In this document: in pieces, positions 1 to 64,000 of the stretch
How the letters are laid out: every line of letters starts with the position of its first letter
Numbering within the stretch: position 1 is the stretch's first letter
NCBI GenBank assembly: GCA_024663395.1
Contig: JANFAH010000034.1
Location: 310,001-374,000, forward strand
Length of the DNA: 64,000 nt
Reading direction: 5' to 3'
Origin: Pisolithus tinctorius
Taxonomy: Eukaryota; Basidiomycota; Agaricomycetes; Boletales; Pisolithaceae
The notes under the pieces: model-generated
Told to the model about the DNA's origin: nothing
The model's input: only the letters and a program-made list of their open reading frames with translations
The model's database searches: none
Program-made: the position numbers and the translations under genes

Positions 1-54
1 AGTGGGGATGATGCCAATGATCAGGATGCTGCTAATTGGATGGATGTAGATTAA
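1..54 (+). CDS. Possible C-terminal end of a gene entering from the left
   Basis: The first 17 codons are open in frame 1 and end in TAA at 52-54. They encode an acidic, Asp/Asn-rich tail ending W-M-D-V-D. No intron or domain is visible. It could be the last codons of a transposon ORF or chance; nothing upstream can be inspected. Confidence 0.15.
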   Translation, partial: SGDDANDQDAANWMDVD

Positions 55-1857
55 CATGTCCATAGAATGTACTATTACCATTTCATTGTTGCTATTCCTG
101 AGAATGATCATCCCTGCCCACTTTTGCTTTACATGGTGCAGATATGGTCTCTCTGGTGTGTGCCATCCCATTTGAGTCTGGCCAGGTGACTGGCCTTGCA
201 ATTTATAAATCCACTGGTACAGCTAAGCTAGTGCACACCCACAGCACCCTCAAATCATGCATGGTACTTGCCACATATGTCCTGCACAATTGCAAGGGTT
301 TAACCCTCTGACCCAGGTTGAGGCTGTGCAATCATGGCCTATGCTGCTTAATGCTGATGCTGCCAGCAAATAGCACTCGACATTGCCCATTCCTGTCTAT
401 GCCACTCGATGCCAGTGACACCTGACCTCTGCCACTACCTTTCCCATGTGTGCCACCTGATGCCATCGACACCCACCCCCTGCCAGCACCTCACATCCAT
501 GCTGCCAGCCCATTCCAGCCTACACAGCTGCTCATTTCTGTCTATGCCACTTGATGCTGTCAACTTCTGCCCCCTGCCAGTACCTCATATCCATACTGCT
601 ACCCCATTCCTGCATATGCTGCCTGATGCTGTCAACACCTGCCCCCTGCCAGTACCTCATATCCATGCCACCACCCCATTCCTGTCTATGCTGCATGATC
701 CCACCATGTACTGGTCACTCCCATTGGCTGCCACTTGGTGCCACTGGCTTCTGCTCTGCACTAGTGATTACTGCTCCCTGCCTGCTACTGCTGTGTCATG
801 CTGGTGAGTTCTGCTGGCAATGCATGTTGCACTCTCCTCACTACCCCACCCTGCCTCTATATGCAAAACTATGCTGACACATACTAGTGTATGTGGCCAT
901 ATGCTTTTGCATCTTCACTGGCTTACCACTTACCACACTGTCAGATGCAAGAAAATGCCACTTTTGCCTCAGTCATGCTCAGATGGTCCTTGCCACTGGT
1001 ACTTGCCACTCCAGTAATCCACCTGGTATTTGGTGCAATGGCATATCATGTTTCCACCATGTGCTGGGAGTTGCTGCTGGGTGCCACTGTATGCCCTGGA
1101 CATACTGTGTTGTCATGTTGGGCTGCCCTATGTACACAATGCAGATCTAGTCTGGGCTATGCTATATATGTCCCTATGACATGATGATATTCTATTTGAA
1201 GCCTCTCCATGTAACACCTATCTTAAGAGGAGGTTAAAATTAAGACTCTGTAAAGAAGGTCTCAGGCTTCTGTGGTAAGAAGACTGAGGTGCACGAGGAA
1301 AAACTAATTGCCTAAGTGCGAAGAATTATTATGTAAGCTTGTATGCTGTAAGCAAATAAACATAGGGGACACATGTTCCAACAACCTAAAAATATAATTG
1401 TAGCCAATTCTGGTGTCATGCATGACAATACAACTGTAGCCAATCCTGAATGACACATGACAACATAATCACAGCTGATCCCTATGTTATGGTGACAACT
1501 CATAGGTTGGCTCAGCCTCTGCTGGCCCATGTCACATGACCAATTGTCAACCTCCACTGGCTGTGTCACACAGCCTAACTAGGTACATGGGCTCCATGCT
1601 GTGTGCACTCCAGTAATTCCATAAGTTCCTGTATACCAGTTGTCAGTGAGTCATGCACAGGTGAACTTGGAAAAAACTTCATAGGCTGTTTGCTGCTTGT
1701 CCAAACCAGATCCCTGGTCACTTCATGGCTCGTAGTAGTCTCCCATGCTTGTTTTCACTTGCTCCGACTGAAACCTTTTGTGTAGTAGACTTGTGGCTGT
1801 GTACATTACCTGTTGCATGGGCCATGGATTGTCCAAGTGTCACTGTTGATCATCACA
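55..1857. other. Non-coding, CpG-poor low-complexity region
   Basis: I see no convincing gene here. The sequence is rich in TG and CA and almost free of CG, like the decayed transposon sequence elsewhere in the window. The open frames present overlap each other and encode Cys/His/Pro/Leu-rich strings that follow the tandem repeat at 409-700. No tRNA, LTR pair or terminal inverted repeat could be recognised. Confidence 0.5.
409..700. repeat. Imperfect tandem repeat, about 72-bp unit
   Basis: A unit beginning GATGCTGTCAAC at 553 recurs at 625, exactly 72 bp later, with about 90 percent identity by eye. Two more diverged units precede it (near 410 and 461), and a partial unit ends near 696. All contain versions of TGCCAGTACCTCA and CCCCATTCCTG. 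The repeat explains the overlapping open frames here, so they should not be read as genes. Confidence 0.6.
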
Positions 1858-2822
1858 TCACATTTTCTGAACAATTTTTGGCAGGAATTCTTTGTTGAAG
1901 CTGTGTAAATAGAGATCTCCAACTTCATCAGCCTCAAGCTGTCTCAAGACCTGTAGATATGTTGCCAAGTTGAGGAAATGTAGCCTGTAAATTGTTAGCT
2001 GCTCCTGTGAATGAACTTTTCTCCTTGTGAGCCTGTCAACAAGATTGTAAATATCATCTGTTGAATACTGTTGATCCCATTCCCTAGACCCTGGATATGA
2101 GCATGCAACAGCCACCACGAACTTGGGCCAGCTTGAATGCTCCTCGACAAACTCATACCAGGCATTAGAACTTGCACTGCCTGCATACCAACATGCCCAT
2201 TTGGCCCATTCTTGATTGTTGAAACACTCTGCATGTTCACAAAGTCTTCAAACACTTTCAAGATACCTAAATAGGTCAGTTGCACATCCTGAGAATTGTG
2301 ATGCATCACTCAAATGTCTTGGCAGCATACCCTCGATCCACTTTGGCACATTCTCAGGGCTTCTTTGTAAAATTTCCACAATCAACTTGCCTTCAGAATT
2401 CACTCTCAACTCATGTGACTTTCATGAACATCACTCACCTTTCATTTTCTGCTTGAGTAGAAGACCTGAAAATTTCCTAAATTCTGAGTGCAGATTGCAG
2501 TGAAACTAAAAATTCCAAAAGACTTAGCTAATTGTCCCAAGTGCTCACAGTGATAAGATGGTGGCTTCTTTCCCCAAAATGGACAGAACCAACCCTCACA
2601 GTGGGCTCCAGATGTAGGAATAGGTAATAGAGAGTACCTAGAATTAGTAAATGTTAGTGGTGGGCGAGTATTGTGCTCAACCCAAGAGGGAGGTTCATGC
2701 TGGAGAAAAGAAGTGTAGTAAAAGTGTAAAAATTGCGCACTAAAAGGAAAACTTAGCTCTGGGCTGCTGCCTGCTATACTAAACCTATTGCCAGTCCTCC
2801 TGGCCCTTTGGGTACTCCCCAA
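1858..2822 (-). pseudogene. Decayed retroelement gag-like fragments
   Basis: Minus-strand fragments in several frames resemble retrotransposon gag. One (2118-1858) has the alpha-helical, aromatic-poor character of a capsid, with YRLHFLNLATYL and LYLHSFNKEFLPKI. Another (near 2600) has spaced Cys/His residues, GAHCEGWFCPFW followed by YHCEHLGQL, resembling a piece near 37100 in Gypsy-B (GAHCKGFCCCF). The order of the two parts on the strand is the reverse of a normal gag, so they may come from different insertions or a rearrangement. No complete ORF remains. Confidence 0.3.
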
Positions 2823-2847
2823 AGTAATAATTCTAACCTTGAAAACT

Positions 2848-3088
2848 TAACAAAGGTATGAATTTCTACACTATGTCAGTACCAAGTAAACGAGCGGGAA
2901 TCTAGCTATACTCACCTCAGTGTATGGAGTAGTCACTGAGGTGGAAAACAACAGTGCAGAAAATTTATAGTATGGTAATTAGTAAGCGCATTGACATTGG
3001 AATTTAATTCCGAGGGTTGGGGAGAAATTCCAAGCCCTCTGGGTGAAACTCCAAGACACTACCATAATTCCAGATCACATTCTCAACA
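2848..3088 (-). repeat. Copia-2 3' LTR
   Basis: This is a 241-bp LTR. Read on the minus strand it starts TGTTGAGAAT at 3088 and ends CCTTTGTTA at 2848. The polypurine tract (GAGGGGGAG, minus strand) abuts its start at 3089-3097. It matches the other LTR at about 92 percent by eye, and most differences are CG against TG/CA or CA against TG. Confidence 0.9.
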
Positions 3089-3104
3089 CTCCCCCTCAAT
3101 TGGA

Positions 3105-3753
3105 ACAAAGTCTGAGTGCAGATGTGAAGTGTTTTGCCTTGATGCTAGGTAGAGGTTTGGTAAGGGTATTGGCAACCATGTCATCAGTAGGACAATAAAT
3201 TAAATGAAAGGAATGGTTTTCTGCAGTGAAATGAATGAAATGGTATTGTATATTGATGTGCTTGGTGTGAGCATGGTAGCTGCCATCCTTGGTGAGTGTG
3301 ATGGCAGATTGGCTGTCGGAATACAGTGGGATAGGGTGTTTGAGTGGCCAGGAGACTTCCCCAATGAGTCATCAAAGCCACAGGCCTCTTTGGCTGCATG
3401 AGTTGCTGCAATGTACTCCACTTCAGCAGTGGAGAGCATTATGAGTTCTTCTTTCCATGAAGCCCAACTGATAGCTCCTCCATCCAGTAGATAGGTGTAT
3501 CTGCTTATAGCATGTCAATGCTCCTGTGAAGCTCCATCTGCATCAGTATAGCCCTTGAGGCCTCATTCTGTATTTCCAAATGTCAAAGCAAGTGCTTTTG
3601 TGCCTGCAATATACCTGTAAATTTGCTTTACAGCTTTCCATTGAGTTGTGTTGGGTGCATTGTTGAACTGCATGACTGTGGAGATAGCAAATGCAATGTC
3701 AGGGTGTGTTCCAGTGGCAAGGTGCATGAGGGAGCCAACAGCAGCATGGTAGG
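3105..3753 (-). pseudogene. Copia-2 RNase H region and RT end, broken
   Basis: On the minus strand this encodes the copia RT/RNase H linker (AAVGSLMHLATGTHPDIAF, then WKAVKQIYRYIAGTK) and the RNase H motif LSTAEVEYIAATHAAKEA. Frames change between these parts. The upstream continuation lies beyond Copia-1, at 8937-8975 (AKEAACMKNVPY), and then beyond the solo LTR at 9709 and above. Confidence 0.8.
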
Positions 3754-4095
3754 TGTGGGAATACCAATCCGCCGTCACACCCAAATAAGGAAACGATGAC
3801 GCGCAGAGAGCGCGGGAGATATGTCATAACCCCAAGAAGGGGACAAACAAAGCAAAAAAAATTACAAAGGCGGGAGTAGGGGTGGACGCGCCCCAACAGA
3901 TGAGATATCAAATATACGACGTAGATATAAGGTAGCTACCGCAGGGGATAGAATCCCTATGAGACGAGAACGTCACCTCGTCGACCCGCATCCCTGTCTG
4001 AGCACGCTGAGTCTTAAACCGAGCACCCTCTTGCACAACCTTGCCTGTACCTAATCACTCCAACGTCAGTTACCGCGCACGCAACATACCTAACA
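3754..4095 (+). repeat. Copia-1 5' LTR
   Basis: This LTR starts TGTGGGAATACC and ends CATACCTAACA. A TATA-like GTAGATATAAGG lies near 3920 and could position the transcript start. Compared with the 3' LTR it has TG where the other has CG at two places (near 3900 and 4041) and one extra A in the A-run near 3855. Confidence 0.96.
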
Positions 4096-4113
4096 GGTTA
4101 TGAGCCCCGTCTG
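4096..4113 (+). promoter_or_regulatory. Copia-1 primer-binding site, initiator-tRNA half type
   Basis: The bases directly after the LTR, GGTTATGAGCCCCGTCTG, contain the complement of an initiator tRNA-Met anticodon arm (GGGCTCATAACC with CAT in the middle). Drosophila copia uses an internal site of this kind, primed by a 5' half of tRNA-iMet rather than by the tRNA 3' end. Copia-2 has the same core at 35399-35410. Confidence 0.75.
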
Positions 4114-4196
4114 CTCGTAACTGACCTCGTCGCCAAGCCACCAACATAGAGCCGAGAAGATCCACCCGCTTATCCGTCAGGAGGGGGAGAATAGAG

Positions 4197-7100
4197 ATGT
4201 CGAGAGCAAGGGCACCGGCCAATCCGCAAGGCACGACGCCCGAAGGGGACGGACCCCCTAATGCACAGACCAATGAACCGACGCCGTCCTCACCTGTAGC
4301 ACCGATAGCGTCAGCTAGTGCCTCGAGGACGCCTCAGGTAACGTCCAACTCACCAATAGGTTCGCCCACAGTTGCAGGGCCCTCGTCACAACCGACAGGA
4401 CCGGGCCCAGCCATCGATGGGTCCTCGACGTCGACGACGGCGTTGTCGAAGGGGAAGGGACGAGCTAGGTCCAGAGAAAGAGGACGAGAAGGAGAGATGA
4501 AAATAGTCAAGACGGAGAAGCTCACCTCTAATAACTGGGCAGCGTGGAAAAAGAAGATCGCCGCCGTACTTCGGCTCCAGGATCTGTACGAGATGGTGAC
4601 AGGGGATGACCCACAGCCGTCCGAGACCCTACCGGACGAATTGAATGCCTGGCGGAAACGTGACAAACACGCGTACGCGACGCTTATGGCAAACCTCGCT
4701 AACGATCAGACCGTACATGCCCAATCAGAGACAGAGACTAGTGCCACGCTGTGGCGTAATCTACACGTGGTACACGAAACCCAGGGCCAGCAGTCCATCG
4801 CTGCTATTAGGCGCGAGATCTATGGCCTCAAGGCGCAGGAGGACACGGACCTCCCCGATCATATCACTAGACTACGTGACTTGCAGAACCGGCTGTATGA
4901 AATGGGTGACGTCATGCCTGATCCCCAGTTCCAAGCCGTATTGCTGTCGTCACTCCCTACCTCGTGGGATAGCTATACCTCCGGCTTCCTCGGAGGGTCG
5001 CACTCACAAACAACAAAGATATCTACGCAAGAGATAATATCGCTACTCTGCACCGAGTGGGAACGCCGCAAGCGTGAAGGCGGAGAGAGTGGGCATTACG
5101 CCAAGAGCGGCGGGAGCAATAAACGAAAGGCCGATCATCTGGGCCCGTGTGACATATGCGGTCGCACCAATCACAAAACCTCCGAGTGCCGCTTCAAGAA
5201 TAAACCTAAATGCGGACACTGCCGATGGTTTGGCCACACCACTCAGGAGTGTTGGACCAACCCGGATAACAAAGATAAACGGCGAAGACAGAGATCTAGA
5301 GACCGGGATAGAGACCGGGATAGAGATCGGGATAGGAAGCGGTCTAGTAAACGCTCCAGACAATCAGATAAGGCACATCGCACGGTGGAGAATATGGACT
5401 CCAAAGACGATGTAGCATTCTCCTCTACCGAAAGTGTAGATACAAAGTCCCCCAAATCAGAGGCTTATTCTGCGTACGTGTGGTTGGCTGATAGCGCTAC
5501 AACATCGCACATCTGCGCTCATCGCGAAGCATTCACTACCTACGAGGTACTACCAGATAAAACAGTCTCCGGAATAGGTACCAAGCCAGCTGCCGTACCC
5601 AGACGAGGCACAGTCACGGTGAATAGCCAAATAGGTGACCGGACAGTCACTGTTAATTTACGCGATGTGTTACATGTGCCGTCATCGCCTAACAACCTAT
5701 TTTCAATTGGCCGCTTAGACGCACAAGGTGGCCGCTCCATCAGTGGAGGAGGCCAGATCGAGTTACGCAACTCCTCAGGGGACGTCATCGCACTGGGGAA
5801 GCGGAAAAATCATTTATACGAACTACAATTTACAGTACCTACGAGGAGCGAGCAAACCAGTCTCGCTGGTGAAACAACCTCGTGGAAAACATGGCATAAA
5901 CGCTTTGGCCATATTGGGATAAGCGGACTGCGCCGCCTGTTCCATAAAAAGTTAGTGAAAGGGTTCGAAGTCGATCCGAACTCGCCCAATTTCAATTGCG
6001 AGGCGTGCACTGCCGCTAAACAGACACGTGAACCTCACCCATCCGAGGCAACCCATCGGGCCTCGGCAGCGGGAGAATTAACTCATACGGACGTATGGGG
6101 GCCGTCACGTACGACGTCCATACACGGTCATCGATACTATATATCATTTATCGATGATGCAACAAGGTACGCTACGACGTACTACATGAAACAAAAGGGG
6201 GAAGCAACAGAACGCGTGAAAGAATACGTGCAGATGTTGGAAAGACAGAAAGACATACTCCCTAAACGAATCAGATGCGATAATGGGACTGAATACATCA
6301 ACAACGCACTGATAACATGGTGCAAAGAAAAAGGAATACTGTTAGAACCTACGGCACTGTACTCGCCATCCCAGAACGGCGTAGCTGAGCGATTCAATCG
6401 CACCGTCGTAGAGCTTGGACGAGCGATGCTACTGGCAAGAGACATGCCGAAATTCCTGTGGTGCGAAGCCATAAGTCATGCAGTTTATGTGCGCAATCGC
6501 GCATGGACACGCACCTATGAAAGAACGCCCTACGAGGGATGGTATGGGCAAGAGCCCGACGTATCACACTTGCAAGAGTTTGGAACACGCGTGTGGATCC
6601 TCGACGAGCACCAAACGATCTCCAAGCTGGATGCGAGATCGCACGCGCACCCATTTGTGGGCTTCCTAGATGGCCCGCGCGCTGTTCAGTACTTCGACAC
6701 ACGCACAAGACAAATACGTACCTCGAGAAATTATCGATTCCATCCAGAAATCAACCCGCCTCCTCGAGATCTGCCGCTTGCAGGGGGAAACACTGGAGGC
6801 GAGGGAGAAAGGACCGTCAGCGATAAGGCGGAATCAAAACGGAAACAAACAGAGTCACCTGACGAGCCCATGAGGCGAAGCAAAAGGATCCGGACGTCAC
6901 ACGATTACAACGTGTTGAACGATCCATTACCCGATTTGGACGAATTGCTAAACGATGATCAAACATCGGAGAATCGCGAACTCTCGTCAGCGGAACGAGT
7001 ATACTTAGCATTCAATGAAAGCACACTGGGGGAAGGCGACCCCAAAACACTACAAGAGGCTAAAGCCTCACCTGAGTGGCCGGAATGGCAAAAGGCCATA

Positions 7101-8588
7101 GAGGCCGAATTACAACAATTGCGAGAAAAAGGGACATGGATATTAGTAGATCCACCAGAGGGGCGTAAGCCCGTATCAAATAAATGGGTGTTTACCCGAA
7201 AATATGACAGGGACGGGGTACTCCAGAAATACAAGGCGAGATTAGTCGCCAGGGGGTATTCCCAGGTCCCGGGAATGGATTACAACAATACCTATTCCCC
7301 AGTCGTTAGACTAGAAACAATACGCCTTATCTTATCATTGGCCAATGCCCAAAACTGGGAAATCCAACAAATGGATGTAAAGGGCGCATACTTAAATGGT
7401 AAATTAAAAGAAGAAATATATATGGAACAGCCCGAGGGTTTCGACGATGAAACCGGACGCTTATGCAAATTAATTAAAACATTATACGGATTGAAACAAT
7501 CCAGACGAGAGTGGAACGAAGAGCTGAATGGCCAGTTACAAACCGTCGGCTTCGCTCGACTCCACTCCGATCCGTGTGTATACATAAGAAAAACCTCGAC
7601 TACGATCGAGATCATTACGGTATGGGTAGACAACCTAGTACTCGTCACCAACACTGCCGAACTTATGACTAAATTAAAATTACAACTACAAAATATATTC
7701 GAGGTAACAGACCTCGGAGACCCAAGTAAACTAGTTGGGATTGAGATCACACGAAATCGCACCAGTGGAACAATTACCCTCGGCCAAACACGCTATATCG
7801 AGGGACTACTACAAAAATATGGAATGACCGACACAAACCCAGTCAAAACTCCACTCGATCCGGGCACGCGGCTAAGTCCATGTGACACCGAGACCGAAGG
7901 TGTACCTAACGGCAATTACGCGACACTCATAGGGCACCTAATGTATGCATCAGTGGCCACGAGGCCCGATATAACGTATGCGGTCAATAGACTCGCATCC
8001 TTCACGGCAAATCCCGACTTGTCCCATTGGACAGCAGCAAAAAGAATACTAAGATATCTAGCGGGAACTAAAAACTATGGGATCACCTATAAAGCCGATC
8101 CAACTCATCCCGAACATAATAAATTAATTATGTATTCAGATGCTGACTTCGCTAACGACGATGATCGGATATCAATCTCAGGATACGTATCCGCCCTCAA
8201 CCAGGGCGCGATCACGTGGTACTCAAAGAAACAAAATCACGTGGCTCTCTCCACGGCAGAAGCCGAATACATATCGATGGCGAACGCAACACGCGAAATC
8301 ATATGGCTACGAAGCCTGCTAAGTGAGCTAGATCGCACACAATTAGAGGCCACAACGCTATACGGCGACAATCAATCAGCGCTAGCAATCGCGAAAAATG
8401 CGCAATACCACCAAAGATCAAAACACTTTGATACTAAAAACCATTTTATTCGCGACTGCGCGAAGAGAGAAATAATTGACTTAAAATATTGCCCTACGGT
8501 CGAAATGACGGCCGATATCTTCACTAAAGCATTAACCAGACCGAAACACGAACATAACAGAGAAGCCTTGGGTATGACCCCGGCTTGA
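4197..8588 (+). CDS. Copia-1 gag-pol polyprotein
   Basis: One uninterrupted ORF of 1463 codons. In order: gag; two CCHC knuckles (CDICGRTNHKTSEC near residue 318, CGHCRWFGHTTQEC near 340); an Arg-Asp-rich stretch from a 12-bp tandem repeat (near 5300-5336); aspartic protease (WLADSATTS, near 431); integrase with the HHCC domain (near 566) and catalytic D, D and E in HTDVWGP, CDNGTEY and GVAERF (about 630, 695, 730); RT from about 965; RNase H with YSDADFA, STAEAEY and YGDNQS from about 1314. The RT active-site box, normally YVDD, reads WVDN: the second catalytic Asp (residue 1146, bases 7632-7634) is Asn, so this copy is probably unable to reverse-transcribe by itself. The start is the first ATG after the leader. 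Confidence 0.95.
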   Translation: MSRARAPANPQGTTPEGDGPPNAQTNEPTPSSPVAPIASASASRTPQVTSNSPIGSPTVAGPSSQPTGPGPAIDGSSTSTTALSKGKGRARSRERGREGEMKIVKTEKLTSNNWAAWKKKIAAVLRLQDLYEMVTGDDPQPSETLPDELNAWRKRDKHAYATLMANLANDQTVHAQSETETSATLWRNLHVVHETQGQQSIAAIRREIYGLKAQEDTDLPDHITRLRDLQNRLYEMGDVMPDPQFQAVLLSSLPTSWDSYTSGFLGGSHSQTTKISTQEIISLLCTEWERRKREGGESGHYAKSGGSNKRKADHLGPCDICGRTNHKTSECRFKNKPKCGHCRWFGHTTQECWTNPDNKDKRRRQRSRDRDRDRDRDRDRKRSSKRSRQSDKAHRTVENMDSKDDVAFSSTESVDTKSPKSEAYSAYVWLADSATTSHICAHREAFTTYEVLPDKTVSGIGTKPAAVPRRGTVTVNSQIGDRTVTVNLRDVLHVPSSPNNLFSIGRLDAQGGRSISGGGQIELRNSSGDVIALGKRKNHLYELQFTVPTRSEQTSLAGETTSWKTWHKRFGHIGISGLRRLFHKKLVKGFEVDPNSPNFNCEACTAAKQTREPHPSEATHRASAAGELTHTDVWGPSRTTSIHGHRYYISFIDDATRYATTYYMKQKGEATERVKEYVQMLERQKDILPKRIRCDNGTEYINNALITWCKEKGILLEPTALYSPSQNGVAERFNRTVVELGRAMLLARDMPKFLWCEAISHAVYVRNRAWTRTYERTPYEGWYGQEPDVSHLQEFGTRVWILDEHQTISKLDARSHAHPFVGFLDGPRAVQYFDTRTRQIRTSRNYRFHPEINPPPRDLPLAGGNTGGEGERTVSDKAESKRKQTESPDEPMRRSKRIRTSHDYNVLNDPLPDLDELLNDDQTSENRELSSAERVYLAFNESTLGEGDPKTLQEAKASPEWPEWQKAIEAELQQLREKGTWILVDPPEGRKPVSNKWVFTRKYDRDGVLQKYKARLVARGYSQVPGMDYNNTYSPVVRLETIRLILSLANAQNWEIQQMDVKGAYLNGKLKEEIYMEQPEGFDDETGRLCKLIKTLYGLKQSRREWNEELNGQLQTVGFARLHSDPCVYIRKTSTTIEIITVWVDNLVLVTNTAELMTKLKLQLQNIFEVTDLGDPSKLVGIEITRNRTSGTITLGQTRYIEGLLQKYGMTDTNPVKTPLDPGTRLSPCDTETEGVPNGNYATLIGHLMYASVATRPDITYAVNRLASFTANPDLSHWTAAKRILRYLAGTKNYGITYKADPTHPEHNKLIMYSDADFANDDDRISISGYVSALNQGAITWYSKKQNHVALSTAEAEYISMANATREIIWLRSLLSELDRTQLEATTLYGDNQSALAIAKNAQYHQRSKHFDTKNHFIRDCAKREIIDLKYCPTVEMTADIFTKALTRPKHEHNREALGMTPA

Positions 8589-8595
8589 GGGGGAG
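8587..8595 (+). promoter_or_regulatory. Copia-1 polypurine tract
   Basis: GAGGGGGAG lies directly before the 3' LTR start TGTGGG at 8596 and overlaps the TGA that ends the ORF. It is the expected primer for plus-strand synthesis. Confidence 0.85.
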
Positions 8596-8936
8596 TGTGG
8601 GAATACCAATCCGCCGTCACACCCAAATAAGGAAACGATGACGCGCAGAGAGCGCGGGAGATATGTCATAACCCCAAGAAGGGGACAAACAAAGCAAAAA
8701 AATTACAAAGGCGGGAGTAGGGGTGGACGCGCCCCAACAGACGAGATATCAAATATACGACGTAGATATAAGGTAGCTACCGCAGGGGATAGAATCCCTA
8801 TGAGACGAGAACGTCACCTCGTCGACCCGCATCCCTGTCTGAGCACGCTGAGTCTTAAACCGAGCACCCTCTTGCACAACCTCGCCTGTACCTAATCACT
8901 CCAACGTCAGTTACCGCGCACGCAACATACCTAACA
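8596..8936 (+). repeat. Copia-1 3' LTR
   Basis: A 341-bp copy of the 5' LTR, followed by the second target-site copy GTAGG at 8937-8941. It keeps CG at the two sites where the 5' LTR has TG, so it is closer to the ancestral state. Confidence 0.96.
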
Positions 8937-8975
8937 GTAGGGTACATTCTTCATGCATGCAGCTTCTTTGGCTGG

Positions 8976-9708
8976 TGTCAAGTCTGGGCCTACTCCGACC
9001 AACTCCAACACTAAACAAGGTCTAGAGAAGGGTTCAGAAGCAAGTCTGACACAAAGGAACAGAACTCCAACTGGCAGAGTGTTGGCAAGAATGAAGTCTG
9101 CTGAGACAAAGGCAGAGCAGAATGAGGGCATTGGCTTTAGCTTGTGCACTACCCCCTTGCACAATCTCAGCCCTCATATTTCAGAGGGAGAGTACAGATG
9201 GAGAGTCAGAGGTAACTCTGACAGACAGAGGTCAGAGACAGAAGGAGTAGGAACTAAGTTGATATTCATACTGAGGAATGGCAGAGTATGATACATGCTT
9301 TTATACTACTACAGAGGTACAGTAACCAGAATTGGAACTGACATACAGAGACTCATAAATTTTCAAGTAAAACTTCCTGGATGATGAATGAAAGGTAGAT
9401 GGAGGACATACAAACGGGTAACATAGATCATCCAGAAAAGGAAACAGTCCATGTGCTGGACCATGCAGTGTGCATGCTGCAGAGTACCTGACTGTGCACT
9501 GTCAGGGAGAAGTCTGAAGGTAGTCACATGACTCCTCAGAGAGTGGTCTGAATGGTCTGGCTGAAGAGCAGTACAGGTCCAACAGCAGTTGGAGTGGAGA
9601 TGGTTCATAAATGATAGAAGGTGGGCAGAGTTGGCATGAGTGGGCGAATGACCAGCAGAAAAGGGTGTGGAGTTAGTGAGGACACAGGATGAATGCACAG
9701 TCATGACA
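8976..9708 (-). mobile_element. Solo LTR-A (gypsy), inserted in Copia-2
   Basis: A 733-bp LTR. On the plus strand it begins TGTCAAGTCTGGGCC and ends CAGTCATGACA, flanked by the duplication GCTGG at 8971-8975 and 9709-9713. The true orientation is minus, judged from the full Gypsy-A element at 59762. No internal region remains, so it is a product of LTR-LTR recombination. It lies between the RT and RNase H parts of Copia-2. Confidence 0.93.
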
Positions 9709-10628
9709 GCTGGTTGCAGAATTTCTCTGCAGGAGAGTTTTATGCTGTGGTCCATTGGAATTGTGGCTGGTTTGCAGTTGGTGAGGTTGTATTTCATTAG
9801 GATGGCCTCAATGTATGACTGCTGCGACAGGGATATGGTGCAGGCTTCTCTATTCCATGTCACCTTCATTCCAAGTAGCCAACTGATGGGCCCTAGGTTG
9901 GAGATTTTAAAATGAGTGCTGATCTCCTGTTTAAACAAGTGAATTAATAATGGGGAACTGCCTGTTACAGTGCAGTCATTGATGTGGCTGGTGAGGATGA
10001 GAATTTCCAATCCTATGTGACCATAGAATACTCCCCAGTCTGCATGTGCTCTGGTGAGCCCAAGATCTGCAAGGGTAGCACACAGCTTCTGGTACCACTG
10101 AAGCATGCCTTGTTTTGAGCTGTACAATGCTACATTTAGCTTCCCAACTGGACAGGAAAAATTCCACCCTACAGCATAGCCCTCAGGGAGCTCCATGTAG
10201 ATGTCTTTGCCATCTCCAAGTTTGCCATTGAGGAATGCCAAGTGGAAATCAAATACATTGATATGACAGTCATTGCGTGCAGCAATTGCTAGTATGGTGT
10301 GGAGACATGTGAGTCTTGCAACAGGAGCATATGTTTCATCATAGTCAATGCCCTGGATCTGAGAGTAGCCCTTAGCAACTAGGCAGGCCCTGTACTTCTC
10401 GATTTCTCTGGTGGCATTGCATTTGATCTTGAAGACCCATTTGCATCCTACAATGTTTGCACCTTTGGGGCACTCAATGACATCCCAGGTATGTGCTTCC
10501 TCTAGGCTCTTTAATTCCACATTTATGGCATTTTGCCACTTCAGCCAGTCAGCTTGGGATTTTGCCTCATGGACTGTTGATGGGTCCAGCCCTTTGGCTT
10601 TGGCCATCCCTGCCACCATAGCATACAC
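9709..10628 (-). pseudogene. Copia-2 reverse transcriptase, inactive
   Basis: The minus strand encodes the copia RT core: WVFKIKCNATREIEKYRACLV, AKGYSQIQGIDYDETYAPVA, NVFDFHLAFLNGKL, then LLGMKVTWNR and SYIEAILMKYNL. The catalytic YVDD box has become HIND (first Asp to Asn; preceding base C). The open frame runs on into the solo LTR past 9708, so its last roughly 115 codons are not RT. On the other side the frame breaks before integrase. Confidence 0.85.
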
Positions 10629-11162
10629 AATGTTAGTGTTGTCCTCATTGGTAGCTAGTTCTTCATCAAATACATAGGTGGCATTCTCTTGGGATTTAGG
10701 GCTGTTAGGGTTGCTGTTGCTCTCTCAGTGTTCTTTTACAAAGTCAAGAGGGATGTGCCCATCACAAGTGCCTTCCCCTGCATGTAGGCGCCTCATATAG
10801 TCTGATTTGAAGTGCTGGTGAGTGGAATGACAAGGTTGAGGTGGAGGTGTTTCGAAATTCTCTCCAAGTGGGTCCAAAATGAGTCTCGGAATTTCCAAAG
10901 TTGCTTTGGTGGGTCACTCAACCATCTGCAGGGCCTCAGAATTTCCCTGTGAAGCTGCAGAATTTCATTCTGAGGCTTTGGAATTTCCTCCTGAGGCATC
11001 AGAATTCCCCTGCTCCCCCTCGTGCAGCACACCATGGGGTACAGACACATCTCAGCACTTGAGAATGACACTTCTTTCAATTCCAATTGCTCATGTGTCA
11101 GGCCAGTAGATGCAGTGGCCATCACTCTCAGGGTCAAAACCTACCCAGTGTCTGTCTCAGGC

Positions 11163-11936
11163 TCACATGTCTAGTTTGGAGCCAGAGGTGTCATGGACCT
11201 TGACATGACATCCCCAGACTGGAATTCTTGAGAGGTTGGGTGGTCTTTGGTAGAGCATTTTGTAGGGAGTTTTTGTGCCTAGATGGCGAGTTGACAAGCA
11301 ATTTTTGAGCCAAGTAGTGTGCATAATGGCCTCCACCCAGAGGTTCTTGGGTAGGCCACTGGCATGAATCATCGCACATACACACTCAACAAGTGTTCTG
11401 TTGAGTTGTTCTGCAACTCCATTGTGTTCAGGGGTATCATGGACAGTTATGCATCGTTCTGTGCCTCAGCATTTCAGATATTCTGAAAATTCCGCACTAA
11501 GATATTCTCCCCCTCGATCTGAGTGAAGTTGCTTGACTTTGGTGTTGAATTGCATGTTCAGCCATGCTTCATAGGCCTTGTATGATGTGAAGGTCTTGGC
11601 TTTCATCTTCTGGAGGTACAGCTTGGTGTAGCAGGTGTGGTTGTCTGTGAATGACACATAGTACTGACTGTGGCCAGGGGTTTGGACCAGAGAAGGTCCC
11701 CAGAGATCTGTGTGGACCTTGTCACCTAGATGTTCACAGTGGGGTGGGTTGCGCTCCTTCCTGATGGGCTTCCAAGTCACTTTGGCATATTTGCATGAAT
11801 TGCATGTGCCCATGGTGGAATGCACTTCATCCAGTTCAATTCCAGATCTCATGCCATCCTTGAGCATGCGCTGGATGGCTTCAGGAGCAATGTGGCCAAG
11901 CCTGATGTGAATCTCCTCCATGGTTAAGGATTCCAT
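11163..11936 (-). pseudogene. Copia-2 integrase, broken
   Basis: Minus-strand integrase remnants: IHIRLGHIAPEAIQRML with CNSCKYAK (HHCC zinc domain), VHTDLWGPS (first catalytic Asp) and LHSDRGGEY (second Asp) in 11936-11466. After a stop and frame change come KNLWVEAIMHTTWLKN and KTPYKMLY (11372-11163), the region after the catalytic Glu. The decay comprises both stops and frameshifts. Confidence 0.85.
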
Positions 11937-12143
11937 GGCCTTGGCTAGGCCTGCAAAGGCATGACAAGCTCATTTGAGGCAGTAGAGGCCTTTCTGCTTC
12001 AGAATTTTGGCTACTTTCTTTTTCCAAGCATCGAAAATTTGACAATGCTTGTCTCGGAATAATGCTGCATACCCAGTGACATCAAGTTTGCTGATAGAAA
12101 TGAGCATGATTCCCATCTTGGGAGCATAGAGCATGTCCTTAAG

Positions 12144-13133
12144 TCAAATATGGGTTTGTGTAGTGCCATTTGGGAGTGAGATTGCAAGGTTGCCTTTTCT
12201 GATGGCATGGAAGGTGTGGTTGTTGGCAGTGGTGATGGGTTTGGGAATGATTGGCTTGTAGTCAAGGAATTTGCTGCAGTAGGAGGACATATGACGTGAA
12301 GTGCCTGAGTTGAACAGGATGGTTTCCTCTGCAGAATTCAGGCTTTCACCTGCGAGCAGAGCATGGTCATAGTTGTTTGTGTATGCGTCTTCTTCATCAT
12401 TAACAATGTCCTGGGGGTTTGGAATTTCTTCCTCCACAATTTCCATTAGCCAATTGTCATCCTGTGGGTGTGCTAGCCAAACTCCATCAGGTTCGGAGTC
12501 AGCACTGGTCTGTGTGCTCAAGCTGGCTGATGCACTGGCTGCAGTGGCCGCTTTTCTGGTGCCTTTCTCCTTCTTTTTCCCTTTCCCCTTGTTCTGGAAC
12601 CACTTGGGCATTTGCCCAGCTTTTCTGCCACCCTCTTCCCAGCACTGGTCTTTTGTATGACCTTTCTTTCTGCAGTTTTCACAATTCAGCTTCTTTCCAC
12701 CCTTTGCTGAGTAAGCTGCATCTTCAGAATTTCTGGAGTTTCCAGAGTTGCCCCTTTTCATCTGCATTTGGTGCCTATCATATTCATTGGAAATTACTTT
12801 GATGATGAAGTCCAGAGATAGGTCCTTCTGCATGACTAGGGCCAAAGATGTCATAGCTGCAAGGTTGGAGTTGTAAGAAGTGGGAAGTGAACTGAGGATA
12901 ATGGCTGTGAAGTCATCATCTGTGATTGACTGTCCAAGCGCAGCAAGTTGTTCATGCAGTGCATGCATCTTGTTGAAGTGAGTGCAGACATTGCCTTTTT
13001 CCAAACAGCAGGATTCTTGGAGTTTTCTCCAAAGATTGATTGTGACAATGTGAGAGTGATTTTGGAAAAGATCAGTGAGGACACCCCACACACTCTTCAC
13101 AGTCTCTTCCTTCAGGACTCAAAGGAATAGAGA
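12144..13133 (-). pseudogene. Copia-2 gag C-terminal part, zinc knuckle and protease
   Basis: The longest surviving minus-strand frame of Copia-2. It encodes gag helices, a CCHC knuckle (CENCRKKGHTKDQC) and the protease site, which reads FNSGTS where copia has DSG(A/T)S: the catalytic Asp is Asn and the base before the codon is C. The first part of gag is on the far side of KDZ-1. The two parts join in frame through the TTCCAGG target copy, with one TGA shortly after the join. Confidence 0.85.
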
Positions 13134-13140
13134 TTCCAGG

Positions 13141-13373
13141 CACTTCAGGTAACCAATTTTCATAAGCATTTAGGCTGAAGTTTTTCTACAAATCATCCAA
13201 GCTAAAAGCCACTCAGACCAGGTCATCCCAGGGACATCTGGCCATGTCCCAGGGCTATTTGCAGTGTGCAGGAGCTGGGATGTCCCATGATCCCAGCCCT
13301 TTGGTAATATATTTTGGGCTGTCCCATGGCTGCCTTAGGTGTCAGGGGTCCTCAACTGCAAAAGTGCAGCTCA
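13141..13373 (+). repeat. KDZ-1 left terminal inverted repeat
   Basis: 233 bp, beginning CACTTCAGGTAACCAATTTT. It is the reverse complement of 34829-35061 except for a G/A near 13284 and an A/G near 13355. It contains no CG. It also holds one copy of the GGGATGTCCC motif found in the adjacent array. Confidence 0.95.
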
Positions 13374-13820
13374 CACCCACATTGGAATGTCAGCTTTCAA
13401 TCACAAACACATTGCTGTTATGATCATCATCCAGACAATGAGCATACCTATCAAACTGGGGGGATGGATGAAAACATTACCCTCCCAAAAAACACTTATT
13501 ATACATATTAAGTGATATATGAAGACTACTGGGCAATGAGTGTGTTTGTGTGATGCCATCTGCAGAATTGTACAATGTGGATGAAGGTGAACCTGTCAAT
13601 TACTAAAGGCTAATGGATTCAGAATCCCCCCAATAGTACTGTAAGTTTGTGTTTGTTACAACAGTCACTCCTCACTAAGATCAGTACTGTTGTTTCCAAC
13701 TTACAGTTGAGGTACATACATACATAGTATCAAAATGATGCTCTTGTGGGGGATGAGCATGTGAGTGCCCCACTGGCATAGGATGCTATATGATCTGATT
13801 GGCATGGGGCCCCATGCCCA
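13374..13820. other. KDZ-1 spacer between terminal repeat and left array
   Basis: No gene, repeat or motif was recognised. The sequence is AT-richer than the array and nearly free of CG. Confidence 0.5.
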
Positions 13821-13825
13821 GGACA

Positions 13826-15185
13826 GTGGGATGCCCCTTGATAGCTTTGGAGGCCACTGTGGGACATCCCACCCCCCCCCCTTCCATAGGCCAGTGGGAT
13901 GTCCCATGATAGCTTCAGAGGCTATGGTGGGACATCCCATCCCCCTTCCATAGGCCATTGGGATGTCCCATGGTAGCTTTGGAAGCTACTGTGGGACATC
14001 CCACCCCCCTTCCAGAGGTCAGTGGGATGTCCCATGATAGCTTCAGAGGCTACTATGGGACATCCCATCCCTCTTCCATAGGCCAATGGGATGTCCCATG
14101 GTAGCTTTGGAAGCTACTGTGGGATGTCCCACCCCCCCTTCCAGAGGTCAGTGGGATGTCCCATGATAGCTTCAGAGGCTACTGTGGGACATCCCATCCC
14201 TCTTCCATAGGCCAATGGGATGTCCCATGGTAGCTTTGGAAGCTACTGTGGGATGTCCCACCCCCCCTTCCAGAGGTCAGTGGGATGTCCCATGATAGCT
14301 TCAGAGGCTACTGTGGGACATCCCATCCCCCTTCCATAGGTCAGTGGGATGTCCCATGATAGCTTCAGAGGCTATGGTGGGACATCCCATCCCCCTTCCA
14401 TAGGCCATTGGGATGTCCCATGGTAGCTTTGGAAGCTACTGTGGGACATCCCACCCCCCCCTTCCAGAGGTCAGTGGGATGTCCCATGATAGCTTCAGAG
14501 GCTACTGTGGGACATCCCATCCCCCTTCCATAGGCCAATGGGATGTCCCATGGTAGCTTTGGAAGCTACTGTGGGATGTCCCACCCCCCCTTCCAGAGGC
14601 CAGTGGGATGTCCCATGATAGCTCCAGAGGCTACTGTGGGACATCCCACCCCTCCTTCCATAGGTCAATGGGATGTCCCATGGTAGCTTTGGAAGCTACT
14701 GTGGGACATCCCACCCCCCCTTCCAGAGGCCAGTGTGATGTCCCATGATAGCTTCAGAGGCTACTGTGGGACATCCCACCCCCCCTTCCATAGGCCAATG
14801 GGATGTCCCATGGTAGCTTTGGAAGCTACTGTGGGACATCCCATCCCCCCTTCCAGAGGTCAATGGGATGTCCCATGATAGCTTCAGAGGCTACTGTGGG
14901 ACATCCCATCCCCCTTTCATAGGCCATTGGGATGTCCCATGGTAGCTTTGGAAGCTACTGTGGGACATCCCATCCCCCCTTTCATAGGCCAATGGGATGC
15001 CCCATGATAGCTTTGGAAGCTACTGTGGGACATCCCATCCCCCCTTCCAGAGGTCAATGGGATGTCCCATGATAGCTTTGGAAGCTACTGTGGGATGTTC
15101 CACCCCCCCCCCTTCCAGTGGCCAGTGGGATGTCCAATGATAGCTTCAGAGGCTACTGTGGGACATCCCACCCCCTTTCTTGAGG
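13826..15185 (+). repeat. KDZ-1 left subterminal array of about 65-bp hairpin units
   Basis: About 21 tandem units. Each holds TGGGATGTCCCA, then (A/G)TAGCTTY, a few bases, RAAGCTAC or GAGGCTAC, then TGGGACATCCCA, and a linker of C-run, TTCCATAGG or TTCCAGAGG and CCAATG. The two 12-mers are reverse complements and the GTAGCTT/AAGCTAC parts also pair, so one unit can fold into a hairpin of about 21 bp with two mismatches. The array contains essentially no CG. The array at the other end is its reverse complement. A role as transposase-binding region is inference. Confidence 0.92.
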
Positions 15186-15326
15186 CCAGTAGCATGTTTC
15201 ATCATAGCTTTGGAGGTTACTGGGGGCCATCCCCCCAATTCTGCACACTCCTGGTATATTAAAATATTTCAGATGCCATGGGCACTCATCTAATGAATTT
15301 TTCAGAGACATACAAGACTAGCTTCA

Positions 15327-18300
15327 CTATCTACGTGGTCTTTTACTTGGAGATGATGGGGGATCCATATCCAATACATCTAATTCCCAGTCATCTGCCC
15401 ATGAGAACTCTGTCAATGACATCTCACTGAACTGTTGGTGATATTCATCTGCAAGAGCAAATTCCTCAGCAACACACAGCAAGTCATCATCCCCATCATC
15501 ATTCTCAGATTCCAAGTCCTCCCATCCCACCTCTTCATTTCTGTCCATGTCCATGGTGAGTGGTGCACAATCCATATTCCTCCATTCTTCAACCCTTGCC
15601 TCCCAGCTCTCATCAGCACCTCCTGGAAAGTCCCTCATTTTTTCCTGCCACAAGAGACTCAGACTTGCTAGTGCTGAAGCCCTGTGGTCCAGTTCATATG
15701 CAAGATCTGCACCTGATTTTCATTCAATTATCTTAATACATGCAATGACACAACAGCTCTCTTACCTGCATCCACTCTGCATGTCTCCAGCCGTCTCCAT
15801 TCCTCTGAGTGCCATTCCATCAAGGTTTTTCTTTCATACAGGAGCCTCCTTTCCTCCTCCTCACACCTCTTCAGCTCAAGGAGTGACCTGATCCCCAAGC
15901 GCACCCTTTCATCAGCTAACCAAGCTGGTGGCAATCCCACAGAATCATCCTCCAGACCAATATCCTGCCAGATATCATCATCCACATCTAGTTTGAACAA
16001 GCCATCCCTTTGGATCAGTATAGGTGCTATGGCCCCTTGAGGGGCTTTCCCCTGGCGGATGAGAGCTACCAACTGCAAACACAAATTATTGTAGGAGGTA
16101 GAAAGCTTGACAATTCCTGGTTCTCGTTGCCGGACAGATCCTTCCACATGGATTTGAAGTTTTTTTTCTTCAAAGCAGTCAACCACAAGAGGCAAATGCT
16201 TGAGAGCACCACTTACCACTAACTGTCTGTCGGTAAGACCGTTCTAGTCTCTCTAATTCAAACTTTCGTTGACACAGACAGTCTCGGATACGCTTCTTGA
16301 TTGCCAATGCATGCATACACAGCTGAATGCTTTGAATTCAATCAACTTATAAATCTAGAAGAGGAAGAACCACCAGCCTGAAGAAAGGAACTATTCTGGA
16401 GCCTGGAAAGCTCTGCAAGCCCATCTATTCCAAGGCTTGCCCTCTGTCTTTGTGAAGCTTGCTTGAAATGTATAATCTTTTTGTGACACTCTGCTAACTG
16501 TATATTTAAATTTGTCATATCAGCCCCTCCTCGGAGAAGACCCTTCTCCAGTTCATCTAGTCTAGCTTCATAAGTTTCCAGTGATTTCTGAGTTGCCATC
16601 ATTTGCATTATAAAATTTTCTGTGGCTTTTGCAGAGTGCCCTTAAATTACTGTCAGCTCACAGCAAGAGGAATCACTTATACAGGAGGCTTACGAGATGC
16701 TGGCTTGGTTTGTACTGAAACCTGAGCCTCCCATTCAGCTTGAAGTGTCTGAATATTGATTCCAGATTTTCTTAGACCCTTTTTTGCAGAAGTCTTTTTT
16801 TCTTGACAGTGGTTCCAGCGCCGCAAAAGCCACTGGCCAACACCAGTAAGACTCTTCATGTCAAGATAGCGCACCTGGGAGTCAATAACAAAGAGGCGTT
16901 GATGATACTGAATAAAATATTAGCCTGCATTTTGTGACACAACTAATTGCATACCCCAGAAACTCGCAGAGATGGTATTAGTGGCTTAATTGAACTCCAA
17001 AATCGCTCACAACCCTCTCCATCAGAAAGCCCAAACCCTTCTCGTTTCCGAGGGTGATAGATGAGCTGGCAAGCCCATTGATGACCAAAGGCATGAAAGA
17101 CTGATATAGCAAAAGAAATTCGGGGTAGAAATGGCCCAAGGTAGCCCCACTTTCTGCAGCTCTGTTCAAGCTGACAGCCTATGTCATATAACAGCCCAAT
17201 GTGAAAATCATCAGGGAGGTGACTGAATAATGATTTGATGAGGGCAAGTGCATAGTGTTGCTTCTCCCCTGCTGAAGTCATGTTGGCAAGGTGAATAACA
17301 CGATCATGACGACAGAGTAGGGCCATAACTCCAGTATCTGAAAAGAATTGGGTACTTGCCTATACCACCATCAGAATATTGCAGACAGGTTAAATGACTA
17401 AGCTCACTTTCTGACGTCTCTCATCAGCTGCAGTGAAGGATTCATTACAACCCTTGAGGACTGATGGTGGTATCCTCATACCCTGCTCAAACCTATCCTC
17501 ATCTCCACAATTCTTCTTAGAAGACTGACCACTCCTCTTTTGCATTGATGCCTTTGTCCTTCTCAAACCTTCAACCTCACATTCCATAGTATCAATATCT
17601 TCTTGTGACAGAAAAACTGAACCTGTAGGGTTTACTGGGTCATCCTGTTGACTTCTTCTACGTTTCTGGGTAAAGCAAGCATCAATGCAAACAATTGCAT
17701 CAGGATCAGAGGAGCTAGGACCCAAGACTATTTAGTAACATAGGATTATGTATATGCACCAAGAAACATACCTATTATTATTTTTCCAGTTGCGACTACC
17801 AAAGCATAATGGACAACGCTTTCGTAGGTATTCTGAAGGCCATGTCCTTGAGCTTGAGACATCTGGAGGGTGGTGAGAGGATGATGGAACTGCAGGGAGG
17901 ATGTCTGCTGGTGGGGTTGCAGCACTTTCCAAGTGTTGTTGAACATATTCATCAACTGAGATTTCCAGGATGCAATACCAGTGGTATGCATTACTAAACC
18001 TTCGACGTATACCTTCCTGTAAGTATCATTAGCAAACATCATTAATAGATATGGATGGAAATAGTTAAAGGCATGCATTGACTTGATAAACACAACACAA
18101 GATCAGATCTACAGACATGTGCACATTCATACAACCACAGTGCAATCATTCATTAGACACAAACAACAAAGTCCCAATAGGTTAGACATACACAAAACCG
18201 TAGTCTCATAATCACAACATAAACGAAAACAGTGGATACAGATAATATAATCAATGGGACAGAATTCAGACACAAACCTTTGTGTCTACCTTGTAGCCCA

Positions 18301-19158
18301 TGCTAGCAAGATGTGCTTCAAGGGACTCGCACCATGCAGAAATGTTTGGGGGCATGCGCATAAAGACCTGCCTGACCAGACTCAGAAGCTGTAAACTGAC
18401 AGCAAGGGTTGGCCCCAGTGGCGCAGATGGAAAGTACCCCATCTGCAGGAGCTGAAGTGCTGCCGGCGCACATGGACAGACGGCGAGATCAACCACTTGC
18501 AAACCTGGCACAAGCCATATGTCTAAGTAGAGAGGAAAACATGCAATAAAATCTTACCATTGAAACTAACACAGAGAACCTTCAATCGTCAAGAGACGCA
18601 ACTACACTCTGGGCGCTCATAGTCAACGCGGTGCCGGAAGTTTCTAGAGAGCCATCGATATGCAAGATAGGGCTCGATAAGTGAGGGGATGGTTTCAGAC
18701 GACCACCGCTGCCACTGTCTCATTTTCTTGTGAGCATTGCAGGACGGCGAGGATGGCGGGGCAAAAAAGTCATCGTGACTGACATGTAGCCCCTCCGTTA
18801 GACAATCCAAATGGGCAGGGGCGAGCTCGTCCTCAGATGGGAGGCAAGCTCCCGTGAGGGGAGGGGAGTTCGTAGCAGAAGCAGTGCGGGGGGCTGAAGT
18901 CCCCTGAGGCGGCTGCGTGAAACTGCGACGCCCAGGCAAAGTGACCAGACGTTCAATGGGAAGGTAAAAATTGGCTGTGCCCAGCGCGCGGCGCGGCGGC
19001 TCAACCTGGTCATGGTCAACAAGTACTGCTTGACCTCCAGGGGAATGCAAGTCGGAGACTGGTACGGGAGGAGGATGACTCCCAGAGGAACGCGAGTTGG
19101 AGGTCACGGGAATCGAGGAACGGTGATTCAAAAACTTCCTTGGGCGATGAAATGACAT
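15327..19158 (-). pseudogene. KDZ-family transposase (CxC type), about ten exons, one in-frame TGA
   Basis: Exons that fit the sequence: 19158-18558, 18522-18278, 18016-17772, 17714-17408, 17359-16955, 16907-16694, 16640 to about 16343, 16322-16217, 16167-15766, 15712-15327, about 1070 codons. The junction between exons 7 and 8 is unresolved. Family signs: paired CxC clusters (PECSCVS and VCPCAPAALQLLQMG), MRMPPNISAWCES, RCPLCFG, then an RNase H-like core with VCIDACFTQKRRR, LCRHDRVIHLANMTSAGEKQ, LLYDIGCQLEQSCRKWG, FHAFGHQWACQLIYHPRKREG and GLSDGEGCERFWSS, and a coiled-coil C-terminal part. The Asp of CIDACF and YDIGC and the Glu of GEGCERF are the likely metal ligands (inference). A TGA at 18589-18591 interrupts exon 1 where CGA would continue the frame; without it the protein looks complete. 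Length is normal for the family. Confidence 0.88.
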
Positions 19159-19408
19159 CTGGAATGTTGATCAGTTCTCTAGCCAGGGAGAGACGACAAT
19201 CCAGCAACACCAAGTTGGAGGACTGTGACCAGAACACCTAATTCTAGTCCACTGGTCGTCAACACCAAGCCACCACGAGCACGTCCGGTTAGCTGGCAGT
19301 GATAGATGAAAGCTGACCTTTTGATACACGATAGGCGAGAACAATGACACAGACGAGGGGTGAAATGGATGCAGATTTTACAGTAACTACAAGTACATAG
19401 CCATGTAA
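19159..19408 (-). other. Intergenic region upstream of the KDZ transposase gene
   Basis: This 250-bp gap separates the 3' end of the next minus-strand gene from the KDZ start and should hold the KDZ promoter and the neighbour's terminator. No clear TATA box was recognised. Confidence 0.4.
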
Positions 19409-22345
19409 TTATGCTTGTGGGGGACGGGGGGGAAGTGCGGACGACGATGCAGATGATAATGCGGATGATGATGGGATTAAGTGGTTATCGCCCAAGCCGT
19501 AAATACTGCGAGGATTTTTCGGAATAAGACGGAGGACGATAGGCAAACGACCAAAGTTATCGAAGAATGACTGCACGTAAAATAACGCAAGCCGTTTTTC
19601 CACTGCCCAAACACGCGCCGGTGAGGCTGACGATGGAAGTGAGGTTCCCAAATCCGGCGGAAACCCTGGCCACGAAGCGAGCAGCATCCAGAACCTCTCG
19701 ACATATTCCAGCTTCATTTGGGGTTCTAGTGAGACCAGACCTTGATCCTTAACCGGGAAGGGTTTGGCGAACATGGTAAGCTCCGAATCTCCCGGGAAGA
19801 TCTGCATAACAATTTAGTAAATGGATTCTTTTGAGGTGCAAGGCAAAAACTTACCTGACGGACTTGGTCCAGCCGCTCAGATTCCACATTCGACCAGAGG
19901 GCGGGCACCAGCAGACGGTCCAAGGCAACCAGCTCGAAGCGGAAATTATGCTCGTACAGGTCCCAGAGAATCTTGCCCTTTGTTGCTGAGTCGATGGTAG
20001 CGAGGTCTGCGAGACCAATTGTAATGTCGCGGAACTGCACATGACTCGGTACATCATGCTGAACCTTCACGAACTCCGGACCAAAGATATCAGCAGCTTC
20101 ATGTATTTGGTTCCCAGAAAAACTGATCGAAATGTGGTCGGGAATCGTGTTAAGATAATCGCGCCACAAACGGGGAATGACGGGGGACGCATCCGAAGCA
20201 GCGAGTCGCATGATCCAACCTGCTCGGGCCACCAACCAATTCCGGAGGTACCTCTGCCTCCGCTCCGAGGACTCGCCTCTCATAAATAGCGCGGGGTGAG
20301 GGAAAAAATACACGATTTTGGGCACACTGGCACGAATTCTCTTGGGGTCCTTGTTGACGTCAGTAAGCGCAGTGTGCCACAAGTAAATGTGAGCGGGGAA
20401 GGCAGGATCATCAAAATCCTGCAGCAAGTCGATGTTCGGAGCGGTGGAAGTCTTGGCCTTCTTCGAACCTGCAGAATTATCTGAGCAGATAGTTGTAAGC
20501 GTAAAGATCTCGATCAGTAACGAAACACCCACAAGGACCGCTGCGATGTTTAGCCCTATCCGTTCTGACAACTCCCGAGGCGGAGCCGGGCATGCTGGAA
20601 CTCACGGTATTCAAGGCCATTGAGCCGGAGGTTGTGGGAGTCGACACCGCGGGACTTGGTTCTGGCCAGGGCGCCGCAAATTGCTCAAGGCCCACTACTG
20701 GAGCTTCGCGGGTGTGGACATGCATAGGATCGCCAGGGTAATACCACCTAGTGTTCCACTTGAGCATTTGGCCGACCTCGAATTCATCTGGGGTAGTGAT
20801 AATGCCTTCCGGGCGTGTAATGTCGACCTCGCGATGTATCTTCATATCCTTTGGCACTAACTCCGGCTTCCAGACTAGCCATACGGGGATGTGTGCTTCA
20901 AAAAGTCGCTCGCAGACATCAGGATCTGTGGTAAATGCACCCATCCAACGCTGTTTTGCATTAAAAAATGGGCCAGAAGGGGGGGTAATTTTTATCTCAA
21001 GGGAGTCTACCATAGCGTAAATATCCAGACAAAGACATTGGAAGAGCGCGACTAGGACCACCGTATCACGGAAGGTGAATGGGAGTTGCTATGGAATTGT
21101 CAACTATTGAAATATCAGACAATGAGATATCATACCTTCAGACGCATGAGAGACCTTCGACATTGCCTAATCCATATGTGCACCCGGAGAGGTCCCTCGT
21201 CGTCAGGGTTCTTTGGTGGCCAGTTCTTCGCCCGTTCTTCTAGTCGTTTATACAAGATCTCTAGATGCTTCCACTTGTCTGGATGAACCCTACCAACCCT
21301 GAACGCCGATCCTCTCTCCAAGGCGAAGTCTTCCGGCACATTCCTGATGTTCCACCACATCCAAGACCACGTCAGGTCGTCCCGATAGACTGCATGTCGA
21401 GGGATACATCCAGCCCACATATAACGCTCGGCATATAGTTGAGGCCACTGGAAACAGTCGATGTGGCCGAATCGGCCATCGCGGCAGAGTGTGATTGTCT
21501 TCCCCTCGAAGAGAAACGGTTTGGGAACGAAGTCGGCATTAGGAGAGGTGATCCAGTGGTCGTTATATTTCGCGAGAATGTGTGCGTCGAAGGCACCATA
21601 ATTCCCTGAAAGAGAATGCATTGGTTATGAGCCACATTAGGTTAAATAATAGAGCGCACCATCGCCCGGTTGGGTTGCTGCTATGACCTGTTGAGCGCGT
21701 TCTTGAGGCATATCGATCCTATAAATGAAATAAGAACTGAAATATGTAGCGTCTTAGTACGGATTCCACCACAGGGTCAATAAAAACGTACCCAGGAGAT
21801 AAGAGGCATTCGAAGGGGGGAGGAGTTAAATAAAGCAATACGGCTATAGTAGAATTGTTGAAGCGCGCCCTGGCACCGAGTCGGAGTACCAGCCCACGAC
21901 ATGGAGTCACATCATCCAACGTTCCTCCAACAACACTAGCGTTGCTGATATCTGTGAGACCGTCAAGGGGGAGATAAATGAGAAAAAAAAGTGGATCACG
22001 CACCTACATGGTATATAGAACCTTGCACCCGGTGAAGATTTCATGCACAGATGCCGGGCACACAGTCTTCAATGCCCCGAGTTGCGCTATGCAAGGTAGC
22101 GCCTCCACGAAATGGAGTCTCGTCCGCGCGACTGGTACCACGAGCATGCCAAGTTTACTGAGATAGGCACCAAACCTATCTCAGCGCTCGAAGGGCACCA
22201 AACCCTTCGAATCCTGGCGGAGGAACGCGCCAAATGTTCCTCTCCGCGACATGAATTGATAAAAAGAAAGAGGAATAAAGAAGAAACTTACCTGAGGCAA
22301 TAGCGTGAAGGCGGTCGTGGATTAAGACGCGTGGATCGTTTGAAG
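19409..22345 (-). CDS. Cargo gene: multi-exon protein of unknown function
   Basis: Seven exons fit with GT-AG introns: about 22345-22292, 21951-21792, 21718-21660, 21605-21136, 21088-20533, 20468-19855, 19801-19409, roughly 770 codons without a stop. The first exon ends in VLIHDRLHAIAS; I could not find its ATG. Marked segments: NYGAFDAHILAKYNDHWI, LYAERYMWAGCIPRHAVYRD, LRVHIWIRQCRRSLMRL, LPFTFRDTVVLVALFQ, RWMGAFTTDPDVCERLFEA, RRQRYLRNWLVARAGWI and FYVQSFFDNFGRLP. The wording RWMGAFTTD...LFEAHIPVW is one I associate with multicopy uncharacterised proteins of agaricomycetes. I know of no assigned function and see no catalytic motif, signal peptide or membrane span. The 54-62-bp introns and CpG-rich exons suggest a functional or recently functional gene. 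The exon 5/6 junction (GTGGGT donor) is the least certain; intron 1 is long (340 bp) because it contains a dispersed repeat. Confidence 0.75.
22060..22255 (-). repeat. Dispersed hairpin-rich repeat inside intron 1, inverted copy
   Basis: On the minus strand it contains TTTGGTGCCCTTCGAG and TTTGGTGCCTATCTC, then CGCGGACGAGACTCCAT and GGAGGCGCTAC with TATAGCGCAACTC-type sequence. The same words in the same order occur on the plus strand at 22728-22915. The two copies therefore form a spaced inverted repeat around the first exon of the cargo gene. Confidence 0.65.
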
Positions 22346-22727
22346 GGCTTGCAAAAGAAGTGCGACAAGTGCAGTGAGCACGTGATCATTACCGCATTAA
22401 GTCAGAGCTGACTTAGCACGAGAAATTTGCTGGCGGTGCGCGCGGACTATTTGGTGGTGGCAGTGCCATGGGCAACGTTGCGATGCCGCCGGTATGCAGT
22501 CAGGTTACGCATGCGGGGCGGGCTAATTGGTGCCTTAACCTAATATATAACATATGTTGTAATGCCCCTGCGTTCAATTCAAACCAGAGTCCCGGAGGAA
22601 ATACCGACAAATTAATTGTCATAGGTGTGTACTTAGTAACCAAACATACACAATGTTGACATGTTCGCACACTTGTTTCCCTTCTCCACTTTCCACTCTC
22701 CACTCTCCACTCTCGTCGTTAATCCTT
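22346..22727. other. Probable promoter region of the 19409-22345 gene
   Basis: No ORF of substance. This gap lies between the putative first exon and the plus-strand copy of the dispersed repeat. It includes an AT-rich stretch near 22540-22560 (AATATATAACATATG). Whether a plus-strand transcript also starts here is unknown. Confidence 0.35.
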
Positions 22728-22915
22728 TGCCAGGGGAACGCTTGGTGCGTCCCCTACCAAGCGTCAGGGGCTTGGTGCCCTTGACGGCTCTCGAAGGCTC
22801 CAAGCCTTCGAGAGTCGTCTTGGTATGGATTGGCTGTCGGTCGCGCGGACGAGACTCCATCTCATGGAGGCGCTACTTCGTATAGCGCAACTCAGGGCGT
22901 TGAAGACTGCCAGCT
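22728..22915 (+). repeat. Dispersed hairpin-rich repeat, plus copy
   Basis: It reads CCAGGGGAACGCTTGGTGCG, TCCCCTACCAAGCG, GGGGCTTGGTGCCCTTG, then CTCGAAGGCTCCAAGCCTTC, GAGAG and CTTGGTATGGAT. The parts are near-palindromic (AAGGCTCCAAGCCTT). An almost identical block of about 100 bp occurs at 23708-23806, shorter versions at 26826-26875 and 28205-28305, and an inverted version at 22060-22255. Confidence 0.7.
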
Positions 22916-22969
22916 TTCCTTGGCTACCCTGGAGTCCATCTTTTACTTCCCAAAGGAGACTCAGCTGTT

Positions 22970-23900
22970 CACGTTACCCGCTGGTGAGTTCGAGGCTTGC
23001 GTCTCCCCTAGATGTTAATCAAGTTTCTCTTCGCTTTCTCAAACTTCCTGATCAACGCTACATTCTCTCCGTCACCTGTTAAGGCCAACATTTCTCCTTG
23101 GCTGCCTCCATCTCTGCCTTCTTCTGAGACAAGACTTTGTTCACTTTGCCCGCTGGTGAGTTCAAGGTTTGCGTCTCCCTTCCTTCGCTGATCTCCAATC
23201 GTCTTTGTATAAGGACGCTAATCGGGTTTCTCTTGCTCACTTTCTTACTTTCCTGGTTAAGGCAGTGTTCTCTCCGTTATCTATCAAGGCCGATGGTTTT
23301 CCGTGGCTACCCCCAGCTCCGCCTTGTCCATCTGAGACAAGACTCCGTTCACTTTTCCCGCTGGTGAGTTTGAGGCTTGCGTCTCCCCCTTCCTTCGCTG
23401 ATCTCTGATCGTCTTTGTATAGGGACGCTAATCGGGTTTCTCTTGCTCGCTTTCTTACTTTCCTGGTTAACGCAGCGTTCTCTCCGTTATCTATTAAGGC
23501 CGATGGTTTGCCGTGGCTACCCCCAGTTCCATCTTCTCCTTCCGATACTAGAGTCTTTTCAATTTGCCCGCCGGTGAGTTTGAGGCTTGCATCTCCCTTC
23601 CTTCGCTGATCTCCAACCGCCTTTGTGTGGAGACGCTAATCAGGTTTATCTTGTTCGCTTTCTTACTTTCATGGTCAACGGTACGTTCTCTTTGACATCT
23701 ATTACACCAGGGGAACGTTTGGTGCGTCCCCTACCAAGGGCCAGGGGCTTGGTGCCCTTCGCAGCTCTCAAAGGCTTGGAGCCTTCGAAAGTCATCTTGG
23801 TATGGATATACCCTAAACTCTACCTTTTCGTTTCCCGAGGATATTCCATTCATTTTACAAGCTGGTGAGTTTGAGGCTCGCTTGTTTCCTCAGTTCCTGA
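22970..23900 (+). repeat. CpG-containing tandem repeat, about 210-bp unit, with splice-like motifs
   Basis: The phrase GCTGGTGAGTTYGAGGCTTGC recurs near 22979, 23150, 23360, 23571 and 23862. Between the middle copies the whole 210-bp unit is conserved, including CTTCCTTCGCTGATCTC, CGTCTTTGTATARGGACGC, TAATCGGGTTTCTCTTGCTC and CGATGGTTTKCCGTGGCTAC. Each unit carries a strong donor-like G|GTGAGT and an acceptor-like TATAG, so it looks like a repeated exon-intron segment, but no continuous protein could be assembled. Confidence 0.7.
23708..23806 (+). repeat. Dispersed hairpin-rich repeat, third copy
   Basis: Nearly identical to the block starting at 22730: CCAGGGGAACGTTTGGTGCG, GGGGCTTGGTGCCCTTCG, AAAGGCTTGGAGCCTTCGAA, CTTGGTATGGAT. 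It is embedded in the last unit of the 210-bp tandem repeat. Confidence 0.7.
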
Positions 23901-24241
23901 TCCCCAATTACTCCTGTGTAGGGATGCTAATTAAGTCTTCCCGTCCTTCCTAGTGTTGTCTCCGCTTCCGTCACGGTGAGCCGCGAACGAGTAAGTGTTT
24001 AGCCTTTGCATCTATTCCATTAGTTATATTCTTTACCTGGGGCGTACAATGATCTGTTTAACGAGAGTGCAATTACAACATTCCTACAGACCGTGCATGC
24101 AGGATTCACCGAGGCGGATCCTACGTGTTATTCCATGGCTGCTAACAAATGGGGAAGAAGAACCTTCTGTTGGAGATCCGCCTATCGACTTACAATATTG
24201 TCTGTGTTTCTTTCCCTCTCCCTTCCATTCCTCGTCTCACT

Positions 24242-24755
24242 ATGTGCCAGCCACCCTCACTCGATAATGGGCGAAGCATAAGCGCCATCAACCTAAGTGC
24301 GTGATTTTCTAACCACTGTCTGATAGCTAACGTTCAAGGGTTATGCAGGTGCTCTAATCACTATTGTTTCGCATCTTGAATTGAGCGCAGTCAATGCTGC
24401 CACCCTTGCTGACATCTTACTTTCGAGATCCCAGCGTGAAGGTGGGCGCTTTTCCAAGACTTTTGTTCCTTGACAGTAATCATCTCCCATAGCACCATCA
24501 TTTCCGTCGAGTTCGGCTCCCTCAACGTCGTCATCCTGTCAGGAGGGCACCGCTGCGGTCCCTTTCCTCCCCTTTTCCCCCATCGGCGTGGAGGTCCCCA
24601 CTCCCCCCGTATCAATACATCTGACGTCTGCCGACACCCCTGACTCCGCCACTGTTCTCGTCCGCGGACATCCGGACATGGAACCAAGTGATCCATCCCT
24701 GGCGGATGAGTGTTGGCATACTTCGACCGGAGTATTTTTCACGGTGACCCTGTAA
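24242..24755 (+). CDS. Possible small three-exon gene, Ser/Pro/Thr-rich product
   Basis: Exons 24242-24296, 24349-24441 and 24493-24755 join into one frame of about 136 codons. The first intron has donor GTGCGT, a CTAAC branch site and TATGCAG acceptor; the second runs GTGGGC to CATAG. The product begins MCQPPSLDNGRSISAINL, has a short helical part (ITIVSHLELSAVNAATLADI) and then a Pro/Ser/Thr-rich low-complexity tail. I recognise no domain. The splice sites are good but the protein is short and repetitive, so this may be part of a larger gene or spurious. Confidence 0.35.
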
Positions 24756-25361
24756 ACATACCTGTTTTGTATAAAGCTTTGCTTTTTTATTTTTTATTTG
24801 GCTCAAGTGTAACCAACAACACGACTACTAACGGATTTTCTACCTGGTGCAGGTAAGTGGAGATATCGCAAATACAAAGGTTTCAAGATCGGGACCCTTT
24901 CATCATGTACGTGTTGTTACTGACCTGCATCCATTCTCGCCCCTACTGTTTGGCGCAGTGTCACACACCAAAGGTGTTGTGGACATGGTTACAGCTGACT
25001 CTGCCTAACTCGTTGACGAGTTGCGCACAATGCCCAAGCATGCAGATGAAGACTAAAGGCCTCATGCGTAGAAAGACTGTTGGACGTGAACAGTCATCCT
25101 TCGCACAAGAACGAGTCGTCAGTGCTAAAGAGAAAAGAGGAAGCGAGTTAAGCGCGCATTAAAGGTTTTTAGCACCCGTGTATGGCATTCCGGTTTTCAT
25201 CGTATCTCCACCATTTCCAAAGATATCGACTCCATTCCCATGCTCGCTTAAAGTGCTCAGCCCCACGATTCTTCCTTCCAAATTTGGAGAGGATCCTCGC
25301 ACCCTACGTGTTTCTACAGCACTCCATCCATCAGATGCTCATTTCGCTAAGTCCATCAATC

Positions 25362-25841
25362 ATGGCCACCTCTTCGTCAGTCATCTCGCTTGTCTTGTTT
25401 GCCAGAGACAATGGCTACGTATATCTGCCAGGCATTCCCACCAGCTTCCGTCCTGAAGCCCCCTGGTTCATCCCATCATTGTCAGCCCCGTCCCGTCCCA
25501 TGCAGCTTGGTCAGCATGTTCTCCTTGTCAGTATGACTTCCAGAAGGATGTTCTTTGGTCGCCTCAGGTCTGTCACTCGGTTAGAAAGGTCTTATGTGGT
25601 TGTTTCAGTCTCCCCTCTTGATGAAGCATATGGATCGTTCCTCCCTGCTCCCTGCACCGTCTTTGTTCCAATCTTGTCCATCATTCTTCCCGCATTGCGA
25701 CAGCTGCAGCATAGTCTACTGTTCTCCAGCCTCCCTGATTGCATCCATGATGGGTATGACATGCATCTTGCCTTCTTACTGCAAGATCCAGCAGAAGATG
25801 TCCCCCCTTCTCCTCCTCCTCCATCAGAACCCTGTTCATGA
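25362..25841 (+). CDS. Possible single-exon gene, unknown function
   Basis: An open frame starting MATSSSVISLVLFARDNGY at 25362 runs 160 codons, with a Pro-rich end (VPPSPPPPSEPCS). The same frame extends upstream to an ATG at 25182, but that stretch has no convincing character. The protein has hydrophobic strands (CTVFVPILSIILPALRQL) that could be one membrane helix. No family is recognised. It lies in CpG-rich sequence within KDZ-1, with no stop and no obvious intron. Confidence 0.35.
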   Translation: MATSSSVISLVLFARDNGYVYLPGIPTSFRPEAPWFIPSLSAPSRPMQLGQHVLLVSMTSRRMFFGRLRSVTRLERSYVVVSVSPLDEAYGSFLPAPCTVFVPILSIILPALRQLQHSLLFSSLPDCIHDGYDMHLAFLLQDPAEDVPPSPPPPSEPCS

Positions 25842-26067
25842 AGTTTTTGTTAACTTCGCTGAGAGGATGAAAAGGGTGGGAGACGCGATCGCGTATGCTC
25901 TCATTGCCCCACAGACCCCCAACGCCCTAGCCCCCTTTGACGCCTGCTCATGCCCTTCAATTCTGGAATTAATACTTCCCTGTCTGGAAACACCGTCCAT
26001 CTGTCATGCCATCTTTGGATCTAGAGATGTCTCCGCCGAGATCTAACTTGCATCGCCACCCCCTAAT

Positions 26068-26675
26068 GTGATATCAGTGTGCTTACTCAGTTTCTGATTC
26101 TATTTGACTCATTTTGTGATATTTTGACTATCCTTGACTTGTTCATTGCCAGTACTTACCAATCCTCTTTGCTTGCTTACTTTTCATTTCTCGCTTACTC
26201 ATCATGGTTACTCAGTCCTTACTCATTACTTACCAAGTGTTTGTGCCTTGTTTGTCATAAGCTGTGCTCCCCCCTCAGTATATAAACCCCCATGTACTTA
26301 GCTACCGAGAATCAATCAGAATCAATTCAGAAGCAGTCCAGCAGTCAGTCCAGTGCCTATCTCATCGTCGACAGTTGAGGCTCCACGAAGGGGTCTACCT
26401 GTCATCATTCGTATACTTGGTAGTTGAGGCTCATTCGGAAGAGTCTATCTGCCTCCATCATTCATCTGAAGCTTCCTCTTAGTCAGCAGTCTTAGTCATC
26501 CCTCCACTCCTGTGTAACTCGTCAACGACTTGCGCCAGGAGCTCATTTTATTGAAGTCCATTATTCCAAGAAGTCCTTTCGGCTGAACACCTTCACTCTG
26601 TTCAGCATCCCCTCCTCAGTCATCACTTATTCATCTTCTCCTGCGTAACTCGTCGTCGACTTGCGCCAGGAGCAC
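26068..26675 (+). mobile_element. Candidate solo LTR or promoter-like block
   Basis: The block begins TGTGATATCAG and has a TATA box (GTATATAAACCCCC near 26278). It then holds a pyrimidine-rich leader with two similar segments, GTAACTCGTCAACGACTTGC near 26513 and GTAACTCGTCGTCGACTTGC near 26645, both followed by GCCAGGAGC. This layout resembles a solo LTR, but I found no second copy and no target-site duplication. Confidence 0.3.
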
Positions 26676-26825
26676 CTCTACTTGAAGTTCCCCCCACATT
26701 TAGGTTTCTGCACTCCAGGTTCCACGGAGGCACACCACCACTCGCTTTACATTTGTCTTTTGTGTTGGTTTTGGTTGGTTTTCACCACCTTTCCACACTT
26801 TGACTCACAGCGGTTGTCCACAAGA

Positions 26826-27435
26826 GTTGAGGGCTTGGTGCCCTTGGGGGTTTGGAGCCTTCGAAGGTTCTCGTCGATTGCATCTACGAGACCCTCGGGA
26901 ACAGAGTCATGGCATCGTCCGAGCCTTTCCGTTCACCGTCATCGCACGTGTATCATATTACTAAGTGGTACGTATTCCTTCTGTCTTGGTTATTGCTTCT
27001 TCCTTACTGTTCTCTTGCTGTTCTGGCATTTACCGATGTTTCGATGTCGATCGCACGCATGAAACCCACACGAACAGAGCTCATCTTCCGAGGCTCTCCG
27101 TTTACCACCGTTGCACACGTATTCCATTACCAAGTGGTACGTGTTCCCTCCGTTTTGGGCCTTCAGGGGTTCGAGTCTCCGCTTATTAGCGATGTATTTC
27201 CTCCGTTTTCGTTATTACATCTTCCATTCAGCTCCTTCCCCTGTCTCGGCATTCACCACGGTTTGTTCTTGGGGGGGGGTTTGGTCCTTCAAGGGTTTGT
27301 TGTGCAGGTTCGTTTTCGATCGCATGCACGAGACCCGCACGAACAGAGTCCGAATTGTTCAAGTCTCTGTTCACTACCATTGCATGCGTATGTTATTATG
27401 AAGTGGTACGTACTCTCTCTGTATTGATTATTGCA
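26826..27435 (+). repeat. Three imperfect repeats of about 110 bp
   Basis: Copies near 26880, 27045 and 27315 share CATGAGACCC-like, ACGAACAGAG, CATCGCACGTGTAT-like and AAGTGGTACGT sequences in the same order. The first is preceded by a GGGCTTGGTGCCC and GGAGCCTTCGAAGG block of the dispersed hairpin family. No coding capacity is apparent. Confidence 0.55.
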
Positions 27436-27678
27436 TATTCCTTATGGTTCGTTCCACCTGGTACTTATCACGATACGGCATGACACCAATCTTCTTTTCT
27501 GATATTTTCCTTTTGTTCCACTCACTACTCATGTAATAACTGCAAGTGTCATTATTCCATCGCAACAAGCCGCCATTTTACCGAATAACTCCATGGGTTT
27601 TTTTATATCAGGTAAGGCATGGCTTTACTTAAATACCTCATCTGACCGCTTTTCCCCTCCTCCCCCATCGTTCTTGAC

Positions 27679-30600
27679 ATGCCTCACGTGCCGAAAAGTG
27701 TTGACCAAGTCGCGGACAACTCTACGGATTTGCACACCCAGGTTCTTCGAAACCGCAAAATCCCCACCACCAAGATGGCTCCTCCACCAGAGGTAAGTTA
27801 TCTTGTCACCGTCGATCCCATCTGACCCCTGCCTTCACAGATCAAAAAAGACAAGCCCAAGCCCTGGCACGTGGTGCAACCACCTGAAGGATGGGAAGAA
27901 CATATGTTCGGTCTCCGTGACAGGAGGAGATCACTCACTCCTAGTGTTTCTGTGTCCTCCCAAAATTCTACTACCCCGATCTTGCAGGAAGACCAGGTCG
28001 AGGGCGCTCCGATGGAGGAGGATACTGGTGAGGCTGAGGCTGAGGCTGAGGCTGAGGAGGTTGAGGTCAACGTTCCTGCTGACGAGGGCAGTCAACGTCC
28101 TGATGATGGGGCTAGTCAACTTCCAGACGATGAAGGTTTGTTTTTTTAAAAATATTTTTCTCGTTCTCTCACAGTTCTGTAGATGTTGCGTTGTTATATC
28201 CTTGACTCCAGGGTTTGGTGCCCCCCCCTTCTCTCATCTGACTGTGGGTTCGGTGCCCAATGGTCTAAAGCTAGGCGCTTTGGATCCTCATGAGAGTCGC
28301 CAAGTGTCCTGTGTCATTTTCACTTCTTTTCTAGACACTTTGTTATCCTTTGATGTGTCTTTTGTCACACTGCAATGCATTCTCTTCCGATATTGACATG
28401 TTCATAGTAGATCAGGATGATTCTGAATCATCACTTCCTCCATCTTCGCCACCAGCTGAAGACTCCAGTTCCGACGCCGAGGATGAGTTTCCCCCACGTT
28501 GTCCTGGTCGCCGTGTGGAACACAAACCTAAAAGCAAGGGCAAAAGTAGGGCTATGGATGTTGACGACAGTGATATAGTGAGTCAGGATGATCATGAACA
28601 CGCCTGGAACACGAAATTTAGGAAGACTGGGAACTTGTCCCATGCCGCTCTTGATGAGATACGTGACTTCGCGACCGAAGTCAAGGCAAAAGCAGAAAAA
28701 CTTGGATGTCGACACGGCAAGTCTCCTCGTGACATCCTTGTCGCTGCTGGGCTCAGTGTCAAACCATCTCACACGAAGCTCAACGAGGCCAACCTCTTCT
28801 GCTCGTGGTATTGGGCCACCCAACCGAAACCTGATGGCGGTATGCATGCCCTTGTCACATACTCTTTTATAACATTCTTCCCAGCCGACCGAAACATGGT
28901 CAACAATATCATTACGGCGGAGTACAATCAACTCATGAAAGATATCCCCAAAGACAACACCGCGGCAAGAAAGGAGAAGTTGAAGGCCGTTTATGAATGG
29001 AGCGAGAGCTCCTCAGCAGTGCCCGCTAACAAATCAGTCAAGTCCATCGCAGTCAGAGTCCACAACGTGAAGACGCAGTTCTCCGGATTGGTAAGTGGTT
29101 GTAAGTGGGTGGGTGGGTGGCAGATCTTACTGTCGAGCAGGCTGAAGCGTGGTCGACTCTTGAAGACATCGAAATTGCTGGAGTTGTGATGTATGTTGGA
29201 CAAGACCCTGCAGGACGCCAGACCTCTGGCATATTTGGTGGTTCCGATATCATACGAAAGTACATCAATGATCGTGCCATTGATGTTCGGGGACTTATGG
29301 ACAAGTACACCGCAATATTTAAGTAAGTGATGTTACACATATCTTACTCGGACTCATTGCAATTAGGTGTCTCAGGGATGGTAATGGTACTGAGGCTGGG
29401 TTATTAAGGACGAGTGCTTCTGCCAGTTCAGCTCCAGCATTGGAGTTGCATTGTCGAATGAAGGAGATACCAAGAGATCGCAACCGCCGGGTATTTGGAT
29501 CTATGATGAAGGAGAAGTTGATAACGGCGCTCCAAGATCTACGCAGTACGTATTTCTGGTATTCCATATATTCTCTTCTAAGTGTCTTCCCATAAGCAAC
29601 CCGTGGGGTCAAAGTTGGTGATCCCCAGAAAATCATTTGGCAGCAGCTTCTTGAGTTCGTTAGGAGGAACTCTCTCATCATAATCAACTGGCCGCTTGGG
29701 GTGCCTCCACCAGGCCCTGGTTTTGAGTACAAGAAACTCAAAGCTGATGCTCTCCGCCAACTTGTGGTACCTTATCTGTGGAGAAAGCTAGGCTCGATGT
29801 ACGATGGACAATCTGATGACGATGATGACGAGAAAAATGATCGTCTGGATGGTGTGCCAGAGGTCGAAATCAAACCCTGGAATGAAGGTATTGCGTACAT
29901 TTTTTGTCTAACTCATCACTGACCGTTTTTGCAGATGTCATCAGCATAAGGGATGTACACCCATTAAAGGGAGAGATCGCGCTGGTCAAGGCTCCTGATG
30001 GCACGGTTTTGCGCAAGGTGTCTGACAATCCTGAGTGGCAGAAGTCCCGTGAAGAAGAGGATCCAGGTATGGCGGCACATCATGCACAGAGTGGAATCCC
30101 ATTTCCATCGGGCAAGCGGCCTCGTGTGGAGGTGATGGATAATGACACAGTTCCTTGTGAGGTGAGTCAATCCACTCAACCTCTGGTGTCCACTAATGCT
30201 CCCCAAGGCTTCACGCTCTGACCGCCAAATGCCCCTGCATGACGAAGGCAGGGATGCATGCCCCATTGCTGGTGACCACGGTGTAGTGATTTACCCTGCT
30301 GCATTTTGGTTGAAACTAACAGGCGACATGCACAGGATGCACTTTGTGACCCACCAGCACACACAAGCCGCGAGAACACTCGAGAGTCCAGTCGATCTGA
30401 GCGCCCCTTGCCGGCTCGGCGCTATGGGGTGAGGTCCGGACATACCAGTTGATTAAAAGACTAATGGAGGACTGCACAGGATCTGCATCGTGATGCTGTC
30501 CCAAGCCGTTCGCACCCGCGGGACCCTGGCCCTTCTCAGCAGTTTCCACCATCTCGGCATTATGAGGTGAGTAACCCAGGCATTCTGCTTCTTGAAGGAG

Positions 30601-30942
30601 ACCAATAGGATGTCCCACAGGACCCTCGTTATGACCGCGCCAACTATCATGTTCCTGGCCCCTCCGATATTCCCTACAATGTTCGTGGCTTGATCCTTCA
30701 TTGTCACATTTTGTTTAGCTTCTCTATAGGTATTACCGCCTGCCCGCCGCAGTTCGGGGCGTTTCCCTCTGTCCTGTCAGACGTATCGCATACCATCTCG
30801 CCCTGACCATCATGTTTACCGTGATGCTCCATATATCTCTGACTACTACCCCCCAGCCCAGCCTACAGCACAGCAATGGGTTGACAGAGGTAGTGCTGCA
30901 CAGTATGAGGATGAATTTCCTGAGGATTACTTAGATTATTAG
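27679..30942 (+). CDS. Cargo gene: multi-exon protein of unknown function with acidic N-terminal part
   Basis: Introns that fit: after 27792, after 28134, and near 28841, 29094, 29323, 29546 and 29887, with several more short ones toward the 3' end. The frame ends YEDEFPEDYLDY and TAG at 30942. The N-terminal part is acidic and repetitive (GEAEAEAEAEEVEV; SDAEDEFPPRCPGRR; a basic KPKSKGKSR patch). The core has LSHAALDEIRDFATEVKAKA, GKSPRDILVAAGLSV, LFCSWYWATQPKP, ITAEYNQLMKDIPKD, VRVHNVKTQFSGL, VVMYVGQDPAGRQTSGIFGG and MKEIPRDRNRRVFGSMM. The tail is rich in Arg, Pro, Asp and Tyr (HPRDPGPSQQFPPSRHYE). The charged, disordered ends suggest a nuclear, nucleic-acid or chromatin-related protein, but I do not recognise the family. 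No stop interrupts the exons read. Confidence 0.65.
28205..28305 (+). repeat. Dispersed hairpin repeat within an intron
   Basis: GGGTTTGGTGCCCCCC, GGGTTCGGTGCCCAATG and CTAGGCGCTTTGGATCC follow the pattern of the 22728 and 23708 blocks and lie in the second intron of the 27679-30942 gene. This family therefore occurs in introns of both main cargo genes. Confidence 0.5.
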
Positions 30943-32130
30943 TCTCCTCAGTATTTTCTTTAGAAATACATGTTTGTTTTTCCGTGATAGGGTGAGCAGT
31001 GAGTGAATCAAATCTCTCAGTTCTCCGTCATTTTGAATGCAAGAGCATTTGTCTGCTTGACTGTTATTTTGTTACCTCCTGTGGCCACACTGCCATATTG
31101 CTGCTCACTTGATCTACCAATGAATTTTCTACTGATTGACATTCTACAGGGAAGATGCATCTACTCAAAATACTGTATGCTTGTTTGAAGAGTTTGGGCT
31201 GCAGAGAGTTAGGTCAAAGGACATTTGAGGTGAAGCTTAGAGGCCACACCTACAGATAAAGGAGCCTCCAGCAATGAGGAGGGGATATGGTGACATTAAG
31301 CAAGTGTTGATGTGGTGATCACTGACTGACAACTCTCCTAGTGTCACTGTGTCCAATGGCCAGGGGCTCTGGTGAGTTCTGCTGCCTGGTCTCCTGTGTA
31401 CCTTATCTATATTTGATTACTGTGATCAAGTGATTGTTTTTCCCTGGTGAGTTGAGGGAACTCAATGGAATTCAAATGGAATTGAAATGATTATCTCAAA
31501 ATAATGGGTAAATAGCCTGAATTTTGAGAGGACTAAAAACACTCAAAAGTCAATTTCCTTCAAGTTTTGACAGATAGGGTTTTTCCACATGGTGAGGGGG
31601 GTGGCAAGGTTGGAAAGCAAGGATTGAAAGTGGTGTTGAGGCAAGGGTAGCAGTACCTCAGATTAAAGGGACTTGGGCAACATCTCTTGCTTACTAATCA
31701 GGTGTTGTTATCATCATCAGGATACTACAGTTCTATGTTACATGCAAGCAGTGTAGAGCTGCAGAGGTTGACTTCTGGATTTATTTTGGTCTTGTCTGGG
31801 TTCTCTCATTGGCTTTTCCCTATAAACATTGTTGTTCAATGCTTTTTCTAAGAGCCTATTTTTGTGTTGAGAATTAATCTACCTGCATTGCTACTAAAAC
31901 AGGTCTATCTTTTATCAGACCCATCATGTTGTTATCATTTGCAGCTGCACAATTTGCCCCCATTTAATCTGCTACATTGGCCCTTCACTGTGCTCTGTGA
32001 GTTAGTATAAAAATTAGATAACATTACCTGTGCAATATGTCAATACAGCCCTGCATGGTGGATCTGGTTGACTTGAAGCTGCCACAAAATTGATTTGAGA
32101 GCATTTTGGTGTTCTGACATATAGTACATG
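30943..32130. other. KDZ-1 non-coding stretch before the right array
   Basis: No gene was recognised. CG becomes rare from about 31000, in contrast to the gene-bearing core. The stretch may include the 3' untranslated region of the preceding gene. Confidence 0.5.
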
Positions 32131-34035
32131 GACATCCTACTGGCCTCTATGGAGAGGGGTGGAATGTCCAACTGGCCTTCAGAGGGGGGAGTGGGATGTC
32201 CCACAGTAGCTTCCAAAGCTACCATGGGACATCCCATTGGCCTATGGAAGGGGGGGTGGGACATCCCACAGTATCCTCCAAAGCTATCATGGGACATCCC
32301 ACTGGCCTCCAGAGAGGGGGGTGAGATGTCCCACAGTAGCCTCCAAAGCTATCATGGGACATCCCACTGTCTATAGAAAGGGGGTTGGGATGTCCCATAG
32401 TGGCCTCCAAAGCTAGCATGGGACATCCCACTGGCCTCCAGAGAGGAGGGTGGGATGTCCCACAGTAGCCACTGAAGCTATCATGGGACATCCCACTGGC
32501 ATCTGGAAGGGGGATGGGATGTCCCACAGTAGCCTCTGAAGCTATCATGGGACATCCCACTGGCATCTGGAAGGGGGGTGGGATGTCCCACAGTAGCCTC
32601 TGAAGCTATCATGGGACATCCCACCAGCCTATGGAAGGGGGGGTGGGATGTCCCACAGTAGCCTCCAAAGCTATCATGGGACATCCCACTGTCTATGGAA
32701 AGGGGGTTGGGATGTCCCATAGTGGCCTCCAAAGCTAGCATGGGACATCCCACTGGCCTCCAGAGAGGAGGGTGGGATGTCCCACAGTAGTCTCTGAAGC
32801 TATCAAGGGACATCCCACTGACCTCTGGAAAGGGGGGTTGGATGTCCCACAGTAGCCTCCAAAGCTATCATGGAACATCCCACTGTCCCCTGGAATGGGG
32901 GTTGGGATGTTTCACAGTAGCATCAGAAGCTATCATGGGACATCCCACTGGCCTCCAGAGAGGGGGGTGGGATGTCCCACAGTAGCCTCTGAAGCTATCA
33001 TGGGACATCCCATTGTCCTATGGAAAGGGGGCTGGGATGTCCCACAGTAGCTTCTGAAGCTATCATGGGACATCCCATTGTCCTATGGAAAGGGGGCTGG
33101 GATGTCCCACAGTAGCTTCTGAAGCTATCATGGGACATCCCACTGGTCTCCAGAGCAAGGGGTGGGATGTCCCACAGTAGCCTCCAAAGCTATCATGGGA
33201 CATCCCACTGGCCTCCAGAGAGGAGGGTGGGATGTCCCACAGTAGTCTCTGAAGCTATCAAGGGACATCCCACTGACCTCTGGAAAGGGGGGTTGGATGT
33301 CCCACAGTAGCCTCCAAAGCTATCATGGGACATCCCACTTGCCTCCAGAGAAGGGGGTGGCATGTCCCATGGTAGCATCTGATGCTCTCATGGGACATCT
33401 CACTGACCTCCATAGAGGGGGTTGGGATGTCCCAAAGTAGCCTCCAAAGCTATCATGGGGGATCCCACTGGCTTCCAGAGAGGAGGATGGGATGTCCCAT
33501 CGTAGCCTCCAAAGCTATCATGGGACATCCCACTGGCCTCCAGAGAGGGGAGTGGGATGTCCCACAGTAGCCTCTGAAGCTATCATGGGACATCCCATTG
33601 TCCTATGGAAAAGGGGCTGGGATGTCCCACAGTAGCTTCTGAAGCTATCATGGGACATCCCACTGGCCTCCAGAGAGGGGGGTGGGATGTCCCACAGTAG
33701 CCTCTGAAGCTATCATGGGATATCCCATTGTCCTATGGAAAGGGGGCTGGGATGTCCCACAGTAGCTTCTGAAGCTATCATGGGACATCCCACTGGTCTC
33801 CAGAGCAGGGGGTGGGATGTCCCACAATAGCCTCCAAAGCTATCATGGGACATCCCACTGTCTATAGAAAGGGGGCTGGGATGTCCCACAGTAGCCTCTG
33901 AAGCTATCATGGGACATCCCACTGGCCTCCAGAGAGGGGGGTGGGATGTCCCACAGTAGCCTCCAAAGCTATCATGGGACCTCCCACTGGCCTCCAAAAA
34001 TGGGTGGTGGGATGTCCCATCATTGCCTCTTGGTT
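32130..34035 (-). repeat. KDZ-1 right subterminal array of hairpin units
   Basis: About 28 units of roughly 65 bp, reverse complements of the left-array unit: GGGATGTCCCACAGTAGCCTC, CAAAGCTATCATGGGACATC, then a CCACTGGCCTCCAGAGAGGG-type linker. Larger blocks recur (the segment near 32380-32480 is repeated near 32690-32790), so the array grew by segmental duplication. It is longer than the left array and has virtually no CG. Confidence 0.92.
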
Positions 34036-34069
34036 GTTCTACATAGATGACCTTGATGAACATGTGACT

Positions 34070-34137
34070 AAAGGTGGGATTGAACCAGCAGTCTCCTGGA
34101 GTTGACCTTGTGGTTTAATCACTGAGCTATATGGTTT
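34070..34137 (-). other. tRNA-like sequence with pol III A and B boxes
   Basis: On the minus strand TAGCTCAGTGATT (34129-34117) matches the A box and GGTTCAATCCC (34086-34076) matches the B box, spaced as in a tRNA without a long variable arm. The middle contains CTCCAGG, a possible Trp-type anticodon loop, but the flanking bases do not form good D and anticodon stems. It is probably a decayed tRNA pseudogene or the head of a tRNA-derived SINE. Confidence 0.4.
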
Positions 34138-34828
34138 GAGTACTAATGTCAGTTGCTTGGGGGTTAGATCAGAACTTTGGGAATAATTATCCATGAAGAG
34201 TAATACACAGAATGCACCATCTCCAACAGACTTCAGTGGTCTTTAGCAACACAAGTCCACCCTTCCTTTGAGAATCAACAACGTTCAGTCTTCTGCCCAT
34301 CCTGGCTGGATTGGTATTTGAAGCACATGGTGGTCCACTGGAGGGCCTTACAGCCCAGGGTCATAATGGGACATTGGGCACCACAGCAATCAGATTACAT
34401 AACCCCTTTGGACAGTGGGGTTCTCACATGCTTGTGCCCCACAATAGTGTCATGTATTGTGCTACAATCTATTCCTTGGCTTGGAAGGTCTTCCACTCAT
34501 CCTCATTGAATGCATTTAGTATGATCTTATTAATGTGTACTCCTTCTATAAGCAATGGAACTTACTCATGGGACAGTGCTGAATCCATTAAAATTTATCA
34601 CAATGATGCAAGGCTCACTTCCAGAAGTATTGTATGATTCTGGAGATGACACCTCACAATCACACTGATTTCCCACTTCAAATTTGTGCATAATAAGTGT
34701 ACCAAATGGTTTTGGAAAGTCAGTGGCTGCCACATACATAGGCCCCTACTTTGCCAGGTATTCTCATCATCCTGGATAATTGTGACTGCTTTGGTTTCTT
34801 GGTCAGAAGTGGGATTTCAGTGTGAATA
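34138..34828. other. KDZ-1 spacer between right array and terminal repeat
   Basis: No gene or repeat was recognised. It is the counterpart of 13374-13820 but is longer and not obviously its inverted copy. Confidence 0.45.
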
Positions 34829-35061
34829 TGAGCTGCACTTTTGCAGCTGAGGACCCCTGACACCTAAGGCAGCCATGGGACAGCCCAAAATATATTACCA
34901 AAGGGCTGGGATTATGGGACATCCCAGCTCCTGCACACTGCAAATAGCCCTGGGACATGGCCAGATGTCCCTGGGATGACCTGGTCTGAGTGGCTTTTAG
35001 CTTGGATGATTTGTAGAAAAACTTCAGCCTAAATGCTTATGAAAATTGGTTACCTGAAGTG
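34829..35061 (-). repeat. KDZ-1 right terminal inverted repeat
   Basis: Reverse complement of 13141-13373 with two mismatches, ending GGTTACCTGAAGTG at 35061, followed by the target copy TTCCAGG at 35062-35068. Confidence 0.95.
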
Positions 35062-35346
35062 TTCCAGGAGTGATACAGTGATCACTTGCTTGACATATCT
35101 GTCATCCTTTGCCCATTGCCAAAGTTTTTCTGGGTATTCACTAACAAGTTTTTGCTCTGTGGCTGTGGGCTTCCAGGAGGAGTCTTTCCCTGCTGAAGGG
35201 TCTTCCGGTTTTGCATCCAAGCCAGTCAGGTGTCCAATCAGCCCTTTCAAGCTGATGGCCCATTCAACCTGAGCCTTGTAGTACAGCCAGTTGCTTCTGT
35301 CTGCATTTAGGGTTGGGACTTGTAAGGAATGATTGTCTTTTGCCAT
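35062..35346 (-). pseudogene. Copia-2 gag N-terminal part
   Basis: The minus-strand frame starts MAKDNHSLQVPTLNADRSNW at 35346, typical of copia gag (a short N-terminus followed by NYxxWK-like WLYYKAQVEWAI). It runs to QVITVSLLE at the KDZ-1 insertion point. The rest of gag continues at 13133 and below. Confidence 0.85.
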
Positions 35347-35398
35347 AGTGGGTGTTGATGCTGCATATTAACTCTTTCAGAATTAGAGTGTGAGAGCA

Positions 35399-35410
35399 GG
35401 GCTCATAACC
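35399..35410 (-). promoter_or_regulatory. Copia-2 primer-binding site, initiator-tRNA half type
   Basis: On the minus strand the LTR is followed immediately by GGTTATGAGCCCTGC. The first 12 bases equal the Copia-1 site and complement the anticodon loop and stem of initiator tRNA-Met. The two copias otherwise have unrelated LTRs. Confidence 0.75.
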
Positions 35411-35700
35411 TAATGAAGGTATGAGTTTCTCAGTGTATGGAGTAGTCACTGTATTAGTACCTAATGAAGGTATGAGTTTCTACACTATGTCAGTACCAAG
35501 TAAATGAGCAGGAATCTAGCTATACTCACCTCAGTGTATGGAGTAGTCACTGAGGTGGAAAACAACAGTGCAGAAAATTTATAGTATGGTAATTAGTAAG
35601 TGCATTTACATCAGAATTTAATTCTGAGGGGGGGAGAAATTCTGAGCCCACTGGGTGAAACTCTGAGACACTACCATAATTCCAGATTGCATTCTCAACA
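35411..35700 (-). repeat. Copia-2 5' LTR
   Basis: 290 bp, TGTTGAGAAT at 35700 to TTCATTA at 35411. It is about 50 bp longer than its partner because a segment (TAATGAAGGTATGAG with CAGTGTATGGAGTAGTCACT) is duplicated near the inner end. The target copy AAACT follows at 35701-35705. Confidence 0.88.
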
Positions 35701-35705
35701 AAACT

Positions 35706-37070
35706 TGCCAAAATGTGAGACTAAATCACCCTGCTACTGAGGGCCTCTGACATGGATTGCTTCCCTTTGGTAAACTGAACTTGTGCGAACACAGCGCATG
35801 TGCTTAGTCAGCAACACAGCTGCTCGCCTCTAAGTGCAGTGGTACAAACACAAAAAACAAAAGAAAGAAACAAATCAAAAAGAAACCTCTCCACCCCTAA
35901 ACTCCTGACCAAGACAAATTCTCCTAGGGAACTCGAACTCGTTCCCTACAGCAGTAGCTGCTGCTTGTATCACCTCATGCATGTTGGGTGGCAACTGATC
36001 AATAGTGGGATGCAATTGCACCCATGTGCACAAACAGTTTGGAAGCATGCCTGCAGGAAGGCAGTCATACAATTCCTGTCAAGTCAACCAGCCCCAGATG
36101 TTGGTCATGTTCTTTGCACCTTCATGGATAGGTGTCATGCTTTGTAATGTCCTTCCACCCTCTCCTCCTCATGCCATATGCATCACATGCACCCCTATTG
36201 TCAAACCTTTAAATGTGCTGCACACAGTTAAGGGGGGGGTATCCTCCCATTGCACTGACCCTCTATCAGCACACATGTCTGCCATGAATGACATTCATTG
36301 CTCAATGATTGCTGACACCAACGCATCCCTGAGAGCCTCTACAGATGTGTTGGCATTGACTGGTAGTGACAAGTCTCCACTGTCATCTGTGTCTGTGGTA
36401 GAAAATCTCAAAGAGAGTACATTGGCCATTTATGCTGCCATGCCAAATTTGTCCAGCCACACTGTAAGGAATCTGCATTCCTTGGACATGTGAGCCCCTA
36501 TTATCTACCATTCTGCAACTATCATTATGTTCCTGGACCTCTTGCATCTGCCATTGTTCACATGCTACCTTCCCATGCCCTTGCACCCTCTTGTGCAATG
36601 CTATACCTGCAGCCACTGTGCTCTGGATGCATTTCTTCTGCCAGACTCTTTTCCTTTACCACGGTCTCTGTTCCCTTTATGCTAGTAGTATACCCTTGGC
36701 CTCTGTTCTGGCCTGTCTTGTATGTATGCACTGTCATGCAGCTTTTCCTAACTTGTACTCTGTCTTACTTAGGTTCCAGGTTTGCCCAGACTATAAAGCC
36801 CTGTACTTAGGTACAGAATGATACCTTTTGGCACTCAGAAAGTGACTATGAGTTTCTTTCTCACTTTGTCTACACTGCACACCTCACATACTGCCACACA
36901 CAACCTACATACACTGCTCGCACTGCTCGCATTGCCAGTACTACTCCATGGACCACACCATGCACATCATGAATTGCTACCACTACAAAGTGCTGAGTCC
37001 TGCCTTCTAGTTTCAACAGTCCAGAATCCCTTGGGACAAGCAATTCATTCCCTTCATTTTATTGTTGTTA
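35706..37070 (+). other. Region upstream of Gypsy-B, possible old LTR and leader
   Basis: No continuous ORF. A TATA-like TATAAAGCCCTGTACTTAG near 36800, followed by a Cys/His-poor, CA-rich leader, could be the end of a Gypsy-B LTR, but I found no second copy in the window. CG is nearly absent. Confidence 0.35.
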
Positions 37071-38418
37071 CCTAAGCCATCTAGCTTGTATTATACAGCT
37101 ACTTGGACTTTTCCTACAACTGGAGCCCACTGCAAGGGATTCTGCTGTTGCTTCCAGAAGGTTGCTCAGGCACACTGCCAAATGCACCTAACTAGAAAAT
37201 TTATGCCTGCACTTTTGCAACCTCAACTTGTCAGAAGACTCTGACCTCTTCCACCCTGTTTCACCTGTAACATCAGATCACATGCAATTACCTGCTGACA
37301 TTCCATGGGTACTACCTGTGATTGCTCCTCTTGATATATCAGCAGATCAGATATCCATCATGCCAGATCACCTGCATCTCACTGCCCCTGATTTTCCCAG
37401 TGGCTTTATCCACTCAACTCCCTGAAGACCTGAAACCATGCCATCACCTTTAACACTTGTCACATCATCTGATTCATCATCACCAATGCCCTCTTTTTCC
37501 CATCTCTTTGATGCCTCTGAATCAATACTGGCCAGTGCATGTGCTGTGACACCTGCTGCTCCATGCAAGGTACCACTAACCTCTTTTGCATTGCTCACCC
37601 TGAAGTTGATGTGCAGTTGGAGATCCAGCCATCTGCCTTTCTGAACACCATCCAGGATGTAGATGAATCAGCCACTGACTTAGATGACCCTGACTTTCAG
37701 GTGTATGTCACCCAAGCTTGGGCCACATATCAGGCAGACAAAGGTAACAAGGGAGCAGTCATTTCCCATGGAAAGAAAGCACACTTCGACAGGGTTGAAA
37801 TTACAGCATGACCCATGGTGTGTCCTGCTAATCCTCCATGAGTCAATCCTCATGTGGCCACTGTCAATGAGGAAATCATTATTCACAGTAGCCCCTGAGT
37901 TTTGCAAACAGTTCAGGGACATCATCATGGCCAAGCATGTCACCAACAATGAGATAGAGGTAGTTTGTAATGATGATGATGAGGGAGTACATGTAAATGA
38001 ACTAACTGGCTGTGACCCTCACCAAACTGCATGTGAATTCAGAGACTGGGTCATCCACAGCAACAATGGTTCCATGGTGGCTCACCACACTCTACCACTC
38101 CACTGTATTGAAGCCAAGGTCCCTGGAACCAATGTCACCATTAACTGTGTGCTCAATTCTGGTTCAGAAATCATCACCATGCCCAGGCACATTTGGGAAA
38201 AGATTGGGCTTCCATTGTGCTGTGATCATCTCATGACTATGACCTCTGCTAATATGTCTAAAGACACTACTGTAGGCATTCTAGAGAATCTGAAACTCAA
38301 CTTCAGAGCCAGGCCAGTCATGCACCAGGTCCAGGTAATTGAACATGCCAACTTTGACATACTTCTTGGATGTCCATTCATCTGCCTCATGAGTGCAGTA
38401 ACAAACAACTATCCTGAC

Positions 38419-39147
38419 TGTCATAACCATGTGTTCACTCTAGGTCCTTACTCACTCTGCACCCTCTTCTGCCAGTCATTTGCTCACTCCACACCAACTC
38501 TGTCCAACTTCTGTCAGTTGTGAGCCATCTTCGCTCTGACTGCTGTTGGACTTGTGTTGCTCTCCTACCAGACTGAGCAGACCATTCTCTGAGGGGTCAT
38601 GTGACTACCTTTGGACTTCTCCCTGACAGCACACAGTCAGGTACTCTGCAGCATGCACACCGCATGGTCCAGCATCTGGACTCTTTCCTTTTCTGGATGA
38701 TCTATGTTACCCATTTGTATGTCCTCTGTCTACCCTTCATTTGTCATCTAGGAAGTTTTTACTTGAAAATTTCTGGGTCTCTGTATGTCAGTTCTGATTC
38801 TGGTTTCTGTACCTCTGTAGTAGTATAAAAGCATGTATCATACTCTGCCATTTCCTCAGTACGAATATCAACTTAGTTCCTACTCCTTCTGTCTCTGACC
38901 TCTGTCTGTCAGAGTTACCTCTGACTCTCTGGTTGTACTCTCCCTCTGAAATATGAGGGCTGAGATCATGCAAGGGGGTAGCACATGGGCTAAACCCGAT
39001 GCCCTCACTCCACTCCACCATTGTCTCAGTGGACTTCGTTCCTGCCACCACTCCACCAGTCAGAGTTCTGTTCCTTCATGTGAGACTTGCTTCCAAACCA
39101 GACCTCATTTAGTGTCAGAGTTGGTCAGAGTAGGCCTGGACTTGACA
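38419..39147 (+). mobile_element. Solo LTR-A in Gypsy-B protease region
   Basis: 729 bp, TGTCATAACC to GGACTTGACA, flanked by CTGAC at 38414-38418 and 39148-39152. It contains a TATA box (AGTATAAAAGCATG near 38822). The interrupted gypsy reading resumes as DSGQWITLCDLNDGHKYTLP. Confidence 0.93.
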
Positions 39148-39646
39148 CTGACAGTGGACAGTGGATTACTCTCTGTGATCTGAATGATGGCCACAAGTAC
39201 ACTCTGCCCACATGCCCATGGTGCAAGGGCTGCCCATGCTGTAAGTGTGGCAAGCACTGCCACAGTCACCAGAGTATTGTTGAATGGGGTTTTTGAATAT
39301 TGATGATCCACCAAATGGTCAGGGAGAGCCTACTAAGACATCCTGTTTCCTGTTCAGCCACTGTTATCCACTCCTCAGTCCCATAGTCTCTTCCCTAGCC
39401 TTCACCTCAATGAACTTCCCCTTACCCTTGGCACCCATGCTGCAGAACATACCCACCAGAATACCCTCACCCACTTTCACTTTCCTATCCTCCACTCAGA
39501 CAATACTAAACCCCTCTGCTATAGCCACTTTCAACAGCATTTACCAACTAGACCCTGCAGTTCACACTCTCATTTACAAGCCAGTTTCCAAGAAGGTTCA
39601 GATGGTACCTGCCCCAATGGTGGAAGAATACTGCATCATGTGCAGC

Positions 39647-40590
39647 TGTCATATCCATGACTCTTGGACTCAATCCCAGTCCAGTCCGGACCCCTAGCCC
39701 CTATCTCTGCTCAAGTCCGGTCCTAGTCTGGCCTAGAAAACCCAACTCCAGCCTAGAAAACCAACTCTGGCTCTAGATAACTCAACTCTGGCCTGAGTAA
39801 CCCAAGGCCAGTGTTTTACCCCTATCTCCAGTCCATTTCGGCCTCCTGGCATTGCACTGCTCCACCCTGGTCCTCCCAGGTCTATGTCTGGGTCACCCGG
39901 ACATAACTCCGGTCTGTTTTCCTTTGTTTGTGCTATATTTAGTCTTGTCCTTTTGTCTAACTCTGCTTACTGTACAAATCCTGTGTCTGACCCCAGTTAT
40001 GCCAGTCACCTGGACTTTGGCCATTAGCCTCTGCATAGCCACTGTGGCTATCCTCATCTTGCTAATCATCTCACTAATAGCTTATTCACAAGTCTGGCTT
40101 CATGTTCATTACCCCAGACTGGCCTCATGTATTTAACCCCTGTACATACTTCATAGCACCTCAGTCAGAATATCAACTAAGTCTTACCCTCATCTAAGTA
40201 TTACCCTCAACTTAGTATTACCCCTCAAGACTACTCTATAGCTAAGGCCAAGCCTTAAGCTATCCCTGGCCCCTGGCCCCTGTCCAGGACCTCTCCCTGG
40301 CATGCATAAGGGTGCAGCACATAAGCTGAGACCAAGGGAGGTAGATCCAACCCCAGACCAGCTTTCCCTGTGTGCACCCCAAGACCAGTTGGTTTCCCAT
40401 GCTACCAGTCTTGTTCCTGTGCTCCTGGCCTTAAGTCCAGTCCTCCAGACTTAGCCCCTGACCTCCAGCCTCAACTCTGGTCCAACTGGACTTGGCCCCT
40501 GTCTCCCAGCCTTGACTTTGGTCACCTGGACTTAGCCCCTGTCACCCAGTCTTGAAGCCCAGTCACCTGAGGGTAAACCAGTACTTGACA
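39647..40590 (+). mobile_element. Solo LTR-B in Gypsy-B
   Basis: 944 bp, TGTCATATCC to CAGTACTTGACA, flanked by GCAGC at 39642-39646 and 40591-40595. Its ends and some internal words (CAGAATATCAACTAAG; GCAGCACATAAGCTGA) match LTR-A, but the rest differs, so it is a related, separate family. Confidence 0.9.
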
Positions 40591-42839
40591 GCAGCCTGCC
40601 TGATGATCCACTTGCTGGTCTCCAACCACTTTCCACACATCAACCAGGTTGCACTCCAGGCACCACTTCACTGCCGAACAGGATGCAGAGCTTGACCTTG
40701 ACCCAGCAGACTGGCTTTGGCCAGAAGAACTTAAACTTGTGACTTGGCTTGTTTCAGTCCATGAGCCCACATTTGCTTGGGACATCATGGAGTGTGGACA
40801 CCCAGACAAACACTACTTCCTACCTGTGAAGATCCCCATGATTCCACACACACCTTGGGTCCAATGCAATATCCCTATCCCAAGCATGATACATGCCCAA
40901 GTCATAGACATGATTAAGGATCACATCAAGTCCAGCATGTATGAACCTTCTACAGCAGCTTACTGCTCCTGCTGGTTCTGTGTAGTAAAGAAAGACAGAA
41001 AGTCTCTCTGCCTTGTGCATGACTTACAGCCCCTGAATGCAGTGATCATCCATGACATGTCCATCCCACCCTTCATAGAACATCTCACAGAATACTTTGC
41101 TGGATATGCTGTATATGTGATGATGGACCTCTACTCCAGGTATGACCAGCATGCACTTCATGTTGATTCCCATGACCTCACCACCATTGGTACCTGCTTG
41201 GACTGCATCAGCTTACTACTCTGCCACAAGCTCATGTGAATGCAGTCCAGGTATACCAGGGAGATACTGCATTCATGCTTCAGGATGAGATCCCACCTCA
41301 TACCTTGCCTTTCATAGATGACATGCCTGTGAAATCTGAGACCACCTGCTATCAGCATGCAGACAGTTCCTATGAGACCATCCCAGAGAACCCTGGGATC
41401 TGGAAGTTCATCTGGAATCACTGTATAGTTGTTAACTGCATCCTTCAGTGTTTGCAGAATGTGGGAGCCACCATATCAGCAAAGAAGTTCATGCTAGCCA
41501 CTGCATCTGCTGTGATTGTTGGCCACAAGTGCACCTTTGAAGGTCGCATTCCTGAAGAAAGCAAAGGCAGAAGATCTGTGACTGGCCCAAGTGCTGCAAC
41601 CTGACCCAGGTTTGTGGTTTCCTCAGCATCTGCAGTGTGCTCCACATCTTCATCAAAGACTTCACCAAGATCACACAGCCACTGGTCGCACTCATGCGGA
41701 AAGATGTACCATTCACATGGGATGAGCCACAATGTGCTGCCATGCAACAACTCAAGGATGAAATCATAAAGTCCCCTGTGCTCTGGCAGATCAACTATGA
41801 GTGTGGTCATGAAGTAATTTTAGCAGTTGACACTTCAGTCATTGCAGTTGGCTACATCCTTTATCAGCTAGGCAAAGATGGAAAACAGCACCCTAGTTGC
41901 TTCAGATCCATCACCCTCAACAAAGTGGAAAGCCATTACTCCCAGGCTAAGCTTGAGTTGTACAGCCTCTTCCATGCATTACATGTGGTATGCATATACA
42001 TCTTTGGCCTCACTAACTTCACTGTGGATGTAGATGCAAAGTATATCAAGGGCATGATAAATAACCCAGATCTGCAGCCTAACATGATGATCAATTGGTG
42101 GATTGCTGGCATCCTCCTCTTCTTGTTCAAACTCATGCACATCCCCATGGACAGGAATGCCAGCCCTGACAGCTTGTCCCACTGTCCATGGTCAGAACTT
42201 GACCTGCCTGAGGATGATGACCATGAGGATTGGCTAGACCATTTTTACTCTTTCTCTACAGAGGCTGTCAATGACTGCCCACCTCCTACATCCCTTTCCA
42301 ATCAGGATCATCATTCCTTACTGCCACCTGCTTACCATTGGGCAAGCCTCCCACCACCTGCATCCTTCTATCTTGCATTCTCTGTGACCACCCATGCTGA
42401 TAACCCTTCCAATACCCCTGACAACACTGTGATTCTGCAGTCTGCAAAAGCTCAGGCATGTGAGGCAAAGATAGGAATGATCCATGCATTCCTCACAACC
42501 CACGAGTGACCTCCTGTCCTTACTGATGTGCAGTACTCATCTTTCTTTAATTCAGCCAGCCACTTCTTCCTCCTAGATGGTAACTTATGGCATAGGGAAC
42601 TGCATGGATGGCACCAGCTAGTTGTTGATGAGTCCAAGCAGTATCATCTCATCAAAGAAGCACATGATGACCTTGGACACAAAGGTGTCTTCATGGTCTG
42701 CATGTGCCTTCTCCTCCACTTTTGGTGGCCTCTGCTTGTCAAGGATGTGAAGTCACTTCAGTCAACCCCCCTTGGAGACCTATTAGGTCTGGAGATTTTG
42801 ATATAAGTATTAACCTAATAGGTGTCATTTGGGTGGGAA

Positions 42840-43290
42840 TTCCCAACTTTTGGGGATTCTCCACCACCATTCCTGGAGATTCTCCAGAGCAGCAATTTAA
42901 TAGGGCTGGAGAAAATGTTTTCTCCAAAATATATATATATTATACATCAAATGACAGGGTAGCTGGGGTCCAAATTGGACTTTCTCCAGGCTAAATAGGC
43001 CCCCATCCAGGTTGATTCTGGGCTTTCTCCAGGCTAAATAGACCCCCTTTCCAGGTTGATCCTGGGCTGTCCCCAGGCTAAATTGACCTGCATTCCAGGT
43101 TGAACCTGGGATTTCCCCAGGCTAAATAGACCTGCTTGCCAGGTTGATCCTGGGATTTCCCCAGGCCAGATAGACCCACTTTCCAGGAACCTGGGCTTTC
43201 CCCAGGCTAAATAGACCTGCTTTCCAGGTTGATCCTTGGCTTTCCTCAGGTTAAATAGACCCATTTTCCCAGGCCATGGAAAGTTGGAAG
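42840..43290 (+). repeat. KDZ-2 end: palindromic words and about 43-bp tandem units
   Basis: First come short palindromes (GGGAATTCCC, GGAGATTCTCC) around an ATATATATATAT stretch. Then about seven units follow with CCAGGCTAAATAGACC, TGCTTTCCAGG and TTGATCCTGGGCTTTCCCC. The same block lies at 48080-48650. CCTGG/CCAGG pairs make each unit partly self-complementary. No CG is present. Confidence 0.8.
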
Positions 43291-43299
43291 CCATTGTTA

Positions 43300-43915
43300 G
43301 AGAGTGACACAACTTGAGACCATCAATTATGGCACTTGCATTGGAATCCTAGGTGATCAGGAGGATTCCTTGAAAGGCAGGGGAGATGGAGGAGAACAGA
43401 CAGCAGGTGAGTGGTAAAGGGGGAGAAATGGGCAGGGCAGATGATAGAGGAAAGGGGAGGTAGAGTGACACCTTCTGCATATGACAACAGAATCATCTGG
43501 GTGTTAACTCTCAGGAAACATCCCCCTGACCAAACACTCCACTCATCCTTATGCACTCAAACTAACCTACCCTGTGCTTTAGCTCACCCTGCCCCTCATG
43601 CTGCTCTAACAAGATGATGGAGGACAGTTTGGACACCAACAAACTCCCATGATGAAGTCAACAGATATACCATTGAAAAAACTCTTGTGATTTTCAGAAG
43701 TTGGGACACTACCATCACCTCTTTGTCACCAGGAAAATCACACAGGTGTGAGATGATGGAGACAAGGAACATGAAGCAGAGAGTATTGTCCTATGAAAGA
43801 ATGAACTGTTGAGTGGCTCAAACACTAACAACACCACAAGGTATATCAGCAGTTGGTGTAAAGGACAGACAAGGTGATCCTCTAAGTGCATACTCCATGT
43901 CCTGCTGGAAATTGA
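43300..43915. other. KDZ-2 spacer between two repeat blocks
   Basis: Purine-rich on the plus strand near 43370-43470. No gene or motif was recognised. Confidence 0.45.
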
Positions 43916-43919
43916 GTCT

Positions 43920-44310
43920 ATGTCATGTTGGGGATTCTCCATGTCATGTTGGAGATTACCCATGGCCTGTGGGGGTTCTCCATGTCAACTGTGGGGATTC
44001 TCCATGACCTGTGGAGATTCTCCATGTCAAGGATGGGGATTCTCCATGGCATGTTGGGGATTCTCCATGGCCCACTGGGGATTTTCCATATCAAATGTGG
44101 GGATTCTCCATGTCAAGTGTGGGGATTCTCCAAGAACTGTGGGAATTCTCCATTTCATGTTGGAGATTCTCCATTGGCCATGGGGATTCTCCAAGTCAAT
44201 TGTGGGGATTTTTCATGACCTATGAGGAAGAGATTCTTCATGGGCCATGGGGATTCTCCATGCCAAGGGTGGAGATTCCCCATCTCATGTTGGAGATTCT
44301 CCAAGTCAAG
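43920..44310 (+). repeat. KDZ-2 inner array, GGGGATTCTCCATG units of about 24 bp
   Basis: About fifteen units of the form TGT(T/G)GGGGATTCTCCATG(T/G)C with variable spacers. Some read GGAGATTCTCC, a perfect palindrome around one T. This corresponds in position to the hairpin array of KDZ-1 but with a different sequence. Confidence 0.8.
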
Positions 44311-44995
44311 CTAGGCTTGCAGTGGTCAATGTGAAAGATCTGAATGGCATTGTGAATGATATGATACAAGTTGACAGCCATGTAGTAGGGAGTAAGGCTG
44401 CCTGTGCAAGGGACAATGGATGTCTGAAATTCATGACAATGCTGAATGAGGCAAGCATATTCTTCACCAAGCTTTGCTTGCAACTCCAGGGAGCTTTTGT
44501 CAATACCAATCTGCAGAACTCCAGCAAGGAAGCCACCCTCCTTGTCTGTAACATCAACACAGTATTTGTGCTTGAACTCCCTGCAAAATGAGGTAATGTC
44601 CAATGGTGGAAGCTGAATAGTATACACTTTCCTTCCACACTCTGCTGCCCAACACAGACCATCATCTGCAAGCCAAAGATATATGATGCTTTTGATCCTG
44701 TAGTGACCATCTGCTTGACATTGTTGTCCTCCTTCAGGTGCTCTTGCATATATCAACCAGAATGGTCATGAGCAAGGATAAATTCACACTCAACCACACT
44801 TCTGAAGGATTCTAGGTTAGTCATGCTGGGCCCAGCCTTCAAGTGGTCATGATATGCATCATCAATACCCTCCTGGATCCTCTGCTTCTTTTCTGCTATA
44901 TATGCACTCAGTATCACTGTTAAATAGCACCATTTCTCACTTGCTGTGGTGCACTCAATTTTGATTGCATTAGTACAAACAATGAGCCTGGACAC
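44290..44995 (-). pseudogene. Unknown ORF remnant in KDZ-2
   Basis: Two overlapping minus-strand frames look like one ancestral protein. The first has VCTNAIKIECTTASEKWCYL, AYHDHLKAGPSMTNLESF and RSVVECEFILAHDHSG (44995-44753). The second continues with [49 protein letters not shown] and [19 protein letters not shown] (to about 44300). The change of frame at HDHSG is a frameshift or an intron remnant. It is rich in Cys, His and acidic residues. I do not recognise the family. Confidence 0.4.
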
Positions 44996-45098
44996 ATTGT
45001 GAGGGGCAATAAATGGATATATGATCAGTCACAACATCACAAAGATAAAGCAGGGGTGATTCTCCAATTTATAGACATTCAATATATGTATACAAAGT

Positions 45099-47650
45099 CT
45101 AGTATCTCTGTCTTTTTAATGGCAATTTCACTGGTGAAGAGGGCAAATAATCATTGTCAATGTCCTGCAACCATTCCTCATCCTCTGTGGATTGCTCCTC
45201 ATCTGCTTCCCCCATGGAATATTCCTCTTCCAGTGCCATCTCTTCAATGGATCACAATAGGTTATCACCACCTTCTGACATCAACCCCTCCCCATCAGAG
45301 TCATAGTCTTTTAATGATCCCTCTGTTTGATCCTCTGCTGCAGATATTACACTGGAATTTTTAGCAGCCACAAGGCAACCTGCAATTTCCTCTGCTCTGG
45401 GTCCCCAAGGTCTAGATGGAATCCATGCATGTGGAATATGTCGAACCTTGGCCACCCAATTGACATATACTGCCACAAGGTTATCCCTCAGTGATTGCAG
45501 GTGATACTTGTAAGATTTGTCTAACTATTGTGAGATGGTGACAAGACAATGACATTTGAACTCACCTGCATGTTCCAAGGTCACCTGGACACTCTGCCAC
45601 TCCACAGAAAACCATTCCTGCAAGGCAGACCACTCTCTTGACAATCTTCTTTCTTCTTCATTACAACAATCAACTTCTATCATGAGCCTTATTCCCTTAT
45701 GCACAGTTTCATCAGCAAGCCCAGATGGGGGATTAGCACAACCCTCTGCAAGTCCCAAATCCTGCCAAATATCACTGTCAATCTCCAGTTGAAAAATTCC
45801 CTTAGGAGGTATGGGGAAAGGGCAAATTGCACCAGGGGGTGCTTTCCCAAGTCATATCATACCCATAAGCTCATCACAGAGGGTGTGGTAGCTAGTGACA
45901 AGTTTTGATATGGCAGGCTCTCCTCGTTTTATGGATGACTTCACATGTGAATGTAAATTATTTTCTACCACAGATGTGATTGAAAATAGCAGGCAGAAAG
46001 CACACCCTCCACTTACCACTAATGGAGTTCTTGGATGACCATTCTAGCTGCTCAAATTCAAACTTGCACTGACAAAGGCACTCCCTGATTTGAACTTTCA
46101 GTGCCTGTGCATTAGTTTGGGTTTGGAGCCACTTGTTGTTCCTCAGGAGGTAGAGGTCAGTTTGTGCTGAGACTCCTAATGCACTTTTTTTTTCTCAAAG
46201 CCTGAGTTGCCTTTGAGAGTGAAGCTTGTGCTGCAGTAAGTTGTAAATTGAAGTCAATGATGTCATTGACACAATCATTGTGAAGATCCATTTCCAGCTG
46301 ATCCACATGGCTCTGGTGGTTCTGAACAGATTTTTCCAGGGCAAGTATAAGTGCCAACTGTTCAGCACCCTTCTTCTTTGACTGCCCTATGTGTGTATGG
46401 TGAGCAACGTGATGGCAAACATAGGAAAAAGACTAGTGAGGTAGAGGCTGAGTCTGTGAGTGCACCTGTGCAGCCCACTCCTCTTGTAGAGTCTGCATGT
46501 CAACATGCAATGCATGGAGGGCCCCCAAAGCCATGGTTTTCTTGCTTTTGCAGAGGGACCACTTTTTGTTCAGCCACTGGCCAAGAGCAGTAAAAGACTT
46601 CTTGTCAAAGTGACAAATCTGATTATCAAGAACAAATAGCCTCTGATGGTACTAAGGAGGAAATTAACATTGGAATCATATTACAAGAAAATGAATGCTT
46701 ACACCAGACACTCAGAGGATAGGAATGAGCATCTTCAGAGAACTCCATAACTGCTCACACTGCTCACCATCTGACAACCCAAAGCCCACACATTTATGTG
46801 GGTGATATACTATCTGACATGGCCACTGATGACCATAAGCATGGAAAACAGAGATGCCAAACTTCAACCTAGAGAGTATCCCCTCATCAAATAGCTTCCA
46901 CTTGTGGCAACTATGTTCCAGTTTACAGCCAATGTCACATAAGAGCCCAACAGTTGTGGTGGTAGGCAGATGTTCAAAGAGATGTTTCAATAGTACCAAG
47001 GCATAGTGCTGCTTTTCTCCTGCAGATGTCATATTGACCAGCCAGAGAACATGATCATGGTGACAAAGCAAAGCTGTCAGCCCTGTGTCTGCAAAAAAGT
47101 GGGTGCTTCCTCTCTTGCACTTTTCATCTGCAGCATGGAAAGAATCCCCACACCCATCCAGCACTGAGATGGGCACTCTCATCCCATCCTCAAAACTGTT
47201 CCCTTGTTTTTGATGTGAAGAATGATGGTGATCAGATGGAAGAGATCACTGTTTCTCAATGAAAATTTCCATAGCCTTCACCTCTGATTCAGGAATGAAT
47301 ACAGTGTTGGTAGGATTGGAAGGGTCATGGCCAGCAGAGTCCTTATTTGTTCACTTCTGGGTGAAACATGCATCCAAGCAGACAATGCAGTCAAGGCTTT
47401 TGGAGGTCAGAATTAGGTTGGCATCAATAAACTTTCCATTGACTCACTCATCCTGCTCAGCATTAGCTCTCTGTGGCACACCTCCCCCAAAACATAGTGG
47501 ACAGTGAGCATGTAGGTAGTCACCTGGTTGAGACCTAGTGTCTTGTTGAACAGAGGCTTGGGAGGAGTGAACCAGGCCAGTAATATGGTCCTCCATGTAT
47601 ATTGTTAACACAGTATACCAATGGTATGCATTGCTGAATCATCATCAAAG
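45099..47650 (-). pseudogene. KDZ-2 transposase, truncated and frame-broken
   Basis: Colinear with the KDZ-1 protein from the CPLCFG region to the end: HCPLCFGGG near 47490, CLDACFTQK near 47370, DEKCKRGSTHFFADTG, LCHHDHVLWLVNMTSAGEKQ, LLCDIGCKLEHSCHKW, FHAYGHQWPCQIVYHPHKC and GLSDGEQCEQLWSSL (47182-46712), coiled-coil pieces (46357-46157), ADETVHKGIRLMIEVDCCNE (45700) and a tail ending LPSSPVKLPLKRQRY at 45099. The intron before ASTQFF in KDZ-1 is absent here (KRGSTHFF is continuous). The CxC N-terminal third is missing. Stops and shifts occur in most exons. Confidence 0.8.
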
Positions 47651-47781
47651 GTTATCCTGATGATTGCATGGTAAGAATCCCTTATACTGCCATGAAGAGA
47701 TAGATAGAAGTGTTTAACTAGTAGATATTGGTACTTCAATAGGACAATATATAAGGGGTGTGTGTGGTATGAGAGCACATA

Positions 47782-47998
47782 CAGTGAGGGACAAAAGTGT
47801 TGCAATGTTTGTGAGGTGTGACTTGTTGCTGATGTAGCTTGGGCTATTCTGCACAGATAATCATGATACCTATACCATTGGAAAGGGGTGGCTCTAAGCT
47901 TTCCAGAACACTAAGGTACAGTCAAAACAAAGCAATACATGCTGAGATACACCCTATTCTTTCCAAAAAGTGCATTGCAACACTTTTGTCCCTGACTG
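47782..47998. mobile_element. 217-bp MITE
   Basis: Terminal inverted repeats of about 26 bp, starting CAGTGAGGGACAAAAGTGTT and ending AACACTTTTGTCCCTGACTG, one mismatch. TA precedes the left end; the right flank reads GT. The end CAGTNAGGGACAAAA and a possible TA target suggest a Tc1/mariner-type element, which is inference. No ORF. Confidence 0.75.
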
Positions 47999-48016
47999 GT
48001 GAAATCATGAAATGTG

Positions 48017-48700
48017 CACTTCAGTCAACCCCCCTCAGAGACCTATTAGGTCTGGAGATTTTGATATAAGTATTAACCTAATAGGTGTCATTTTGTTGGG
48101 AATTCCCAACTTTTGGGGATTCTCCACCACCATTCCTGGAGATTCTCCATTCCCTAGCTGGAGATTCTCCAGGGCAGCAATTTGATATGGTTGGAGAAAA
48201 CATTTTCTCCATAATATATATATATTATACATCAAATGAAAGGGTAGCTGGGGTCCAAATTGGACTTTCTCCAGGCTAAATAGACCCCCTTTCCAGGTTG
48301 ATCCTGGGCTTTCCCAAGGCTAAATAGACCTGCTTTCCAGGCTGATCCTGGGATTTCCCCAGGCTAAATAGACCTGCTTTCCAGGTGAACCTGGGCTTTC
48401 CCCAGGCTAAATAGACCTGCTTTCCAGGTGAACCTGGGATTTTCCCAGGCTAAATAGACCTGCTTTCCAGGTGAACCTGGGCTTTCCCCAGGCTAAATAG
48501 ACCTACATTCTAGGCTGACCTGGGTTTCCCCAGGTTAAATAGACCTGCTTTCCAGGCAGAACATGGGCTTCCCATAGGCTAATTAGACCCCTTTCCAGGG
48601 TGAACCTGGGTTTTCCCCAGGCTAAATAAACCCACTTTACCAGGCCATGTCCTGGTGGGGATTCTCCATGCAGCAGGAAAACAGTGGTTGTTCTAACTGT
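48017..48700 (+). repeat. Second copy of the KDZ-2 left end
   Basis: CACTTCAGTCAACCCCCCTC at 48017 begins a block nearly identical to 42754-43290 and in the same orientation, including the AT-rich stretch and the CCAGGCTAAATAGACC units. It ends in a GGGGATTCTCCATG motif near 48660. It may be the start of another truncated KDZ-2 copy or one side of a local duplication. Confidence 0.75.
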
Positions 48701-48806
48701 TCTAATCACAACTTATCTCAGAAAGGTAGATGTATAAGTGGAATGGATGCCAAGGAACATATAGAGCAAGTGAATTAAGCAAGACACATATGGTTCTATA
48801 GAGCAC

Positions 48807-49466
48807 TGTCAAGTCTGAGCCTACTCTGACCAACTCTGATGCTTAACCAGGTCTGGAGAGAGGTGTGGAAGCAAGTCTGACACAGATGAATGGAACTCTG
48901 ACTAGTGGAGGAATGGCAGGGACAAAGTCAGCTGAGGCAGAAATGGAGCAGAGTGAGGGTGTCAGGTTTAGCTTGTGCACTACCCCCTTGCATGATGTCA
49001 GCCCTCATATTTCAGAGGAAGAGACCAGACAGATGTTTGGAGATAACTCTGACAGGCAGAAGATGGAGAGAGATGGAGTAGGAACTTTGGTGATATTCAT
49101 ACTGAAGAACAGTGGAGTACTGTACATGCTTTTATGCTGCTATGGAGGTGCAGTAACTGGAATCAGGACTGACATATGGAGACTCATAAGTTTTCAAGTA
49201 ACAACTTTCTGGATGATGAATGAAGGGAAGATGGAGAACATATGACAGGTAACACAGAACAAGCCAAAAAGGAAACAGTCCAGGTGATGGACCATGTGGT
49301 GCACAAGGATGGTCTGCATGGTCTGATGAGAGACTGGTACAAGTCCAACAGAAGGCAGAGTGGAGGAGACTCATAAATGGTAGAGTGCAGGCAGAGTTGG
49401 TGCAGAGAATGTGAATGAGCAGTGGAGTAGGGTGTGGAGTGAGTAGGGACTTAGAGTTAGATGACC
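48807..49466 (-). mobile_element. LTR-A copy, abutting truncated Gypsy-D
   Basis: It starts TGTCAAGTCTGAGCC and aligns to LTR-A along its length. Its other end is shortened: GACTTAGAGTTAGATGACC where other copies have about 11 more bases before ATGACA. Flanks (AGCAC and AGCCA) do not form a clear duplication. It is directly joined to the RT of Gypsy-D, so a deletion probably passed through here. Confidence 0.75.
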
Positions 49467-50763
49467 AGCCATCCTTCAGTGATCATATCCCTGAAGGAGT
49501 CATTCATGAATCGTTGGAAGGTGGCTGGGGAGTTGCACAGTCCGAAGAACATGACGGTTGGTTCGAAGAGACCTTTGTGCATTATGAACGCTGCTTTCCA
49601 CTGGTCTCCCTCCTTGATACAGACATTGTTGTAGCCTGATCTGACATCCATCTTTGTGAAGATAGAAGCTCTTTTGAGTTTGTCTACCAGGTCCGAGATA
49701 AGGGGAAGGGGGTATGCATCCTTCACCGTGTTTTTGTTCAGGTACCTGTAGTCTTGGCAGGGATGTAAGGAGCCATCTTTCTTTCCAACAAAGAAGAAAG
49801 GGGCAGCTTGGGGAGACTTTGAGGGACGGATCTTTCCTTCTCGAAGGTTTTCTTCAATGAATTTCTCCGCAGACTCTCGTTCAGAGGGGGAGAGTGGGTA
49901 TGCCTTAGCCACCTTGGGGACAAAGGCCTCTACAAGGTTTATGGCGTGGTCGTATGGTCATGATGGAGGTAGGACTCCATCGGATGGTTTCTCGAAAACT
50001 GAGGCAAAGTCTTTGTAGTTCTCAGGGAGAACAGCCTTCGGTTTCTTCTTGTGTTCTTCTTGGGCTAACTCGGTAGCCGTGGTAATCTTTTGAAGAAGAC
50101 TATTGTTGGGGTTAATCTTCTTGGCTTCTTCGACGAGTTTCCCAACCGACATCACGAAGTGTGCTCAGATGGTTTCGTCTTCAGGTTCTTCATAATCCAT
50201 AAACTTGTTTATCCCCTTTTTCTCGACAGGGGACACAAGGTTCACAGTTGGTTCTTTGACAGCAACAGAAGAGACATTGCGTCTTAATTCTTTGGATCTA
50301 TCAGTTCTTTCATCGATAGATAGAGTGCCCATCCTCCAGTCGATGACTGGGTTGTTCTCCTGTAACCAAGGGAGACCTAGGATGATGTTCTCTGTTCCAC
50401 AATTGATGACATGGAAAAAGGATTGATGAACGAGTCCTTTAACCTTGAAGTAGAGGGTGGCGGAAAACAGGATTCTTCCCTTTGAGTTCTGGGTTCCATC
50501 AGCATTTTTGGTGAGGATGGGTTCGGTGAGACGTTGAGTGGGGATTCGGTGTTTTCATACAAAACCCCAATCAATGCAAGAGATTTCTGCTCCAGAATCA
50601 ACTAGAGCGGTGGTGTTGACGACTTTTGAGGTAGTTTCTGATGCACAAAGGGAAATGGGGATCTGCATAGTACGTTTGGGTGTAGATGTCACAAGTACAG
50701 GTGCAACAGAAACTAGACTGTCCTTTGAGTGGGGAACTTCTGGCGTCAACTCAGAGTTCCCTT
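49467..50763 (-). pseudogene. Gypsy-D pol: protease and RT, truncated
   Basis: Minus-strand reading: protease ALVDSGAEISCID near 50600, NIILGLPWLQENNPVIDW near 50350, then RT with [40 protein letters not shown] and [16 protein letters not shown] (to 49480). Three stops interrupt it, each a TGA where CGA would give a plausible Arg (after DWGFV, EDETI and LPPS). The frame otherwise holds for about 420 codons, so the element was recently coding. It ends before the YxDD box, at the LTR-A junction. Confidence 0.85.
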
Positions 50764-51870
50764 TCAAAAATCCTTTCCAAGGGCTCTAGCAATGTTTACC
50801 AGAGTGACGGATGGACCAGCGACTTTTTCTTCGTCGTCGCTTTCTTCTACTTCCACAATTTTGCAGATCTTTTTGACTTTCTTTTGGGGAGTCTTCCCTT
50901 TGTCCGGACATTCTCGAGAGAGGTGTCCCTTATTTCTGCAACCGAAACATCTTCCTTCTTTGATGTGATGGTCTTGTTCTTCCTTGGAGAGTCTCACTCC
51001 ATCCATGTCCATAGCGTTTGGATCTTTTTCTTTGGCAAAATTGTTCCTGGGGTGGAACATTTTCTTTTCTTTCTTTGTGGAGAATTCATTTACCTTTCTC
51101 CATTTGGTGTCAAACTTTTGCGCCTGCATGTACCACTCTGTTATCTTGGTGGGAGTGGTTTCCATCATGTGGATTCTGTTCGCAATGAACAGTTTGAGTC
51201 CTTGTGAGAAGAACTCAATCAAGGCGATGTCTTCCGTGATGGTAGAGTTGGCGGCAGCGGTTCGGAAATTGGTGATGTATTGCTCAACCAATTCTTTCTG
51301 TTTCAAGGTATGCAATTTGGCGATTGTGGTACCAGCAGTGTCGGCGGAGGTGAAAGACTCCTTAAAATTCTTCATGAAGTCAGTGAAGGTTCCAAAGCTT
51401 GGATGTGTTTTCTCCAAGGCTAATTTCTGATAGGTGGCCGCCCAGAAACGGGCGACACCTTTCTTCATGTACGACAAAGCGTAGACTACCTTCTTGGTGT
51501 CTGTGTCATACAATTCTTCATTGACCAAGAGATAGGTCTGTACGGAGTACAGCCAACTCATGGCATTCTTCTGGTCTCCATCAAAATCAGAGGGAGCACC
51601 AATCTTTAGTTCAGTGGGTTTGACTGTGATAGTCACTCCCTTCGACGATGAACCAGACATCGTGTTCTGTGGTGGGGTTGGGGGTGTAGGAAAGGTGATG
51701 GGTACTGGTGGGATAGGAGTACTGAGTGATGCGAGAGACTGAGTGAAAAGATTCAAGAGGATACCAGAGGTAAAGCCTCTATCCGGTTGTTCGGGTTCGT
51801 TGGAGGAGGTGTCTGTGACAGTGCTCTCCTGTTCTTCATCAGATGATGATTCTTCACGAGTGGGTCGCAA
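50764..51870 (-). CDS. Gypsy-D gag
   Basis: An open frame of 368 codons. The acidic N-terminal part (REESSSDEEQES) has no ATG; the first ATG is at 51660 (MSGSSSKGVTITVKP), so either that is the start or the true start is lost. The capsid region contains FDGDQKNAMSWLYSVQTYL, WAATYQKLAL and FMKNFKESFTSAD. A CCHC knuckle (CFGCRNKGHLSREC) lies near 50930, followed by a basic and then acidic tail. It is unbroken, unlike the downstream pol, and CpG-rich compared with its surroundings. Confidence 0.85.
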   Translation of the reverse strand: MRPTREESSSDEEQESTVTDTSSNEPEQPDRGFTSGILLNLFTQSLASLSTPIPPVPITFPTPPTPPQNTMSGSSSKGVTITVKPTELKIGAPSDFDGDQKNAMSWLYSVQTYLLVNEELYDTDTKKVVYALSYMKKGVARFWAATYQKLALEKTHPSFGTFTDFMKNFKESFTSADTAGTTIAKLHTLKQKELVEQYITNFRTAAANSTITEDIALIEFFSQGLKLFIANRIHMMETTPTKITEWYMQAQKFDTKWRKVNEFSTKKEKKMFHPRNNFAKEKDPNAMDMDGVRLSKEEQDHHIKEGRCFGCRNKGHLSRECPDKGKTPQKKVKKICKIVEVEESDDEEKVAGPSVTLVNIARALGKDF

Positions 51871-51956
51871 CGGTGCCCAACGTCGATTGTTTCGGGGGTT
51901 CGTGGTGGTGCACTAAGCAGTGACCGGTTTGGCCAAAGGCTGTAGACTTGAGCTTT

Positions 51957-52481
51957 TGTTACGCTCGACCGAAGTCAAGATGTAGGGAGAGCTCAAACGC
52001 AGTCTAAGGTTTCTACTGAGCAACGGCTGCAGTAACCTTTGTAAACGATGAAGGATTTGTCTACCCAGCAACAGCTGAAGATAGTCTACCCAGCAATGGC
52101 TGAAGGTAACCTCTGTAAACGACAGAGGATTTGGGGCAACGCTGGTAAGAGTGGTCCTGGTGAGGGACACTGAGGGCGAAGTTCTGAGGAACACTGTGTA
52201 TGATTGAGCAGCTCAAGTCTGGGTTTCCAGGACTTGAGCCGGCAGTCTAAATACTACACGGAAATGGACCATGAGGCATCTGCATGTAACGAGCTATCTA
52301 CGCCATTGGTTGAACAACGACGGCACATGTCCTAAGCACGCAACGAGCGAGCACCACTAGTGGTGGGAATAGAGAGCCGTCGGATCAGAAAGAAGATGGC
52401 TCGAAAAGGAAATCATGTCCAACGGATCAAAAGCAAGGTAAACATAAAGTGAAAAGGAAAAGACAGGGGTGAAATGTAACA
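51957..52481 (-). repeat. Gypsy-D 5' LTR
   Basis: 525 bp, minus-strand TGTTACATTTC to GAGCGTAACA, with TGTTAC/GTAACA inverted ends. Gypsy-D entered the gag of a Gypsy-A copy right after its VTFAQ codons; CTGAG at 52482-52486 is the expected target copy on this side. The matching 3' LTR is absent. The LTR holds short internal repeats around CCCAGCAA(C/T)GGCTG. Confidence 0.85.
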
Positions 52482-53787
52482 CTGAGCGAAGGTGACCTTG
52501 GCTCTGTCAGAGCAGAATGTGCAGGGGTGGTCTTGAAAGTTCAACTCGCATTGTACGAGGAACTCATGGAGTTTCTTTGGGTCGGAGCCATCAAAGGTGT
52601 CAGGCTCATGGACCTTGGTTTTCAGAGTGGAGTCCCCAGTGCGCAAACTAGACCATGCAAGCGCATGGACAGCTCTAGCAAGAGCTACGAGGGGATCCTC
52701 TGGTGGCTCAGCTGGGTCTTTGGGGACATCCCCATCACTGCTGCCCCCACCGTCGGGATCGCCATCAGGATAATCAGGGTCAGGATCAGGTCCATCATCT
52801 TGGTTATGAGGAGACAGAGTGTGGAAGGCTGTTGGGTGGAGGTCGGAGCAACCAGCTTGTGAAGTGCTTTCGCCTTCAGCACGAGAGCGGCATCGAGCGG
52901 AGAAGGATTGGAACTGTTTGATGATGGAGGGAAGTCGACACAGATTGGCTAGCGCTGCAGCGAGGTTCTCAGCGACCTCTCTCTGGGATTGAGCTCGAGT
53001 TCTCATAATGGTGTAAGTTTTTTTTTGGAAGACAGAAAATGAGATCGTACAAGTGTGAGTATGAATATACTGTCAAGTCTGGGCCTACTCCAACCAACTC
53101 CAATGCTAAACAGGGTCTAGAGGAGGGTCCAGAAGCAAGTCTGACAGGAGGGAACAGAACTCTGACTAGTGGAGTGTTTGGCAGGAACAAAGTCCACCAG
53201 GACAAAGGCAGAGCAGAGTGAGGGCATTGGGTTTAGCTCGTGTGCTACCCCCTTGCACGATCTCAGCCCTTGTATTTCAGAGGGAGAGTATAGACAGAGA
53301 GAGTCAGAGGTAACTCCGACAGACAGAAGACGGAGTCAGAGGGAGTAGGAACTAAGTTGATATTCATACTCAAGAACAGTGGAGTACAGTACATGCTTTT
53401 ATACTGCTACAGAGGTACAGTAATTGGAATTGGAACTGACATACAGAGACTCATAAATTTTCAAGTAAAATTTTCCTGGACAATGAATGAAGGGTAGACT
53501 GAGGACATATGAATGGGTAACACAGAACATCCAGAAAAGGAAACAGTCCAGGCACTGGACCATGTGGTGAGCACGCTGTGGAGTACCTGACTGTGAAGGT
53601 AGTCACATGACCCCTCAGAGGACAGACCACTCGGTCCAGTAGAAGAGCAACACAAGTCTGACAGCAGTCAGAGCAGAGATGGCTTGCAACCAACAGGAGT
53701 TGGGTGGAGTTGGTGCAGAGTGAGTGAATGACTGGCAGAGTAGGGTGCGGAGCAAGTAAGGCTTAGTGTGAACGCACAGTTATGACA
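52482..53787 (-). mobile_element. Gypsy-A copy 2: 5' LTR and start of gag
   Basis: A minus-strand LTR at 53071-53787 (717 bp) is followed by the same leader and gag start as in the 59762 copy: MRTRAQSQREVAENLAAALA at 53006, then HNQDDGPDPDPDYPDGDPDG, and on to DRAKVTFAQ, where Gypsy-D is inserted. Here the codon after ANLC is CGA, whereas the 61357 copy has TGA, direct evidence of C-to-T change. CATTG follows the LTR on the outside; no matching duplication was found. Confidence 0.88.
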
Positions 53788-54990
53788 CATTGGAAGTCAC
53801 TGGGAAGGGTAATTACCTTCAGAAGGGGGAGGATCCTGGTAGCAGGTCCTGCAAGCTTTTGAAGGGAGTGAAGGACAGAACAACAAGTGATATCTTCCAC
53901 AGACATGGTAGGAAAGCCACAATGGGAGATAGTCAGCTCAGAGATAGCCCAATGCATGATTAGGTAGGTGGCAAGGGCACCATACAGGCAAGTCTGATCC
54001 ACCTCCAATTCAACAAGGGAAGGTAGGTTTACCTTGCCAAGGAGTACTGCCCACTGTAAAGGACTTAGGCCATATTATTAAGCCATAAAATTGCCAGTGG
54101 AGCACTTTGCAGCCCAGAGAGGGTAAATTGGATAGAGTGGGGAAAAAAGAACATAGGCAACAAGATATTGAGAGATGTCAAGGTGCTTGGAAACAATTGG
54201 GTCATGCAAGGAATATGGATCAACCCACCAGAAGCACTGTGGCTACTTGCATGAAGTTCAGTGCACCTGGAACCTAGTATGCTTGCTAGCAGAGAACCAA
54301 ATATGGGGGACATGCCTGTCAGGTCAATATATAAGTGCAAGTGCACTTGACAGACTGCTTGCATATCCTTGCAGGAGTCGAAGAACATGCACATTGCACC
54401 TAGCTTCCATCTGCTTAATGTTTCATTAAGGAAGAGTGCAAACACACACCTAATTGTCACCTGCTTAATGATTGCAAAGACCTGAACCACAAAGTCTTCA
54501 CTGGTTTAAATGCAATGCACCTCCACACAGGGAGGGCATCACAAACTACCTCATTCACATCCAGCCAACCAGCAATTGGCAGCCTGAAGCCTACTGAGAC
54601 AAGATAACAATGACCAGCAATGTGTTGTAGCCATTGGGATACTTGGGACAACCTTCGAAGTGAATCTGTGTCCAACAGGTCCACAATGTCCAGCAGCAGC
54701 TCATCTGGAACTCGCAACAGATGGCAATCTTGGGGCACCTCCTAGATGCTATGAGGAAAGGTCAAATCTTGACACTGCTGGCCACTTACATATTTTGTGG
54801 GGAGCCCCATGGCATCATCTTCTGCTGTGCACTTGGGAACCTGCCCAAATGACTGCATGAGAGGTTTTGCACCAGGATCTGCCTTGCAACTGCATATGGG
54901 TGGCTGGCAGGAAGTACCCCTCACCTTTTTGGAAGGTGGTCCCAGGGTATCTTCTACTTTGCATTTGGGAACCTGCCCACACAAATTCTT
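53788..54990 (-). pseudogene. F-box gene remnant, cut by Gypsy-A copy 2
   Basis: Minus strand. A basic/Cys-rich N-terminal part has two repeats (GQVPKCKVEDTLGPPSKKVRG and FGQVPKCTAEDDAMGLPTKY). An F-box then follows in 54738-54600 (LLRVPDELLLDIVDLL, DTDSLRRLSQVSQWLQHIAG), and farther on come leucine-rich pieces (YLIMHWAISELTISHCGF, ILPLLKVITLPSDFQC), broken by stops. F-box proteins select substrates for SCF ubiquitin ligases; such genes are greatly expanded in agaricomycetes. The reading stops at the LTR. Confidence 0.6.
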
Positions 54991-56020
54991 CTGTTAGAAT
55001 ACCATTTAGTAATAAGAGTGAGAAAATATCTAGTACACACCAGCATGGCTTCACACCTGGTGATGTTGCACATTGAATTACTGGCACAAAGCACCAGCTA
55101 ACCCATTAAATATGCAGACGACACCAGAGGCTTTATCAGACAACACAATAGACTACCTAACTTGACACTGCATTTGGTCACCTACTGCAACAAAAGCATC
55201 ACCAGAATTCAGGAACTCTCAATCTCAACCTTGCCATCACAGTCCATTTGATTATAATAGTACTCATCACCATGTCTGCCACTTACATCACATCTAAATT
55301 GCAGTAACAGCTGATGGGCCTTTTGTTTGACATGTAATATTCCAGAAAACTGCAATATCACATTGAAGGACAACTAAAGAAACAATTGTGGCAGCTAATG
55401 AACAACCTAAAGATGCTTAGTTGATTGATTAAACATGTACACAGGGTTAGTACATGACCTGCCAGTAGTAATGGGTATGCAGTGTCAGAAAATATACCTG
55501 AATACATGACTAATTTGAGGGATCTTCCACAGGGGGAGGGGATTCTTTGATGGAAAATTGATGTGTTTTTTGTGTTTGATGTGCATTGGTTATTAAATGC
55601 GGTCGCAAAAATGAGCAACTTACTTAGCGAAAACAAAAGAAAAGAAAAGAACCGACATAATTGCCACTGTCACAGCAAGATAAGCATCAGCAATGATGGT
55701 AACAGACCTGGATGTATATGGTTAACTGGAGCAGCTGTAGATTGTTCAACTCACATTGGATGCTTAAATCAATGACAGCCATGGTATGAACTACTGTTGA
55801 TAGCAATCCATCATCACAGACTACTATCAATATTGATCTAATTCTAATTCTAATTGCCAAGACTACTGTCAATATCGACATAACTCTAATTCTAATACTA
55901 CAGTGTCTAATGCTAAAGTGGTGGGCTGCAAGCAAAGATGGTTAATAGAATGCCAAGTTTTAAGAAGCTACAAGCAACTTACCTGTGGGTGGTGGAAAGA
56001 GGGAAAAGGTGTTCATGAGA
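54991..56020. other. No gene recognised
   Basis: CpG-poor sequence with several short imperfect repeats of CTAATTCTAATTCTAAT and TACTGTCAATAT near 55800-55900. No ORF or TE end could be supported. Confidence 0.45.
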
Positions 56021-56024
56021 AAAG

Positions 56025-56139
56025 TCATTGTTGATATACTGAATGCAACTCATGATCATGTGCTTGTGTTAAGTGGCAAACATCTTTGCTTAAGCAGCTA
56101 CCACATGATTGTGAGTTGTGTTCAGTATATCAACAATGA
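56025..56139. repeat. Foldback with 38-bp arms
   Basis: TCATTGTTGATATACTGAAT at 56025 begins an arm running to 56062. The reverse complement lies at 56102-56139, separated by 39 bases. The arms mismatch at two places only, both TG facing CA on comparison, as expected if two CG pairs decayed independently. It may be a MITE or a hairpin-RNA source. Confidence 0.65.
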
Positions 56140-56234
56140 TTTTTCTGGTTCTGGTTTGGGTAGGCATGCTGAGAGTGTGATACTGAGGTTGTAACAGAAG
56201 GGTAATGACCCACACAAGTGCGAGTCTGAAATAC

Positions 56235-56818
56235 TGTTAAGTCCAGGTCTTTACTGGTCCAAAGCCAGTCTGGAGTCTGGTTGGGGGTCAGAGGGTAATA
56301 TGAGATGCTAAGGGATTTGGACTATTGGACTTAGCAACTGATGGTGCAGTGCTATTCCCTTGTGTGGGCCGTAGTCCAGTCAAGAGGCAGAACACAGAGA
56401 ACAGGAGGGACCAGGTTAAGACAAGACTAAGTTGATTTCAGACTGAGGCTAAACAGATTATCCTATGGCTTAAATACTAGAAGTAACCTAAGTGTAATGT
56501 AGCACCAGAGACTGGTCTGTGCTGGTACAGCGATGGTTGGTAAACTGATTGGTAAGTAATGTTACAAAGAATATTATCAAGCAAAAGTATGAACAAGGGT
56601 TTACTGGGAACCAGGGAAGGACTTGTGGCTGGGCCAGGTGTTACACTGGCCTGGTACCAACTGTGGGGACAACTTGATTGGGCACTGCCTTGCAGTGCCT
56701 TGCAAGCTATCACATTTCTGGGTCGAAGGGTTAAGGCCAGGAACAGGGCAAGGGTTAGGTGAGACCAGTCAAGACCAGGGTAGAGCTGGTCTAGGGTGGC
56801 CTGGGCACAGTTGTGACA
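56235..56818 (-). mobile_element. Solo LTR-C
   Basis: 584 bp, plus-strand TGTTAAGTCC to CAGTTGTGACA. Flanks AATAC (56230-56234) and TATAC (56819-56823) match in four of five bases. Internal words (AAGTTGATTTCAGACTGAG; GACTTAGCAACTGATGGTG) are a distant match to LTR-A and LTR-B. Minus orientation is inferred from that similarity. Confidence 0.7.
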
Positions 56819-56899
56819 TATACCCATGTAGAGATAGTACACATCCTTGACTGCTGCACAAGAGAGGTCAACAACACAGCTACTCAGACTCTTCACTCC

Positions 56900-59640
56900 C
56901 CAGCAGCTCATGCCTGATTTAAATTAGAAATATGACCACAGCAAGCAGATACATGTCACTCATGAATTGTCCTCAATCAGGAAACATTGTCCATGGACAA
57001 AGGGATACATGCTCCCACAGAGATACCCTCCAAGCAGCCACATCAAGTCAATGAACCCCAGGCAGTCGAACAGCATAGCTGGGGACATTGACACAGAATG
57101 CACACTCCTCATGCTAACCCACAGGCCATGGTGGTCTGTCATCAAGCGAGGCATTGATCTACACAAGCCTGAAACTCCATGGACCTCCTGGCATGGTACC
57201 AAAACAAAGCCATGTGTCCCATATTTCTCAAGGGTGCACATTGTCTTCATTCCCAATGGCTCAAAGTATATTGGGCCTGCATTAACCAATGACATTTTAT
57301 GGAGTGAGTGTTGGATATGCACAGAAGATGTGATCAGCTGCAATGAAATTCATCACCACTGTGCTGTGAAATTTGAAAATAGGTGACATGGCAGCCACAG
57401 TGGAGGAAATGATGACATCAATCAAGCACTGCCCATTGGCAAACAATACAACAGAACATATCGAAGACATGCCATATGGTCCCACATCCACTGCACGTTG
57501 GCACATGATCAGATACCCTGTGCCTAGGAGGTGAGCACAGCTTACCCATCAACCCAAAAGAGATGCACCCACCCTTATGTTCAAGTAATACAGACAGGCA
57601 AGCCATGTGGCAGCTGGAAACATATATATAAAGGTCTGCAGGCACCCAGGAAGTCTCATTTTCTGGCAAGAGCACATGCAGAGCACAGGAACCAGAGATG
57701 ACTGCATCACAAGTTCACCAGATGCTCATGAGCATTGCAGCATTGTTGAAAAATGGCAAGGTCAACAGATGCAGTCAGTGCCACAGGTAATCTCAAGCTA
57801 AACCATTCAGCACAGTAGAGGCCTGTGCCAGGATAGCAAGGTCCTGGATGTTACAATATCCAAAGATATGCCATTTGACCTTGAGTGGGAGATGATACAT
57901 GGTGGATGGGAGAGAGGGATCACACCAGTTAATATATACTCCAGGCCACTAGGGGTATAAGGGGCCCCCCTTACATGGCTCAAGATGCACTTGAGGGGTT
58001 GTAGACTTACATAGAAATAGCAGAGCGAGACAAATTCTCTATTGGCATCAATGAGATTACAGTATAGTAGGTTAAGGAGTTGACCACCCTCCCTAATCCA
58101 TTGAACCACCAATGGCCAGGAAGTGATTAGCCAACCTGAAAATGCACATTAGGGTGGCCACAGAGGGCTCAGGTAGGAAATACCCACACCAGTAGGACAC
58201 ACTGGATGTCCTGCAGGTTGTCCTCTGCACGAATGTTCAATGGGTGTCAGATGAGCAGGCTGCACTCTGACAAAGACATAGGAAGTGCTTTGGCACTGTG
58301 TCTGATGGCAGGCTAAATCAAAAAAGACAATGTAAACCCTCCCACTGACCTCCACACAAGTCCTTGACACCTCTACATCTGCAGCAAACAGGTACTGAGT
58401 ACCCAAGATCCAGATATTATTGTCACTGGACACTCAAACACTCAAATGACAGGGGCCAGATGTGGGTCCAAACAAGAAGCCCCAAACATCATAATGCATG
58501 GCAGTCATGTCCTCTCCAGCAAGCAAGCTCATGATGATCTGTACATGATCACATCACTGTTGCCCACACCTGAGCGACAAGAGACAGTGCAACATACCAG
58601 AGCATGGATGAATTTCAGACACTCAGGGTAAGTAGCATTTGGATGATAGGTAGATGACCTATGCCAAATAGGGCACATGGAGTCATCCCAGCAGGGGTCC
58701 CCCTTAAACCAAATCACATGTGCCTGCACCTGACAGGATTCCCCAAGGCATGCACTGCAGGTACCCCAGCAATGAGATGTGAAGACATATTGAATACTAC
58801 ACATGGCATGGGAGATATGAGATGCATTATTGCTGATGAGATAGTTAACAACTGCACCTGTTAATCACACCCCTCCTGACCAGCAGGGCAAGTGCACAAT
58901 TCTACCCCTCACCATTTGGATCTCTATAAAGAAGTCATTGGGAGCATGCACACAAATCAGCAGCTGAAAGTGTTCACACAGCAGCAGCCCACAGTTGTTA
59001 ACAAACCACACACAGCCACAACATGGAAAATTGCTACTTCTGGTGACAAGCTCTGTCGTCATGCATGAGGTTTATTTACATGCTCAAACTACTTAAGTTA
59101 ATGGCTGCCTAGTGAGGTGGTTGCTTGGGACTCGAAGCAGTGCCTTTCAGATTACTTCTGGGAATGGCAGGACATTGAGATTAGAATGTCTCTGTGTGCA
59201 AGTGTAAAACCTTTACCTGGTGAGACTTCTTGTTACCAGGATTGGAGTTCAGTGCATGCTCATGTGTGCATTTGAGGGGGTTGACAGGACCACACTGCAG
59301 GGCTCACAACATGTGCATCTCCCAAAGAGATGTAGTGAAAATCAACTTCATATCTCCCTTGATAAAGAAGTGCAACAAGGCGAAATGCACCTGAATGACA
59401 ACACCACTTAGCACCCAGAGGTAGTCAACAGGCTCGATGGGCAAGCCATTGACATCAAACACAGGGAAGGGGGAATCATTGTGAGTGCTGGCAGCACAAG
59501 TGAGCATGTCCTTGATGTCATCAGGCACAGGCCACACTGCAGTAGCTTCCTCTGATGCAGGCAGATGAGAACCCAAACATTGAAGGAAGGGGACACACTC
59601 ACCATTGTGGGTGATGCTTTTGGGGTCATCCTCGATGTCC
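56900..59640 (-). pseudogene. Decayed F-box and other gene fragments
   Basis: On the minus strand an F-box starts at 57900: MYHLPLKVKWHIFGYCNIQD, then LAILAQASTVLNGL. Upstream frames (59576-57950) include FPVFDVNGLPIEPVDYLWVL followed by VIQVHFALLHFFIKGD, ADVEVSRTCVEVSGRVYIVF and IREGGQLLNLLYCNLIDANRE. Downstream frames to 56960 are Cys/Met/His-rich and incoherent. The pattern is of at least two merged or rearranged dead genes. No complete exon set could be built. Confidence 0.45.
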
Positions 59641-59761
59641 TTTTTCTATGATTAAGATCATGTAATGAGATACATCAACACATCAGCTGCAGGAATGGAT
59701 GTGGATGTACAGTGAACAATGCATGGCTGAGGCAAATGCATGGCATGCCATGGCTCTCACA

Positions 59762-61295
59762 TGTCATGACCATGCATTCTGTCATGACCATGACACCAGC
59801 GTAAGCCCCTAATACCTACTCCGCCCTCCTCCGACATGTTCCCGCGCTTCTCCGCCCTCCTCCGATGTGTTCCCACGCTCCTCCGACCCTCCCGACACAT
59901 CTCCACACCTCTCCAAGGTCCCCTGTCCATGTTCTGACCAACTCCACTCAACTCCGCCCTAAGGTTGGTCACGTGGGCTGTTGGACTTGTGGCCCTGCAT
60001 TCTAGATAGGGTTCCGCCCTCGTGTCGGTTTTCTCCATTCTTCTGCTCCTTCGGTATTTACCCTCTCATCCTTGTTGTAGTAGTTTCTTTGTCTCAGTTA
60101 AGGTCCCTGTCATCCCTACCCTCTATCCCTTGTGTCGGAAGGACTCTAACCCACTATGCACTTATTGGTTTACATTCCATACTACACCGCCCTTGGCCTA
60201 CATCGTATATAAGGCCACGTAGTACTCCGATGTCATCAGTACGAATATTGAATAAAGTCCCCACCTTCGACTCCCTCTCAGTCCCCTCTGGAGTTTCATC
60301 TCCACTTCCTCTGAGTCCGCTCCACCTCTGAAATACGAGGGCTGAGCTCGCGCAAGGGGGCAGCGCACTAGCTGAACCCAACGCCCTCTCATCTGACCTC
60401 CGACCTCTGACCTCCGACTCCGACTCCGACCTTAGTCTCTGAGACTTTCCTTCATACCCCTCCGCTCACTGTTCGTCGAATATCTCACCACCCAGTGGTC
60501 GGATTCGCTTCGGACTTTGACCGCTGTACTCCGCAGCCCAACCCGCTCCAACTCCGCCCTAAGAAGGAGCCAGGGGTGTTGTCCGACTTTGACACATTCA
60601 TCCTGCATCATCACTAACTCTGCACCCTTTTCCACTGGTCATTCACTCACTCCACACCAACTCTGCCCACCTTCTATTGTTTATGAACCATCTCCACCCT
60701 GACTGCTGTCAGACTTGTGTTGCTCTCCTACTGGACCAGGCAGACTGTTCTCTGAGGGGTCATGTGACTACCTTTGGACTTCTCCCTGACAGTGCACAGT
60801 CAGGTACTCCACAGTGCATGCACCACATGGTCCAGCACCTGGACTGTTTCCTTTGCTGGATGTTCTATGTTACCATTCATATGTCCTCTGTCTACCCTTC
60901 ATTCATTGTCTGGGAAGTTTTACTTGAAATTTTACAAGTCTCCATATGTCAGTTCCGATTCCAGTTACTGTACCTCTGTAACAGTATAAAAGCATGTATT
61001 TTACTCTGCTGTTCTTCAGTATGCATATCAACTTAGTTCCTACTCCTTCTGTCTCTGACCTCTGACTCTCCATCTGTACTCTCCCTCTGAAATACGAGGG
61101 CTGAGATCATGCAAGGGGGTAGCACACGAGCTAAACCCAACACCCTCATTCTGCTCTGCCTTTGTCTTGGCAGACTTTGTTCCTGCCACCACTCCACCAG
61201 TTGGAGTTCTGTTCTTTCATGTTGGACTTGCTTCTGAACCACTCTCTAGACCTTGTTTAGCATTGGAGTTGGTCAGAGTAGGCCCAGACTTGACA
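59762..61295 (+). repeat. Gypsy-A 5' LTR with nested LTR-E
   Basis: It begins TGTCATGACCATGCATTC at 59762, resumes after the insert with ATCCTGCATCATC at 60600 and ends CCAGACTTGACA at 61295. The LTR without insert is about 715 bp. A TATA box (GTATAAAAGC) lies near 60984, and CTCCCTCTGAAATACGAGGG begins a conserved block at about 61080. Confidence 0.9.
59780..60594 (+). mobile_element. Solo LTR-E nested in the Gypsy-A LTR
   Basis: 815 bp, TGTCATGACCATGACACC to CCGACTTTGACA, flanked by CATTC at 59775-59779 and 60595-60599. It is CpG-rich, so it is younger than the LTR it split. It has a TATA box (GTATATAAGG, 60205-60214) and the block CTCTGAAATACGAGGGCTGA shared with LTR-A. Confidence 0.92.
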
Positions 61296-61356
61296 GTATA
61301 TTCATACTCACACTTGTACAATCTCATTTTCTGTCTTCCAAAAAACTTACACCATT

Positions 61357-62496
61357 ATGAGAACTCGAGCTCAGTCTCAAAGAGAGGTCACTGAGAACCT
61401 CGCTATAGCACTAGCTAATCCATGTTGACTCCCTTCCATCATTGAACAATTCCAATCTTTCTCCACTCAATGCCACTCCCGTGCTGAAGGCAAAAGCACT
61501 TCACAAGCTGGCCGCTCTGACCTCCACCCATCAGCCTTCCATACTCCACCTCCTCATAACCGAGATGATGGACCCAACCCTGACCCTGACCCTGATTATC
61601 CTGATGGTGATCCTGACAGCAGGGGCAGTGGTTATGGGGATATCCCCAAAGACCTGGCTGAGCCACCAGAGGATCCCCTCATAGCTCTTGCTAGAGCTGT
61701 CCATGCACTTGCATGGTCTAGTTCGCGCACTGGGGACTCCACTCCAAAAACCAAAGTCTGTGAGCCTGACACCTTTGACAGCTCCAGCCCTAAGAAACTC
61801 CATGAGTTCCTCATACAATGTGAGCTGCACTTCCAGGACTGCCCTCACACATTGTGCTCTGACAGAGCAAAGGTTACCTTTGCTCAATCTTATCTTAAGG
61901 GTATGGCCCTGGCTTGGTTCAAGCCAGACCTACTAAATCCCAACAACTATGACCACCCATACGTCATGGAGTTCAATCGCTGGGCTTCACAAGTCAAGGA
62001 CTATGCTGTCAGCACACTCTGCCACTGCTTCTATAGCAGACTTCCAGACCACATCAAGGATGAGATCACTCATGTCGGAAAGCCTTCTACCCTCACACAA
62101 CTCCGCAAGCTCACCCAGACCATTGATGCATGCTACTGGGAGCACAAAGCAGAGATCTTGCACACCACCAAGTCCACCTCTGACAAGTCACAGTCTTCCA
62201 ACTCTGACAATAAAACTAAATTGTCTCCCTCTGCCCCAAAGTCCAATGCCAAGGGCAAGGGCAAACAGAAAGATCCACCCAAGTCCAATATTGCCCATCT
62301 TCTGGGCAAGGATGGCAAACTCACCTCTGCTGAACGACAGCACAGGATGAAGAACAACCTCTGCCTTTTTTGTGGCGAGGCTGGCCACTCCACCAAGGAC
62401 TGTCCCAAGTCCACCTCTTGTGCAGCCAAAGCCTGTGCAGCTACAGCTGGAATTCTGCCTACTCTGCCTGCAGAGAAGGCAGAGACAAAAAATTAG
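61357..62496 (+). pseudogene. Gypsy-A gag, one in-frame TGA
   Basis: ATG at 61357 (MRTRAQSQREVTENLAIALA). A TGA at 61426-61428 interrupts the frame; the sister copy has CGA there. The frame is otherwise open to TAG at 62494-62496: Asp-Pro repeats (NPDPDPDYPDGDPD), capsid (FDSSSPKKLHEFLIQCELHF, LKGMALAWFKPDLL, VMEFNRWASQVKDYAV), a Lys/Ser-rich linker and a CCHC knuckle (CLFCGEAGHSTKDC, near 62365). The 380-codon length is normal for gypsy gag. Confidence 0.88.
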
Positions 62497-62531
62497 TCTG
62501 CTCCTCCAGGGAGCTTGCACAGCCTGGAGGA
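62487..62531 (+). promoter_or_regulatory. -1 ribosomal frameshift signal between gag and pol
   Basis: The heptamer A-AAA-AAT (62487-62493), in gag frame ACA AAA AAT TAG, sits immediately before the gag stop. After an 8-base spacer comes a perfect 9-bp stem, TCCTCCAGG (62502-62510) with CCTGGAGGA (62523-62531), around a 12-base loop. A -1 slip reads AAA AAA TTA GTC and continues into the protease frame (KKLVCSSRELAQPGG). Confidence 0.8.
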
Positions 62532-64000
62532 AGCATTGAACCCAACTGTGTGCAACTGGACATCCAACTCAACGTGTCTGCTCTTTCTAGTCCCAATTCT
62601 TTACTTCTGTCTGTAACTGTTATTGACTATTCTGATGATACTGTTTCTGCATTGATTGATTCTGGCTCTTCTCATTGTTTCATAGACCCATCTATAATCA
62701 AAAAATATGCCATTCCTGTTTCCTCCATTTCTCTGCCAATCCTGCTCTGCTTGTTCAATGGTAGTACAAATGCTGTCATTTCCCAAGAAGTAGATCTTTC
62801 CCTCCACTTTCCTTCCAGCGATGTCAATTCCATTTCGTTTTATGTTACTCTGTTGGATTCTTCATGTTCGCTGGTATTAGGACACAACTGGCTCACCCGC
62901 TTCAATCCTTCAATTGACTGGGTACTGGGCAGTATATCGTTCAAACCATCACTACAGGGAATGCTGACACCCCAGGCACCTTCATCATCTTCCACTGCAA
63001 CCTCCACTCCAGATCCAACACCCTCCACTCCATTTGCAGCTCCAACTGCACCTCTGACAGACTCATGATGCTCCACTCCACTCGTCTCACTCATCAATGC
63101 TGCTGCATATGTCAGAGCCTGTGCTCTCCCTGGCTCTAGACAGTTCTGCTTACAGCTCTCTGCTGATGATGTGAAGCTTCATGTGTCCTCCACTTCTTCT
63201 CTGCCTCCTGACCTCTCCTTGGTTCCTCCTGAGTATCATGAGTTTGCCGATGTCTTTAGTAAAGACAAGGCCACAGAACTTCCACCACACCACTTGTTCA
63301 ATCTCAAGATTGACCTCAAGGAAGGAGCCTCTCCACCCATTGGCATGATCTACTCTCTTTCTCTGCCAGATCTTGAAGCTCTCCACACCTTCATTGACGA
63401 GCATCTTGGCTATGGTTTCATCAAACAGTCCACCTCCACTCATGGTGCCCCTGTCCTCTTCGTAAAGAAGAAGGATGGTTCACTCTGCCTCTGCATAGAC
63501 TATTGAGGACTCAACAAAATCACAAAAAAAGATCACTATCCACTGCTGCTCATCTCCAACCTACTTGACTCCCCAAGCAGCACTAAAGTCTATACCAAGA
63601 TCGACCTCTGCCATGCCTATCATCTAGTCCACACCGCAGATGGAGATGAATGGAAAACAGCTTTCCACACTTGTTATGGTTCCTACAAGTGGCAGGTAAT
63701 GCCATTCAGTCTGACTAATGTGCCTGTGGCCTTCCAGCAATTTGTCAATAGCATCTTTGCAGACATGCTTGATGTCTGCATTGTGGTATACCTCAATGAC
63801 ATCCTAATTTACTTGCAGAACATGGGGTCACACCACAAACATGTAAAAGAGGTACTCTGCTGCCTTTGAAAGCATGGTCTTTATGCCAAGCCACAGAAGT
63901 GCAAGTTTCACTCTGACTCTGTCAAGTACCTTGGTTATGTTCTTTCCCCCTCCAGTCTCACCATGTCCACTGAGAAGGTTCAGGCAGTCCATGACTGGCC
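62491..64000 (+). pseudogene. Gypsy-A pol: protease and RT, interrupted by TGA codons
   Basis: In the -1 frame relative to gag: retropepsin with ALIDSGSSHCFID near 62650 and LVLGHNWLTRFNPSIDW near 62880, then RT with PPEYHEFADVFSKDKATELP, GAPVLFVKKKDGSLCLCIDY, VYTKIDLCHAYHLVHTADGD and FVNSIFADMLDVCIVVYLND. The frame is broken by TGA at 63066-63068, 63504-63506 and near 63867; at the second and third, CGA (Arg) would fit the RT consensus (DYRGLN, LRKHGLY). The RT box reads YLND where YLDD is expected (Asn at 63795-63797). Confidence 0.87.

Follow-up and report, generated by a model that had tools for sequence, protein, structure and literature searches.

A KDZ transposon of Pisolithus tinctorius with a conserved pair of additional genes that look like its own

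Introduction

Mushroom genomes are rich in KDZ elements, some of which carry TET/JBP enzymes that have been the focus of attention so far. CACTA/EnSpm elements have CACT- termini, subterminal motif arrays, and a second gene beside the transposase. Within the KDZ superfamily, the available part of PMC12730594 (Kojima 2025) describes Kyakuja, with 5'-CA..TG-3' termini and a 7-bp target-site duplication (TSD), including the TET+ Kyakuja of Agaricomycetes, whose two characterized Laccaria families have no terminal inverted repeats (TIRs) and encode TET/JBP, as well as Zisupton, with TIRs and 8-bp TSDs. The same source assigns a Myb/SANT second protein to Nuwa elements. In Arabidopsis, the targets of the VANC protein of VANDAL elements are family-specific short motifs within tandem repeats, according to the accessible portion of PMC5735166.

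Here we describe a KDZ element of Pisolithus tinctorius, located in a window of 64,000 nt (i.e., the whole stretch of DNA that was analyzed). It resembles CACTA/EnSpm elements in its termini, subterminal arrays, and extra gene, but it has a KDZ transposase and a TSD of 7-8 bp. With Kyakuja, as presented in the available text, it shares the KDZ transposase and the CA..TG termini; its TSD has the Kyakuja length of 7 bp at 7 of 13 sites and is 8 bp long at the other 6. Unlike the Laccaria TET+ Kyakuja described there, it has 248-bp TIRs (2.3 kb in C28, a copy of a second family), subterminal arrays, and two further genes (genes 2 and 3), and no TET was found in it among the matches listed. Zisupton, to the extent that this source covers it, is similar in its KDZ transposase and its TIRs; its TSDs are 8 bp long, and the TSD here is either 7 or 8 bp. 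The likeness to VANDAL/VANC would concern the mode of action only, with several genes beside the transposase and family-specific motifs amplified in tandem; the transposase superfamily is MULE there and KDZ here, and no VANC domain is detectable in our element. We found no description of a KDZ class with genes 2 and 3 in the KDZ/Kyakuja listings of one open-access library or in the available part of PMC12730594. In the same genome, a 17-kb TET+ KDZ locus (C50) encodes a KDZ that is 33% identical over 94 residues, and at this sole TET+ KDZ locus read here, inverted ends and a CpG-free shell were not found.

Results

Borders and copies of the element

Apart from a later insertion, positions 13141-35061 represent a single KDZ insertion of ~22 kb (Table 1). 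The original prediction had given it 233-bp inverted ends, a 7-bp TSD, and exact borders. Indeed, an inverted-repeat comparison yielded TIRs of 248 bp that are 97% complementary (the genome search aligned 233 bp of them at 99%), the TSD is present on both sides, and four of five paralogous copia loci (L035, L037, L038, and L039) contain both flanks with an overlap of exactly 7 bp, as expected of an empty site; in L037, the right flank aligned over 50 bases only. In the remaining locus (L036), the flanks are contiguous and both alignments end 4-5 bases before the TSD. The predicted restoration of a copia gag frame holds in part: when the flanks are read apart, the gag-like frame on the minus strand is open to the junction from each side except for a stop at codon 7 of the left-flank frame, and therefore the "restored" frame was already damaged.

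As the prediction implied, the genome contains further copies in which KDZ lies between the same ends. A genome search with a left-end probe gave 30 of 40 scored matches at 93-100% identity over nearly the full probe length. Each of the 13 independent sites for which both ends were read has a TSD, and that of C28 (family 2) is 7 bp long. The CA..TG sequence occurs at both termini in 15 of the 17 copies read, the exceptions being C61 (one terminal base changed) and C30 (right end damaged). The TIR of C28 extends over 2,318 bp, and its tip is 76% identical.

A segment of ~1.86 kb within this copy is not element DNA, given that none of the other whole copies (six of six) is interrupted at this point, and in one of them, C10b, a sequence with 90% identity sits elsewhere, inside gene 3. 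ORFs in this segment, including a 222-aa ORF (25173-25838), were rejected as element genes because they are part of the nested insertion. Since this DNA arrived later, the single bordered insertion stands, but not the claim that all of the enclosed DNA moved together.

Table 1. Positions of the features of the element within the window
Feature	Position	Strand	Remarks
Target-site duplication, left	13134..13140		TTCCAGG; empty-site paralogs
Left terminal inverted repeat	13141..13388	+	248 bp, 97% to right TIR; begins CACTTCAG
Left subterminal array	13820..15233	+	64-65-bp unit x 21.8; TGGGATGTCCCA ~2 per unit, mostly in opposite orientations
KDZ transposase gene	15330..19170	-	About nine exons, boundaries approximate; profile matches, copy alignment
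KDZ domain	Exons 16948-17359 and 17393-17731	-	PF18758
CxC1	18269-18553	-	PF18802
In-frame stop	18589..18591	-	In this copy's first KDZ exon; 5/5 aligned copies lack it
Gene 2	19409..21711	-	5 exons, 698 aa, open, no Pfam match; exon model, copy alignment
Gene 2 exons	21660-21711, 21136-21605, 20533-21088, 19855-20480, 19409-19801	-	
Duplicated block, gene 2-gene 3 intergenic	22725..22852	+	Internal hairpin; repeat comparison
Second copy of intergenic block	23702..23808	+	88% identical; repeat comparison
Nested insertion	24958..26812		~1.86 kb, not element DNA; apparently TGT..ACA ends; copy comparison
Gene 3	27775..30940	+	Open over tested exons, no Pfam match; 3' exons provisional
Gene 3 exons 1-4	27775-27792, 27841-28135, 28408-28839, 28885-29090	+	
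Gene 3 exons 5-8	29141-29322, 29367-29545, 29597-29887, 29935-30161	+	
Right subterminal array	32167..34019	-	65-bp unit x 28.6; orientation opposite to left array
Right terminal inverted repeat	34814..35061	-	Terminates in CTGAAGTG
Target-site duplication, right	35062..35068		TTCCAGG; empty-site paralogs

Three genes within the element

The predicted KDZ identity is confirmed by two matches to PF18758 (E 4e-46, 157.8 bits, cut-off 26.6, profile positions 69-201; and E 2e-8, 34.7 bits, profile positions 2-67) and by CxC1 (PF18802; 36.8 bits, cut-off 26.9, E 4.6e-9), which lies N-terminal to the KDZ domain. The transposase of this copy is interrupted by an in-frame stop, and thus the term "complete" in the original prediction is true of the structure of this copy and not of its transposase. 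In a KDZ tree confined to this genome (24 sequences, 104 columns), the KDZ sequences accompanied by gene 2 fall into one clade (support 92), joined by two without gene 2.

Genes 2 and 3 had been noticed as multi-exon genes without recognizable function, and both are open in this copy, as is each of them in two of six aligned copies (this one included). Gene 3 comprises 610 codons up to the last confidently placed exon. Neither gene has a Pfam match at E <= 10 in HMMER, the filters of which drop most weak matches, and no VANC domain was recognized at this threshold; their relatives gave Pfam rows at chance level only. The predicted structures have no significant structural match. The gene 3 model is poor (mean pLDDT of 47.7), and that of gene 2 is mostly helical with few strands (pLDDT <50 at 258 of 723 residues). 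We rejected gene 2 as a diverged TET-like dioxygenase, as its predicted structure has no apparent double-stranded beta-helix and the element has no Tet_JBP match among those listed; the poor model of gene 3 leaves such an identity conceivable for that gene. Scanning the window for Rfam families and tRNAs gave no match.

Conservation of the gene set

Three diverged KDZ families share one arrangement of KDZ, gene 2, and gene 3 in both order and orientation; all three genes aligned in the family 2 copies C28 and C52 and, over fewer exons, in the family 3 copy C17. We merged 123 gene 2 matches into 101 loci and 86 gene 3 matches into 59 loci, and compared them with the 150 listed of 160 KDZ matches (150 of 463 candidates scored). 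Gene 2 occurs within 12 kb of 75 of the 150 KDZ matches listed, whereas 3.9 would be expected, and in all 75 pairs it lies upstream on the same strand as KDZ, at a median distance of 3.7 kb. Of 47 gene 2-gene 3 pairs, 46 have the two genes in divergent orientation. For the other half of the KDZ matches listed, gene 2 was absent within 12 kb, and it therefore seems dispensable for other KDZ elements. Conversely, 26 of the 101 gene 2 loci have no KDZ within 12 kb among the matches listed, and 10 of these 26 have gene 3.

Between families 1 and 2, pN/pS is 0.31 for gene 2, 0.25 for gene 3, and 0.24 for KDZ (Nei-Gojobori, which is rough for dS near saturation, with hand-chosen exon windows), and these ratios indicate that genes 2 and 3 are under purifying selection. 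Their synonymous sites are at or near saturation between the two families, and their dS exceeds that of KDZ, which could reflect an exchange of the core between families instead of simple co-descent. In other Pisolithus, five gene 2/gene 3 pairs were found whose locus tags are near-consecutive and whose contigs match in length: two in P. albus and one each in P. orientalis, P. marmoratus, and Pisolithus sp. B1. Gene 2 has homologues in Coniophora, Trametes, Paxillus, Obba, Lentinus, and Armillaria as well.

As predicted, there was no TET/JBP inside the element among the Tet_JBP matches listed (n = 150, with one below the cut-off dropped; 150 of 186 candidates scored). TET/JBP accompanies other KDZ matches of the genome; among the matches listed, none is situated 12 kb or less from any of the 101 gene 2 loci. 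Since 3.9 such loci would be expected by chance, this exclusion is weakly significant.

Subterminal arrays and CpG distribution

The arrays consist of a family-specific quasi-palindromic 12/13-mer and are inverted, dense, and confined to the ends. The 12-mer TGGGATGTCCCA has 84 exact copies here, compared with 0.05 expected, and none in the 17-kb core; the motifs are regularly spaced, mostly at 31-33 bp, with one within each TIR of this copy. The number of 12-mers per copy is 65-133 (seven copies). Families 1 and 2 have TGGGATGTCCCA and family 3 has TGGAGAATCCCCA; C17 of the latter family has its own 13-mer in 47 copies, none of them in the C17 core. The center of GGGA..TCCC is TG in 44 cases, CA in 42, TA in 1, CC in 1, and CG in 0. 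A TG/CA center is the expected decay product of a methylated CpG-centered palindrome, which is a possible origin of the 12-mer. We rejected the counts as proof of deamination, because TG and CA are one motif in two orientations and their ratio proves nothing.

The outer 6.5 kb of this copy contain 3 CpG versus ~400 expected, and the observed/expected ratio (o/e) is 0.00-0.04 at the ends versus mostly 0.5-1.1 in the core. C28 has the same pattern, and C17 has it more weakly. Across seven copies, the first 2.5 kb have an o/e of 0.00-0.09 and the last 4 kb one of 0.00-0.06, except for the innermost 500-bp window in three copies with shorter right arrays (0.46-0.49). The low-CpG zone extends over most of the KDZ gene (o/e 0.04-0.55 up to 18.6 kb). 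CpG transitions among copies are in 63-fold excess, and the C to T rates are similar in all four contexts (ACG, 0.063; CCG, 0.051; GCG, 0.042; TCG, 0.035). This mutation is therefore CpG-wide without strong context, and we rejected RIP with a preferred trinucleotide. Moreover, the cores of most copies mutate fast by CpG transition, such that whatever protection there may be is lost in many copies once they have inserted.

Discussion

Our data indicate that the element is probably a constituent three-gene KDZ transposon, composed of a KDZ transposase and an upstream, divergent gene 2/gene 3 pair, and genes 2 and 3 look like own genes of this KDZ lineage. We postulate that both genes would serve the element and not the host. 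One or more element-encoded proteins may bind the 12-mer arrays and so pair the ends, and/or this binding may set a chromatin state in which the core and the divergent promoters stay free of CpG methylation, which would be what decays other repeats in this genome. A role of genes 2 and 3 as transposition cofactors is plausible, if tentative, and an anti-silencing role is possible but doubtful; these roles are compatible, and both could hold.

In the strict form of the cofactor role, genes 2 and 3 would act in end binding, synapsis, or target choice alone, and the CpG pattern would be unrelated; we give this reading a real chance, although not an even one. It has analogues in the second proteins of CACTA/EnSpm and in the Myb/SANT protein attributed to Nuwa (PMC12730594, available part), and it fits both the dense, inverted, regularly spaced arrays with a motif in each TIR and the strict orientation and distance of gene 2 relative to KDZ, but by itself it leaves unexplained why, in three families, a partly non-coding core retains CpG next to CpG-poor ends.

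That contrast between core and ends, together with the strong mutation pressure on CpG sites of this genome, would agree with a sequence-specific anti-silencing by analogy with VANC, in which genes 2 and 3 would bind the tandem motif and CpG methylation would be lost over the element. The tandem motifs differ between families, as do VANC targets in the accessible portion of PMC5735166, and TET/JBP, a presumed anti-silencing enzyme, was not found near gene 2 loci among the matches listed. We nevertheless regard a VANC-like function as rather unlikely, as genes 2 and 3 have no Pfam domain (that of VANC included), CpG loss continues after insertion in most copies, and the TET absence has the weak significance given above.

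The CpG-free ends might instead be selected, because CpG methylation would block end recognition, and the core would then owe its CpG richness solely to transcription and lack of methylation in active copies. The near-absence of CpG from the ends of seven copies (three with the exception noted) and the TG/CA center of the 12-mer, if a decay product, are in line with selected ends, which we consider a possible but questionable explanation, as the low-CpG zone takes in most of the KDZ gene, which is no end. Finally, the passenger status proposed in the original prediction, with genes 2 and 3 captured from the host, is very improbable: neither gene has a transposon-type domain and gene capture occurs in some DNA transposons, but the set, order, and strand are constant in three families at near-saturated synonymous divergence, gene 2 stands beside half of the KDZ matches listed, both genes appear to be under purifying selection, and no clear case of a separate single-copy host locus exists among the 101 gene 2 loci.

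Returning to the three-gene transposon, its gene 2/gene 3 answer to silencing would differ from the TET/JBP found beside other KDZ transposases. The full scenario of a TET-independent escape, in which two proteins act on palindromic arrays, the ends are purged of CpG, and the core is unmethylated in transposing copies, seems quite unlikely at present. Collectively, the genome hosts a second large KDZ class, with long TIRs, dense arrays that resemble binding sites, and a different pair of conserved genes. Two fungal protein families without assigned function thereby gain a biological context, and the survival of TET-less KDZ elements under methylation becomes a testable question. If the TET-independent escape is true, TET+ KDZ elements and those with genes 2 and 3 would be alternative solutions within one genome.

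Borders, insertion site, and genomic copies

The original prediction gave a KDZ transposon exact borders and took everything between them to have moved as one unit. The borders stand: the two arms of the element are complementary at 97%, its termini are CACTTCAG at the start and CTGAAGTG at the end, and the target-site duplication (TSD) TTCCAGG lies on either side. The element sits in a copia-like retrotransposon. A left-flank search gave 145 candidates, from which 40 relatives were scored and five fetched; in four of these (L035, L037, L038, and L039), both flanks are present and share exactly 7 bp, the arrangement of the uninterrupted site, and in L036 both flanks are contiguous and the alignments end 4–5 bases early. 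The one-unit claim fails for a nested insertion, which is missing at that position in all six other whole copies; sequence 90% identical to it occurs within gene 3 of C10b (copy at C10:1075837). The termini of this insertion are apparently TGT..ACA, a type reported for the transposon PlavakaA (PMC12730594).

Features of the element copy (C34 copy) and of the surrounding window, which spans 310001–374000 of C34; positions are those of the window
Feature	Position	Strand	Remarks
KDZ element	13141–35061		
Arms	13141–13388; 34814–35061		inverted
KDZ transposase gene	~15.3–19.2 kb	minus	PF18758 + CxC1
Stop in KDZ gene	18589–18591		CpG-type change; absent from 5/5 aligned copies
Gene 2	19409–21711	minus	698 aa, 5 exons (exon model)
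Duplicated intergenic block	22725–22852; 23702–23808		~100 bp
Nested insertion	24958–26812		1.86 kb
Gene 3	27775–30940	plus	~690 aa in provisional model; nearest annotated relative 858 aa
Second KDZ core	46703–47392	minus	decayed; 3 in-frame TGA

The same ends recur in the genome of the ectomycorrhizal mushroom Pisolithus tinctorius. Among the best 40 of 68 candidates scored with the left-end probe, we found 30 matches with 93–100% identity across almost the full length, one partial match, and nine with 68–74% identity. Junctions were examined in 17 copies (i.e., seven whole ones, including the C34 copy, and ten via short reads); the C30 copy has a damaged right end and the C61 copy a single changed terminal base. 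At four sites, the same TSD or flank appears on two contigs (C131/C23, C26/C130, C22/C30, and C22/C145), and most simply these seem to be two haplotypes kept in places by the assembly. Between the C131 and C23 copies, 77 of 16,657 positions differ, 59 of them through CpG transitions. After these pairs were merged, 13 independent sites with a TSD remained, seven with 7 bp (C34, C2, C26, C22 at 486 kb, C15, C1, and C27 at 480 kb) and six with 8 bp (C131, C10, C47, C27 at 563 kb, C22 at 790 kb, and C61); TSD length is thus variable (7–8 bp) inside one family. Two copies, C1:496228–539868 and C22:790407–823028, measure 43.6 and 32.6 kb end to end, presumably through nested insertions.

A probable three-gene transposon lineage

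Genes 2 and 3 are divergent, with 6 kb between them (nested insertion counted), and in the C34 copy both are open across the exons tested; among the other aligned copies, each is open in 1/5. Pfam searches with the two proteins gave no match, and Pfam rows for single relatives were at chance level. A protein search with gene 2 returned 47 relatives, including Pisolithus species and, at 23–30% identity, Coniophora, Trametes, Paxillus, Obba, Lentinus, Meripilus, Pluteus, Phlebia, and Armillaria; gene 3 returned 95 (Pisolithus, Scleroderma, and Paxillus; 7,991 candidates scored). Other Pisolithus species hold five gene 2–gene 3 pairs with near-consecutive locus tags and contigs of equal length.

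The two genes had been regarded as cargo. We compared gene order by tblastn with the exon ORFs of KDZ, gene 2, and gene 3, and found order and strands kept in C28 (KDZ 9/9 ORFs, gene 2 4/5, gene 3 all) and in the partly fetched C52 (KDZ 7/9, the remaining two beyond the fetched stretch), which form family 2, as well as in the more distant C17 of family 3 (KDZ 8/9, three ORFs each for genes 2 and 3). The complete C28 element (297605–319933) has TIRs of 2,318 bp and a 7-bp TSD. Amino acid identity between C34 and family 2 is 92–93% for the KDZ catalytic exon, 54–65% for gene 2 exons, and 42–82% for gene 3 exons; the corresponding values against C17 are 74%, 28–55%, and 29–38%. Of the 150 listed KDZ matches, 75 have gene 2 within 12 kb (3.9 expected), in all 75 cases upstream on the same strand at a median distance of 3.7 kb, and 46 of 47 gene 2–gene 3 pairs are divergent. 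Among the matches listed, KDZ accompanies at least 75 of 101 gene 2 loci; another 10 are accompanied by gene 3 alone, and for the remaining 16 neither gene is listed nearby. Between families 1 (C34-type copies) and 2, pN/pS is 0.31 for gene 2 (669 codons), 0.25 for gene 3 (387), and 0.24 for KDZ (373), with pS of 0.63–0.78, near or at saturation, in the segments of genes 2 and 3. Shared order and strands in three families, the company of half the listed KDZ matches, and pN/pS of 0.25–0.31 argue against the cargo reading; these elements have the anatomy of a three-gene transposon lineage. Synonymous divergence between C34 and C28 is much lower for KDZ (0.76) than for genes 2 and 3, where it is about 2 or saturated; the difference could reflect CpG mutability or core exchange.

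Of the 150 listed KDZ matches, 13 have a Tet_JBP (TET) match within 12 kb. One such KDZ also has gene 2, its TET gene being 8.8 kb off on the opposite strand; another KDZ, on C43, likewise has its neighboring TET on the opposite strand. None of the 101 gene 2 loci among the matches listed has TET within 12 kb; since 3.9 would be expected by chance, this exclusion is weak evidence on its own. In a tree of 24 catalytic cores from the P. tinctorius genome (20 hand-picked and four examined before), gene 2-associated cores form one clade (support 92) together with two KDZ without gene 2, and TET-associated cores fall apart from it in two groups. One TET-associated locus, C50, has a CpG observed/expected ratio (o/e) of 0.4–1.0, and neither CpG-free nor inverted ends were found in the 17 kb examined. 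The second KDZ core of the window, ~11.6 kb downstream of the element, sits in DNA depleted of CpG, and the matches listed include no gene 2 within 12 kb of it.

Family-specific subterminal arrays

Tandem arrays of a 64–65-bp unit occupy both element ends in mutually inverted orientation. The 12-mer TGGGATGTCCCA occurs about twice per unit, mostly in opposite orientations and mostly 31–33 bp apart. All 84 exact copies in the window (0.05 expected) fall inside the element, one in each TIR and none in the 17-kb core (i.e., the gene-bearing part between the arrays). Seven copies contain 65–133 each, with none in the cores, and C28 contains 79. C17 lacks TGGGATGTCCCA and has 47 copies of the quasi-palindrome TGGAGAATCCCCA, which is absent from C34, C28, and the C17 core.

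The block duplicated between genes 2 and 3 contains the hairpin CTCTCGAAGGCT/AGCCTTCGAGAG. All 28 full-length matches to it have a listed match to gene 2 or gene 3 at a distance of 1.7–9.1 kb, and its BLAST pieces are 76–83% identical to family 2, the coding pieces of both genes being lower (64–69%).

CpG pattern and proposed roles

The element ends are nearly devoid of CpG (1 against 160 expected in the left outer 2.5 kb; 2 against 238 in the right outer 4 kb). Across KDZ, CpG o/e of the C34 copy climbs from 0.04 to 0.8, is mostly 0.5–1.1 from gene 2 across the intergenic region to gene 3, and then returns to 0. C28 shows the same profile, and C17 a similar one with a lower plateau (0.3–0.6). 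The remaining window is at 0.0–0.2 over much of its length and reaches 1.0–1.3 in the 4–9 kb stretch, which we guess to be a host gene. In two core alignments of the seven copies, with C26 and C10b each left out of one, 400 of 498 changes are CpG transitions, at 0.048 per site versus 0.0008 for other C to T changes (63-fold). This strong bias is at least methylation-type decay.

We infer a role for the gene 2 and gene 3 proteins, which might act as a cofactor at the arrays or, like VANC of Arabidopsis, as an anti-silencing factor. VANC targets short motifs within family-specific tandem repeats (PMC5735166), and the element likewise has short family-specific motifs in tandem repeats. In three families, a partly non-coding core rich in CpG persists next to ends free of it, a pattern suggesting that the core stays unmethylated in copies that transpose; genes 2 and 3 might be the cause.
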